DNA of 64,000 nt from Prosopocoilus inquinatus. Lineage: Eukaryota > Arthropoda > Insecta > Coleoptera > Lucanidae. A program made the translations under genes and the position numbers. Position 1 is the stretch's first letter; each line of letters begins with the position of its first letter. The DNA lies in assembly GCA_036172665.1 (NCBI GenBank), contig CM069875.1:21421806-21485805 (forward strand). Direction: 5' to 3'. Shown here piece by piece: positions 1 through 64,000 of this stretch. The notes under the pieces are model-generated. The model was given only the letters and a program-made list of their open reading frames with translations, had not been told where the DNA came from and ran no database searches.

Positions 1-531
1 CCTTCTGTTCGTCGACCGAGGACTATTAATCTACCGAGGACTAATGTTAGTGAATCTGCTAATATTATATCCAATATTCAGAATTTGTCATCTTCACAAT
101 CACAACCGGAACTACTTATCCCACCCTCTCAAATTCCACCTTCTCGACTTCAGATTTCACCTTCTCGGCTTGAAATTTCCTCTCCTAGTGTCCGAACCTC
201 TACACCTATTCGATCCCTTTCCTCGTCACAACATGTTATACCCCTTCCTTCACCCTCTCCCAATTTAGTGGGAGTTATCTCAACAGCAGTCCAAAATTAT
301 TATGACGGAATTAAGCCTGAAGTCAGGAACTGTTGTTTAGAGGGTGAGAAAAATCTTAGAAAAGTCACGGATGAGTTGCAATCTTGTCGTGAAATTTTAC
401 GTACAGTTCGCTTAAGGTCTCCGACTGACCAGGCTTTAAACGAACAATATGACAAAATTTCCCTCATTCACAACCGTCTGAGCCTGATCCAAGATTTGTT
501 TCATAATCTTGTCGCAGACATATCTATTTAA
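1..531 (+). CDS. Pro/Ser-rich protein with helical C-terminus, Polinton-associated, 5' partial
   Basis: The reading frame is open from the first base of the window and ends at TAA 529-531, so this is the C-terminal part of a longer protein. The visible 176 residues start with a low-complexity Pro/Ser/Arg-rich stretch with repeated PSRL-like and SPS motifs. A compact, probably helical C-terminal region of about 85 residues follows (from NLVGVISTAV to ADISI). I do not recognise the family. It lies upstream of the Polinton ATPase and in the same direction, so it is probably an element gene. A minor virion or DNA-binding role would be a guess. A Met at 85-87 could be an internal start, but the open frame upstream argues against it. 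Confidence 0.5.
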   Translation, partial: PSVRRPRTINLPRTNVSESANIISNIQNLSSSQSQPELLIPPSQIPPSRLQISPSRLEISSPSVRTSTPIRSLSSSQHVIPLPSPSPNLVGVISTAVQNYYDGIKPEVRNCCLEGEKNLRKVTDELQSCREILRTVRLRSPTDQALNEQYDKISLIHNRLSLIQDLFHNLVADISI

Positions 532-726
532 AAGATTAAGTTTGATTTAGTGTCTTAAGATTTAACTTCTTCTCTTAAGTAGATATGTCTGTGAATTATA
601 TTGTTGTTCAATGGTTTGTTCCTCACATGAAGTTGGAAATGTTGTCGAGGTATTAGGTATGTTTTCGAGGATATAAAATAATATTTTTCTTTGTACAATT
701 TTTAATAATTGTTATTCGTTTTACAG
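532..726 (+). other. Spacer ending in a splice-acceptor-like tract
   Basis: This AT-rich stretch has no convincing reading frame. It ends in a pyrimidine-rich run and CAG immediately before the ATG at 727, so it may be an intron or leader of the next gene. Confidence 0.35.
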
Positions 727-1199
727 ATGAGTTCTTCACCAACCACACCTCTTGTGAAATCAATTTTTATGAGGCAAGTGGAACTGAAAGTGAGTAATCT
801 AATTTGTATTTTACGGTTTACATTTTTGATTATTTACTTTTTCAGTTAATGGACGGAACTCTGATTAATGCAGAAACCGCGGTAATTAATTATCGAATGG
901 TTCATCCACGACTCGAACGGTCACCTTCACCCAGCTACACTCCAACGCCGCTAGCGGCGGCCACACCTGAACGACGGCAGCCGGTGCAGCAAGTGGCGGC
1001 GCCTCAACGCATCCGCCTAAAAAGGAGGGTGTTTGCGCCGCCAGTGTTGGAGCCTCCTCTACCAAGACCTTTACCACTAAAGGTGGAGGTGGAGGAGGAA
1101 AGGGCAGAGGTGGAAGTCGAATCCATGATGGATGAATCTTGGGTTCGTTATCGTTCATTACATTTCAACATTTTAATAACATCTTATTTTTTACAGTGA
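727..1199 (+). CDS. Small acidic/proline-rich Polinton-associated protein, probably spliced
   Basis: ATG 727 opens a 21-codon exon (727-789) ending at a GTGAGT donor. A 56-nt AT-rich intron ends in TTTTTCAG at 845, and the frame resumes at 846 and runs to TGA 1197-1199. The joined frame is consistent. The protein has a Thr/Pro/Arg-rich middle (about residues 40-90) and an acidic tail of repeated Glu-Val pairs. It resembles no family I know. The GC-rich core (about 940-1110) contrasts with its AT-rich surroundings. A second possible intron (donor 1143, acceptor 1196) would give the same stop codon. Splicing is inferred from the signals only. Confidence 0.4.
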
Positions 1200-1230
1200 G
1201 GAGCATTAATCAGAGTGGCTGGAGAAGCCA

Positions 1231-1314
1231 TAGTTAGAAATATTAATTTAGTTAGAAATATTAATTTAGTTAGAAATATTAATTTAGTTAGAAATATTAA
1301 TTTAGTTAGAAATA
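1231..1314. repeat. 18-bp tandem repeat, about 4.7 copies
   Basis: The unit TAGTTAGAAATATTAATT is repeated almost without change. It sits in the untranslated gap between the small acidic ORF and the ATPase gene. Confidence 0.95.
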
Positions 1315-1494
1315 TAATAAATTATATTTATTTAAATAAATAATTTATGAGTTTTAGTAACAGTGTTTATATAACAGTTGATATTGATAACTACAACACA
1401 GTAATACAGTATCGCGTTTGGTAAAGAGGAAATTAATAACGTGTTGTAAGGAGCAAAAATATTTTGAATATTTTTGAAAAATATTATTTTAAAT

Positions 1495-2173
1495 ATGAAG
1501 TTTCAACAACAGTCTTTAAAGTTACCCGTACAAAATTTCGACGATGCAATCGCAAATGAAACCTTTAAACGTCACAGTGTTCTCTTCGGAGGATCAAGTA
1601 AACGCGTTATCATTAGCGGGAGCTCAGGGGCTGGTAAAAGTGACATTATTAACCCATCCGAACGGATTACGTTTCAAAAATTTATACATCTGCTGTAAGA
1701 CCTTATCTCAGGGGAAGTATAAATTTCTCCGACATTTGCTATCAACAGTGCCCGAAATAGGTTACTTTGAAATTTCCGATATTGAAAAAATGGTATCACC
1801 TACAAATGTAAAAGAATATTCAGTCGTTGTTTTTGATGATGTTCAGTGTACTACACAAAATTTAATTAAAGAATATTTCTCCTTTGGACGTCATAGAAAT
1901 ATTGACTGCTTTTATTTAAGTCAAACTTGCAGTGCAATACCCAAACAAATGATTCGTGATAATTGTAATTTCTTAATACTATTTCGTCAAGATTTCACAA
2001 ATTTGAAACACGTTTACGATGATTACGTCAGCGGAGATATGACTATGGACCAGTTTCGTAATATCTGTTACGCTTGTTGGAAGGAACCGTTTGGTTTCTT
2101 AGTTATTGATACCGATTGTTCCATAAACGCAGGGAGGTATCGTAAAGGATTCGACACGTACATATATCTTTAA
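1495..2173 (+). pseudogene. Polinton packaging ATPase (FtsK/HerA, A32-like), frameshifted
   Basis: This family of P-loop ATPases pumps DNA into virus-like capsids. From ATG 1495 the first frame contains the Walker A motif GSSGAGKS at about residues 42-49 (near 1618-1641). The frame is then lost, and the remainder continues in the +2 frame to the stop at 2173. That part carries the Walker B strand YSVVVFDDV followed by FSFGRHRNIDCFYLSQT, matching the sensor region of Polinton ATPases. The break falls at about 1642-1660, immediately after Walker A, so a single small indel explains it. Total length of about 225 residues fits the family. The gene is upstream of the accessory gene and integrase, all co-directional. 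Confidence 0.85.
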
Positions 2174-2262
2174 AACCACTACATTTTACATAGTTCTTTC
2201 ATTTTTACATAGTTCTACAGTTCTTCAGTACTGTAACAGACGTTAAAGGATGCGGATGCACC

Positions 2263-3416
2263 ATGAGTAACAAACTTAAAGCAGAATTAGCCATTGCGCG
2301 CGAAAGTTTGCGTACTAAATTAAAAACACTTAAGTCCGATATTGCACAAGCAAAACATCATGCGGAGCAATCAAAAAAGTATCTGCAGACAACTTATGCA
2401 CCTATATGACAATATCTCGGAGTGGCTCTACACACTCCGAGATATTGTCAATAAGCTAGATGTTGTTCGCAGCGTATTACCTATGAAAGAGGAGCAACAG
2501 TCATACGAAGCCAGTGAAAAGAGATTGAAAGAGGAGCCAAAGAGTTCTTTCCTACGAAAAAGACCGATTTATAAATTGAGATCTGATCCTTCTTTTATAC
2601 GAAAAAGACCGAGTTATAAATTAAAATCCGATCCTTCGTCGCGAATTGGATTGTCAGAGGAGCATGACAACACCACTTGGACGTGAAATTAAACAACCTT
2701 CCATCTTAGAAGATGAAGAAATTCTTGAGGTTCCTCATGAAAAGTCCACATCTCCAACTTCAAAATCTGTTTATGAAGAAGCAGAAGAATATGACACCGA
2801 AAGCAGTAACCCCCCTGCGGACGAATCCCTGGCTCATGCTCGTACACTTCTAGAAGAACGAAAATCATTACTTCGGACTAGATTAGAATCACCGCTGGTC
2901 GAAGCTGCCTTAGAATCGTATCATCCGTTAGCACGCGATTATGTTACACGAATTGAAACTGATGTAGAAAATGAATTCGATACAAAATACGGTGTAAGAG
3001 AAGAAGATGAGAGATTGTTTGTTGGGAACCAGGAGCTTAAGTTTGACGGTCCCGATCTTGTAATTGGAGACTTGGCGTATAAGGGTACTAAAGGTTTATA
3101 CGAGCTGGTTTTTAAAAAAAATCCAGAGAAATTTACGTTTCACGATGTGCGAGACTATAGAGATATATTGAGAAGAACTAGTGCGTTTAAAGTTAATTAT
3201 AATCCCTCAGGGCGAATATCTGCAAGCAGAGGATTTAAATATGTGAATATTATAAAACCAATAATTCAGGGAAAACCACCAAACGTTTGGTGGGCGCGAA
3301 GCTGGGAAACAGGTGGAGCTTTGGAGAAAAAGCTTGTACCTAACAAATGTTTGCAGTATCAATACTGGGATGATCCTAACGAACTAGTAGAACGATTGCG
3401 AATTAAAAGAGGCTAA
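2263..3416 (+). pseudogene. Polinton-associated coiled-coil/conserved protein (possibly DUF8207), two frame breaks
   Basis: ATG 2263 starts a Lys/Glu/Ala-rich, probably coiled-coil segment that stops at 2407-2409. The reading continues in a second frame (about 2400-2680) with two near-repeats of the form RKRPxYKLxSDPS. A third frame then runs to TAA 3416. The last part has the conserved block GTKGLYELVFKKNPEKFTFH, then YRDILRRTSAF and SRGFKYVNIIKPI. I recall this pattern from a domain common in insect Polinton-like proteins, possibly DUF8207, but the name is from memory. Function is unknown. It lies between ATPase and integrase, where Polintons carry structural genes. A perfect hairpin sits at the first frame break. 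Confidence 0.6.
2408..2449. repeat. Perfect hairpin, 17-bp arms, 8-nt loop
   Basis: Arms at 2408-2424 and 2433-2449 are exact reverse complements (GACAATATCTCGGAGTG on the left). The hairpin lies inside coding sequence and starts on the TGA that ends the first reading frame of the accessory protein. Confidence 0.95.
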
Positions 3417-3495
3417 AATTATTTTGTAAATTGTAGTATTTAGTACAATTTACGAGCACACATTTCAGTTTCACATAGTTGTTGATTGATTCACA

Positions 3496-3834
3496 ATGAC
3501 TATTGATAAGTTTGGAAGACACGTTCATAAAAACACAGTTTTCAAACACATTGCTGCTACACCATTATTTTACGAAACATTATTAGACTTTCAGAGTCAA
3601 GAGCTTAACGCCGAAAGTGTATATTTGCTTTCAAATAGAGGTCACCAAACGACGTATACGATCCAAGAAACTTGCGTTGTTAAAAAAGTACTTATTCATC
3701 AACCTACTATTGCCAACATTACAATATCCATCAACGCTATAAATTGTACTGATACTTTAATTGGAAGAACGTTGAATGTGGGAGATCAAATCTCGTTTAC
3801 TTGCACATCTTTGTACAGTTCCATTATTTGTTGA
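3496..3834 (+). CDS. Small conserved-looking Polinton ORF, 112 aa
   Basis: An intact ATG-to-TGA frame that begins MTIDKFGRHVH and ends with a Cys. The sequence alternates hydrophobic and polar residues (for example TIANITISINAINCT), which suggests a beta-rich fold. It has no signal peptide or membrane segment. It starts 80 bp after the accessory gene and ends 32 bp before the integrase, in the same direction, so it belongs to the element. I do not recognise the family. A small virion or tail-like protein would fit the position but is speculation. Confidence 0.5.
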   Translation: MTIDKFGRHVHKNTVFKHIAATPLFYETLLDFQSQELNAESVYLLSNRGHQTTYTIQETCVVKKVLIHQPTIANITISINAINCTDTLIGRTLNVGDQISFTCTSLYSSIIC

Positions 3835-3866
3835 ATTCATCGTAAGAAAACGAGTTCTAACTGAAA

Positions 3867-4806
3867 ATGTCTAATCTATCTTCTAATGTGAAACGTGATG
3901 TTAATGAGTTGCACAAACCAGCAAGGAAAATCTTTCGCCGTCGTCGAGTAATAATAAAAGGACTCAGAGATCTCTTCCAAGCAGACTTAATTGAAATGCT
4001 ACTTTATGCCAAGATAAACAAAGGATACAAATACATTCTGACAGTAATCAACCCATTTTCCAAGTATGCTTGGGGAATACCATTAAAAAATAAGACAGGT
4101 AAAGAAGTAACCAAAGCTTTTCAATCGATTTTATCTGAAGGTAGAAATTCTGTACCGAAAAATATACAAACAGATAACGGAAAGAAATTTTACAATGCAG
4201 AGTTCCAAAATTTAATGAAGAAATATAGAATTAATCACTATAGCGCATACTCTAATTTAAAAAGTTCGATAGTCGAAAGATTTAATAGAACCCTAAAACA
4301 AAAAATGTGGAAAGAATTTAGCATGCAAGGAAATTTCGGATGGTTCAATTTATTACCAAGGCTAATTGAAGAATACAATAACATTGTTCACAGTACGACG
4401 GGTTACAAACCCAGCAAGATAAATCAAAGAAATGCGCAAAGTATTTTACAGTCCGTCTACAGCAACCTTAAAATTGTGGATCCAAGAATTCCAAAATTTA
4501 AAGTTGGAGATCATGTGCGCATCAGTAAATACAGACAAGCATTTTCGAAGATGTACACTCCGAATTGGTCCAACGAAATATTTACCATTTCGTCGGCAGA
4601 ATACTAATCCCAGAACATATCTAATTCAAGACGCTGATAGTGAAGCCATTCTTGGTGGGTTTTATGAGTACGAGTGACAAAAAGTAAAACATCCAGATAT
4701 ATATTTAATTAATGTATTGAGAGAAAAAGGTAATAAAGCGCTTGTAAGTTATTTAGGATTGCGTTCTAAACATGATTCATGGATACCAAAACGCAATGTT
4801 TTATAA
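3867..4806 (+). pseudogene. Polinton integrase (DDE) with chromodomain-like tail, disrupted
   Basis: A retroviral-type integrase that would insert the element into the host chromosome. Counting from ATG 3867, the catalytic residues are D40 (LFQADLIEM), D103 (QTDNGKKF) and E137 (SIVERFNR), giving a complete DDE triad. The first frame ends at 4607. The C-terminal SH3-like region continues in another frame from about 4595 (NPRTYLIQDADSEAILGG) to TGA 4675-4677. Beyond this TGA the same frame continues to TAA 4804-4806 with IYLINVLREKGNKALVSYLG and HDSWIPKRNVL, a chromodomain-like tail typical of Polinton integrases. One frameshift and one nonsense codon therefore separate this copy from an intact gene. 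Confidence 0.88.
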
Positions 4807-7005
4807 TAAATATTTATTAACTACAACTGTAAACATACAATACTCACAATACACAATAAATGAATTTTACAAATTAATTTATTTACTTTCTAACAGAACT
4901 TATAAATAAAACATACTTTATTTATTTTCTAATTCTTTTTCCAGTTTTTCAATTAGTTCTTTTAGTTTTTTATCTCTTTCTATATCAGCAATTTTATGGT
5001 GACCCCACGCCAGAGTATGAATTTTATCATCCAAAATATAACGTTTATCGTCTTTAGATGATAAGGCAATTTTATTTTTCAACTCTGTATACACCGACTG
5101 AAAATCCAAGTGAAACACGTACATCTTTTTAAAAATAAAACCGTTCAATGATTTCTTTGTAGTCATCTACAGATAAGTATTTATCTATAACGTATTTTTT
5201 AACACCTTTTGCTTTCTTAGTACATTTTGAAATAAGCTTTACACAGTAGGCTTTCGCACCGGTCCCGATAAAAGATTCTATAACCTGTCCTGCGTATTCG
5301 TCTTTAAATCGTCCAATAACAGATTCAGTTCGAGGCATTTCATGTACATTATTCGGTGGGTAATTTGAAGTATCAAATTTATCTAAATTTTGCTTTATAT
5401 CATCGTATACATTATCAGTATTAACGGTCAGTATTAAACTATCCGTATCAGTATATAATAAAGCTGCTCTATTGTTATATTTTCGCTTTATAAAATTGTA
5501 ATAAAAATCGTACATTACTGTTTTTGATATTTCCAAAACACAAAACCCTACGTATAAAGGTTTATTATAATTTACTTGTACTTTGCATAATTCTGTTGCG
5601 GCCAGGTGATCACTAAAAATTTTACTCGATTTGTAGTTTGGTTTAGCTATCAATGATTCAGCTCCCGGTCTTCGATTATGGGTTTCACAGCTGGTGGCCA
5701 ATTTAATGTCGACGTGATTCTCAACATTTTCCATAGTTTTAGCGAAAACACTATTATTTAATAATTTGTAAAAAAAATTTTCGAATTCGTTTTTAGCTTC
5801 AGCTCGTTTTTGTGAATTAAAGTCTATGTATATTTTTAGCCAACGAGGTTGCTTAAATTTAATTGCCCTATGAATTTGGTTTAATATTAAATCATTTTCC
5901 AAACATTGTTTCAGATTTAAATAGTGAATTATGTATTTCCTTTTGTTGTACAGATTTGGAATAAGTTTACCATATTTCGAATTTGGTGGAATTATGTTTT
6001 CCGGACAAAATAGTAATTCGTTGTGGTTGTCATGTAAATGAGTCGGGTATTCCAAATCTACTTCGAATATGTACCCGACATCTGAATTTTCTTCTAACTC
6101 TGAAATGTTAAGATTGTTAATCTCTTCTGTACACAACCAAGTAAATTCTCCCCACGGAAATCTGGAACACATTGCGTGACCGTACAGATTTGTAGCATCA
6201 AGATATAGTAAATATTTAGTTGCCTTCTTAGAGTCAAAACCATGCACAAATTTATTATTAGTGTTTTCGATTCTTTTAGTGCACATACTCACTCCACCGC
6301 GTATACCCATTCTAAAAAAATGTAGCATATTAACTTCTTGCAGTAACTCTAATTTAATTTTTGTCATTCTTAACATTGCACCCCAACTTAATCCTGGAGC
6401 GGTGAAAAAATGGCAAGGATCTAGTTTGTAATTATCAATACAACGGTCTCTGAAATTTTCAAATACGTCTGCCAACAGTAAAACATCAGATGTTACGTAT
6501 ACATCACTGTAATCACCCATAGTTTTACAGTTAAATAAATTCCAAACGCGCTGTGCTCTCTCATAATCTTTATCACTTACGTGTTCATCATACAGCACAT
6601 TATAAAACTCTTTCTTAGAAGCTAAAGTGGGAAAATCTAATTTCATGAGTGAGTCAATAAAACAATACGGGAAAATTCCTTTTTGACGTATTTAAACATC
6701 TCCTCATCGTTAAAATATTTTCTAATTTCCCTACATTGCCAATCTTCCAAGTATGAGCTTAATTTCTCTAAAGACGATTGCATGAAACGAAAAGAATCTA
6801 CAAATCTTATTTTGAAATATACTTTACGCTTTTTACCTTTACAGTCTGTCTTATCCCCCACGTGCATTAATTTCGAAAAGGATATACATTTTTCCTTATT
6901 TTGTGCGATCACGTCCACATCTTCACCTTCTAATGCCATTGTCTTTACAAACAAGTGACTGTCATAATTAGAAAGATTATGAAAAACCACTGGAATAAAT
7001 TTTGG

Positions 7006-7290
7006 CATTTGCGAATAAATTGGGCAAGTCGTTTTTGGTCTGCAGTGGGAATGTCGAGCTACGTTTCTGCTGAAGAAGCCCCAAGCAGGTCTGAAACAGC
7101 TGTCCAGAGGCTGCTCGAGGTTCTCACTGCAATCAAAAACGATTTGCACAAAAGTTTTCTAAAATCTTTCATTATGCTTTGACAGCAAGCATGGCCGCCT
7201 TGCATGGGGGACTCATTAGGAGCCGCTTCAATTTGTCTATCCTACTGCAATGTTAAGTCAAAAAGCGATAGTAAGATGTCGCTATTTTAT
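7006..7290 (+). mobile_element. Retrozyme monomer inserted in the Polinton polymerase gene
   Basis: About 285 bp matching the family seen at 34178-34811, 39728-40769 and 41074-41653. It separates the exonuclease half of polB (ending near 7290) from the part that resumes near 7005. The right end is ...CGCTATTTTATAT, the same terminus as in the other insertions. It lacks about 9 bp near 7213 compared with other copies. I could not define a target duplication beyond perhaps AAAT. Confidence 0.85.
7064..7110 (+). ncRNA. Type I hammerhead ribozyme, retrozyme copy A
   Basis: Core CTGAAGA at 7070-7076 and GAAA at 7093-7096. Stem III is AC/GT closing an AGCT loop. The predicted cleavage is after GTC at 7104. 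Stem I pairs 7064-7069 (TTTCTG) with 7105-7110 (CAGAGG). Stem II AGCCC/GGTCT has one mismatch, so this copy may be impaired. Confidence 0.75.
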
Positions 7291-8874
7291 ATTTAAAATT
7301 AATGTTGCACACAGAATGAGCAGCACTTCTAAACGCTCCCGATAAATGTTCGTGATCACGCACCTTCTCCTTAACATCTAATATTGGTTTTTCACAAATA
7401 TGACACATTGTTGCACGGTCGCATGCCTCTTTTTCTTCTCGTGTTAAATCAGTCATCGGCTCAATTTTGCTTAAATATTTATCGTAAATTTCTTTAATAT
7501 CTTTTTCTAACCATTTTATAAACTCAGTGGCGGCATTCTCTCCGCGATATAACTTTAACATTGACAAATTAGCATTGAAACTGCACTTAATGTAATATGC
7601 AAATGAATGAGGTTCGTGTTCATAACACTTAACAGTGAAAGATTTATCTGGATTTGGTTCTACTCTGTCCAGTGGTTTTAGCAATGCTTCGAAATCGGCA
7701 TATATAACAAAAGGAAGTTTTAACTGTTTTTCAAAATTTTCAAATTGTAATATATTCTCTGGCAAAGATTCACCATACTTATTTATTCCAACAATAGTGA
7801 GTATTTCCGTTGTTGTCATCAATTAATAATAAGTTTATATGAATATTTTTTCTATTTTTAGTAAAATGTAACGGTCCTACAACTTCATCAACCGTAACCT
7901 TACCATTATAATGGGAACCGCGTCCGTAGACATTTATAGAAATATTGTTCTTGCTTTCAAATTTCTTCACGTCACAAAGTTTCAGTGGAAATTCTAGGTC
8001 AGTGAAATCCGCTACTGTGTTATAATGGGAATACGAAGACATCCTTTGAGGAAGACCTGCCGGTTGACACATCGCTGACGTTATCGCCCAGGCAAAGCAA
8101 GCGTTGTCGTTACTTCTAACATTTATGACAGCTTTCTTCGCACTTATTGAAGACGGTAATGGCATGAAGCTGGATGCTTTCAGTGGATTGTATTTATTAA
8201 TGTTGACTTCCATATATAAAATTCTGCACAAAGTCCATCCTGTAACAATATTTGCAACTTTAAGTTTTATTCTAAACGATTGCACCTATTATTTTTTTTA
8301 CCCGAATCTCGCTCCTGAAATTCCGACATTTTTACATGTATTTCGTTTACAAAATCACGATATATATTGTATATATCAGTTCCAAAACAAGTTATTTTAT
8401 TCTTGGTGTTAAAAGATTTTATCTCAGAACTTTCTTTAGAATCTAAGAAATAGACTCCGAAAATTTCCACATTCCACTTTAATGCTTTATGCCTAATATA
8501 CTTTGAACCAAAGTTAGTACTTTTTCTTGAATATTGTACATAAAATCCTCGACATCGACATAATTGTAAGGTTCCGTTATACGGTACGTTACGATTTTAT
8601 CTCCGAATGCACCAGCTATCTTCTCCACGCCGTTATCGACGACCACAAAAGCATTACTTTTATGTGAATTACTACGCAAATGTGCTGAGAAACACTTTCT
8701 GCTGACGTATATTTCACACACATCACATTTCATAACGTTCACCTGGTCAACAACTTTGGACGGTCCGGCAATTTCATCTAATTTCAAACGTTTTTCCTGG
8801 CAAGACGTACGCAAATGACGATTCATATTATCGATTCGCGTAAATTTTTTGCCACACTGATTGCAATCAAACAT

Positions 8875-9060
8875 GTTTTATAATTTTAATAAGCACTATC
8901 ACGTTCACTACGTTCAATAAGTTGGTAAACTCAATCTGAGGGTCAACCGTCGCCTGCGGGTATCAAATTAAACACCTCCTTAAATAGGTACATATTCAAT
9001 AACAGGTTGCGTCAGGGTTATTTCAAAACAAGTACATTTGAGTCACCGCGCTTCCGCGCT
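8875..9060. other. Polinton flank without a gene
   Basis: An AT-rich leader upstream of the minus-strand polymerase gene; its promoter is presumably here. I see no clear TATA box or other motif. Confidence 0.3.
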
Positions 9061-9548
9061 TCAAGGTCCGTTACGAGGTCACCTCAGTCATTTCAAGGTC
9101 GCCTCAAGGTCATCCCAAGGTCACCTCACGGTCATTTAAAGGTCACCTCAGAGTCATTTCAAGGTTACCTCAAGGTCACTTCAAGGTCACTGCAAGGTCA
9201 TTTCAAGGTCACCTCAAGGTCATTTCACGGTCACCTCAAGGTCATTTCAAGGTAACCTCAAGGTCATTTCGAAGTCACCTCAAGGTCATCACAAGGTCAT
9301 TTCAAGGTCACCTCAATGTCATCTCAAGGTCATTTCAAAGTCACCTCAAGGTCATTTCAAGGTCACCTCAAGGTCACTGCAAGGTCATTTCAAGGTCACC
9401 TCAAGGTCATTTCGAGGTCACCTCAAGGTCAGTTCAAAGTCACCTCAAGGTCATTTCAAAGTCACCTCAAGGTCATTTCAAGGTCACCTCAAGGTCATTT
9501 AAAGGTAACCTCAAGGTCATTTCAAGGTCACCTCAAGGTCATGACCTT
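9061..9548. repeat. Minisatellite of TCAAGGTCA motifs, 11-bp period
   Basis: About 45 head-to-tail units alternate between CAAGGTCACCT and CAAGGTCATTT, each 11 bp. At least twenty exact copies of TCAAGGTCA are present, plus one-base variants. Because three units make 33 bp, the frame stays open and gives an 11-residue peptide repeat, which I treat as an artefact. TCAAGGTCA is the consensus monomer site of NR5/FTZ-F1 and ERR-type nuclear receptors. Whether anything binds here is unknown. Confidence 0.95.
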
Positions 9549-9577
9549 GACCTCGAAGCTCATGGTGAGGTCACGTC

Positions 9578-9667
9578 AGGAATAGGCCGATTCTGGAACC
9601 TCCTCCGACCTTGACTTTGAATTTTATTGGTCAAGGTCGGAGGAGGTTCCAGAATCGGCCTATTCCT
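9578..9667. repeat. Hairpin, 38-bp arms
   Basis: Arms 9578-9615 and 9630-9667 are exact reverse complements around a 14-nt loop. The inner ends of the arms contain the same CAAGGTC core as the adjoining minisatellite. This may be the terminal structure of the Polinton. Confidence 0.93.
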
Positions 9668-9668
9668 A

Positions 9669-10168
9669 CTACTAGTAAAGAGGGAAGAAGTGTTATGTAC
9701 TTTAAAAATCAGATAGTTTTGGAAAAAAATGAATGAATGTTTTATCGAAAAAGAAAATGTCATGAATTTATTGTAACTTATTTGAAAAACTGGAATAAAA
9801 GTTAATTTTTGACCATCGTCCATTTTTTTAAATCATCAAAGATATAAAAAAAAATATTGTTTAATTACGACTATACCGGGTGGAAAGTTTTAAAGTTATG
9901 GTATTAAAGGAAAAAGAAAATTATGACCAAAATATTATCGTGTTAAAATTATTCCTAAGTATGAATACATTCGGAATATAAATTAAATTTTGAAATTTTG
10001 AAATGAAAAATTTAGTCGCCTATGTCAGATTTACTTTCAAATGTTTTCTTGTAAAAACGAATAATGTAAACTAGCCTTTAGAGACGTAGATCGTAATAGT
10101 GCCCACATATATACATATATATATATATTTTAAATAAAATGACATGGCTTACTAAACAGTAAAATAGA
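9669..10168. other. Gene-free AT-rich stretch
   Basis: No reading frame with recognisable content and no repeat apart from a short (AT)n run near 10115-10130. Confidence 0.5.
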
Positions 10169-10286
10169 AGTGTGCTTGCTTAACTAAAAGTTCACTAAAT
10201 ACAGAAATTTTAAAAGTTAGAAATTTTAAAATTTCTAACTTTTAAAATTTCTGTATTTAGTGAACTTTTAGTTAAGCAAGCACACT
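10169..10286. repeat. 118-nt perfect palindrome without a loop
   Basis: The two 59-nt halves meet at 10227/10228 (AAATTTT|AAAATTT) and I found no mismatch. Ends are AGTGTGCTTGC and its complement. It may be a MITE reduced to its two arms, but I see no target duplication. Confidence 0.92.
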
Positions 10287-10453
10287 CAGTATAATCAGAA
10301 TTTAAAATAGATAGATTTCTGGTATGTCAGGAACCAACTAATTCAAATTTGCAGTATTTATGTCTTAAAAATAAATTATGGACATTTTGTTTCTGTGATG
10401 ATAACGTTTCCGATCAATCCATCAGATGTTGTCCTAAAAATTAGCATGTACTA

Positions 10454-10784
10454 TGCCCGCCAAAAAAATCTGGGACAGTTAATATATGTATATAAATATG
10501 ACAAGTTAATTATTGTTGCTGTGACGTATTCGCCCGCTTATTTATTTCTGGCTTTTTATGTTACCGTAGAAACAAGTTTAAGGCGAGGCGCAAACCAGAG
10601 CAGAAAGCATGCGGTGGCGGGAGCGGTAGCGGTACGGCCATAAGAGAAACATACAAATACGGTACAGCGACCGCCACCGCGCAGTTTTCCGCAATGGTTT
10701 GCGCCTCGCCTAAAGTTGCGTTCAAACTAATAAAATTACTCAAAATTGCGAGTAAAGACTTATCCCAGATTTTTTTGGCGGGCA
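10454..10784. mobile_element. MITE with 22-bp TIRs and a GC-rich inner hairpin
   Basis: Terminal inverted repeats TGCCCGCCAAAAAAATCT(GGGA) lie at 10454-10475 and 10763-10784. A second inverted pair (TTTAAGGCGAGGCGCAAACC at 10577-10596 with 10696-10714) encloses GC-rich arms (GCGGTGGCGGGAGCGGTAGC against GCGACCGCCACCGC). No transposase is present. Confidence 0.8.
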
Positions 10785-13162
10785 TTAATTTATTCTTCCA
10801 ATTGTTTCACTGTACTTTTTTCAGATTTTTACCATGTATCTGTCAAGCCGAAATAGTGACTTCTACCAAAAAATATGTACTTTTACATAAACAGTAATAA
10901 ATCCGCATGATTCGCGTCGAATTTTTTGATTTATTATTTATTTTTTTTATTTAAGCTGATATATTACGTGATCGTTTTCTACTCTGAATAGCGAAACTCA
11001 TAACAAGATTTTCAAATACCATCCCAAAATGGTGGCCACACAGAGGCCATATGTCCGCATTTCCCCGGACATGTTCGGGTTCTCCGGCAATCCTGGGACG
11101 TCCGGACGGGTTTTGATAACTGGTCCGGATTTTCGCTAGGTCCCAAAGCCAATAGTTAACTCACAAGACATATACTGACCAGGCAATCGAAATTTACAGC
11201 AGGTACGCAGACTAGGCAACACCATTTAACTGTTTAGAAGGACGACAAAAATTGGTTGAAAAAGTTAGGGTTGCCGTTTAAAAATAACAAAATGTTTCTT
11301 CTTAAAATTAAAACTTTATTGGTTTCAGGCTTTTGAAAAACAAGAAATAAATAAAATATGAACTAAGTGCGTAGTTTAGACCACCTTGTACATAAAAGTA
11401 AAATATATTTTTTTTTTACAAATGATTTTTTAAATATCTTCCTCGTCCGGATTTTGTCCGGATTTTTAAGTAGCCGCAAGAAACTGTAGAGAAACTGTCA
11501 CACTCTGATTAATAAATAGCTGAAAAGAATTGAAAATTCCGTTTCTGTTTTCAAAATTTTAATCGCTTTTAATTTTGGCACCAGTCTACTAGAAACTTTC
11601 TGTTTATTAAATATCTACATCTAAAAATTTATTTATTTACTATTTTCTCAATAACTCGTAGAATATCAGAATTGGACCCTACAAACTGTATATCATTGAA
11701 AAGCTTGTCAAAAGCGCTATGGATGGTGTGAAAATATGCATGGTGTTCTATTTGAAAAAATTAAGTTTTTGTTATTTATAATTGTTCATATTCAAAAAAT
11801 CATAGCAAGCCTTGGAACATCCCTTTAGGACTCGGCTTGATCTCGAAAGATTGGCCATAGCTTTGGCATTAACTGAAAAAAAATCGGTTGCGTTATCTTT
11901 AGTGGTTTAGAAGTTACGAATTTTTGAATGAAACCTTGCATCCAGGAATTTTCAAAAAAAGATTGACTCACATCAAAAATTCTGACTGATACGTAAAAAT
12001 AACTCAAATAAACTTAACGCAGAAATTAGTGTAGAATGAAAAAATGAAGTCAAAATGGGGTGTAATCCTACTAAAATTTTGTCTAATATGTCCAGCAATT
12101 TCAAATTACAATTTTCTAATTATCGTATCTTAAATAAGTGCTATTTTTAGCAACTGTAAAAGTTACTCACCAGCATTGTCCTACTTATATTTGGTTATCG
12201 AACAAGCAAACTGTTGGCGTAAAAAGTTAAAAAAAAATCAATAATAAAAAATTTTGCCATATGGTGCAAACTTTTTGGCGGTTATTGTATATTGAAATAT
12301 TTTAAAAACGACAAAATACTTTAGACAGAATAAAATATTTTAAATACAATGTAATCTTGTGTATTTATAAATAAGTATAAAATTCAAACGATGTCCTTCC
12401 CCTCGGAATTTTCGAAAACTTTCATGACATTGGGGCAGTAGGTACTTCTAATTATTTTTTTTAATGATATTTTACACATTTAAACAATAGTTACAAGAGC
12501 ATCTATCGCTCAAAATTGGAAAAAAAATCCATCCTATCGTATATGTCGTCGGCACCACGTATAACTAACAAATCTGACGCACTTTCGTTGCTTATACGTG
12601 GTGTCGAATATGTATCAGTCATGAAGTTCATTAAATTTGCAAACTTTTCTATTAAAATTATCTCAACTTTTCGGTCCGTATTTAAGAAAGCCCTTCTTAA
12701 CATCTGTCGCTTTATTAAGTTCACCTACTTTACAAAACAGCATTAAACCTGAACTTGACTTCTTAATCGGCAAAACTTCCGCCATTATCTAGTAAAATAT
12801 AGCGGTTCCGCCTTACATGAAGCCTTTCATTCACAGAACATTTTCCCAAACAATATTTTGCAGCAAAATCTCTTTTATTTCAGAAAGAAAGCTGTACTTG
12901 AAAGCTGGAGTAAGCCAGGCTTGATGAGCGCATTTTTCTAATCAAGACATCCGTTAACTTTCAGCTGAAGCAACTATAAGTAGAATAAACTGAGAGAATC
13001 CTGCTTCGCGCGGTTGAGGTTTAATTTTAAATTATGTATTTTATTGGAGATTTTGACTGAGTTTTTCGTTTACTAGTTTCACAAGTCAATTTCGAGTGAT
13101 AAACGATGTAAGTCTGTGGATACAAACTTTTTCACCTAGTCTGCAATACAGTTTTAAGGTTG
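10785..13162. other. Gene-free intergenic stretch
   Basis: Only short shadow frames are present. Weak features are a TCCGGA-rich patch near 11060-11145 and a 12-bp inverted pair CACCACGTATAA/TTATACGTGGTG at about 12550-12602. No coding similarity was recognised. Confidence 0.5.
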
Positions 13163-13180
13163 TCGCACATCTAGCGCGGC
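13163..13180. repeat. 18-bp direct repeat flanking the Transib-like element (copy 1; copy 2 at 14586-14603)
   Basis: TCGCACATCTAGCGCGGC occurs on each side of the element, outside the 5-bp duplication. It is probably part of an older host repeat into which the element inserted. Confidence 0.7.
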
Positions 13181-13236
13181 GAAGAAAATATCTTTTGCTG
13201 TATTCTTATGAGAGTGCGCACACTGTTGCGGCGCCG

Positions 13237-14569
13237 CACAGTGGGTAAAAACGGCTAGTTTGCGGAAAAAAATCAATAACTTTGCAATTAGATGACATAA
13301 GTAAATGAAATTTTGAACAGTGATCAATTTTGTGATTATGGTTTAGTATGAGTGGAAGTGTATGTTAGGTGTCATAATTACGGAAATTAGCGATAATAAA
13401 TAAAGCTCGAGCATTCTGGTAAAAACCAGTATATAAATAAATATAAATATAAATAAAGCAGCGGCGTAGATTTCAACGTCGCCGCTGAACGTTTTATATG
13501 CCAGAGGCATTCTCATCCACGCGCTCATTGCATCAGAAGCAACCATTTGATGTACAGAATTTTTACTTATATTATGAACGGTACCTACACACTTTATTAT
13601 CAAACATATCAAAAATGTTAAACATCAACATTTTATTTAAACATTTTAGGAATTCATCTGAACCCCCAGAATTTTATAATAAAGTATATTTTCTCGAATT
13701 AAAAAAGATATTTTTCTTCCAATTTCAGAAATATATAGTTTGCCTATATTTGATTTTATATTTTTAAATTTATTTTAGGGAGATATAGTAGGCGTTGCAC
13801 TTATAAGAATTTTATTTTATGTGACAAAAGTTAATTTTAATTAAAAGACTATTAATCTGGGACATTTCATAAAACAAAATGTTATTAGCTGAGACAAATT
13901 ACTGATGTAATGATGTAAATTAATAAAAATATACCAAAATATGATAATTTCAAACTTAATTATTGCAAAAATACACACAATTGGCGCAGTGAAACAATGT
14001 CCAAGCCTACTTAGTATATGTATGTATACTGAACGCTAAGATACTGCGCGTTACCAAAACATTCGTTTGCTTTTTGCTTTATAAATTAGCAAGGGGCAGC
14101 TAGTGGCAACTAAATTTTTATATACACGTTTTCATAAGATGTAGGGAATACACTGGTAGTAATCAGAGAGCGGAGGTAAGCGGAGCTGTTGATGAAAACT
14201 TTTTCACTTCCGCAAAATGCAGTACTTTACGTAACAACTCATAATTTTAAATTGTATCCCTACATTTCAACGACTCTAACACAAATAAATACGGAAAGGA
14301 TGCCTACTAATTATAAACATATAATTGTTTTTGTAATTTTATTCTAGTTGCGTATACATGCATATGAATTTTCTTAATACTCGACTCTCATTTCTGTCTC
14401 CTTGTATCACTGAACTTCCAAGTCTTCCTGATCTTCTGTTTCTAATATTAACCTGATTTTTTTTTTGTTAAATGATAATCCACCATCTTTTAGTTCTTAA
14501 ATATACTACTAATAAAACGTGCTACAAGCACTTCGAAAAATGACTTTTTTCCGCTCATTTCCCACTGTG
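13237..14569. mobile_element. Non-autonomous Transib-like element with RSS-like ends
   Basis: Both ends start CACAGTGGG, and the heptamer CACAGTG is identical to the RAG recombination-signal heptamer. The element is flanked by a 5-bp GC-rich duplication CGCCG (13232-13236 and 14570-14574), as expected for Transib. Inside, the block GCGG followed by an A-run and TCA occurs at both ends. The A-run starts 22 nt after the heptamer on the left and 12 nt after it on the right. The 1333-bp interior encodes no recognisable transposase, so the element must be mobilised in trans. Transib transposases are the relatives of RAG1. Confidence 0.8.
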
Positions 14570-14603
14570 CGCCGCTATCCAGCTATCGCACATCTAGCGC
14601 GGC

Positions 14604-15065
14604 AACCCTACCCACCCAGGACGACGACGTTGAGAAAATGTTATTTTTCTCTGGTCTAAATGGATGAACACTATTGGTATATATAACAAAAATTTTTCAC
14701 AAGAAGTAAAGTTTACTTTACAGGTACGCTTCGAAATAGATTTGTAACATCAAAAGAAACAAATTTGGATTTATTTGGTAGTTCGATATTTTTAATTTTG
14801 TTTGTTAAATCGTAGAAATTTTTGATTGAAAATTTTGCAGAGAAATTGTGATTTTGTGTTATCTAATATTATGTTTTGATTAGTTTTTGCGATAGTTTGT
14901 ATGAAGGTGCAGAAAAAAATGAGACTGCGGAGTTCATGAGTGTAAGTTTCCTGGGATCACTATCATTAAACAAGCTTCTACAATCTTGTATTACTGATTT
15001 GATCTGTTTTTGAAAGTATTCTGTAGGATTTTTGTTTAAAACTTTTGTTATCCAGTAAAACTAAT
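14604..15065. other. Gene-free stretch
   Basis: AT-rich with no reading frame or repeat recognised. Its right edge abuts the 5'-truncated Penelope-like element. Confidence 0.45.
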
Positions 15066-16223
15066 TTTATAAAAAAAACAAGAAATATTAGAAGCACTTA
15101 AAATATGCCTAGAACAGAACTATTTCGAGTTCAATAACCGTTATTACAGTTCCAAAGAAGGATTAATAATGGGAAATCCACTCAGCCCTCTGCTAGCGAG
15201 ATATTTATGAATTTCCTAGAAGATAAAATTTACAAGCACCCCATCTTCCAGAAATTCCTGTATTGGCACAGATACGTTGACGATGTTCTCGCATGTTTTG
15301 TCGGTACAATTAGACAACTAGACCAATTTCTTAATTTCATCAACAGTCTACATGACAACATTAAGTTTACAATAGATTAAGAAAATAAACAACCGACACA
15401 TTTATTCTATATTTCATAAACCTTCTCACACTGACACAACAACATATAATTCATCAGATCACCCCAGACAACATAAATTAGCATCGTTCCACAGCATGAT
15501 AACAGATTAACAATAATACCTTTAAACAAATCAAATTTTAAAAAAGAACTCAATATAATAAAACAAATTGCAAATAATGGGTACACGTCACAAATGATTG
15601 ACAACATTTTAAATAAAAAACTCTTTAAGAAAACAATAGATTTGATATATCCTAGCCCAACTAAAGAAAAAGATAACAATTATAAAGTTCTTACATATTA
15701 CAGAGGCAAAACTAGCGAAAACATCAAAAAGTATCTCACTAAGTTAAATATCAACGTTGCTTTCAAAACCAATAATACAATAGGAAAATACATAAAAAAT
15801 AGTAAAAGCAAAATAGATAAAAACGATAAGTCAGGAGTATATCCGCTAGTATGTGGGGATTGTACAAAAACTTATATAGGCCAATCAGGTAGAAGTTTTT
15901 CTAAAAGAATTAAAGAACACTTTTCCAGCTTCATTCATAAAAAACTGATTCACACTACGCCTCACACCTCATTGAGTCTCATCATAATTTCAACACCGAT
16001 TTTAAAATTTGACACGTAGAAAGTAAAAGTAAAAAACTAGACCTCCTGGAATCCCTAGAAACAAACAAGCTTAAAAATTCCAACAACTTATTGAATAGCC
16101 AGCTAGGCCTTAACAATTCACCATTGGTCAATCTGTTTCAATATTAAGTATAAAAGCCTACCTCAAGATATTTTGTGTTTCTACCCGAAGAAGCTGTAGT
16201 AATAGTGAAACATGTAGTATTTA
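15066..16223 (+). pseudogene. Penelope-like element, 5'-truncated: RT and GIY-YIG endonuclease remnants
   Basis: The first part reads, with a one-base frame break near 15200, GLIMGNPLSPLL then EIFMNFLEDKIYKHPIF and WHRYVDDVLACF. This is the catalytic region of a Penelope-type reverse transcriptase with YVDD. After a stop near 15378, IYRKPSHTDTTTYN marks the RT C-terminus. At 15594-16019 an open stretch carries SGVYPLVCGDCTKTYIGQSG and SFSKRIKEHFSSF, the GIY-YIG endonuclease that nicks the target. A further frameshift leads to a tail ending near 16146. Most of the RT and everything upstream are missing. Such elements supply the machinery thought to mobilise retrozymes. Confidence 0.88.
16181..16223 (+). 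ncRNA. Degenerate hammerhead motif at the 3' end of the Penelope-like element
   Basis: CCGAAGA (16185-16191) takes the place of CTGAAGA, with a T-to-C change at the invariant U4. GAAA follows at 16207-16210, then CATGTA, which allows a 2-bp stem III. Stem I has about 3 bp and stem II is poor. Position and layout match the hammerheads known in Penelope-like elements, but this copy should be inactive. Confidence 0.5.
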
Positions 16224-17145
16224 AGAAATTTTGTAACTTTACAAAATATAGTGGAAATTGTGCATAAAAAAGTTTAGTTTTTTTACATCTACGTCTACGT
16301 TTAAAAAAGTTAGCTATTGTAGCCATTTTCCGTGAACACTAAAATTTTGTTACTAAATCTTTTATAAAATAGTAGGCTTTGGAAGATAATATTTTAGAAA
16401 CATAATTAATTTGACATGCTGAACGCGATACGATGATAAAAAACCTAACATACTATTTAAAAAAGTTGGAAACAATTGAAAATCTCGAAAACTTGATAGT
16501 CATTTGTTTTTCTGAAGGTACTGTAAAAGCCAGAAGGAGAAGTCCTAAAACTTTTCTCCTTTCTAATAAAGACACCTTAAGTTCAAAGATGCGAGATTAA
16601 AAGAAAATAAATCTGTTATTGAGAATTGCTTTTTGTACATATATATTTTCTACAGCATTACAGAAAATAAAATCTTTTATATGAAATTTTGTCAGTAACA
16701 TGACATCTTATTACTTGTGGGTTAAAAATAGACATAACAAATTTATAATTATTAAATCTTTATACAAAAGTTCTTCGTTTCTGAACATGTTTCTGAGGAG
16801 GCATAACCCATAAAAGCAACTTGAAAAGCATACTTTGAGAAAAAGAACTATGCAACAGTATATTGTTTTTAGATGGTTCAGGTTCAGGATCAGGCTCAGA
16901 AACGAAAGATTTTGTATGTAGATAAATAAATTAGGCTAAATTGTAATATTTTGATATCGTCTATACGTGGTGTAATTATTGTCATCTTTTTCGATAACAT
17001 CCTGTAAAATTATAGGCATAACCTCTAAACTACCATTTGTTTGAAATTATTTTAAATGTCAACCAATCTCACCAACCGCCATTAACATTAGATGCTCACG
17101 CTTAAAAATCCCAACTAAATTTTTGATGTCACATTTTTTAGTGAA
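16224..17145. other. Gene-free stretch
   Basis: AT-rich sequence with no coding or repeat signal that I recognise. It ends at the target duplication AATA (17146-17149) of the Gypsy element. Confidence 0.45.
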
Positions 17146-17149
17146 AATA

Positions 17150-18624
17150 TGTTACAGTTAGATTTTTCGTTAGTGTTTTCTATGTTAAAATTTTTACTTT
17201 TAATCAAATTTGAAGTTGGGTGGCGAACCTAGTCGCTTACTCTGCCTTTTTGGGTTAGGCATTTAGTCGCTAGATGTCGTAAGCTTGCAGTGTGCATATA
17301 AATCTAGTTCGTTGGCAATAGAATGTTCCAGAATTTTATGCGGAAGTGACGTAGGTTGAAATGCACGCTTCCTATTGGTGCAGACTTCGGACAAGGCGGA
17401 AGGGTTGGTGACGACCATGTTTCTTTGTTCACTTTTGAAACGGATTGCGAGGCAAGCAGACGTTTTCTTGTGCACTCTGTGCTTTTGTGTTATGTGAGTT
17501 TTGGTTGGTGGTTTTGAGGGCAAATCCACTGTGCCGACGGCGAATGCCGGAATCTTCCCCGCTGTTCTTGAAAAGTATCGTGTGAATACTTTTGTCTAAA
17601 CCTGTAAATTACTAGGTAAGTCGCATCCTTTTTTTTTTTTTTTGATCCGCCATTACGAAGCTAATGCGCTTTATTTTCTTTTCCGTTAGGTTTTTTTCTT
17701 TACCCCTTTGGTTTCTCCTTGTGCTAATTGCTGTTGGTGTAATTTTGGAATCACCACCTCATCGGTGAATACCTCGGGATGTCCCTACCTGGCGCGTGAA
17801 ACCCCGACTCGAGAACGTCGTCGCGTCTCGGTCGAGTGACGTCACATTTCGGCGTGCAACGCGGAAAGTAGTTTTGGGGACAACCCCTGACCAACACCAG
17901 GCAAAGCGGCAGATTTTCTTACTCCTGCGCTGACGGGCAGTTCAAGCCTTGGAGATGACGCCTTGGAAAAGGACCAAACGCACTTGGAAGAAAATTTCAG
18001 GTCCTATTTTGTATATTTCATAACCTACCAGTAGAGCTCAAGTTTACCTCCGCGTCACATTTTTTTTTTTGTTTTTGTTAGTTCAGTGGACAATTCATTG
18101 CTTTGTTGACAAGTTTTAATAACCCATTAACTTACAGTGTAAGAGCAGATCTGTTCCCACTTGCAGTTTTTGCGAGTTTTATTGTGTCAAGACATTTTGT
18201 TGGTTACGACCTTTTATTTATATTTAACGTGGGTCCATTTAAGAGACAATAAAGTTTGGTTCAACTTTTGATGGTGATATTTAACAGGCTGTGTGTGTGG
18301 GTGTCAAATTACCGTACCCCCTTGACTTTTACACTCTATCCCCTTGCTGCATTATTATCGTCGCACTCAGCTGAGGCGAAGTTGGTTGAAAACGACTGCT
18401 TCGTCATAACACACCTAGGTAATCTCTCCGTTTCGTGGCGCCTTATAAATTCTGAGACGACCCCTTTTACTGTTGGAGAACCTCGACCCTTCTCCGTTGA
18501 GTCAGCCGTGGGCACCCAGGTGTTACCACCGTTCAGCTGCGCCTTTCGCACGGTAAGTGTAGTATTCTGTCCCGAACCTCCAACTTTAGTTAGACTACCA
18601 CCAAAAAGCTGTGGTTAGGTAGCA
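17150..18624 (+). repeat. 5' LTR of the Gypsy element
   Basis: Starts TGTTACAG and ends GGTAGCA; 1475 bp, near-identical to 24117-25590. An AATAAA signal at about 18248 suggests the polyadenylation point. The reading frame at 18256-18618 is non-coding LTR sequence. Confidence 0.95.
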
Positions 18625-18630
18625 AATTTT

Positions 18631-18648
18631 TGGCACCTCTACGTGGGG
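18631..18648 (+). promoter_or_regulatory. Primer-binding site of the Gypsy element
   Basis: TGGCACCTCTACGTGGGG begins 6 nt after the LTR. The leading TGG complements the CCA end of a tRNA. I cannot name the tRNA. Confidence 0.5.
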
Positions 18649-18946
18649 CTTCCTTCCTTTTGAAGTTTTCTCGTGTTCCCCAGGTCCTTAGACACATTTA
18701 CCTCATACGTCCAAGTATTTTTTTTTTTTTTTTTCAAATTTATTTTGTTTCCCCAAGTGGACGAGCACGCCTTGGCACATCATCGCCGTGGTTTATCAAC
18801 TTCTTACCATTCCCCAGGTGCTCCGACACAAATTTCAAGACTAAGTTAATGTTTCCAATTATTTTCCTGAATTTCCTTCCTGACATAGACACACAGAGCA
18901 ACGGTGTATTGTGATTATAACTTTATTGTCTCATATTTTTGTAATA

Positions 18947-20023
18947 ATGGATTTTAAATTGCGACCTGATCGTTTAACTTCACAAGAGCTTACATATGAA
19001 TTAAAAGTCCGTGGTATCGATGATGGTGGAACCGTTCCCAAAAAAATTGAGACACTTAGAAAATTATTGCAAGAGGAAAACGAGGCGTGTGGTACCGCAG
19101 TTGAGTATATGTTTTCTTCTCAGGAGGATTTGTTAGCTTTGCAGGCAAAATTAATAGAGATTCTTGCGCTCATAGACGATTTAAAACCGAGTACTTCAAA
19201 TTATTTTCGAGGGAAAATTGCGGCAGAAATTACGCATGCTTTTGGACGCGCGCATCGCTGTCAAGCTACTTCTAGGGACGAAATCGATATACGTGATAAT
19301 TTTGTTACTGAACTTCAAGAACTCATGGCAGAATATGAATTAAAGTGGTTAAAGCTTAATGCGGATCGAGCTGTATCGGCGGATGTTCCAAAAACCCCTT
19401 TGATAAATTTAAGCGCTATGGCGGATGATTTTGTTGCATCTAGCAGTCGTGTTGAAACCGTTGCGCCAGATAAAATCGCGCTGCCACCAAAAGTTAAGTC
19501 GTTGTCGCCGATTGCTAGGACTGACTTTGATCAGTCACATACGCTTTTCTTGACCCCTTCGGCAACAAATGTGACTCCTCCTCAACAATTCACGTACGGA
19601 AGTTCCCCTGTTAGAGCAACCGAGTTTAAGTCGATACCCGTATCTAAGTGGAATATTACCTACGCAGGAGACAATAAAGTGATGTCATTAAATGCTTTCT
19701 TGGAAAGAGTTAGTGAACTTTGTGTTTCGCGAAATGTCTCTGAGGCATCCTTGTTGATTTCAGCTTCTGATTTATTCCGAGGTAAAGCGCTTATTTGGTA
19801 TCGAGCAAATAAACATCTCTGTCAAACGTGGTCCGAGCTAGTGCGTCTCCTTCGTGAGGAATTTCAAGTTCCTGATTTCGATGACCGACTTTTCGAGGAA
19901 ATTAAACGTAGAACTCAAGGTCCAGACGAATCCATTGGTATTTACTTGTCAGTTATGACAAATCTTTTTAATAGACTGAATACCCAGGTCCCAAATTGGA
20001 TTAGTGGATATTGTTTCAATTGA
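18947..20023 (+). pseudogene. Gypsy gag, capsid part, truncated by a frame break
   Basis: Starts at ATG 18947 (MDFKLRPDRLTSQELTYELK); an upstream in-frame extension has no Met context typical of gag. The N-terminus has a SAP-like helix-extension pattern (LTSQELTYELKVRGID, then KKIETLRKLLQEE). The capsid-like region contains WNITYAGD and LFRGKALIWYRAN, then WSELVRLLREEFQ, a hallmark of Ty3/Gypsy capsid. The frame is lost after NRLNTQVPNW at about 20000, and the zinc-knuckle part continues in another frame. Some capsid C-terminal sequence appears to be missing at this junction. Confidence 0.85.
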
Positions 20024-20357
20024 GCAATTATTACAGTTGGGTCGACGACTAGAATCTCGTAAGTCAGCTGTTGAGTCATATGCACCTCCACCTCGCAAAG
20101 GCTCCTTACTGGAACCTGATCTGGCCTATGTGACCAATCAATCTGTCGAGGCTATGGACTGCAGCCCTGTTGAAGCGACTTCTGCCCCTGATTCTCCAAA
20201 TAGGTCAAATAAAAAGTGCTGGAATTGCAGGAGAGATGGACACATGGCTCGGGACTGCAATCTTCCTGCTCAGAAACATTGTTTCCGCTGTGGCAAGCCT
20301 AACGTAACCTCAAAAACATGCCCTAGGTGTTCAAAAAACTTGCAAACCGCGCATTAG
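20004..20357 (+). pseudogene. Gypsy gag, nucleocapsid part with two zinc knuckles
   Basis: Continues gag in a shifted frame. CWNCRRDGHMARDC and CFRCGKPNVTSKTC are two CCHC-type knuckles that would bind the RNA genome. It overlaps the start of pol by 31 bp in another frame, which in intact relatives is the site of gag-pol frameshifting. Confidence 0.85.
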
Positions 20358-22297
20358 GTGGTCGACTGATGCGTTGCTTCCAACTTTCTAAATCGACCAC
20401 AACACCTCCACAAATTTCAGCAAAACTCGACTATGTCCTGTCAAATGCTATTGATGATGAGCGTCCTTATTTAGAAGTTTCGATTTTTGGCACTAAATTT
20501 CTGGGTTTATTGGATTCTGGCGCTTCATGCACTATAATAGGAGGGCCAGGATGGGAAGTATTGCAAGGTTTCGATTTACCTTTTAGGAAGCATTGTACAA
20601 ATTGTACGGTAGCTAACGGTCAATCTTGTGTTAGCCCAGGTAGTGTCACGACTCCTATTCAATTAAGGGATCGCGTTCGCATCATTGACATCTTAGTAGT
20701 ACCCGAACTTCCACAAACTTTAATCCTTGGTGCAGATTTCTGGAGATTAATGGAAATCGTCCCTGATCTCAGATCGGGTGAATGGACTTTTAGGAAGGAC
20801 ATCGTTTGTTCGGTGGAACAACCGAAGGCTTGTGTTGAACTCACTTTACCGCAACAACAAAGATTGGATGGTTTAGTGGAAAAACTTTTTCATAATGTCG
20901 AAGAAGGTAAGCTCGGATGTACTAATATGGTCGAACACGTCATCAATACGGACAGTACTCCCATTAAACAACGTTACTACCCTATTTCTCCGGCCAGACA
21001 AGCAATCGTAGATAAAGAGTTGGACAACATGTTAGAACTCGGTATCGTAGAAAGATCCAATTCGGCTTGGTCTTCGCCCATTTTACTCGTCCCAAAGAAA
21101 GATGGAACAGTAAGGTTTTGTGTCGATTTTCGTAAAGTAAACCAAGTTACAAAACGTGATGCTTATCCCTTACCCTATGTGTCTGCCACTCTTGATAAAC
21201 TCCGCGACGCAAAATATCTCACCTCACTAGACATCAAATCAGCTTATTGGCAAATACCTGTTGCAAAAGAGTCTCGACAGTATACCGCTTTTACAATTCC
21301 TAATCGAGGACTTTTCCAATTCTGTCGAATGCCCTTTGGTTTACATAATGCCCCTGCAACTTGGCAACGTTTCATAGATCGTGTCCTAGGTGCTGATTTA
21401 GAGCCACATGTTTTCGTGTACCTTGACGACATCGTCATTGTAACCCAAACGTTTGAAAAACATCTTGAAATCCTTGAAGAGGTTCATAAGAGATTAGTCT
21501 CCGCAGGTTTAACACTAGGTAAGGACAAGTGTCATTTTTGTCGTAGTGAATTAAAGTATCTTGGTTACGTCATCGACAGAAATGGACTTCACGTGGATCC
21601 TGAAAAGGTTGAGGCCATTTTGAAAATCCCTAAACCCACTACTGTGACTGAAGTACGTAGACTCATTGGAATGGCCAGCTGGTATCGTAGATTCATTCCG
21701 AATTTTTCTACCGTGATCGCTCCTTTGTCGAAATTATTGAGGAAAAATTCTAAGCAGCGTTGGGATGAAACTTGTGATCAGGCTTGGGAAAAAATTAGAG
21801 AATATATTGTTTCGGCTCCCGTACTTTCGTGCCCTGATTTCACAAAAGAATTTACGATCCAAACTGACGCTTCAGAGTATGGTCTTGGCGCAGTCCTCAC
21901 ACAACAACAAAATGATGGTGAAAAGGTAATATGTTATCTGAGTCGTTCACTCTCACGTGCCGAACGCAAGTATTCGACTTGCGAAAAGGAATTATTAGCC
22001 ATGTTGTGGGCCATTGAGAAACTCAGACCGTATGTGGAAGGTGCTCATTTCACCGTGATCACTAATCACTATTCCTTGATCTGGTTAAACAGGCTACAAA
22101 ATCCTTCAGGACGTTTGAGTAGGTGGAGCGTACGTCTTCAGCAGTACGATTTTACTGTAGTTCACCGTAAGGGAAAGGAACATGTTGTTCCAGACGCACT
22201 CTCTAGGGCAGTACCGATCATTGATGCCATACACTTGACTGAAATAAAAGATCGACGATACTTAAATCTTCTGGGGAAAATCAAGGCGGACCTCTGA
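20327..22297 (+). pseudogene. Gypsy pol: protease, reverse transcriptase, RNase H
   Basis: A 656-codon open stretch. The aspartic protease has FLGLLDSGASCTIIGG (active-site DSG). The reverse transcriptase has FCVDFRKVNQVTKRDAYPLP, LTSLDIKSAYWQI and the catalytic YLDD in VFVYLDDIVIVTQ. The RNase H has FTIQTDASEYGLGAVLTQ and ELLAMLWAIEKLRPYVEG. The frame ends at a premature TGA (22295-22297) just before the integrase, which resumes in another frame at about 22393. Up to that point the polyprotein looks intact. Confidence 0.93.
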
Positions 22298-22392
22298 ACT
22301 TTCCAAATTATCGGGTAGAAGGGAATATCATCTACAAGTTCGTTACATGCACTTATTATCATCTTATTGAAGCAGAACGGCAGTGGAAACAG

Positions 22393-23499
22393 GTGGTTCC
22401 TAAGGAAAATCGTTTCGAAATTCTTCGGCAAGCCCATGACTCTCCCACTAGTGGACACTTAGGCGTGTACAAAACGTACAATCGCATTGCACAAGATTAC
22501 CATTGGCCTAAAATGCGCTCCGATGTCGCTAAGTATGTTCGGAAATGTGAGATTTGTCTTCGAGCCAAGCCAGAACAAAAAGCTCCTACTGGACGCATGG
22601 GTGGCCATTCGAAAATCACGAAACCCTGGGAAGTCATTAGTATTGATTTGATAGGACCGCTTCCCCGTTCCACAAAAGGTAACCAGTACATCTTAGTAGT
22701 TACCGACTGTTTCAGCAAGTTTACCTTGTGCTTTCCCCTTCGAAAAGCTACAACCCCTAAGATTTTGCAGTATCTAGAGAATGATGTTTTTCTGTTGTTT
22801 GGTGTACCTCTCGTCATTATCTCGGATAATGGGGTACAATTTCGCTCCAAAGAATACAAAAATCTTCTGACGTCCTATCAAGTACGACCCTCGTATACTT
22901 CTTTTTATCATGCACAAGCAAATCCCGTTGAGCGAGTCAATCGTGTCATCAAGACTATGCTCATTTCTTACGTTTCGAAAGATCACCGCAAATAGGATCT
23001 AGTTTTGCCAAAGATTGCATGTGCATTGAGGACAGCTCGTCACGAAGTTACAGGTATGACCCCTTACTTCTTGAATTACGGTCGTGAGATGTGTTTAAAG
23101 GGAAATTTGAATACAGAAAAAGCTAAAGGTATGGACCCTGACAAGTTAGAGGTAGTGCAAGACCCAACTGAATTGCAATCGCGTACTGGCAAGTTTGCTC
23201 AGTTATATAGGGAAGTCCAAGAACGACTTCACAAATCTTTTGAGAAATCCAAGTCTCGTTACGATCTGCGTAGACGTAAGGTAGATTTTGAATCGGATCA
23301 GTTGGTGTGGCGGAAGAATTTTGTCCTATCCGATGCTTCTAAACATTTTGCAGCTAAATTGGCTGATAAGTATGTAGGTCCCTTTATGATACATAAACGA
23401 GTTTCGACTGACACCTATGAGCTGAAAGATTGTGACGGACATATTTTGCCCGGTACTTGGACAAGCGCTCATCTAAAGCCTAGTCCATCGGACGATTAA
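22393..23499 (+). pseudogene. Gypsy integrase with an in-frame stop
   Basis: N-terminal zinc-binding region (SGHLGVYKTYNRIAQDYHWP, CEICLRAKP). The catalytic core has the three acidic residues in ISIDLIGPLP, VIISDNGVQF and ANPVERVNRV. A TAG at 22993-22995 interrupts a frame that otherwise continues unchanged to TAA 23499. The C-terminal part contains MTPYFLNYGREM and the DNA-binding module YVGPFMIHKRVS. The stop sits where the family usually has Trp, so one base change explains it. Confidence 0.9.
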
Positions 23500-24101
23500 C
23501 CGTCATCTGCCAGATTGTCTTGGGTTTACTCCCCTACGATCTTCAGATCATTGTTTACCGACGTTGACTTCTATCGGATTTGACATACCGGACATGACAT
23601 TCTTGAGGCGTAAGCGTGGCTGAAACCTCGACCAGGAGATTTCGTCTCCTCTTTCTAAATTCTTTTGGCCTGACGCCCGATTTTGGCAAGGTTTTAGATG
23701 TGCACGGGAGTGAGTTGCGTGGGGACATGCGGTGCCGCTACTGCGGGATAGCATGTTCCCATGTGGTTCACTCTGTGACAATCTTGCAGGGGTGAGCCCC
23801 AGCATCCCTCGTTTTTACTTTTACAAAGAATGCCTCTCGTTCTCGAGAGTATTCTCCATTTTCTTTTGATTTCTGGATTGTGAAATGACATATTTTGTTG
23901 TTATTATTTAAAGTTTTACTAGTTTTAAGGTTGTTTGGTAGTTGGTGGAGATCGTCAAAAAAAAAAATTTTTTTTTTATCATCTTTTAGGTTGAACATTT
24001 TTTTTTTTACGCTGGTTTCGTACCATTTTATTTGTGGCCCTGCCGTGTTAACAATTTAGACTCCGTCCTGGAAATTTTTCCCGTTGGTCAAAATTTCTTT
24101 T
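23500..24101 (+). other. Gypsy 3' untranslated region
   Basis: About 600 bp with no envelope-like frame. It contains A/T runs near 23958-24008. Confidence 0.6.
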
Positions 24102-24116
24102 TGGTAGGAGTGGAGT
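24102..24116 (+). promoter_or_regulatory. Polypurine tract of the Gypsy element
   Basis: The purine-rich run GGTAGGAGTGGAGT abuts the 3' LTR and would prime plus-strand synthesis. Confidence 0.65.
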
Positions 24117-25590
24117 TGTTACAGTTAGATTTTTCGTTAGTGTTTTCTATGTTAAAATTTTTACTTTTAATCAAATTTGAAGTTGGGTGGCGAACCTAGT
24201 CGCTTACTCTGCCTTTTTGGGTTAGGCATTTAGTCGCTAGATGTCGTAAGCTTGCAGTGTGCATATAAATCTAGTTCGTTGGCAATAGAATGTTCCAGAA
24301 TTTTATGCGGAAGTGACGTAGGTTGAAATGCACGCTTCCTATTGGTGCAGACTTCGGACAAGGCGGAAGGGTTGGTGACGACCATGTTTCTTTGTTCACT
24401 TTTGAAACGGATTGCGGGGCAAGCAGACGTTTTCTTGTGCACTCTGTGCTTTTGTGTTATGTGAGTTTTGGTTGGTGGTTTTGAGGGCAAATCCACTGTG
24501 CCGACGGCGAATGCCGGAATCTTCCCCGCTGTTCTTGAAAAGTATCGTGTGAATACTTTTGTCTAAACCTGTAAATTACTAGGTAAGTCGCATCCTTTTT
24601 TTTTTTTTTTGATCCGCCATTACGAAGCTAATGCGCTTTATTTTCTTTTCCGTTAGGTTTTTTTCTTTACCCCTTTGGTTTCTCCTTGTGCTAATTGCTG
24701 TTGGTGTAATTTTGGAATCACCACCTCATCGGTGAATACCTCGGGAAGTCCCTACCTGGCGCGTGAAACCCCGACTCGAGAACGTCGTCGCGTCTCGGTC
24801 GAGTGACTTCACATTTCGGCGTGCAACGCGGAAAGTAGTTTTGGGGACAACCCCTGACCAACACCAGGCAAAGCGGCAGATTTTCTTACTCCTGCGCTGA
24901 CGGGCAGTTCAAGCCTTGGAGATGACGCCTTGGAAAAGGACCAAACGCACTTGGAAGAAAATTTCAGGTCCTATTTTGTATATTTCATAACCTACCAGTA
25001 GAGCTCAAGTTTACCTCCGCGTCACATTTTTTTTTTGTTTTTGTTAGTTCAGTGGACAATTCATTGCTTTGTTGACAAGTTTTAATAACCCATTAACTTA
25101 CAGTGTAAGAGCAGATCTGTTCCCACTTGCAGTTTTTGCGAGTTTTATTGTGTCAAGACATTTTGTTGGTTACGACCTTTTATTTATATTTAACGTGGGT
25201 CCATTTAAGAGACAATAAAGTTTGGTTCAACTTTTGATGGTGATATTTAACAGGCTGTGTGTGTGGGTGTCAAATTACCGTACCCCCTTGACTTTTACAC
25301 TCTATCCCCTTGCTGCATTATTATCGTCGCACTCAGCTGAGGCGAAGTTGGTTGAAAACGACTGCTTCGTCGTAACACACCTAGGTAATCTCTCCGTTTC
25401 GTGGCGCCTTATAAATTCTGAGACGACCCCTTTTACTGTTGGAGAACCTCGACCCTTCTCCGTTGAGTCAGCCGTGGGCACCCAGGTGTTACCACCGTTC
25501 AGCTGCGCCTTTCGCACGGTAAGTGTAGTATTCTGTCCCGAACCTCCAACTTTAGTTAGACTACCACCAAATAGCCGTGGTTAGGTAGCA
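24117..25590 (+). repeat. 3' LTR of the Gypsy element
   Basis: 1474 bp, TGTTACAG...GGTAGCA. It differs from the 5' LTR at roughly eight positions, including GATGTCC/GAAGTCC near 24745 and a change near the end, indicating a recent insertion. Confidence 0.95.
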
Positions 25591-25936
25591 AATAGTCCCA
25601 GCTGATCGTGTCTTAGTTGTGGAAACTGTAAGATTCATGATGATTTTTGTTGTCAGCAACAAAATAAAAGTTGCAAAAACTAATTTTGATATTTCTTAAC
25701 AATGAAAAATGTAATGACAGGTTAAAAATTCAGAAATAACTAATTTTTTATTTTGTGCAACTAAAACACGTACAACTAATTTGTCTTATTTGTCACAGCA
25801 CAATGGAATTTCTAAAACGATTTTTTATAACTATAGGCGTCAACTTTTCCGACTAAAAAGTAAGTTACGATGGCATAAACAATACAACAAAATAAATTAT
25901 AGTTGAAATTAGCATATAATTTTTAAGCGTGCTACA

Positions 25937-26404
25937 TTAGGGTCAAGTGGTGTAAAAATGAGACACGCAAAATTCAGGTGAAAAATGAGACATCAAATAA
26001 AATTGTTAAAATAATATAATCCGATACTGCCGATAGTTTTCTTATTATAAATACTTTATTATTTATTTATTAGCTTGCAGTTAATAAATGTTTCTATCCA
26101 AGACAGCATCATTTTACTCATCTATGTGTTAATTTGTTGTAGGTATTTTTCTATTAAATACTTTTTTTTTATAATTTAATTTGGCATGTCTCATTTTTAG
26201 ACTTTTTCGGGGTTAAATATGAGACACAGTTTTTATTTATTTTCACCTTTTTAAAGGTATTTTTTGTATGTTTTTAAGTTGTCAATACTTTTTTCATCAT
26301 CATTTACCTCTTACAAAAATCTCATCAATTCCGTTGAGAGACTCTAACACATTAAATAATTGAAAGTTCTAAAAAGTGTCAAGTGTTACACCACTTGACC
26401 CTAA
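25937..26404. mobile_element. MITE with 18-bp TIRs (TTAGGGTCAAGTGGTGTA)
   Basis: The left end and the reverse complement of the right end match over 18 bp. The interior repeats the word ATGAGACA and its complement several times and has no ORF. The superfamily is not determined. Confidence 0.8.
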
Positions 26405-26783
26405 AAATAACGCCGATTTTTAAGATTTTTTTATGTCTAAGCAATACTTCCTATGTGCAGTTTTTAAATAATTCAACATTTAAAATTCAATGGTAACCAT
26501 AACAAATGTTAAAACCCCTGTGTTGTTGGAAATATTCCTTTTCAGCCTCCATCCTACCTCTATACTACATGACAACAATGTAGATTCTGCTTCGTTCTAA
26601 GAATATTTAGATTTTTAAGACTCAGACAAAGAGCTGCAAGTTAAGTCACAACCCTAGTTTACTTCTGTTTGTTCGTTCTCATTGTTAATAATAGTAGCGT
26701 TGAAATAAAGCCATAGCGATCGCAGTCACTGTATCCTTTTAATTAACTCACTATAACATGTACAATTTTATATGACTCGTAAA

Positions 26784-27141
26784 CAGGGAAGAGGAAAGAG
26801 AACTGGAGGGAAGGTTAATTCAAAAATATGAAACCGCGCCAAAATGCTGAAAGCAATAAAAGCTGTCTCAATATGACTGCCTTTTCCAGTGCCGTCCGAT
26901 GCTTACATTGCACGGGTTTTTAATAATAAATATGCAAGTATTTTGAAATATTTTTATTCATTTGTAAATATTCTATAAAAATACATTTTTGCTAAATTAA
27001 CAAAGGAAAAAGACTACAACTATTCGATCAATGTTATTATGAGAAATGTTTTAATTATAAAAATATGTGCACTACTGCCTCACCGATGGAAGACATTGCC
27101 GTTATGGTAACCTTCCCTCCGGTTCTCTTTCCTCCTCCCTG
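26784..27141. mobile_element. MITE-like element with 34-bp inverted arms
   Basis: Arms 26784-26817 and 27108-27141 pair with two mismatches (CAGGGAAGAGGAAAGAGAAC at the left end). Both are preceded on the outside by CTCGTAAA or its equivalent. Non-coding. Confidence 0.7.
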
Positions 27142-27824
27142 CTCGTAAATGTATTATTTCAACTCACTGTTACATAAAGAACAAAACAACTTGTAAGTAC
27201 TATTCGTTTACATGCCAAAGTACGCAACTATGTAAAATGCAAAGCTTGCACGTCCGAACTCCAGCAAAAATACATCAACTGCATTTTTTAATGGAATGGT
27301 AAATTATTCAGCACATGTTGCTTTCTAAACTACATTTCGAAAGAGACATTACGTCCACCACAAATATAAAGCGAATCTAAACTTGCCGTTCTTTTTAAAA
27401 TTAAGTTAAGAAAAGGATTTTTAATACTCCTATTAAATAACAGCTTATTAAATAAATAAGACGTAGCCTTGCGATATCTCCTTCATTTTCTTAATAATTA
27501 ATTAGCCATCTCGTTGATATAATAGATGTCAAAGTTGAATGCAATCCATGCAAACTGCTTCATAAAGAGCATCGTTAATCATTTATAATTCCTCCAGTAA
27601 TAACGTTTTCTTTCAACGTTAGAAATTAATAAGCTTTTCATGTTTGAACCTCGTTGAATTGATTCCTTACAATTTGTTGCTGTATATGCATATTCCTTCT
27701 ACAAATTCAACAAGTTTATAATTAAAAACAGTACGTAAGGAGACATAATGCAATTTGTGAACATTAATCTAAGGATCGTGGAAATTAATTTCTGAAGGCT
27801 GTAAACAGTTAGGAATTTTCAACT
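27142..27824. other. Gene-free stretch
   Basis: AT-rich with no coding or repeat signal recognised. Confidence 0.4.
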
Positions 27825-28033
27825 TAAAGCTGGATTTATAAAAGTTGCGCTACCGTTGCAATTAACTGTTGCAGCTGCCGTTAAAAGTTGAATTACCGTA
27901 AATGGCTAGGGGTCGTTTGTAAACTGTGAACACCAGCGGCAACTGAGTTTATAAACGATGCCCAGCCATTCACAATAATTCAACTCTTAACGGCAACTGC
28001 AACGGCAACGCAAAGTTTATAAATCCAGCTTTA
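27825..28033. mobile_element. Hairpin MITE, about 100-bp arms
   Basis: Starts TAAAGCTGGATTTATAAA and ends with its complement. The two halves pair imperfectly through most of the 209 bp, the arm words including GTTGAATTA and AATGGCT. Non-coding. Confidence 0.85.
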
Positions 28034-28271
28034 TTATTGCTGCATATTTACCATACAACTTAAAAAATTCTCCCAACTGAAATAACAGTGTTTAGTAAGT
28101 TTCTTTCGGCTCTTATCGTCCTCGTATTTTGAGACTTGTTCGCAGAAAAGTGCCAAATTATTCTGTAGCAGTGATCGAACGCAAAGAGGTACATGCAGAA
28201 AAATATCAAGGTTAATGTAGGGCAAGGGCAGACCGCGTTATCAGTACACAACGGATCTTGGTACATACATA

Positions 28272-28788
28272 GTTGGTAGGTTTACATGTGGAAAAGTTGT
28301 TAAATTTCATGAGCATTAATATCCGGAGAGAAAAAGTGTTAATTCTTATTCGAATTAATTCTAAAAAAAAGAAAAATTATCATTTTCTTATTTTGCCTCT
28401 ATCTTCTCACATTAAACATTTTTATTCTGGCCTTGTTTTAAAGAATTTTTATAACACGTGCTATGTTGCCGTAATCAGCATAATGAGTAGGTTCTCTTGC
28501 CACTAAATTTCAATATAGGCGCTATAAAAAAAATGAACTTGATGATGGTATCAATTTGACGAAACGTGTTATAGAAATATAGTGCTTACCACTGTGTATA
28601 GAATTGAGAAGTAAGTATTTTTATTTTTTTGATATCTCTTTAAATAAAGAAGATAGAGATAAAACAAGAAAATGACAATTTTTCTTTTCTTTACAATTAT
28701 TTCGAATAAGAGTTAATATAGAAACTTTTTCTCTGCGGATTGTTAATGTTCATCAAATTTAGCAACTTTACCAAATCTAAACCTACCG
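28272..28788. mobile_element. Foldback element with about 138-bp arms
   Basis: Left arm 28272-28408 and right arm 28650-28788 are inverted copies of roughly 80% identity. They share GTAGGTTTA at the ends and GAAGATAGAG/CTCTATCTTC at the inner ends. The loop of about 240 bp holds no gene. Confidence 0.75.
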
Positions 28789-29234
28789 TCTATCTCTTCA
28801 AATAAGCGAGATCTCCAGTGAGGGTCGAATTTGAAACAGCCTGTATATTAAATACGAAGTTGAATAGAGATGCGAAAAACAGCACCAGCGATCCGTACAA
28901 ACATGATTTTTTGAATCAAGGAAACTAACAGAGCTCCTCACTGCTAGTTTGTAATAGGTACATAAAAACGTTCTGCACTTGGAGTAAAATTAAAATGATT
29001 ATACCTTATAAAAGAATTCTTTTTTTGAAACTTTGAGAAAGTCAAAAATTGTTAATTAGTACCTTCTTGAAATTTCCTGAGTTTCACTTCTATCAGACAA
29101 AAATTCTAGTAATGAGAGTTTTTTTCCATAAATCCATTGGCCATGCTGTAGAGCATATCCTCCAAAATTTATAATTTTTTATCCACTTAATCATCATAAT
29201 TAATAATTAAATAATAATTTATCACAATAGCGAC
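28789..29234. other. Gene-free stretch
   Basis: No coding or repeat content recognised. Confidence 0.4.
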
Positions 29235-29405
29235 TTTTCACGTTGTTAAGTCCCAGAGTGCGCGATTAAATCGCGCGGCTAGAAGTACATACAAAACGAT
29301 ATACGCGAAAATTGCGCGGCTGTCAAAAATATGAAATAAGTTAAAAATGGCGTACGCGAAAGTTGCGCGGCTAAATCGCGCTCTTAAGTCGTCAGTGTGA
29401 AAACT
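29235..29405. mobile_element. MITE with GCGCGATTTA-rich TIRs
   Basis: Left TTTTCACGTTGTTAAGTC...GCGCGATTAAATCGCGCGG pairs with right CGCGGCTAAATCGCGCTCTTAAG...GTGTGAAAA. TACGCGAAANTTGCGCGGCT occurs twice inside. Non-coding. Confidence 0.65.
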
Positions 29406-31574
29406 GTCTAAAGTATGGGTGTGAGACAGTGTTGGGCATTAGTCGAATAAATTTCTAATCGTGACTAAAACTAAACGACTAAATTAGTCATGACTAATTT
29501 AGTTGTTAATCGTCAATTATATTGTAGTATTAGTCTTTGAATAAAAAGTTGATTATTAGACGACTAAATTCAATTATGAATAATAATGAATGACTAAATT
29601 GACGACCACTAAATAATTTTCAAATGAAATGTCACTAAACTGGCTACTGAATCGCTAAATTTTAACTTTTGTGAACTATTTGCAAAGTAACTTTTTATAA
29701 TCAATGTAGCTCGTACCGAAACCTGTAAACACCTCGGGTCTTCTGTAGTTAAGAAACCATTCATATATCCCTCAAACAATAATCCTGTGACGAAAATTGA
29801 AGGAAACGTCCGAAAATACGTTAAGCAGCGTTGCACTGGACAGATTAATTAGATCAGTTATAACTGACAGTGTTGTTAAAGACACATTTCTAATAGTATC
29901 TAGATACAGATGCAGATACTTTCACAAATATGTATCTAGATACAGATACTTTTTCCGGAAAATATCTAGATACAGATACAGACACAAAAAAAAAGTATCT
30001 GCAGTTTATCAAGATACTTGCAAGTGTAAAATTCAATAACCTATGCAGTAGTGGAGGTACGGTATTATTTGCGATCCAAATCGACTCTTTTTGTGAAAAT
30101 TGACGAAGTTTTCGTATGAATACGTGAATAATGTACACAGTAAAATCTGTGATAACTTTCACAATTTTTAAATAAAAATATTATCTTTGTAATTAAGTTG
30201 ATCAATAAGCTGATAAGTAATTACCTGGTTTTGTGTGAAACCAAGTTAAGTCAACGTAAAATATAAAGAATGAAATGTCACATGTTGTCAATGCTAATTG
30301 CTTTAGTGATGGCGGTGATGGTGATCGTTTAAGTAAATTAAACAACTGGCACAAATATAATGGGTTAAATCAAATTGTCCGTTAAATAAACATTATTGGT
30401 AATCAAATTATTTTTGTGTGACCAGAGAATAGTCTCTAATATAAACAGAGTTTGTGAAAAATGGACCTGGCAAGATCTGCAAAAGAAGATTTAAATGTGT
30501 AGTTATTGGATGCAATTCATGTTCCAATCAGACCAAATTTCCTTCAATTTGGAATTGGGGCTGCTAATTTAGGCAACGAAGCCCTGTGACAATTTCGATG
30601 CAAGAAGACGTGTATGCGTCACACTGATGAAAGGTTAGCATTACCGTTAGCATCATAACAATCTATAATAAGGTTTTTATTTTACCAAGTTAACAATGGC
30701 AGTAAAATATAAATTGTTACAGATATGTGTATCCAGGACATGAATGCAGGAAGATTAAATTAATACGAAGACTTAACCTGTATCGTATTACCTACCGAGA
30801 CAATTCATCATTTTAATAGAATTGAAAGTGTAGAAGGTAGGAGCTACAACTATGAAACAATTATTTTAAATAATTTTATTAAAGTGTAACAAGTATTATT
30901 GTGTGTGAGTAACTAGTTGATTTATAAAATTTAAAGGTGGTCAAATACGGTATTCTGAATAAAATGGTTAAAAAACATGTTTATTTTGCAGTAATTTTGA
31001 AGATATTCACACTTAAAGTCAAAAATAATGTGTACGGATAAAGAAAGAATGTATTGAATTGCAATTTTGAAAACATTTTCATAAATTATGAACTTCATGT
31101 ATGACAATGTATAATAATGTGCAGTAACTTGTAGAGCAGTGGGTTTTCTAAAAATCCACTGAACCGAAACCTATTGGCCATTTATTATTATTACATGTTT
31201 CTATAATATTAAGTTACACAATTCTGTGTTCTTACTGTACTTACTGCTAATCAGTGGTCAATAAACCATTATTATTGTTCGCTCTCAATATGTACAGTTG
31301 TAAATAATTTATTCGATTTAAATTTTCTTGTATTTTATAGTGCTATTATCTTAGTTTGTCATACAATAACTTTTAGTAATTCAAATAATTTTAGTCCGCA
31401 CTTGTTTGAAATTCAATTATTTAAATTTTAATGTATTATTCACGAAATCGTTCTTAGAAAATGCGCTTAGAAATTTAGCTCCTGAATGCCGGGTTTTACC
31501 ACTTATCTTCCGTTCTTTGTGACACGGCATTTAGAGTCGTTAAGGATTGGCTCCCGCGGTGCAGTACGTGCCGT
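29406..31574. other. Gene-free stretch with GATACA-type simple repeats
   Basis: AGTC/GACTAA-rich words occur near 29430-29600, and (AGATAC)n-like repeats near 29895-30000. I found no reading frame I can assign. It ends at the truncated left LTR of the BEL element. Confidence 0.45.
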
Positions 31575-31984
31575 TTTAATGTGCAATTTACCCTTTGGAT
31601 TTTGGATTTCTAACTACACAAAATTTCCCAATTTATGATTTCCTAGTAACGTTCTACTTCAATGCCAACCAATAACAATGTACCAGAAGGAAATGCAAGA
31701 CCTTCTGATTGGTTCAACCCTTCCCGTAAGGCGCGAAGAATAATTTTCTTCGAGGAGAAAACGACACCCCAAAGTCAGTACCGATTGATCTTCCATCTAA
31801 ATCATTAGATGAGATCAGCGCAGAGACTCCTCTTTCAATTCAAATTATATTTAAAATTTATTTTAATTGTAAGAGTTTTGTAAATAGTTGTTGGAGTTAT
31901 TAAATAGTTCTTAGACTCAGTGTTGGTGTTTCCATTACTACGAAACAGCAGTTGTTCATGCCTATGCACAGCAACCTCAAAACA
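31575..31984 (+). repeat. 5' LTR of the BEL element, 5'-truncated
   Basis: Matches 37842-38251 from TTTAATGTGC to CCTCAAAACA. Sequence before 31575 does not match the other LTR. Confidence 0.9.
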
Positions 31985-31985
31985 T

Positions 31986-32001
31986 TGGTCCTTCGAGCCG
32001 G
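31986..32001 (+). promoter_or_regulatory. Primer-binding site of the BEL element
   Basis: TGGTCCTTCGAGCCGG follows the LTR after one base. This sequence is familiar from insect BEL elements; the tRNA is not assigned here. Confidence 0.6.
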
Positions 32002-32163
32002 ATTCAGCATAATCCAACGTCGCATCAAGATCAAACATCGCAGCAGTCCCATCAATAGCTGAAGAGAACAACATTCCAACGACTAACATATCTACAACAA
32101 TCAGTGAGTTACACCTCTCTTTTATCTTTCCTTTTCTTAATACTGCCAATATTTGTATTCAAC

Positions 32164-34176
32164 ATGAGTGAAACTGCTTTGAAAGATCTTAAGAACAAGA
32201 AAAAACAATTGAAAGCTTCTCTAACAAGATTCATCACATGGTCTACTTCGCTAACGGAAAATAGCAACCCAGTTGAAATAAAACGGCGTCTTAATGTAGC
32301 CGAACAATATTTATCGCAATTTCTAGATATTCAAGATCATATTGAACTTCTAGAAGAATCAGACGTGCTTGACGAAGAAAGAATTGAGTTCGAAAATAAT
32401 TGTTTTCAAGTAACTAGCAAGGTAGAGAAGTTTTTAATTGACATAGCGGATAATAAGACTCAAAACAATAAGGTCAATCATGTTAATGATCAAACTAATA
32501 ATCAATTTAATCACGTGCGTCTTCCTACGATTAAATTACCTGTTTTTTCTGGTGCTTATCATGAATGGTTCTCGTATCATGACACGTTTCTTTCGCTAAT
32601 TCATTCGAATGAAAGCTTAACCGACGTTCAAAGGTTTCATTATTTAAAGGCATCTTTACAAGGAGAAGCCGCAAATGTCATCACCTCTCAAAATTATCGC
32701 GAAGCTTGGGAAATGTTAAAGGAAAGATACAGCAACAAACGATTAATTATACAAAAACACATACGAGACATTTTTGAATTACCCAGCGCTCACAAAGAAA
32801 ATCCTAAAATATTGCGTCAAATTCTAGACGGGGTATTAAAACATCTTCGTGCATTAAAGGCTTTGGAACGTCCTACAGATACTTGGGACGATTTGCTAAT
32901 TCATCTAATTTCTTCTAAGATTGATCCTTACACAAATAAGGACTGGGAAGCAAGCATCACTAAATCTGAAATTCCCTCCTTCAAAGAAATGGCCGATTTC
33001 TTGTTGCACAAATGTGAAACGCTAGAAATCATTTCAAAGAAATTCTTCCAATCTTCACAACCAAAGCTTTCTTCAAATAAATCAACACTTTCTCATGTTG
33101 TAACTCAGAAACAATCATGTGTTATATGCAAGTCTGATCATCTTATCTATCATTGCAAATCCTTTCTTCAACTGACAATTGAAAAGCGTTTACAAACAGC
33201 TAAGGCTAAGAACCTGTGCATCAATTGTTTAAAACCTGGTCATCAACTAAACAAATGTACATCAGGGACTTGTAAAGAGTGTGGAAAACGGCATAATACC
33301 TTGCTACATTTTCCAATTCAGCAAAAACAAGAAGATCAAAACCTTTCATGTCCAAGTGATTCCGCAACATTTTCTGCACATTCTTCCGAGGACATATCTC
33401 AAATTTTCTTGTCGACAGCCATTGTCAAAATTTACGATCGTCGTAACAAAGCTCATGAATGTCGCGCCTTGCTCGATTCTGGTTCGCAATCCAATTTCAT
33501 CACCAAGGATTTAGCAACGAAACTAAATCTAGTCTTGAATCCAACATCAGTACCTGTCATGGGAATCAACAAGGTAAAATCTCACATATCTCATTGCGTC
33601 ACAGCAGGAATATCTTCCATGTACAACGCATTTCGTGCAAATCTGAAATGTCTTGTGTTGGAGAATATAGCAGGAAACATACCTCAAATCTCCGTGGAAA
33701 GGTCAAGTCTCTCAATACCAAAAAATGTGAAGTTGGCAGATCCCAACTTTAACATTTCAAACAAGATAGACCTATTAATAGGTTCAGAAACATTTTGGAA
33801 GCTATTATGTGTTGGACAAATAAGGCTTCCAGAAAATCAACCATGCCTACAAAAAAACCATCTTGGATGGATCATCGCTGGGAAGTTAGGAAATATTTCT
33901 CAAACCTTTACGAGCACGTTTTGCAGTTTAGCATTGGAAAACAAGCTGGAAGCGAGCCTAACGAAATTCTGGGAAGTTGAACAGTGCCCACGCAAACCAG
34001 CTTTAACCATGGAAGAAAAGGTTTACGAAACGCACTTCAAGGACACTGTTAGAAGAGATGAGAATGGTAGGTTCGTCGTCCAGCTACCACTGAAGGCAAG
34101 CGAAACTACATTGGGCGAGTCAAGATGCAACGCAGTGAGGCGATTATATTCTCTGGAGAGGAAACCACCAGATTAA
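32164..34176 (+). pseudogene. BEL gag and protease (with loss of the RT N-terminus)
   Basis: Start chosen at ATG 32164 (MSETALKDLKNKKKQLK); the frame is open upstream but lies within the leader. Gag has the DUF1759 signature LPTIKLPVFSGAYHEWFSYH with LKASLQGEAANVI. It is followed by zinc knuckles (CVICKSDHLIYHC, CINCLKPGHQLNKC, CKECGKRHN). The protease (DUF1758 type) has CRALLDSGSQSNFI. The frame reaches FVVQLPLKASETTLGESRCN and LYSLERK, then stops at TAA 34174-34176. Compared with relatives, about 60-70 residues before the RT core are missing. The deletion predates the retrozyme, because the duplicated target spans the junction. Confidence 0.9.
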
Positions 34177-34368
34177 GAACATATAAAATAGCGACATCTT
34201 ACTATCGCTTTTTGACCTAACATTGCAGTAGGATAGACAAATTGAAGCGGGATTTGCTCCTAATGAGTCCCCCATGCAAGGCGGCCATGCTTGCTGTCAA
34301 AGCATCATGAAAGATTTTAGAAAAATTTTGTGCAAATCGTTTTTGATTGCAGTGAGAACCTCGAGCAG

Positions 34369-34415
34369 CCTCTGGACAGCTGTTTCAGCCCTGCTTGGGG
34401 CTTCTTCAGCAGAAA
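34369..34415 (-). ncRNA. Type I hammerhead ribozyme, retrozyme copy B
   Basis: Complete consensus on the minus strand. Stem I is TTTCTG/CAGAGG, the core is CTGAAGA...GAAA, stem II is AGCCC/GGGCT and stem III is AC/GT with loop AGCT. Cleavage is predicted after GTC. Confidence 0.88.
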
Positions 34416-34758
34416 CGTAGCTCGACATTCCCACTGCAGACCAAAAACGACTTTACCAATTTATTCGCAAATGCGATGTAAGAATGACAAACATATAAAA
34501 TAGCGACATCTTACTATCGCTTTTTGACCTAACATTGCAGTAGGATAGACAAATTGAAGCGGGATTTGCAAGCATGGCCGCCTTGCATGGGAGACTCATT
34601 AGGAGCAAATCCCGCTTCAATTTGTCTATCCTACTGCAATGTTAGGTCAAAAAGCGATAGTAAGATGTCGCTATTTTATATGTTCATCATTCTTACATCG
34701 CATTTGCGAATAAATTGGGCAAGTCGTTTTTGGTCTGCAGTGGGAATGTCGAGCTACG

Positions 34759-34805
34759 TTTCTGCTGAAGAAGCCCCAAGCAGGGCTGAAACAGCTGTCC
34801 AGAGG
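34759..34805 (+). ncRNA. Type I hammerhead ribozyme, retrozyme copy C
   Basis: Identical to copy B over the 47 nt. CTGAAGA is at 34765-34771 and the predicted cleavage is after 34799. Confidence 0.88.
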
Positions 34806-34815
34806 CTGCAACACC

Positions 34816-37779
34816 AGATTAAGGGTAGTTTTTGACGGATCCGCAAAAGCAACGAATGGAACCTCATTGAATGAAATTCTCATGGTCGGTCCCAATTTAC
34901 AAGATGACATATTTTCGATTATCATAAAATTTCGAACCCATAAATATGTGGTCACTGCAGACGTTGCCAAAATGTATCGGCAAGTTTTGGTTGATAGAGC
35001 TCAGACAAGGTTGCAAAGAATCGTTTGGAGATTCAATACCAATGACAGCATAGAAGATTACGAACTGTCAACTGTAACCTACGGAACAGCATCGGCCTCC
35101 TACTTAGCAATTAAGGCACTGCAATCTTTGGCTATGGAGGAAGCTGATCGGTTTCCAGTTGGATCATCAATCATCCTAAGTGATTTCTATGTTGACGATT
35201 TGTTAACTGGGGCAAACACCGTAGAAGAAGTTAAAACGATTATTGAAGAAGTAAACACGTTACTTCAAGAAGGCGGTTTTCAACTTCGCAAATGGTCTTC
35301 AAATCATCCACAACTGCTTGATTTCATTCCAAATTCCTCAACGGACGCAGCAATTCTAAACATTACAAAAGATGAAATTAAAACATTAGGATTACAATGG
35401 AATTCAGTTTCAGATGTTCTCCAATACAGACTGTCCCCTTCAAGGACAAACAACAAAACGACCAAGAGAACCATTTTATCACGAACTTCACAGTTGTTTG
35501 ATCCGTTGGGATTGGTGAGTCCTGTCATTATAATTGCCAAAATAATGATGCAAAGACTGTGGCTTTTAAAATTAGATTGGGATGAATCTGTCCCACAAGA
35601 GATACACTCAACTTGGACACAGTTTGAAGCCCAGTTAGAGTATCTAAAAAACATCAAAATACCTAGGCAGGTTACACTTAATGATAACAATCCAACGTTA
35701 GAAATCTGCGGTTTTTCTGACGCCAGTGAAAAGGCATACGGAGCGTGTGTATATATAAGGTGCATCAATTCAAATGGTAACATTAGCAGCAATCTTTTAT
35801 GCTCAAAATCTAAAGTTGCCCCCGAAAAATGCATTTCCCTTCCAAGATTGGAGCTATGTGGTGCGCTCCTATTGGCTCAGCTCGTAGAAAAGGTGTCATC
35901 TTCCATAAATAGTTCTATTAAATTTATTCGCTTATGGACAGATTCTACTATAGTGCTCTGTTGGATAAGATCAACGTCAAAGAAGTGGAAAACCTTTGTA
36001 TCAAATCGAGTGAGTGAAATTCAAATTTTGACGAAGGTAGAAAGCTGGAACCATGTTAAGACTACTGACAATCCAGCTGATCTTATATCAAGAGGAACTT
36101 CAACCGAACAGTTGGCCACTTGCAAGTTATGGTGGGAAGGCCCCGACTGGCTCTCCAAAGATGAGAAGTACTTTCCAATGCAAACTGATACCGATATTCA
36201 AGGGATTGATCAAAAATGTCTAGAAATACGCAATGTTCCTCCCGTTCAAGTATTCTTTGCTCAAGACAATTTTAACATATTTGAACGATATTCCAGTTTA
36301 AACAAACTGACACGAATATTAGCATACTGTATCCGTTTTAAGCTGAATCTCCTCGCCAAAATCAAAGGTACTCCCGCTGAGGCACTTTCTGGTCCATTGA
36401 AGATGTCTGAACTGGTTCATGCTAACAACACCCTGATTAAGCTGGTTCAGAAAGAGGTTTTCACACGCGAATTGGATACCTTGCGTAAAAAAAGGTCATT
36501 GCCTAATAAAAGTAAGCTATTGTGTTTGAATCCATTCCTAGATGATGATGGTTTGCTGAGAGTAGGAGGTAGAATTCAAAATTCATCTTTGACTCGTGAC
36601 AAAAGGCATCAAATCATACTACCCTCAAGTCATGTCTTCACGAAGCTTCTGATAGAACAAGAACATATACATCAGCTACATGCAGGTGTACAACAGACAG
36701 TAGCCGCTGTCAGGGCTAAGTATTGGCCACTGGCTGCAAGAGGAACCGTGCGACATGTAGTTAGAAGATGTGTTCCTTGCTTTAAGGCTAATCCAAAACC
36801 TACCGAATATATCATGGGAAACTTGCCTCATGGTAGAGTCGAACCAGCTCGTCCGTTCACACACGTAGGAGTCGACTACTGTGGACCATTTCATATTCAC
36901 GAGGGTTCAAGACGCAATAGCCGTATCGTAAAGGCATATGCTGCGGTATTCGTATGTTTTGCAAGTAAAGCTATTCACATAGAACTTGTCAGCAATTTGT
37001 CTTGTGAAGCATTTTTAAGTGCATTAAGGAGATTTATTGCACGCAGAGGTCATCCATCACATATCTATTCAGACAATGCCACCAACTTTACTGGGGCGAA
37101 TAAGGAACTACAACGGTTGCAGAAGTTGTTTGAAGATACTGAGCAAGAAATGATCCTCAACTACTTATCTGAGCGAAACATTCAGTGGCACTTCATACCG
37201 GCGCGATCTCCACATTTCGGAGGCTTGTGGGAAGCGGCGGTAAAGTCAGTCAAAAACCATCTAAAACGTATCGCGGGCAATGCCCACTTGTCCTTTGAAG
37301 AATTGTATACATTTCTTGTTCAAATAGAGGCAGTATTAAACTCCCGTCCTCTTACTCCAATGTCAGATGATCCTAACGATCCATCCTTCCTCACTCCTGG
37401 TCACTTTCTCATTGGTGAACCCCTCACTGAAATTTTCGAGCCAAATTTAACAGGGCTAAGGTTAAACCGGCTATCTCGATGGCAACATGTTCAGCAATTG
37501 AAGCAGCACTTCTGGACCAGGTGGTCAAAGGAATACCTCAGCCAGCTACAAGAAAGGAGGAAATGGCAGAAAAACCCTGGACCAATTCTACAACGTGGCA
37601 ACTTGGTCATCATCAAGGAGGATGGTACTCCACCGCATCTCTGGATCTCAGCCCGTGTCGTGGAGGTTCATCCAGGATCAGATGGTGCGATACGTGCAGC
37701 AACAGTGCAAACTAGTTCGGGAGTGACGAAGCGAGCCCTGAATAAGTTATGTTTGCTACCGATCAAAGACAACGAGTAG
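34816..37779 (+). CDS. BEL pol: reverse transcriptase core, RNase H, integrase
   Basis: Downstream of the retrozyme the frame is open for 988 codons, from RLRVVFDGSAKATNGTSLNE to the TAG at 37777-37779. The RT has VTADVAKMYRQVLV and the catalytic YVDD in FYVDDLLTG. The RNase H-like region has GFSDASEKAYGACVYIR, LPRLELCGALLLAQL and LWTDSTIVLCWIRS. The integrase has CVPCFKANP (zinc part), VGVDYCGPFHI, HIYSDNATNFTGANKE and HFGGLWEAAVKSVK (acidic triad). A DUF5641-type C-terminus follows (RWQHVQQLKQHFWTRWSKEY). This half is intact but cannot be expressed with gag because of the insertion and deletion upstream. Confidence 0.93.
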   Translation, partial: RLRVVFDGSAKATNGTSLNEILMVGPNLQDDIFSIIIKFRTHKYVVTADVAKMYRQVLVDRAQTRLQRIVWRFNTNDSIEDYELSTVTYGTASASYLAIKALQSLAMEEADRFPVGSSIILSDFYVDDLLTGANTVEEVKTIIEEVNTLLQEGGFQLRKWSSNHPQLLDFIPNSSTDAAILNITKDEIKTLGLQWNSVSDVLQYRLSPSRTNNKTTKRTILSRTSQLFDPLGLVSPVIIIAKIMMQRLWLLKLDWDESVPQEIHSTWTQFEAQLEYLKNIKIPRQVTLNDNNPTLEICGFSDASEKAYGACVYIRCINSNGNISSNLLCSKSKVAPEKCISLPRLELCGALLLAQLVEKVSSSINSSIKFIRLWTDSTIVLCWIRSTSKKWKTFVSNRVSEIQILTKVESWNHVKTTDNPADLISRGTSTEQLATCKLWWEGPDWLSKDEKYFPMQTDTDIQGIDQKCLEIRNVPPVQVFFAQDNFNIFERYSSLNKLTRILAYCIRFKLNLLAKIKGTPAEALSGPLKMSELVHANNTLIKLVQKEVFTRELDTLRKKRSLPNKSKLLCLNPFLDDDGLLRVGGRIQNSSLTRDKRHQIILPSSHVFTKLLIEQEHIHQLHAGVQQTVAAVRAKYWPLAARGTVRHVVRRCVPCFKANPKPTEYIMGNLPHGRVEPARPFTHVGVDYCGPFHIHEGSRRNSRIVKAYAAVFVCFASKAIHIELVSNLSCEAFLSALRRFIARRGHPSHIYSDNATNFTGANKELQRLQKLFEDTEQEMILNYLSERNIQWHFIPARSPHFGGLWEAAVKSVKNHLKRIAGNAHLSFEELYTFLVQIEAVLNSRPLTPMSDDPNDPSFLTPGHFLIGEPLTEIFEPNLTGLRLNRLSRWQHVQQLKQHFWTRWSKEYLSQLQERRKWQKNPGPILQRGNLVIIKEDGTPPHLWISARVVEVHPGSDGAIRAATVQTSSGVTKRALNKLCLLPIKDNE

Positions 37780-37834
37780 TTCAAGTAAAATGTTCTGATT
37801 GATTTGAAAGGAAATCCTTTCAACGCGGGCGGCA

Positions 37835-38251
37835 TGTTCGCTTTAATGTGCAATTTACCCTTTGGATTTTGGATTTCTAACTACACAAAATTTCCCAATT
37901 TATGATTTCCTAGTAACGTTTTACTTCAATGCCAACCAATAACAATGTACCAGAAGGAAATGCAAGACCTTCTGATTGGTTCAACCCTTCCCGTAAGGCG
38001 CGAAGAATAATTTTCTTCGAGGAGAAAACGACACCCCAAAGTCAGTACCGATTGATCTTCCATCTAAATCATTAGATGAGATCAGCGCAGAAACTCCTCT
38101 TTCAATTCAAATTATATTTAAAATTTATTTTAATTGTAAGAGTTTTGTAAATAGTTGTTGGAGTTATTAAATAGTTCTTAGACTCAATGTTGGTGTTTCC
38201 ATTACTACGAGACAGCAGTTGTTCATGCCTATGCACAGCAACCTCAAAACA
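37835..38251 (+). repeat. 3' LTR of the BEL element
   Basis: TGTTCGCTTTAATG to CCTCAAAACA, 417 bp. It is preceded by GCGGGCGGCA, the usual purine-rich junction of BEL elements. Confidence 0.9.
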
Positions 38252-39207
38252 ATTATTATTATTATTACTTTTGCAGTTAAAGATAGTAATTTGAGAATAA
38301 TATGTGGTTTGTTTTATTAGCTTAAAATCTAGTAAATATCATAATTTAAGCATGATTTTCCGATTCTTTAGGTTTTCTTCTCCATACATTCATTTAGGTA
38401 ATACGTTATATTCTGTAAAGACGTGTAATGTATATTACAGCATATTAGAGTCTTCCAAGAATATAACGTATTACTTAAATTAATTTATGGAGAAGAAAAC
38501 CTAAAGAATTATTTAAATTAAAAAGGCGCATAAAAAAGCGCGCGTAGAATAGTGGCGCCATCGCAACCGATAAATACGTTACTAAGTACTATTACGTCAT
38601 ATTACGTGAACAAAAAATTTACATGGCACTTGGCTCTCTCTCCTGCTTCGGGGTGTGCTCGTCGGATCTCAGGGTATTCGCTAGTAAGCATCTAGTCGTC
38701 GAAAAGTGAGCGCTCCGCTCATTAATAAATTTCCTAGGATATTTCAATGAATTGCTGTACTCTAATACAAATCAGAGTCAACAATTTGCTATCAAGTTAG
38801 TTATTTGGTTTCTTATTATATCTCGCTGTTTAGTTATGCCAGGTATTTATTTTTAAACATTAGAAAGTTCATTTCTGCTTGGGAATCATAGTAACATGAA
38901 TCGTGTTCAGAATAACACAGTTTTATGGCCAATTATAAAATCGTAATTCTTTATATCAGCGGCATTTGAAGGTTTTTGCTGGATCTTCATTGTCGTAAAT
39001 CGATAAGTAGATCATCCTGAATAAAAAACGCAACAAATTCTTAATACGTGAAAATTTTCTGGAATCTAGTAGGTCTAGAATTGTTAGCGTTTACCAACTG
39101 TATTTGAAAAATTTGACGTTTTTCGCCTATAATTCTGTTGACAGTTCCTATCCAACTGAACCAGTTTTGTTTGTACAGCATTTGAGAAAAAGTAATTTTG
39201 TGTAAAC
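38252..39207. other. Gene-free stretch with one hairpin
   Basis: Apart from the hairpin at 38363-38509 I see no feature. The region just before the mariner ATG (39208) may hold its degraded left end. Confidence 0.45.
38363..38509. mobile_element. Hairpin MITE, about 51-bp arms
   Basis: ATTCTTTAGGTTTTCTTCTC at the left end pairs with the right end. Inner arms GGTAATACGTTATATTC and GAATATAACGTATTACTT also pair. Non-coding. Confidence 0.8.
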
Positions 39208-39702
39208 ATGGAAATCTCGCGTGAAAATTTTCGTGCCATGATTTCTTACGATTTCAAATGTGGTCTAAGGCCGAAACATTGCCTCGATCGGCTTCATTTG
39301 GCTTTTGGAGATGAAGAACCATCAAAGAGCAGTGTTTATAATTGGTTTGCCGAATTCCAGCGTGGACGTACCTCTCTCAGTGACGAATTTCGTGAAGGTC
39401 GTCCATCAACATCTGTTGTTGCCACTAAAGTAGATGCTGTGCGTGAAATGCTTGAGCGACATCGACATGTAACATACCGTGAGATTCAACCATCCTTACG
39501 CATTGACATGAAAGCAATACACCAGATTTTGCATGATCATTTGAACGTACGAAAGCTTTGCAGTCGTTGGACACCACACAATTTAACAGAAGCGCAAAAG
39601 CAGGGTCGTGTCAAATGGTGCGAAAAAATGCTCAAGAAATTCAATGGAGGTCATTCAAATTTAGTTTATAACATCGTTACTGGGACCGTATTTTCGAATT
39701 GA
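39208..39702 (+). pseudogene. mariner transposase, N-terminal fragment
   Basis: ATG 39208 opens 164 residues with the paired helix-turn-helix region of insect mariner transposases. FRAMISYDFKCG is followed by SSVYNWFAEFQRGRTSLSDE and GRPSTSVV, then the second HTH around VTYREIQPSLRI. SRWTPHNLTEAQKQGRVKWC follows. The frame reaches FNGGHSNLVYNIVTG, just before the first catalytic Asp, then shifts and stops. The catalytic domain is absent: about 25 bp further on (39728) a retrozyme begins and mariner sequence does not resume after it. Confidence 0.88.
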
Positions 39703-39819
39703 GCGACAAGAGTCATATGCGAAAATGCAAGGCGGCCATGCTTGCTGTCAAAGCATCATGAAAGATTTTAGAAAAATTTTGTGCAAATCGTTCTTGATTG
39801 CAGCGAGAACCTCGAGCAG

Positions 39820-39866
39820 CCTCTGGACAGCTGTTTCAGCCCTGCTTGGGGCTTCTTCAGCAGAGA
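39820..39866 (-). ncRNA. Type I hammerhead ribozyme, retrozyme copy D
   Basis: Full core on the minus strand. Stem I is TCTCTG/CAGAGG, in which a wobble pair of the consensus has become Watson-Crick. Confidence 0.85.
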
Positions 39867-40222
39867 CGTAGCTCGACATTCCCGCTGCAAACAAAAACGA
39901 CTTGCCCAATTTATTCGCATTTGCGATGTAAGAGTGATGAACAGATAAAATAGCGACATCTTACTATCGCTTTTTGACCTGACATTGCAGTAGGGTAGAC
40001 AAATTGAAGCGGGATTTGCTCCTAATAAGTTCCCCATGCAAGGCGGCCATGCTTGCTGTCAAGCTACTGCAATGCTTTGACAGCAAGCATGGCCGCCTTG
40101 CATGGGGGACTTATTAGGAGCAAATCTGCTTCAATTTGTCTATCCTATTCATCACTCTTACATCGCAAATGCGAATAAATTGGGCAAGTCGTTTTTGTTT
40201 GCAGCGGGAATGTCGAGCTACG

Positions 40223-40269
40223 TCTCTGCTGAAGAAGCCCCAAGCAGGGCTGAAACAGCTGTCCAGAAG
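40223..40269 (+). ncRNA. Type I hammerhead ribozyme, retrozyme copy E
   Basis: Full core, with CTGAAGA at 40229-40235. Stem I TCTCTG/CAGAAG has one C-A mismatch at the fifth pair. Cleavage is predicted after 40263. Confidence 0.85.
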
Positions 40270-40531
40270 CTGCTCGAGGTTCTCGCTGCAATCAAGAACG
40301 ATTTGCACAAAATTTTTCTAAAATTTTCATTATCCTTGACAGCAAGCATGGTCGCCTTGCATGGGGAACTTATTAGGAGCAAATCCCGCTTCAATTTGTC
40401 TACCCTACTGCAATATCAGGTCAAAAAGCGATAGTAAGATGTCGCTATTTTATCTGTTCATCACTCTTACATCGCAAATGCGAATAAATTGGGCAAGTCG
40501 TTTTTGTTTGCAGCGGGAATGTCGAGCTACG

Positions 40532-40578
40532 TTTCTGCTGAAGAAGCCCCAAGCAGGGCTGAAACAGCTGTCCAGAGG
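40532..40578 (+). ncRNA. Type I hammerhead ribozyme, retrozyme copy F
   Basis: Identical to the consensus copies B and C. Cleavage is predicted after 40572. Confidence 0.88.
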
Positions 40579-40769
40579 CTGCTCGAGGTTCTCGCTGCAA
40601 TCAAGAACGATTTGCACAAAATTTTTCTAAAATTTTCATTATCCTTGACAGCAAGCATGGCCGCCTTGCATGGGGAACTTATTAGGAGCAAATCCCGCTT
40701 CAATTTGTCTACCCTACTGCAATGTCAGGTCAAAAAGCGATAGTAAGATGTCGCTATTTTATCTGTTCT

Positions 40770-41073
40770 TATTTATTATGTTACAATAATTATAAATGAT
40801 TAAATTACAAAAATTAGTTAAAATACTGTTTTCCAAATATTGGCGATGATCACAATCTTGAAACTCAAAATTTATATTGGCTTACACAAACTCTTTTATT
40901 TTGTTACCGACATTGTTTTTATATATAATTTGGGGCAAATAATATGATATACAATTAAAAAATTTTAGCAATGTTTTTATAAATGATTCTTTACAATAAA
41001 TTAAGTTGCTTGCATCATACTGCTTTAAAGTAAGAAATTGATATAAATCAGATCTCTCTACAGTATTTATTAT
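40770..41073. other. AT-rich stretch between retrozyme insertions
   Basis: No gene. It ends with CAGTATTTATTAT (41061-41073), the left target duplication of the next retrozyme. Confidence 0.5.
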
Positions 41074-41123
41074 AGAAAAATTTTGTGCAAATCGTTTTTG
41101 ATTGCAGTGAGAACCTCGAGCAG

Positions 41124-41170
41124 CTTCTGGACAGCTGTTTCAGCCCTGCTTGGGGCTTCTTCAGCAGAAA
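41124..41170 (-). ncRNA. Type I hammerhead ribozyme, retrozyme copy G
   Basis: Full core. Stem I TTTCTG/CAGAAG has one more Watson-Crick pair than the consensus. Confidence 0.87.
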
Positions 41171-41444
41171 CGTAGCTCGACATTCCCACTGCAGACCAAA
41201 AACGACTTGCCCAATTTATTCGCAAATGCGATGTAAGAATGATGAACAGATAAAATAGCGACATCTTACTATCGCTTTTTGACCTAACATTGCAGTAGGA
41301 TAGACAAATTGAAGCGGGATTTGCTCCTAATGAGTCCCCCATGCAAGGCGGCCATGCTTGCTGTCAAAGCATAATGAAAGATTTTAGAAAAATTTTTTTT
41401 TTTTTGTGCAAATCGTTTTTGATTGCAGTGAGAACCTCGAGCAG

Positions 41445-41491
41445 CTTCTGGACAGCTGTTTCAGCCCTGCTTGGGGCTTCTTCAGCAGAAA
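41445..41491 (-). ncRNA. Type I hammerhead ribozyme, retrozyme copy H
   Basis: Same 47 nt as copy G. Its 5' edge lies exactly at the inversion junction at 41491. Confidence 0.85.
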
Positions 41492-41866
41492 CGATTTGCA
41501 CAAAATTTTTCTAAAATCTTTCATTATGCTTTGACAGCAAGCATGGCCGCCTTGCATGGGGGACTCATTAGGAGCAAATCCCGCTTCAATTTGTCTATCC
41601 TACTGCAATGTTAGGTCAAAAAGCGATAGTAAGATGTCGCTATTTTATCTGTTCAGTATTTATTATGTTAAATGCACAAACTCTGCAGTTTTTATATTGA
41701 AACTTAATGTTTTTCGCAATGAAACGATTGATGATTGGTCTAAATCTATTTCTGAAGGCAAAGTTGGTGGTACAGAAGAATATGAAAAATGAAATTCTGA
41801 TGCTGTATCGTCTAGAACTAAGTGTGTCAAAGTAAGTAATGGGATGGAATTGTCATTTTCACAGTT

Positions 41867-44800
41867 TTATCCAGTGGAGTGAGCTTTAGCAAAGTTACTG
41901 ACTAACAATGTTTTAGAATATGATCCAAAGGCAGTACAAGTTGGATTGATGTTTCGGATTCCATATTGTCGAACTTGTCCGAAGAAGTTTTCCAATGGAT
42001 CTTGATTAAAAACTCTTGTAGCAAAATATTTAAATCCAAGGTCGCGTAAACGTTCACAAATTGACTTGAATCCTTGAAGTGTTAATATCCAATTCTTCAA
42101 TACTTCTGGTTTGATTTTGTCAGAACGCTTTCGAGGTATAAATTCCATATTACTGATAATTGGAATAGCACGGTCCCATATTTCTTTTTGTCGTGAATAA
42201 CCTGTTACTTTAGTCAAATTTCTCAAAGGTTTTCCTGCTTTCTTATATCCCAAACCCCCATTTACGCTATCCATCACATCATCAAAAAATTTAAGTAATT
42301 CAGCATGTTTGTACCATCTGGTGACATTATTACATTACCATCAGGAGTAGATCTTCTGGCGATTGTAAATTCATTAATACCAGCAGCAACTGATCTGCTA
42401 AATGTTTGTGTACAAATTGAAACTTTCATTTTCTTAATCCTATTTGGAACTACATGATATTCTGTTAGTTTAGACATTAGTCGTAGGTCACCAGAAGCTA
42501 CATCTATATGGTAGGCGTCAATGATATGTGACTATTTTGCTACTTTTGTTTTGCCCTCAATTGTAAACTTTAAATCTTTTGTAAGTAAATTATTTCGGAT
42601 ACATTTTAAAAGATGTGGAGGGTCAAATAATGGTACTATCGTGACTTCATGTACTTTAATAATATCACTTCTGTGCTCGTCTCCTTTTCTTAAAGCATTT
42701 GCTTTAGTCTCTTCTAAAAGGATTCTTATAGCCCGTGAATTTGTTGCTTCTTGGTCACACACACAAGCTATAACATTAAGACCAACAGCGACTGATTTTT
42801 GTATGATTTCTTTTAAATGTGCGTACAATATTAGATGCTGACGTGGAAGACTTACCAAAAGAATACGCAATAGGTTGCTTCCATTTTTTGTAGATGCCTC
42901 TAACATCCACACTATAACATAATAACTATTGCAGATGTTCTTTGCAAGCCATCATCTTCAAAACCTTCTATAACATATTTATGTTAAAATAAATGCGGCT
43001 GAAGCGACATTTCATCGAATGTTAATATACAACATGTATTATTTTCATTTAATCTCTTAGACTCCTCTACTCTGAATTTTAAATTATTAAAAATTGTTGT
43101 TGATACACCAGGTATAATTGGGATATTACGTAATAATTTTCTTAATGTTTCTGTGCTGGGTAATATAAAAAATTGGACATTATTCTATAAGCGCTTTTGG
43201 TGACTGTTTATAAAGTGTTAACGCAAATAACTTAGCATCTAAACTGTAACTTCTTCCTTTTCTCAGTTTTCCTGTATTTCTTAACTGTGATATGCAAAAT
43301 CTTGATACAACGGGATCTAGTTTATGAAGTACGTCATAATCACCTTTGTTAATAACTTTCGGACAGTATAATAGTTTTTTTCTTAAGGACACGTTTTTCC
43401 TTTCCCAATTTTTTCCTGTCTTTTTCATTTTTATAATTTCCTTGTAAAATAATTTTTTCTTGGGTGTTAGATTATTTTGGTAATTCTCACCAATAATGCC
43501 AAGGATTGATTCTAAAAAAAAAGAATCTGTCAGTTTTGATTCTGATAAAATTTGCTTACTCACATTTCTTGGTAATATAACTGTTAGATGAGGCTTCTTT
43601 TGTGCCTCTGCTTGACTCCTTGCCAAAAGGAGAACGTCTTACATTTTTTGTATCAGCCATGCATTCAGGAACATCATCTAGAATATCAAATTACATAAAT
43701 ATGAAAGATACATTTTTAAATGTAAACATTTATTGCAGTAATTATTATTAAGTGCTTTTTTTAATAGGATATTATATTATTTATAATTTGCATGTTTTAT
43801 GAAAAAATAATAAGAAATGTTTACCTTCAATAGTAACAAATTCTGTATTCATTGGAATAATTGGATATTGCATTTTTTCAGAACGTATTCCTAACAGGCC
43901 AAAATTAAGTAATAACATTTATTGCAGAATTATAAATATTTACCTCTTGATGTAGAAGGCATATCGATTCTGGAGAGCTGAGCTTTCTCCATTACATCCT
44001 CACAAATAAAAGTACATGTAGATGGCAAGTTTCTTGCTTTTCCTAGTATTTCTAAAACAGAATTTATTTCTCTATTAGTACTAAAATCTTTTTTTACATT
44101 AATCAGTTTGATCAAACTTTTTAAGAAAGTAAACAAAACAAGTCATAAACAAGTTTCTATAGTTATCTAAATGAAATCTACACTAGATTTGTTCGTTTGT
44201 TGCATTACTTTAGATTTTTACAAATTTAGCATTTAACTATATCCATTTGTTTATCTATTTCTATAGCATGTAAGTTATTACACTAAAATGAATTTTCTCG
44301 TGCTTAGTTTGAAATAGGTGCAAACAGTGCAAAACAAATGAACAAACCTTTTATGATGTCTTTAATTTAGTTTGGCAGTCAACAGTTATCAAATTGATGT
44401 TTTTGATATCACATGGGCTTAAGAAATTATTTTTATTTGTAGAAATACCTTTCTTTTTAGGTTTTACTCGCTTTCTTGGGGATTCTTCTGTACCTATAAA
44501 GGTAGAAGATATTTCACGTGGTAATGTAATATTAACCGGCACTTCAGTCAATTTGGAGGTTTCATCATAATCAAGTGTTTCTGAAATAATTTGTTCAGCT
44601 AATTGCACAGACTGAATCATGTCAACATTTAGTGGTTCTTCATTTAAAACTATTTATTATGTTTTCATGTGGATAAGAATATTAACTTACCAGGTAAATT
44701 TAAGGTGGGATATGCATCTTTTGATAGTTTGTTGTTTCCTATGTAGTATTTGTCTTCAAAGTGTTTATGACAAATTCTATTCGACATGTACACTTTTTTA

Positions 44801-44940
44801 GCTCCTTTTAATTTTAAATTAATATCTCCTGTTGCTGACAACCATAATTTAAATTTCTCGAAATTCTTATTAGGTTTTGGAAAACCATGCATAGGTAATA
44901 TTATCTCGTCACAGTTTAAAATAGCACATCTTCGACTCAT
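41867..44940 (-). pseudogene. P-element-like transposase with N-terminal THAP domain, decayed
   Basis: Read from 44940 leftwards. A THAP zinc-finger exon is followed by spacer exons with basic stretches (about 44648-44351 and 44136-43944). The transposase body has GRSYSLDAKLFALTLYKQSP (about 43200), an RNase H-like part with NVIACVCDQEATNSRAIRIL (about 42770) and VPLFDPPHLLKCIRNNLL (about 42640). The C-terminal block has FKYFATRVFNQDPLENFFGQ and RNINPTCTAFGSYSKTLLVS. These blocks match the P element/THAP9 family. Several frame changes and stops between blocks, not all explained by introns, indicate a dead copy. Terminal repeats were not identified. It lies just upstream of MINPP1, on the opposite strand. 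Confidence 0.82.
44691..44940 (-). other. THAP-domain exon of the P-like transposase
   Basis: ATG at 44940; MSRRCAILNCDEIILPMHGF, then ICHKHFEDKYYI give the C2CH zinc ligands of a THAP DNA-binding domain. The exon ends at a good GTAAGT donor after NLP(G). An acceptor near 44649 restores the phase into the next block. Confidence 0.8.
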
Positions 44941-45117
44941 CTTAAAATGAATATTAACTTGTAAAAAAATTATACTAGGTATACATACAGCGATAACATA
45001 AACATACTTTATCTTTGATTTATTAACAAAACACAATTCAGATAAACATAACTAAACTAATAAATAACGCGCACATATCTGTAATACAAACGATTATGAG
45101 TAATTCACAAGAACTAT

Positions 45118-45131
45118 GCGCCATCTCTTGG
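45118..45131 (-). promoter_or_regulatory. CTCF-like motif 1
   Basis: GCGCCATCTCTTGG; its complement CCAAGAGATGGCGC matches 12 of 14 positions of the CTCF core CCACYAGRKGGCGC. Recognition is by eye only. Confidence 0.35.
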
Positions 45132-45197
45132 ATTTGATAGTGATCGACGTTTAATTATTGAGTTTACTCAAGGAATCTACATTATCGTTTTAAATTT

Positions 45198-45211
45198 GCG
45201 CCATCTCTTGG
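45198..45211 (-). promoter_or_regulatory. CTCF-like motif 2
   Basis: Exact second copy of the 14-mer, same orientation, 80 bp downstream of the first. Confidence 0.35.
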
Positions 45212-45643
45212 AATTGGCGGTCTGCTCCTGTTGGCTACATGTTTGCCATTTGGGTTGGATGAGCATGGTCGGGGTGTTCTTCCAGCTAATGTATCAGGCC
45301 TATATATAGTGGGCGTTGCTATAGGGAAATGTTTTTTATTTAGGGAAGTTTCCGTGTTTCTTAAGGAAATTCCAGTCAGAAATGTTGGCAACCCTGAAAT
45401 CAATGACAGTTCTTTCATAGTTTGTTGTCGTAAATGTTTATTTTCATCAAACAAAAATTCATTTTTATAAAATTTACCTACTTAATTTCATGCACATGCA
45501 CCGCAACCGTTTTGTAAAGACAGCTGATTCGACATACACGTAAATGTCATTTGATAATTAACAAAATTAACGATATACTTTATTGTTTATGATTATTTAC
45601 TTGTTAACTACAATAAAAAAAGATTTGGGGCGACTACTTTAAA

Positions 45644-45975
45644 ATGTTTTATTTATTGCTGACTGTTGTAATATTAACTATAGTGAAGTCTGAAGAATGT
45701 GCAGACAAAATAGAGTTTCACCTGGGATCTAAAACACCATACAGGATTGTTGCAAATAAAAACTACGAGAAGGAAGTCATTAACAGAGGTAACTAAAACA
45801 TGTACCATTTTTCAGGTTTACTAATTTTAGGAAATATTATTAGAGTGTTTAAAAAAGATTTGGATCGTCGCAAGGCATGGCACTCGAAATCCAAATGCTA
45901 AGCAAATCGGCAAAATGCAGGTCTATTTGCCTCTACTTAGAGACATCATATTGGAGAAAAACGACAATAAAAATA
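45644..45975 (+). other. MINPP1: MINPP1 exons 1 and 2 (intron 45789-45843)
   Basis: Exon 1 encodes the signal peptide and N-terminus and ends AGAG|GTAACT. Exon 2 starts after ATTATTAG at 45844, contains KKIWIVARHGTRNPNAKQIG and ends at the GTATGT donor (45976). Confidence 0.88.
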
Positions 45976-48900
45976 GTATGTATGACTTAAAATTATTTTA
46001 ACAATTAACCTACTCTAAATATTTTGAAAAATTAAAGTCGTACCACTTCTAAAGTAAGTGAAAACTAGACACCCAGTAATTATTTTATTTCAATTATTTT
46101 TGGCATACATCTTCAGGAAGAAATGGTAAGTTATTAATGAATGCAATTTCTTGAAGCGATTAATAGGTCAATTAGTTTAACTAAGAATTAGAATGTGAAC
46201 ATAACTTAGAGTACAGCAGATCACATGTTAATAATTATTAGTTATTATAGTTAAACCAATTAATCACTGCAAGAAACTGAGACTCTAAGGCTGAGTTACA
46301 CCGACATCTGAAATTAAATGCCTTAATCCATGTTAGTTAATCCATGATTAAAATTTAATTCATGTTAAAACATCACCGACGCATTTTTAATTCGAATTAG
46401 TTGATTTGCAACGTCACTAATACAGTTTCAAAACTGTGATGTTTAGCATTGATTGGCCATTTATCTAGTCCGTTTGTATTCAGATGTGTCACTTGAGGCA
46501 GTTTCTATTTTGTGTGCGTTTAAAAATTGAAAAGAGGGAACGCAGATCTAATATGGATATTATTTTCATACGTGTACAGTCGCTGGCGCCAATCACTCTG
46601 GGAAATCGTCGTATTTGATGAAATACACCAATAATTTTGTTAATTTCCATTGATGTCTGGGCCATATATATAGATTCTCTGGAATTTGCATCAATTTGCT
46701 TTGTAACACGTAGAAATATCCTACTGAGATGAAGGTCCGCAACCTTCGCATGTGTCTGTTAATCTGTCCTGAAGATATTAATATGATCCGCTAAAACTTG
46801 CTGAAAACTTTCAGTAGCAAAAAATCGTAATGTAATCAGTAACTGAGTAATTGCCTATATTGTAAAATTTCTATTGTAAGCTCTAATGCAGTGTTTCTCG
46901 ACCTAGGTTCAGCAAAGGGGTGTTTGGGTTCCTTCACAAATAAAAGTGGAAATCACACCACAAAAAAATTTGTCATATAAAAGTAGTATAATGTCGATAT
47001 TTTGATGAAACATTATTTCATATCTTAGTGCTAAGGGGGTCCCTAAGAAAAAAATATAGGCATTGTAGGGTTCCTCGCTTTCATTTCTTACACCACTTCT
47101 TTTGAAAATCTTTAACGCATCTTCAAATCTACTTCAGCGTAAATCAATAACGGGTTAGTCCTTTTTTTTGAAATTTTCGGTCTTGGTATAATCTGAATCC
47201 GAGGATCAACTGTAAGAATCTCTTTCTTCAGAAGAAGACATAATTTGTATGTTCCAGTACATCCCAATACGTTAATAAACGCTTTTGGTTGAGTTGCTGA
47301 CTGACAGCTGAAATTTATGCATTAATTTGTGTTAGTTAATCCGTGATTCAAATATAATTCATGTTAAAACAAACGCTGTTGCACCGACGTATTTTTAACT
47401 CGCTTAACTTTGAGCCGAAGTTTAAACCCTTGACAACAATTGTTGAAATAATCGTTGCTAATGGTTTAAACTTCGGTTCAAAATTGAACCGCTTTTGTAA
47501 AACTTGACCTTAGTTGATGGCCGATTAAAGTGAAACGTCATTAGTATAGATGACGTGTCACGAGTAAGTATGACGTTACTGTTATGGTTTGTCATTATCC
47601 AGTCCGTTTTTATCCGATAGTCAATTTATGTACAACTCACTTGCGGCTTTTCTTTTAAAAAGGGAACGTTAAACCAACTTCGTTAATTTAAATTAAATTC
47701 ATAATAGCAGTTAACTCTTGTTCGATGAATTATAATATTGTGTATTATTAGTATTAATGTAATTAACTAATGTAAGCTTAAATAAATATAAAAATATACG
47801 TCAATGTTTAGAATTTTAAAAATATTAGTTCTGGCTTAATTAAAACAGCATTTTGTAGCTGAAGTAAGTACTTTATTGACCGTTAAAAACTATTGTGAAA
47901 TTTATAGGGTAAAACTTGCCTAATTTGTACTAACGCTTAAATGGTGTCTCCACAATTTTTGGTAAAGGTGAGAAGCATCTCTAACCGCAGAAACTATAAA
48001 TGACAATGAACCATATGGTTTAAGCTAGCCATAGTACTGTGATATGACCTCCAGTTTTCATAATGATTTAGTTTCACCTTTGGTTAAGATAAAGAATGAA
48101 GTAAGTTTTTAGTTGAGTATAATTTCATAAAGTTCTTGCTCTTTGGTAATTAATTAAATGATGTGACAAATAAAAGACTTTAGAAACAAGCTGAAAATAT
48201 CTTGACGTATCGTAAACTGGTTTTTAGCTTTTGATAAAGCTGCTTGTTTCTAAAGTCTTTTATTTTTCACATAAATTCTGTTAATATACTTCTCAGCATT
48301 TATTTTTGTTGGTTGTGGAACGCTTGACCAAACTATTAGGCGTGGGTTTGAATCGTTTCCTGGTATGTGTGGATTCTATGTGAGAAAAACAATTTTCATG
48401 TGTCGGTGAGAGTTCGGATTCTGACCGGCTCCTTGGAATTGGATTTTCTGCGGTTTCTGTGTTTAAGTTGAATGCCGAAAGAGTTATGAACATCTGTAAG
48501 TCGGTCGCAGTCGCCACGGGCAATATTAGTAACTAGCCAGCCGCCTCCTCAATGGAATGGATTTCTCGAATTACTTGATCGCATTAGAACGAAAATACAT
48601 GATTTATAACTTTGAAAAAAAAACAAAATAATTTCGTTGTCGTGGAATCAAAAATTCCCAAGTCACACGTATTCGGACTCACAATGAACTGTATATTCTA
48701 AATATGTAAAAATGTAAAAGCCGTTTTAATTAGAATAAGAAAATTGATTTAATTTTTGGTGAAACCAGAAGTCGTACGGTGCCCAGTGCTATGCCAGAAA
48801 ATTTTTATTTAATTTATTTGTCCCAAATTTTATGTAAAAAATTAAAATTCTGGAAGAGTGAACATATAGCACGGACACTCTGTATTGTGTACTGGAGATG

Positions 48901-51900
48901 AGATTAGAATTTTTTTCTTGTTTTGAACTCCACTATCATCTGCCAAACTTTGTCCGTTTTTTCTATAACACCCTGTATATTTTATGAATTTACGTAATTT
49001 TTAAAGATAAATTTGTATTGTTTTTAAATTATGTTAGTTCAACTACTAATTTCTTCGTGTTAAACAAACCACCGCTGCTTGTTCCAATATAATAATAATT
49101 TATTATTCATTTTTAATACATTTTCGGTCGTAACCGTTCAGAAGAATTCGTGATTAACGCTCTTGTATGCTTCAGAAATTTATAATAAATCCTTTTAACT
49201 CGTGTAAGACACGCTAATCGAACAATAATCACGAATTAACTAATTCAGATTTACTAATTAAGATTAGGACAAACTACGGTCCGTGCAACTCGGAAGTCTC
49301 TAATTCAGATTAGTCAATCTGTGTTAACGTAATTGAGGCTGAAATTGCAGGTCGTTACTTGCCGAATCAACTAACTCAAGTTTGTTAATCATAGATTAGG
49401 GCAAATTAAGGTCGGTGCAACTGAAAAGTCGCTAACTCAGATTAGTTAATCTGTGTTAACGTTAATCAAGGTCGGTGCAACTCAGCCTTAAAGTTGTAAA
49501 TAACTTCATAACCAGAGCATTAATTAAATTTAGTAATGTGTCAGTGTGCTATACATTCATTAGTGAACATAGGCACAATTCTGATAAGATGATCAATAAT
49601 CTTCTTGGAGTAGTATCTCACTGCAAGGTTTCTGCACCTCATGGCAAAGTGTCTTCAATGTTTAAGAGGAAACATTAGCAGCCTCCTTCTGATGAAGCTA
49701 TTACAGAAACCACAGAGCTGGAGATCTTGGTGGTTTAGCCTCTCAAAAAGATTTAAACATGATCAAAGTAGTCCAGTGTGTATTCTGTAAGCACTACCTG
49801 TAGCCTATGTAATTTTAAAAGGCCCAAAAGTAAACTAATTTTGGTGTCGACAATGTACGGCAGTACATTAAATAGTTGCTAGGTATGCTTGTGTGTGATA
49901 TGTCAATTAACTTTAACTACTTTTTATTACATTTGTATCAGAAATCAGTTAACTAAGATAGTGTATAGTTGTATACCTGGTTGTTAAACAGTGTCACAAT
50001 CGTTTCATTCATTTCTAAACGATTGAATGTTAAAAGCAAAATGATTTGTAGCTGTCTCCAGACCAAGTTCTAAAGCAGCAATTGGAAATCATCAAATACT
50101 TGGAGCTACGTATGAAAGATATACAGTAATCAGTGTGTTTCATTGGTCTGTAGCATTAGCACGATGAATAATAAATTTACTGCCACATATTTATAAATTG
50201 CACAGCTCATAAATTTATTGGATTATATTTTTTATAAAACTTTGTTGCAAATCGTTTTTGATTGCAGTGAATAGTGAATCCCTCGAGCAGCTTCTGTACA
50301 GCTGTTTCATCCTTATTTAGCTGTTTAAACTGTTCATTATATTTTTTATATTCAAATATCAATGCAAATTAATTTGTAAATATTTTTTACTCATTGCAGT
50401 ACACCAAAACAATCACTTGAAAAGAATATGGTGCTGACAAAGTCATACTTACACAACATTATCAGCTAGAGTACTGTAGAGTACTGAGAGATGTAATTAA
50501 AAAAATCATATGTCCATTTTTTTAAAAACTAATTACTGTTATTCAAGTTAGGAATCAGCCAAATCTTTTCGTTCGGGAGAAAATCTCTTTAGTTCGTCTT
50601 TGTGAAGCATGCATTTAGGTGATTTTTAATTTTGAGTACTTTGAAGTCTTCTATTTGCTTAAATAACGCAGGGGAATAATTTCTATGTGTAAAGTAAAAA
50701 AATATTCTCTGTGAACACTAGTATATTTGGTAATTTTTTACCTTTGTATGCACAGTTTGTATGAGTTTGGAACAGAGATAGAGTATCTGATGGATCGAAA
50801 GGTTGACGTGATAGATAAAAACTGGGGTCATTTTTGGATTCAGATACCTTAAGTTAGTCAAAGTAACGTCTCAGATCTAAGTCAACAAAATTTTTGTTTC
50901 CCAGTGTAATCGGGCATGTGTCCATCGGACATACTAGTATGTCCAATGGTTTTTTTTTTAATTACATGAGTTTTCATATAGCAAAGCTATAGAACTGATA
51001 ATTTTGATAATCTTTGTGCAAGATTATTTTTTCTTATAATTAACAACCAAGGATCTCTTACAGAAATACTTACAAATTTAATGATGCACTCTGTATATCA
51101 GATATTTACTCAATATACATTTTGGCTTTTACACCATCATTAGGAGTCAATATTATTAGTGAAATTAATTTTCAATTTTAAAGTGTTACCCTTGTTTTAT
51201 TTTTTTATTGGTCACGGTGGTACCCACATCATGTCTTTCTCTCAATTTTACCTCTCCAAGACTATTCGTCAACAAGACATTGTAAGTTATTTGATATACT
51301 AGTATTTAAATCATTAAAATGAAAACATCTTCAAAAATTATTTTGTATTATAAAGAAAACTGCAGCAACTCACATTTAATTGCTTCCAGCTATGCTTTAA
51401 AATCTCAATTCGATTTCTATTACATCTAAGTTTTTGAAATTTTACTGAAATTTTATGGACTAAGGAACCTTTAAAAAAATGAATTATTTAAATTTGTTAC
51501 CTAAAAGAGATGCATTTTCTTTTCTGCAATAATTACATTTTAAGACTCATTAAAGTAAACAATTTAAAATGTTGTAAAGGAAGCGGTTGCAAAATTAAGT
51601 GACCAACGAAAACAATGAATATTTAAACAAAAAATATATTGGATTACGTTAGTATCTATAAAAAAACCTAACCAGTGGGAAACTCTAATCATTCTTAATA
51701 CTTTGTTCCAACTAAACAAACTTTTTTCCCTAGAATTAACAACTAAAAAATATTCTATTTTTAAAACGCATTCAATCATATTTTACGAGCGCGTAGACGA
51801 TCTTGGGCATGGGAGAACCACAGCATGGTTGTTTTTTGGATGTCAGCTTCCTTTCCTTCTGGGTGTGTGCGAAGTACAACATCTGCAAAAAGCAACAGTA

Positions 51901-54900
51901 TTTTATGAATACATACCTGCATATACTATTTTCTATTCACGATCTTTTAGCATTGGCCATGTTAGGATGACATTTTTGCTAGTATCACTAAAATATATAG
52001 AAGTCAGAAAATTGGGTTAGAATTTCATGATTATTGTTTCTGAAGATCAGAACTCCCACCAGTAAATGTTATGAATGACTTAATTTCCTTTTACCTTGCC
52101 ATTACCGACCATGATAAGTATCTTTCCAAATCAATAACACACTCATTATTACAAAATAAGGAAACTTCATAATTTTTGACTTGTCAAACTTTGGTTCCTT
52201 TCAAATTACATGCACATAACCTAACGAAAAAAGTAGCCTACTAGAATACCAAAAGATTGTGAATGCTTTGTAGGCACAGGCACAGTTATGCGCAACTTAA
52301 GTGCTATAATTTGACATTTCTGTGTCTTTTATAGCACAAGGCTTAAGGGTGCAGTTAGAGTGCGGGATGTGTATTGAAGATGCGCACGACTGTACACGGA
52401 TCGTCTCAAAAGTAACGAAACCACGTAACCAGAATTTCTAAAAATTCCTCATAAAATATTTAAAATTAGTAAGAAGAGTTAATAAAATTTAAAATATATT
52501 AATAGAGCAAAGTACTCTCTTACTGAGGATACCACAAATAAGACTGAAACAACTATCCACGGCATGCTGTATTGCAAACGACATAAACTAGGAATTTTCT
52601 GGAGCACTGTAAAATAAATTATTACCTCTAACTAATCTATTTAGCAGCAAAGGCTTTAAGCAGTATTTGCCATTAGCTCCAGTCCAACAAATACTTGAAG
52701 CCAGCTGAGTTGTACAAAGCCTATTCCAGACTTTCCGAGTAGTGGATTCCACTGTTTTGCCCCCAATTTTCGAAAGGCTGTGCACCTGCGAGTAATACAA
52801 TGTTAGTCTGTAAAGCCCCTTCAAAGTTGATTAACGTTTACCAAGTCGTCGTAATTAAACTTGATTTTAATGTGTTCTTCAATAGCCAGAAATTCAGTTA
52901 ACGTTTCGGCTGGTTGAGAGAGGTCAACTTCAGGTTCCGGCTCCCCGGTAGCGATGCAAGTCAGCCTGTCGATACTTTTCTGGAGTTGACTAATTACGCT
53001 CTTGATGTCGGTGACGTCTTTTGCAAGTTCCTGCAAGGATTTTTCTAAACATGGTTGAAATACCATTCTTTGTTCAAGATTACTTACTGATGTTTTCTGA
53101 AGATTGAGCGTCGACTGCAATGCAGTACTGAGGATGAGCGGTGTATTGGTAGAAACTTTCTTCATTAGTTTCTGTTGCGGTTGTTTCACCTAATATCGGA
53201 AAAATATTGAAAATTTCGAATAACTAAAATAAAATCGCCAAAAACATCAACTTTCTTATTTTAAATGAAACATCCTATATATTTTTACATATTTGAAATC
53301 TGCAGTTCATTGTTTACGTTCAGCAGTTGTTACGAGAGCGGACGCCATTTTATATTCCATACCATTACACTCATACACTCATCAATCTATTATATTTATT
53401 AAAAATTCAGAAATAGAGGTGGGCGATACGGGAATTGTATATCCAATTTCGATACGATTTCTGTATCGATACGTATCAGTACATCGAATATCGATACGTA
53501 TCGAGTATCGGTTACTGATAAATTTCGAAATATTGGACAGAGGTTTAAAACAAAAATTATGCTTGATTTTATGACTTTATTCATTGACAAAAATATTAAT
53601 TATTCAACGCGTTCCCAGCAGTGTTGGTATATCGATATCCGATATGTTGGTACAGCTGAAAATATGTGTCTATTCAGATGGCGTATCGATATATCGCCCC
53701 AGCCCTACTCATAATCTTCTCATTATTATGATTAAAAAAACACAAAGTTTCGGAACGTACTGAAATAATCACTTAAAAATAAATGAAATATTTGAGAAAT
53801 AAGAACGAAATTCGTATTTTCCTGTTCATATTATTTTATCGAACCCTTTAACCCCACCAGTATTTCTTAATGTAGTGGATATGTCGCACGCGAATGGTTA
53901 TTTTAGGCAAATTGCTTTTGACTGGGCAAATGACTTACTGAGGCTCATTTATATTTAAAGACTATTTTACTAAGCAAACAGTATTTGACTGGCCCGCTTT
54001 GGGCAAATATTATTTTGTTTTAAATGTATTACAAATTAAGTACGCCTTTTATAATTACCAAATTGTAATCAGGTTGTTTGTAAGCATAGAAAATGTTAGA
54101 AAAAGGTTGATCACGGATGAATATTGGCTATTTAGTTATGCGATTCACTAATAATATTCAAGAATCTCTCTCTTTCATACAACGGAGTGTAAATTAATAC
54201 AAGTGGACTGGAAAATTTCTACAAACTAAATGGAGGCGTTTTTATGACCCATTTAGGATTTCTTTGTTGAAATACCGCTGTATCTTCTTATGCTGTAATT
54301 TCAATGACTCGATAAGGTACAACTTACTGTACTTAGATCAATACTCAATATATGTGCATTGAGATACGAAGCCAGAAAAATTGTTACCGGTAGAATTTTT
54401 ATTTATTTCTCAAAATCGAAAACTACCGTAAGCGCACGTTAAAACTTCAACTAAAATAAATAAAAAAATCGTTTTGGAAATATTTCATATAAGTAAGATG
54501 ACCAACTGTACAAAACAAGAAAACCAGGACACAGAGGAGGGGGGGATAGTGACGAACTAAAAATCCGCCGTAGGTCAAACGGCCTAATTCTGCAATTCTG
54601 AGATCGATCGTAACCATCGTAACGTATTATCGTGCCATTTAAATGCACAGGTCGTAAGTGCCTTACGATACCTACGATCGAGTTCAGAATTGCAGTATAA
54701 ATCTAAAAGTTAGAAATTGAATTTCAAATTTAGTTACCTATGAAAAATAAGTTTCATGGGAAATTTTTTTCTTAATAAACTTGAAGAGTCAAGAATTTCG
54801 TTAACAGGGATAATACAATAATTTTTATTTTACGTAAACAACAAATACATAAAAACTTAATTTCTTTTAAGTAATAAATAAAATTGCAGTTCATCTTTAT

Positions 54901-57900
54901 ATCTTCTACTTTGTGCAGCTGGAACAGCCCTTCCCTGTACAGTTCTTAAAAACCAGTGCGTTTACTGAGTTTTGTAATATAACGATTTACCCAGGACAGT
55001 GTTGTCAAAAAAAGAGTACTGTCCTGGATAAAACACTACGGTCACCTAACGTATAAGGCTTTTCTTTAGAGAACTTTTAAATACATTGTTGAACGGTATA
55101 AGTGAATTCAACCCAAGAACCTACTATGCTATCTACATTAGCAAAGCAACAATACAGAGTGGTGATAAAGTCCCACAAAAAGTCCGTAATTTTATATTCC
55201 ATACCATTACACTCATACACTCATCAATCTATTATATTTATTAAAAATTCAGAAATAGAGGTGGGCGATACGGGAATTGTATATCCAATTTCGATACGAT
55301 TTCTGTATCGATACGTATCAGTACATCGAATATCGATACGTATCGAGTATCGGTTACTGATAAATTTCGAAATATTGGACAGAGGTTTAAAACAAAAATT
55401 ATGCTTGATTTTATGACTTTATTCATTGACAAAAATATTAATTATTCAACGCGTTCCCAGCAGTGTTGGTATATCGATATCCGATATGTTGGTACAGCTG
55501 AAAATATGTGTCTATTCAGATGGCGTATCGATATATCGCCCCAGCCCTACTCATAATCTTCTCATTATTATGATTAAAAAAACACAAAGTTTCGGAACGT
55601 ACTGAAATAATCACTTAAAAATAAATGAAATATTTGAGAAATAAGAACGAATTTCGTATTTTCCTGTTCATATTATTTTATCGAACCCCAGTATTTCTTA
55701 ATGTAGTGGATATGTCGCACGCGAATGGTTATTTTAGGCAAATTGCTTTTGACTGGGCAAATGACTTACTTGTTGCAAAAACAGATTTTCAAAATCTGCA
55801 TTAATATAGGCACTATCCACCGAATACGCTCTATTGGCCCACCCTGTATATACAATGACCGGCAGAAAGTTGGCTACATATGGGAAAATTCTTTAGTATT
55901 GATTTCTCAGAAAAAATTATTCTTTATGAAAGCTCCTGCATCTTCCCAAATTCAAGATGCATGTGTCAAAATTTGAAAGTCCTGTCATATACCGAGGAAA
56001 TCAAAATATTTGAAATCGATATAAGAGTAAAGTACCTTTATTTTTCACGCTACGCCAAAATTTTATTTGGAAAAGTTACTCAGAATTATTATGGAATCCC
56101 AAATATGAAATCGTAGCTACCTAAGATGGAAAAAAAATAACATGGCTACAAAAAATTGTAATTTTTAGGGTATCAGTGTTATTAATCATAATTTCTAGTT
56201 GACAATTGAGCAAAAGACAAATTTTAGAGTATGTTTATGTCTCACTTGAAGAAACGTCAAGCTCTACACATTCAAAGTTCTGCGGCACACACGTTGGTAC
56301 GAAAAAAATTGAAAAACACGTGAAATTCTTTTTTTCACCGTAGGCAGCCGTGATCTCATAATTCTGAGTAACTTTTCCAAATAAAATTTCCGCGTAGCGT
56401 GGAAAATAAAGGTACTTTACTCTTATAGAGATTTCAAATATTTTGATTTCCTGGATATATGACAGGAGGTATTCAAATTTAAGACATGCATCTTGAGTTT
56501 GGGAAGATGCAGGAGCTTTCATAAAGAATAAATTTTTCTGAGAAATCAATAATAAAGAATTTTCCCATATGTAGCCAATTTTCTGCCGGTCACTGTATGT
56601 CTAAATGTAAGTATATATAAATTAATATGTAAACACCTAAAATTAATCGTCAGAAAAGCCTTACAAATAAGAGCTAACCAAACAACACGGAAATAAATAG
56701 TCCAAAGACCCGAAAAAGTTCTGATAGACGAAGATTAATTTCAGTTATTAAAAACTGCTTGCTGATCATTGCGCTCCTTTGGATCTGCGCCCCTAGCGCA
56801 GGTCCCTCTTGCCAAGCCCTACTTACGGTGCTGCATATTGAAAGTATTTTACCCACAAAGATTTCCCTTCCCTTCAAATGTATGTATACAAAAAAAAAAG
56901 GTTTACCCTTCCATTTAACAGTACTTTTAAGAATAGCACATTCAAAAATATTCGTAAAAAAAACAAGGTAAAAAACATCAAACATAACCTCAAAATCGTA
57001 GCTTAAAAGGTGATAATTTCAAATACGATCATTTTGTAATAAATTAACTACATATGTAACGGAAAATGATCAGCGTTTATGAACACATTTTTTACCAGTC
57101 CCAAAATTAATACCGACGCGTGACGAAAATGAATAAAAAATTTATATCAAGTGTAATTAAGTTGGATCTATGTAGCTAACTGTTTCCTTTAAATTAACCG
57201 GCACTTGCAGGTTCAAATTAAATATCAAAATCATTTTTAATACTACCTAATTAAGAACATAATTTATTACCTTTTGTGCGATTTTCATCTTTCAAATAAT
57301 CTTGAATCCAAGCGGTTGGAATCATTTCCTTAGTTCCATCTTCGAATAATGCAATAGAATAATCATCCTCCATTTTATCTTCCTTTGAAGCCATTCTCTT
57401 GAGTCTCTTGACGTGTAATTTACTTACGCGTGTGAACACCTATCTTCGAACTAAAATTGGCCAGTTTCTATTAAAATAAATACCTAGTCTCGAAACTGAT
57501 ACGACGCGTTTTTTGGTACCTGCAAATATGAGGAAAACAAAAAACGCATTATTCTAAAATAACACGCTCAAAAAGATCTCAGTATTATAAGAACTAAAAA
57601 CCTTCGAAAACAAATGAAACACACGTAAATTCTTACATCTAATATTTTCTTACTTTACGTACTCCTAATTAATTAATATTTTTAATAAATATGTAGTAAT
57701 TATTCTCGGACAACTTATTAACAAGGGCCTTATAATCTACGACTCGCTATATGTACAGGGTGACCAAAATTTGACACTTTTAAAGGGAAATACCTATATA
57801 TTTCTAGATGACGTAGACAAAAACTAACCTCGGTGTCTGAGCTCAATTTTTATGACAAGTTTAATGGTGAAAACTGCATTTCGATATCTTAAACTGTTCA

Positions 57901-60900
57901 GGAGCTAAGGGGCATTTTTCAAAATTCTGCGATTTCTAAAAACTTTTATAACTTTTTTGTTAAAGAAAATTTTGGATTTCTGTAAAAACTTCTTCGAGGC
58001 ACTTTTTAACTTAAAATCGATTACTAGTTACATGTTTCTAAGACACACAGTTTTTGAGTTATTGGAATTCTTCTTATAGTACATAAATGAAAAAGAGTTT
58101 CACTTTCAATATGAAGCTTTTTCAAAAACCACAACTCTCTAACGTCATTTGTTCGGAAGTTTTTTGCAGAATTGCAGCAGTACATTACACGGAACACACT
58201 TTACTGTACACCAAACTAATTTTAAAATTTTGTTACAGTAATGACACGCAAATAGATTTATTTTTAGTACAAGTCACCCCATCTTACGTCATAGAATGTT
58301 ATCGAAGTTTCTCGAAGCGTTTATACCTTGAATAGTAAAAAGTGCATTCTGTAGAAGTGTTAATTGATAGACAAGTGTTGCAGCTCATTACTATTGTGTT
58401 AAGCGACAGTTTGTAATTAAAGTGTTGAAATTTCACGACTATAATTTGTGAAACCCCAAATTCGTAACAATATGCTCAACATAATGTAGTGAAATTTTCA
58501 TTTGAAACATTTTTCTTTCAAAATAAGTAACTAGAGGTTTGAAAGAAGCCGTCTTAGGTGAAACACCTGTACAGTGTTCCCAAATGATTGAGACCGTGCA
58601 ATAGTTTTAATAAATTTCATCTTACCTTATTTTATTTCTGCCATTTATTCCTGGCGTGCTTTTCATTGGAACTTTAATGTTTTCGCCGAGTTGATAAGGT
58701 TTTTGTTAAATTATTTTTTATTTCAGTATGTAGTGTATGTATATTAAAAATCAAATTGATGTAAAATATGCTCTACTATAAACAAATATAACTATATATG
58801 ATTGGTTAATTATAACAATGTACTTTTAAACAGTTTGTAATGAACTGTTCTACATATACCTCACTTTGTAAACTTTTATAAAAAAGATGCAGTATCTAAC
58901 ATCAACTTAAAAAATAGTTATTGCACGAGAACTTCAAATGCCTTTCATTTTTTAACCCTCTGTATTTTTAATATACAGGGTGTTTGGTATTCGCGGCCCC
59001 ATATCTTCTTTATTTTAATAAAAATATATGGACTGTCTCTAAATTCCGTGGTCATGTCTTAACCACAAATTCCTGGGCTTAAAATAAGACGATTTTACTA
59101 AACTTATCTATATCCATAACGGTCTCGTTAAGGCGGTATTCTTCTTTAAAGTTCTTGAATGGAAAATTAATTTTTCTTATAACAAGGGAACGCCTGAACC
59201 GCACTGGGTGAAATTTGGTATGGAGGCCCACAAGAAGGTAAGTCATATTTACAGGTGATTTTAGTTACTAGCAGTGAACCGCTAGCGTGAAAAACAGGGT
59301 AGCCACAACATGTATCTTACTATAACTTTTTTGAGGTTAGGAAGATAGCCTTAGTTAATAAATTTTTAGAAAGAAGCACTCGGTAGGAAACTCTTTCGAT
59401 ATTTCTTCTGCCTTTTAATTGCCTAATTTATTGATTTTGAGAAAAGACATTAGTAAAGTATATTATATATTAATGCTAACTTGAAATTCTAAATTAAAAC
59501 ATTTTGCAAAAAGTGCACTTTAGTCATTTAGATATTTCTATTTTCTGACTAAATCGTAACAATTGGCAAAGATACATAAAAGGTTACTGATGAATAACTC
59601 TTTCTGAAAATAAATTAGTTATACACCTAAAAGGTACTAGAGCATATCCGTTTTCAATAAGTAACTTTGTAGCCATTTAGATTTTCTTACGTTGTGATTA
59701 AATCGTAAGAAATATCAAAAGACACAGAAAAGTTTCCTACTGAATGCTTCTTCCTAAAAATTATTAAAGTTTTCTGCCTAACCACAAAGAAAGTTATAAT
59801 AAGATTTGTGTTGTAGCAACCCTATTTTTTACACTAGCGGTGTACTGCAAGTAACTGTAAATATGACTTACCTTCTTGTAGGCCTCCATACCAATTTTCA
59901 CCCATATCGGATCAGCCGTTCCTTTGTTATAAGAAAAAATATTTTTTTCTTCAAGAACTTTGAAGAAGAATACCAGCTTAACGAGACCATTATGGATATA
60001 GATAAGTTTGGTTAAATCGTCTTATTTTGAGCCCAGGAATCTATGGATAAGTCATGTCCACGGAATTTAGAAACTATATATATATATATACAGCGTGGAA
60101 ACTAAGTAGCGGATAAAATCCATAACTCCGTTAATATTTGTAATAAAGCAAAAATCTAAAAGGGGTATAGCGATTCAAATTACAGCGCATAAGAAGAAGT
60201 ATATTTTGAGATATTTTCATGAATTTTTTTTATGACGTCATCAAGATTTTTTTTAAATGACAACCTATATTTTTTATTTTTGATTTCGGTGGGTTTTTTA
60301 ACCTACTTTCAACAGTATAAAATTTTGAATCGTTTATATAACAAAAAATTCAAGAAAAACGGCCATAAAAGTTTAATTGTAAAGTTGAAGAAATTAACAG
60401 AATATCTAGTTAGCTAGGTGTAAAACAAACAAAATTTGTTTGATTGACAAGAACTTGTAAATACCTATCACAATAAAGTGAGTATTTTTATTCCCTGTGG
60501 ATAGTAGGAGTTACACTAATTATTAAAAACCTTTTACCAAAATGGTGTTGCTGACTGAAAAACAAAGAATTGAAGTTCTAATGATGATTGGGTATGGCGA
60601 TTGAATTAGAAATCATCAAGAGGTGTGTCGACTTTTTATAGACCTTCCAAAAACTGGCCACCCTAAGACAAAATTAATTGACGATGTGCAGCTTGATATT
60701 TTACTAGAAATAGAAAATAATCCGCATTCGACTAGTCGAGACATTGCTTTAGAGCACAACCTGAGCCATACCTCGGTACTGAAACTTTTAAAAATGCAAA
60801 AGTTTCATCCGTATAAAGTAAAATTAGTCCATGAGTTAGCAGAAACTAACTATGATCATAGACAAGAATTTTGTGAAGAAATGTTGGAAATTTGCAATCG

Positions 60901-63900
60901 TGATCCAATGTTCTCGCAGCGTATAATTTTTTCTGATGAGGCAAGTTTTACTTTACATGGAACTGTTAACAGACATAATTGTCGATATTGGTCTAGGGAA
61001 AATCCCCACTGGATGCAAGAAGCTCATACTCAACATCCCCAGAAGCTTAACGTAGGGACAGGAATTGTCGGTGACAGAATTTTAGGTCCATTCTTTATCG
61101 AAGGTAATTTAACTGGTGAGAAATATCTACACTTCTTACAATTCGAATTAGTACCTGCATTGGCGATATTATTTCCTAATGAAAATGACTGTGACGTACC
61201 AAACAATAACATTTGGATGCAACACGACGGTGCTCCGCCACACTACGCAGTTGATGTGCGACGTTATTTGGACGAGATGTTCCCAGGTAGATGGATAGGA
61301 AGAAGAGGTCCAATGGAATGGCTAGCTAGATCCCCTGATCTAACGCCATTAGACTTTTTTCTATGGGGGTACTTAAAAAGCAAGGTGTATAAAAATAGAC
61401 CTAACAACTTAGACGATCTTAAAGAAAGAATTCGACAGGAGTGTAGGTTAATAACACCTCAAACTATTCAAAATGTAATAAATGAATTTTATGAGCGTCT
61501 TGGGTATTGTCAGTTGGTGCATGGTCGTCAGTTTGAACATTTATTGTGATTTCAATGACTGTCAAAATCAAATTTTGTTTATTTACACCTTAATTTTGTT
61601 TCGTTTTAAACCTAGCTAACTAGATGTTCTGTTTATTTCTTCAACTTTACAATTAAACATTTATGGCCATTTTTCTTGAATTTTTTGTTATGTAATCGAT
61701 CCAAAATTTTATACTGTTGAAAGCAGGTTAAAGAATCCCACCGAAATAAAAAATAAAAAATATAGGTTGTCATTTAAAAAAAATCTTGATGACGTCATAA
61801 CTTAAAAAAAAATTCATGAAAATATCTCAAAATATACTTCTTCTTATGCGCTGTAATTTGAATCGCTATACCCCTTTTAGATTTTTGTTTTATTACAAAT
61901 ATTAACGGAGTTATGGATTTTATCCGCTACTTAGTTTCCACGCTGTATATATATATATATAGAATTTAGAGTATATTAAACCCTGGCACTAATTTGTTAT
62001 TTTATTATTAAATTGTTTGTTACCATTGAACATTTTTAAGTTTGAATTCATGTTGCCATTTGTTACTTTACTATTAATCGTTACTTTTGAGAAAAAAATT
62101 ATTATATAATTCATTTCGAATATCATATTTTTTAACTATATATCTAAAGTCGTTATTCGCCTCTGCTTTTATGGCTTTTTTCTCAAAAACTTTCTCATGA
62201 AACTATAGACTTCTTATATCCCGTAGTATAGACAAAGAATACGCTTGACAAGAATCGCTTAAAAAGAATATAAGGTGTCATTTAAAAAGAAAAGTTATCG
62301 CCTATTTTGACGTACCTTATGGTAATCCTGACTTATGTAACTAATCTAATGTAGTTTTATAAGCCATTTAAAAATATGTAGGGTTTAATATAAGTAAATT
62401 AAATAATCGCGAATACCAAACTGATAACCCGGCATAAGAATAAAGAGCGCTAGTAAAAAATTTCAGCACTCAATTTCTACTTCCACCACTGCTCTGTATA
62501 ATCTTAAGCTTGCATGGTATAACAATTTTATTAATTTAGTTGTTTAGTGAAATTTAGTTCATTAAATAAGCTATAAAAAGAATTTAATGAAACTTCCAAA
62601 TGCATAATTATTTATATTTAGAGAAGTAAGTACGACATATTTTATTTAAAAAATAGTTGAACAGTTGGACGCACAAGAAATTCGCAAAGTTCTTTGAAAA
62701 GTGTACGATTTATCTTATCTTTTATCAGAAAAGTATTATTTTTTAATTGTGATTAAGCAAGAATCAATTACTTCTCTATCTTTTCCAGTTTTTGAAATAG
62801 TCTAATTTATTTTAATTACTATAATCGTCAAAATTTGAATATTGTCAAGACAAGGTATTTTAGCTCTTGAAGAATATGAAAAAAAAGTAAAACTGAATTT
62901 AGAATTAAAAAACTTAATAACATACGAAATATACCATTTAAAATAAAAGTTAGTACTATTAACTTTCGGTAGAACTAGAAGTACGTATACCATGAGCGAT
63001 TTTGTTAATAAAGTAATAAGGCCACTCACACTCATTATCAATACTATTCTCAGTATATTAGTTATTTTTAAAAATGCACTAAATTTGATAAGATTTTCCT
63101 AACGAGTAGCAACTTTCTTCGGATAAAACTAGTTGTATAATATATTGATTTATACTGCATTTTCCATAAATTAAAATTTAATGATAATCATTTTTCTGAT
63201 TGTAGGTAAATTATTAAAATCAGACTTGGAACTCTTTCGTAACTGGAAGCTAAACATTGGAGAAACGGACCAGAAGAAACTGACAGTCGAGGGTGAACAT
63301 GAGATGTTGGAACTAGCAGAGCGAATGCAAGCAAGATTCCCTGAATTGTTACCTTCTGTCTACAGCAATACCTCTTATAAAGTAAACAAAAATAATCTAA
63401 GTTACTTACATTAGCACCTTTCATTATTTTCAGTTTAGATTTACAAAAACTCAACGAACTAAATTCAGTGCCAAATCATTCGCTGTTGGTCTTTTCGGAA
63501 AGAAAACTGCTAGAGACGTATACTTCCCAGAACCAGAAAAGAAAGACCTTATTTTAAGGGTAATGCACGCTATTTTTCACGTGTAAGTTCATACTTAATG
63601 GAAATTATAGTTTTATAAGCTATGTGCAAAGTGGAGGAGTTCTGTCAAAGAAAATCCAGATTCTCTTGACGAAAGAAAGAAATTCGAAGAGAGTGAACTT
63701 ATGAAGGCAACTATAAAAAAAATTGAGAACAAACTTGGATTAGGTGATGTTTTATCTTTTGGTAACTTTACAAAATGTGTATCAATATTTATTAGCTTTG
63801 AATAATAAATTTTAGACAATGTGCACTTAATGTACACAACTTGTGCATTTGAAACAGCGTGGAGTAGGAAGAAGTCTCCCTGGTGTATTCCATTTGATCT

Positions 63901-63913
63901 TGAAACAATAAAG
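45644..63913 (+). CDS. MINPP1: Multiple inositol polyphosphate phosphatase (MINPP1), six exons visible, 3' partial
   Basis: A branch-2 histidine phosphatase that removes phosphates from InsP6, InsP5 and other inositol polyphosphates in the secretory pathway. The start is ATG 45644, which gives a signal peptide (MFYLLLTVVILTIVKS) followed by EECADKIEFHLGSKTPYR. The catalytic motif RHGTRNP (His nucleophile) is in exon 2. Exons are 45644-45788, 45844-45975, 63206-63381, 63434-63559, 63611-63761 and 63816-63913. All junctions are GT-AG and all phases agree (1, 1, 0, 0, 1, 0). 276 residues are encoded, roughly the first 60% of the family length. The downstream HAE-type acid motif lies beyond the window. 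Intron 2 is 17,230 bp and transposon-filled, whereas the other introns are about 50-55 bp. No stop interrupts the exons. Confidence 0.9.
46146..46281. repeat. Imperfect hairpin in MINPP1 intron 2
   Basis: ATTTCTTGAAGCGATTAATAGG pairs with CCAATTAATCACTGCAAGAAAC across about 60 bp. It resembles a short MITE. Confidence 0.6.
46286..49490. mobile_element. 3.2-kb non-autonomous element with TIRs TAAGGCTGAGTTRCACCGAC
   Basis: 20-bp inverted ends lie at 46286-46305 and 49471-49490. The subterminal word GGTCSGTGCAACT followed by AATCTGTGTTAACG recurs at about 133-bp spacing near 49278 and 49411, and a related block lies at about 47330-47400. No transposase frame is present. It may be composite. No certain target duplication was seen. 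Confidence 0.65.
48168..48265. repeat. 24-bp perfect inverted repeat
   Basis: Arms 48168-48191 and 48242-48265 (AAATAAAAGACTTTAGAAAC...) around a 50-nt loop. Confidence 0.9.
49491..50221. other. Gene-free intron sequence
   Basis: No coding or repeat content recognised. Confidence 0.4.
50237..50335 (-). mobile_element. Truncated retrozyme remnant with 15-bp TSD
   Basis: About 99 bp matching the minus orientation (GCAAATCGTTTTTGATTGCAG, then CTCGAGCAGCTTCTG). It contains only the 3' part of the ribozyme (stem I strand, cleavage site, GAAA). ATTATATTTTTTATA flanks it at 50222-50236 and 50336-50350. Confidence 0.8.
50351..52625. other. Gene-free intron sequence
   Basis: AT-rich with only shadow frames. 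I can support no gene here. Confidence 0.4.
52626..53190 (-). CDS. DUF4806-type protein, C-terminal exons, inside MINPP1 intron 2
   Basis: Two minus-strand exons. The first (53190-52842) follows an AG acceptor. It encodes a Ser/Thr-rich part and a coiled coil (CLEKSLQELAKDVTDIKSV), then the acidic EPEPEVDLSQPAETLTEFLA. It is joined over a 56-nt GT-AG intron (52841-52786) to the second (52785-52626), which encodes SLSKIGGKTVESTTRKVWNR and LASSICWTGANGKYCLKPLL. The spliced order matches the DUF4806 domain found in many insect proteins and transposon-linked genes; its function is unknown. A GTAATA donor at the end implies a further exon that I could not identify. It may be a nested host gene, a retained transposon gene or a relic. 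Confidence 0.6.
53347..53939. repeat. 590-bp direct repeat, copy 1
   Basis: Near-identical to 55191-55770. It contains several TATCGATA-like words and cGATACGTATCGA blocks, with no coding content. It retains about 13 bp (near 53850) that copy 2 lacks. Confidence 0.9.
53940..55190. other. Spacer between the 590-bp repeats, with hairpins
   Basis: A hairpin at 54590-54695 (CTGCAATTCTGA ends) and a small one at about 54991-55027 (CCAGGACAGT/ACTGTCCTGG). No gene. Confidence 0.55.
55191..55770. repeat. 590-bp direct repeat, copy 2
   Basis: Same orientation as copy 1, 1.84 kb away. Differences are one deletion between CCC-rich words and single-base changes, so the duplication is recent. Confidence 0.9.
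55853..56595. mobile_element. Foldback Tc1/mariner-type MITE, about 243-bp arms, TA target
   Basis: Ends CAATGACCGGCAGAAA and its complement TTTTCTGCCGGTCACTG, each next to TA. Arms 55853-56095 and 56352-56595 pair with scattered mismatches around a 250-bp loop. No transposase. Confidence 0.82.
56598..57270. other. Gene-free intron sequence
   Basis: No supported feature. Confidence 0.4.
57271..57394 (-). CDS. Possible N-terminal exon of the DUF4806-type gene
   Basis: ATG at 57394; MASKEDKMEDDYSIALFEDG, then TKEMIPTAWIQDYLKDENR, ending at AAAAG|GTAATA (phase 1). DUF4806 proteins of insects often begin with a short 'hydrophobic strand-acidic-D/E-xxVPxxW' segment like this. The exon is on the same strand and 4 kb upstream of the DUF4806 exons. 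Linking them is an inference, because at least one intermediate exon is not found and transposons lie between. Confidence 0.4.
57395..58981. other. Gene-free intron sequence with TE-end-like words
   Basis: TACAGGGTGACCAAAATTTG near 57755 resembles a Tc1/mariner-type end, but I found no partner. No gene. Confidence 0.35.
60091..61945 (+). mobile_element. IS630/Tc1/mariner-type element with about 370-bp terminal inverted repeats
   Basis: Ends CAGCGTGGAAACTAAGTAGC and its complement lie next to TA repeats. The inverted match continues inward for roughly 370 bp on each side (to about 60455 and from about 61565), which is unusually long for this superfamily. It encloses one transposase gene. Confidence 0.92.
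60542..61549 (+). pseudogene. Transposase, DD41D type, one in-frame stop
   Basis: ATG 60542 starts MVLLTEKQRIEVLMMIGYGD, an N-terminal HTH of the kind found in insect DDE transposases. TGA at 60602-60604 (codon 21) interrupts it, after which the frame is open to TGA 61549 for about 335 codons in all. Catalytic residues are IIFSDEASFTLHG (first D), IWMQHDGAPPHYA (second D) and SPDLTPLDFFLWG. Counting the Asp of PLD as the third gives 41 residues between the second and third, the spacing called DD41D. The stop is a likely CGA-to-TGA change. A Met downstream of the stop would lose the HTH. Confidence 0.88.
62422..63205. other. End of MINPP1 intron 2
   Basis: AT-rich with no supported gene. It ends in TTTTCTGATTGTAG, the acceptor of exon 3. 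Confidence 0.5.
63206..63913 (+). other. MINPP1: MINPP1 exons 3 to 6
   Basis: Exon 3 (63206-63381) encodes LELFRNWKLNIGETDQKKLT, then EGEHEMLELAERMQARFPEL. Exon 4 (63434-63559) encodes RFTKTQRTKFSAKSFAVGLF. Exon 5 (63611-63761) starts FYKLCAKWRSSV. Exon 6 (63816-63913) encodes MYTTCAFETAWSRKKSPWCI, then PFDLETIK. All flanking sites are GT/AG, and introns are 49-54 bp. The pieces align in order with insect MINPP proteins. Confidence 0.9.
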
Positions 63914-64000
63914 GTAATTTAGATATTTTTTTAAGAGTAAATCGCCCCGCCCCACCCACTGAGATTGGGGGTGGGAGGTCGCGATTGGTGTAATTATAGG

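Follow-up and report, generated by a model that had tools for sequence, protein, structure and literature searches.

Insertion structure points to a Penelope-like element as the probable mobiliser of a non-LTR retrozyme family in Prosopocoilus inquinatus

In the genome of the beetle Prosopocoilus inquinatus, we consider it likely that a non-LTR retrozyme family is mobilised by a Penelope-like element (PLE), which would copy an uncut or religated RNA from two start sites. An earlier note on the window (the 64,000-nt stretch of contig CM069875.1 analysed here) had read the repeats found there as a retrozyme family. That reading fits by sequence, but it was incomplete, as it missed the head-to-head form of the insertions and the two fixed sites at which they end; it is these features that indicate a PLE as the mobiliser.

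Hammerhead motifs and insertions in the window

The earlier note had reported eight 47-nt hammerhead motifs, and an exact pattern search recovered every one of them at the same start, four on each strand (Table 1). The strict motif, defined as a 5-bp stem I, stem II, GAAA, a 2-bp stem III and a UH cleavage site, was present in six of the eight copies and in none of 200 dinucleotide shuffles of the window. Stem I, previously put at 6 bp, turned out to measure about 24 bp, since it continues beyond an internal loop. Across 96 copies, 2895 of the 2949 hammerhead stem cells were paired, and at 4 of 31 hammerhead pairs both sides had changed with pairing kept. Core variation was 0.6% as against 4.7%, but the loci had been picked by the exact core pattern and this difference is not used as support. 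By sequence, the motifs are thus type I hammerheads, with the conserved core, the UH cleavage site and three stems of which stem I is open, and they are predicted to be self-cleaving.

The Rfam check over the window gave a mixed outcome: there was no match at the gathering score, which is a score cut-off rather than a structural feature, whereas a sub-threshold Hammerhead_1 (RF00163) match was obtained at 40532-40578, where the end-to-end alignment reached 23.8 bits against a cut-off of 34 (E = 4e-4 when 101 bases were searched). The only hammerhead match in a 2001-base search was Hammerhead_HH9 (16.3-18.5 bits, E 0.29-1.4). Matches to miRNA families, the best being MIR172 with 44.4 bits against a cut-off of 70, all lay under their cut-offs and probably reflect the extended inverted repeats. 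The exact 35-base hammerhead pattern had no matches in viral contigs.

Table 1. Retrozyme insertions and associated features, in window coordinates
Feature	Position	Strand	Description
Insertion L1	7005..7292	+	One unit, sense only; end near site A (unit 303); no TSD found
Hammerhead	7064..7110	+	Stem II mismatch
Left TSD of L2	34166..34177		CACCAGATTAAG
Insertion L2	34178..34811		Head to head: antisense to 34569, sense from 34568; ends at site A on the left and at unit 123 (not site B) on the right
Hammerhead in L2	34369..34415	-	
Hammerhead in L2	34759..34805	+	
Right TSD of L2	34812..34823		
Insertion L3	39725..40768		Antisense 39725-40063, sense 40077-40768 including one 309-nt tandem; ends at unit 212 (not site B) on the left and at site A on the right; no TSD found
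Hammerhead in L3	39820..39866	-	
Hammerhead in L3	40223..40269	+	C-A mismatch in stem I
Reference unit	40460..40768	+	309 nt; core CTGAAGA at unit 79
Hammerhead	40532..40578	+	Sub-threshold Rfam Hammerhead_1 match
Predicted ribozyme cut in reference unit	40572/40573		After unit 113
Left TSD of L4	41061..41073		CAGTATTTATTAT
Insertion L4	41074..41653		Canonical: antisense arm between site B (unit 174) and 41493, sense arm between 41490 and site A
Hammerhead in L4	41124..41170	-	
Hammerhead in L4	41445..41491	-	
Right TSD of L4	41654..41666		
Left TSD of L5	50222..50236		ATTATATTTTTTATA
Insertion L5	50237..50335		Decayed copy: antisense from site B (unit 173); right end CTGTTC, matching site A
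Right TSD of L5	50336..50350		

A fifth copy, which is decayed, explains why the span given in the earlier note reached to 50335. The 309-nt tandem spacing that the note described holds for one pair in the window (40223/40532), whereas much of what relates the other copies is inverted repeats, a feature absent from the note. Insertions L1, L2 and L3 deviate from the A/B rule described below.

Three further observations concern the surroundings. L1 sits amid minus-strand frames of a larger element. A polymerase-like frame at 5132-6646 of the window, which had no Pfam match, may be homologous to Polinton/Maverick. When a BEL/Pao frame was compared with proteins, insect proteins were among the named matches listed (120 of 5873 matches were listed), and the best identity there was 52%.

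Layout of the family across the genome

A search of the 650-Mb genome with the hammerhead pattern gave 14,140 matches, against 603 in a reversed control, and the retrozyme family has many thousand copies. Its layout was determined for 71 insertions on one contig: 56 are head to head, antisense then sense, and the other 15 are something other than simple head-to-head insertions. One end lies near site A (about unit 306) and the other near site B (about unit 170, some 136 nt away) in 52 of the 56. A TSD of at least 12 bp flanks 44 of the 56, compared with 5 of 1500 controls with mismatched pairing. When exact ends were mapped in 43 of these 44 long-TSD loci, the A ends fell at unit 302-309 or 2-3 in all 43, and the B ends at unit 166-173 in the 40 that could be placed. 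The arms range from 30 to 731 nt and meet in short overlaps or filler. Lengths above 309 nt occur in 10 of the 55 A-started cDNA parts and in 10 of the 51 B-started ones.

Inverted repeats with short flanking direct repeats, together with tandem units, could also be produced by a fold-back DNA transposon or a rearranged satellite in which the hammerhead is a mere passenger. We regard this as highly improbable: the ends differ in sequence and are thus not terminal inverted repeats, the arm lengths are variable, and the pairing of the hammerhead has been kept by both-sided changes. The junctions, for their part, would suit an inverted insert made from one cDNA snapping back on itself, a self-priming route that has been proposed for rotifer PLEs (PMC3846280). 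However, snap-back predicts the same start sequence at both ends, not the two different unit sites seen in 52 of the 56, and the wide spread of arm lengths also speaks against it, so that we give it little credence.

State of the RNA template

A second sample was picked independently of the hammerhead. In it, 24 of 26 antisense-then-sense ('-+') insertions have one A and one B end, and 26 of 27 B-started cDNAs cross the ribozyme cut site. The template was therefore not the cut linear monomer, and the evidence for this comes from the insertions themselves. Rare variants were common to both cDNAs of an insertion in 32 of 124 cases, as compared with 0.6% for random other insertions. Divergence is 3.2% between laps of one cDNA and 2.4% between both cDNAs of an insertion, figures to which alignment noise and age contribute and for which the references are 1.5% for the nearest other insertion and 4.0% for all pairs; of 36 rare variants, 4 were common to the laps of one cDNA. 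The laps are thus non-identical, and the template may have been a circle or an uncut multimer.

Comparison with a resident Penelope-like element

The genome harbours a PLE (in L069) whose single frame of 787 aa contains both RT (PF00078) and GIY-YIG (PF01541) domains, and the intact element bears a hammerhead of its own. Its opposite-strand neighbours comprise 47 '-+' and no '+-' arrangements. All 11 PLE insertions examined have a TSD of 12-16 bp and end at two sites that differ from each other; ten of these were additional insertions chosen among '-+' pairs, so that their layout, but not their ends or TSDs, follows from the choice. Thus, retrozyme and PLE insertions alike are head to head, end at two different RNA sites and have a short TSD, in a comparison that covers this one resident PLE and the retrozyme family. 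Because these integration marks are common to both, Penelope enzymes are indicated as the copying machinery.

LINE insertions also have TSDs of a comparable kind and inverted 5' parts, so that a LINE-type retrotransposon, with the inversions resulting from ordinary twin priming, is a rival mobiliser. LINEs are among the possible retrozyme mobilisers considered in PMC7229834. We nevertheless consider this rival unlikely. The inverted side begins at a fixed start, B or A, in 52 of 56 insertions, narrowly so on exact mapping, whereas twin priming is a minority product whose start points are scattered. In addition, a PLE resident in this genome leaves exactly these marks.

Several observations count against mobilisation by a PLE. 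Apart from the hammerhead, the RNAs of the PLE and the retrozyme resemble each other no more than shuffled sequences do, and the two start sites are separated by about 40 nt in the former but by about 136 nt in the latter. The 15 insertions of other layout, the departure of L1-L3 from the A/B rule and the differences between laps of one cDNA count on the same side. A PLE protein has been reported to cut and extend both target strands and to begin cDNA at two internal RNA sites (PMC11167929), which speaks for the PLE, but that paper reports that the strands do not differ in start site and therefore does not account for a rule of one site per strand.

Discussion

The family has the sequence characteristics that support its assignment to the metazoan non-LTR retrozymes, which have a type I hammerhead with a 2-bp stem III and a tetraloop, a unit of 170-400 nt, some tandem copies and TSDs of more than 4 bp (PMC7229834). 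It resembles them in hammerhead type, short stem III, tetraloop, unit size and low G+C (309 nt, 44%), in its tandem copies (one in the window, besides the cDNA parts exceeding one unit), in its TSDs and in that coding capacity is not expected. A difference is that its commonest form is a head-to-head insert whose ends fall at two fixed sites; the words "inverted" and "head-to-head" are absent from the main text of PMC7229834. Plant LTR retrozymes (PMC4918200, as described in PMC7229834) are likewise non-autonomous, hammerhead-bearing and thought to move via circular RNA, but they have type III hammerheads in their LTRs and 4-bp TSDs. The pDo500 repeat of Dolichopoda cave crickets (PMC2837043) is also an insect repeat having a hammerhead with compensatory stem changes, but it is a satellite of about 500 bp.

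The retrozyme inserts like a PLE but is not one, because its unit is too short to encode an RT with GIY-YIG. In the case of Poseidon of Anolis (PMC11167929) and the rotifer Penelope elements (PMC3846280), head-to-head inverted repeats, partial tandems and a short TSD are found as well, and AT-rich targets, a small hammerhead and two RNA start sites, which in PLEs show up as the optional tail, are further common features. The differences lie in unit length, start-site spacing and sequence outside the hammerhead.

For mobilisation by the PLE we infer the following order of steps. The retrozyme RNA would bear a type I hammerhead, predicted to be catalytic, and would serve as template in an uncut or religated, probably circular, form. 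The PLE enzyme would place two nicks about 12 bp from each other in an AT-rich target, one per strand. From each freed 3' end a cDNA would be primed, in both cases on RNA of the same polarity, with site A as the start of one and site B as that of the other. Both cDNAs would be extended for variable lengths, at times for more than one lap of the unit, and their joining would give a head-to-head insert with a TSD of 12-13 bp.

PLEs have been strong candidates for mobilising retrozymes on indirect grounds, namely hammerheads, tandem copies and co-existence (PMC7229834). Here, a complete PLE and a retrozyme family with many thousand copies in one genome have the integration marks themselves in common. 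A single protein and a short RNA now suffice to test the question of the mobiliser, and the start sites to examine are supplied. In a broader proposal, to which we give about even weight, the retrozyme would be to the PLE what a SINE is to a LINE: the PLE enzyme, probably a dimer, would make two cDNAs from one RNA circle, with a dedicated start for each strand, and the inverted double insert would be the normal product. If this is true, the two-start-site rule, visible as the tail of PLEs, would be general to Penelope integration, and the 309-nt retrozyme would be a compact natural substrate that reveals what the enzyme requires.

Results

The hammerhead family and its 309-nt unit

The eight hammerhead motifs listed in the earlier note are all present at their positions, four on each strand, and the observed hammerhead family is real. 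Six of these copies match a strict description of the type I hammerhead and the other two do not; when the window was shuffled 200 times with dinucleotides preserved, the description never occurred. Stem II of the copy at 7064 contains a mismatch, and a C-A mismatch lies in stem I of the copy at 40223. Stem I, which had been described as 6 bp long, in fact extends to about 24 bp and is broken by an internal loop about 7 bp from the hammerhead core. The suggested Rfam check gave no match in the window at the gathering score; below the cut-off, a full-length Hammerhead_1 alignment was obtained at 40532-40578 (23.8 bits, cut-off 34; E = 4e-4 in a 101-base search).

In the reference unit (40460-40768; 309 nt, G+C 44%), the core CTGAAGA begins at unit position 79 and the predicted ribozyme cut lies after position 113. 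Folding of the closed circle gives a predicted, highly paired structure of -112.4 kcal/mol. The window and 60 loci yielded 103 hammerhead copies, of which the 96 full-length ones were compared: pairing holds in 2895 of 2949 stem cells, versus 32-45% when the partners are slid by 1-3 positions, and both-sided changes are found at 4 of the 31 hammerhead stem pairs. Conservation of the core provides no evidence, because the loci were selected through the exact core pattern.

Insertions and other repeats in the window

The window contains five retrozyme insertions, L1 to L5. Each of L2, L3 and L4 combines an antisense part with a sense part in head-to-head arrangement (layout '-+'). The ends of L4 and L5 lie at sites A and B (near unit positions 306 and 170), and L1, L2 and L3 fit this rule only partially. 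Target site duplications (TSDs) flank L2, L4 and L5; none was found at the flanks of L3, and none convincing at L1, where the best, of 5 bp, was equalled by 534 of 3000 random pairs. The host of L2 is a BEL/Pao-type element (PF05380), which L2 interrupts. L1 is surrounded by minus-strand frames, with an integrase match close by and an endonuclease VII match below the cut-off; we regard this element as a putative Polinton/Maverick. The Gypsy-type element is probably recent, since its direct repeats are identical where reported.

Insertions and repeats in the window and in the source genome (contigs C1 to C3)
Feature	Location	Observations
L1	7005-7292	
L2	34178-34811	TSD 12 bp, reached in 2/3000 random position pairs and 11/3000 AT-rich pairs
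L3	39725-40768	
L4	41074-41653	TSD 13 bp, reached in 2/3000 random and 9/3000 AT-rich pairs
L5	50237-50335	TSD 15 bp, reached in 2/3000 random and 6/3000 AT-rich pairs
BEL/Pao-type element	31572-38138	300-nt direct repeats 99% alike (31572/37839)
Gypsy-type element	17150-25326	gag, protease, RT, RNase H; long direct repeats, reported 300-nt pairs 17150/24117 and 18061/25027
TCAAGGTCA-type array	9061-9542	about 22 copies of a 22-base repeat
Inverted repeats	59019-61962	several, 85-99% alike, surrounding frame 60623-61549, which contains a Tc3-type transposase DNA-binding domain
Direct repeats	53347-55770	identical, 300 and 83 nt, about 1.84 kb apart
CTGATGAGGTC-type '-+' pairs	C1: 2206872/2207088, 19315885/19316297, 22041218/22041523, 43384590/43384826	
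CTGATGAGGTC-type '-+' pairs	C2: 17774400/17774597; C3: 12409093/12409272	
CTGAAGAGGTCCC-type hammerhead-like motif	C1: 417844-417887, minus strand	third motif; about 1354-1388 of the fetched stretch L069, with the PLE insertion about 1 kb away

Layout and end sites across the genome

Within the 649.6-Mb assembly containing the window, matches to the hammerhead pattern number 7023 + 7117 on the two strands (312 + 291 for the reversed control). A 21-base pattern adjoining site A is matched exactly 8776 + 8848 times, and its control 0 + 0 times. Sixty of 62 clusters counted by eye among the listed hammerhead matches, all on contig C1, were fetched; they hold 72 insertions, of which 71 were analysed, one at a stretch edge being left out. 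The '-+' layout is found in 56 of the 71, the other 15 being nine '+', four '-', one '+-+' and one '-+-'. With a tolerance of 14 nt, the ends of the 56 are A/B in 26, B/A in 26, A/A in two, B/other in one and other/A in one. TSDs of at least 12 bp flank 44 of them, versus 5 of 1500 flank pairings across different loci. Exact ends were read in 43 of these 44 loci, whose TSDs are 84% A+T: all 43 A ends fall at unit 302-309 or 2-3, and 40 B ends at unit 166-173, while the other three could not be placed. Of the pairs of opposite-strand neighbours no more than 1 kb apart among 87 hammerhead places, 17 are '-+' and none is '+-'.

A sample chosen independently of the hammerhead took in every insertion with the A-end marker in C1:81,039-2,257,875, giving 31 stretches that hold 33 insertions. 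A hammerhead core is present in 23 insertions and the '-+' layout in 26, and 24 of the latter combine an A end with a B end.

A second hammerhead family, of the CTGATGAGGTC type, has 90 + 90 genomic matches with at most two mismatches (control 0). Among the matches listed, inspection by eye showed six '-+' pairs whose members lie no more than 500 bases apart and no such '+-' pair, and this family may be another retrozyme with an equal layout.

The RNA template

In this hammerhead-independent sample, 26 of 27 B-started cDNAs run past the cut site; one falls short, and none stops within 10 nt of the site. Eleven of 32 A-started cDNAs cross it, 20 fall short and one ends within 10 nt. Because a ribozyme-cut linear monomer would restrict a B-started cDNA to about 60 nt, the template was circular or uncut. 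Rare variants are common to both cDNAs of one insertion in 32 of 124 cases, versus a mean of 0.6% (maximum 3.4%) with random other insertions, and the two cDNAs therefore derive from the same or sister RNAs. The two differ by 2.4%, versus a mean of 4.0% after random re-pairing, the observed value never being reached in 2000 shuffles. Laps of one long cDNA differ by 3.2% and have 4 of 36 rare variants in common, too few to tell a circle from a multimer.

A resident Penelope-like element

Most of the 150 GIY-YIG candidates scored, out of 2232 in the genome, have an equal score, as one young family would. Their opposite-strand neighbours within 10 kb form 47 '-+' and no '+-' pairs. The Penelope-like element (PLE) of L069 carries RT and GIY-YIG in a 787-aa frame, and in each repeat a small hammerhead with, by our own reading, a 2-bp stem III and a 4-nt palindromic loop; the exact 40-base hammerhead has 367 + 357 genomic copies (control 0 + 0). 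The arms of the element are identical along 1847 bp, its TSD is 12 bp, and its two ends differ in length by about 41 nt. Ten further insertions, selected among '-+' pairs, were viewed at their ends in windows of 401 bases. In every one, the tail site (L069 2357-2359) forms one end and the short site (2387-2397) the other, and the TSDs measure 12-16 bp, versus at most 7 bp in 90 mismatched pairings.

Discussion

In a lizard PLE study (PMC11167929), both target strands were cut and extended by the PLE protein, cDNA started at two neighbouring sites inside the RNA that correspond to the genomic tail, and no difference in start site was seen between strands. A study of rotifer PLEs (PMC3846280) describes inverted repeats, a tail and TSDs, with the inversion put down to self-priming. 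The same insertion marks are found in the retrozyme insertions, which points to a PLE enzyme as the mobiliser; PMC7229834 had already put PLEs forward as strong candidates for moving retrozymes. Such an enzyme would move the retrozyme through target-primed copying from both strands. Outside the hammerhead core, no RNA likeness was found between the resident PLE and the retrozyme, and the spacing between the start sites is about 40 nt in the PLE and about 136 nt in the retrozyme; the resident PLE need not be the exact family moving the retrozyme.

The class to which this hammerhead/retrozyme family belongs is already known. A word search of the main text of PMC7229834 for 'inverted', 'orientation' and 'head-to-head' gave none of them, and our literature search, which covered result listings and few subscription journals, found no report of a head-to-head layout for retrozymes. 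The new, testable part is the head-to-head insertion with two start sites that is common to the retrozyme and the resident PLE.
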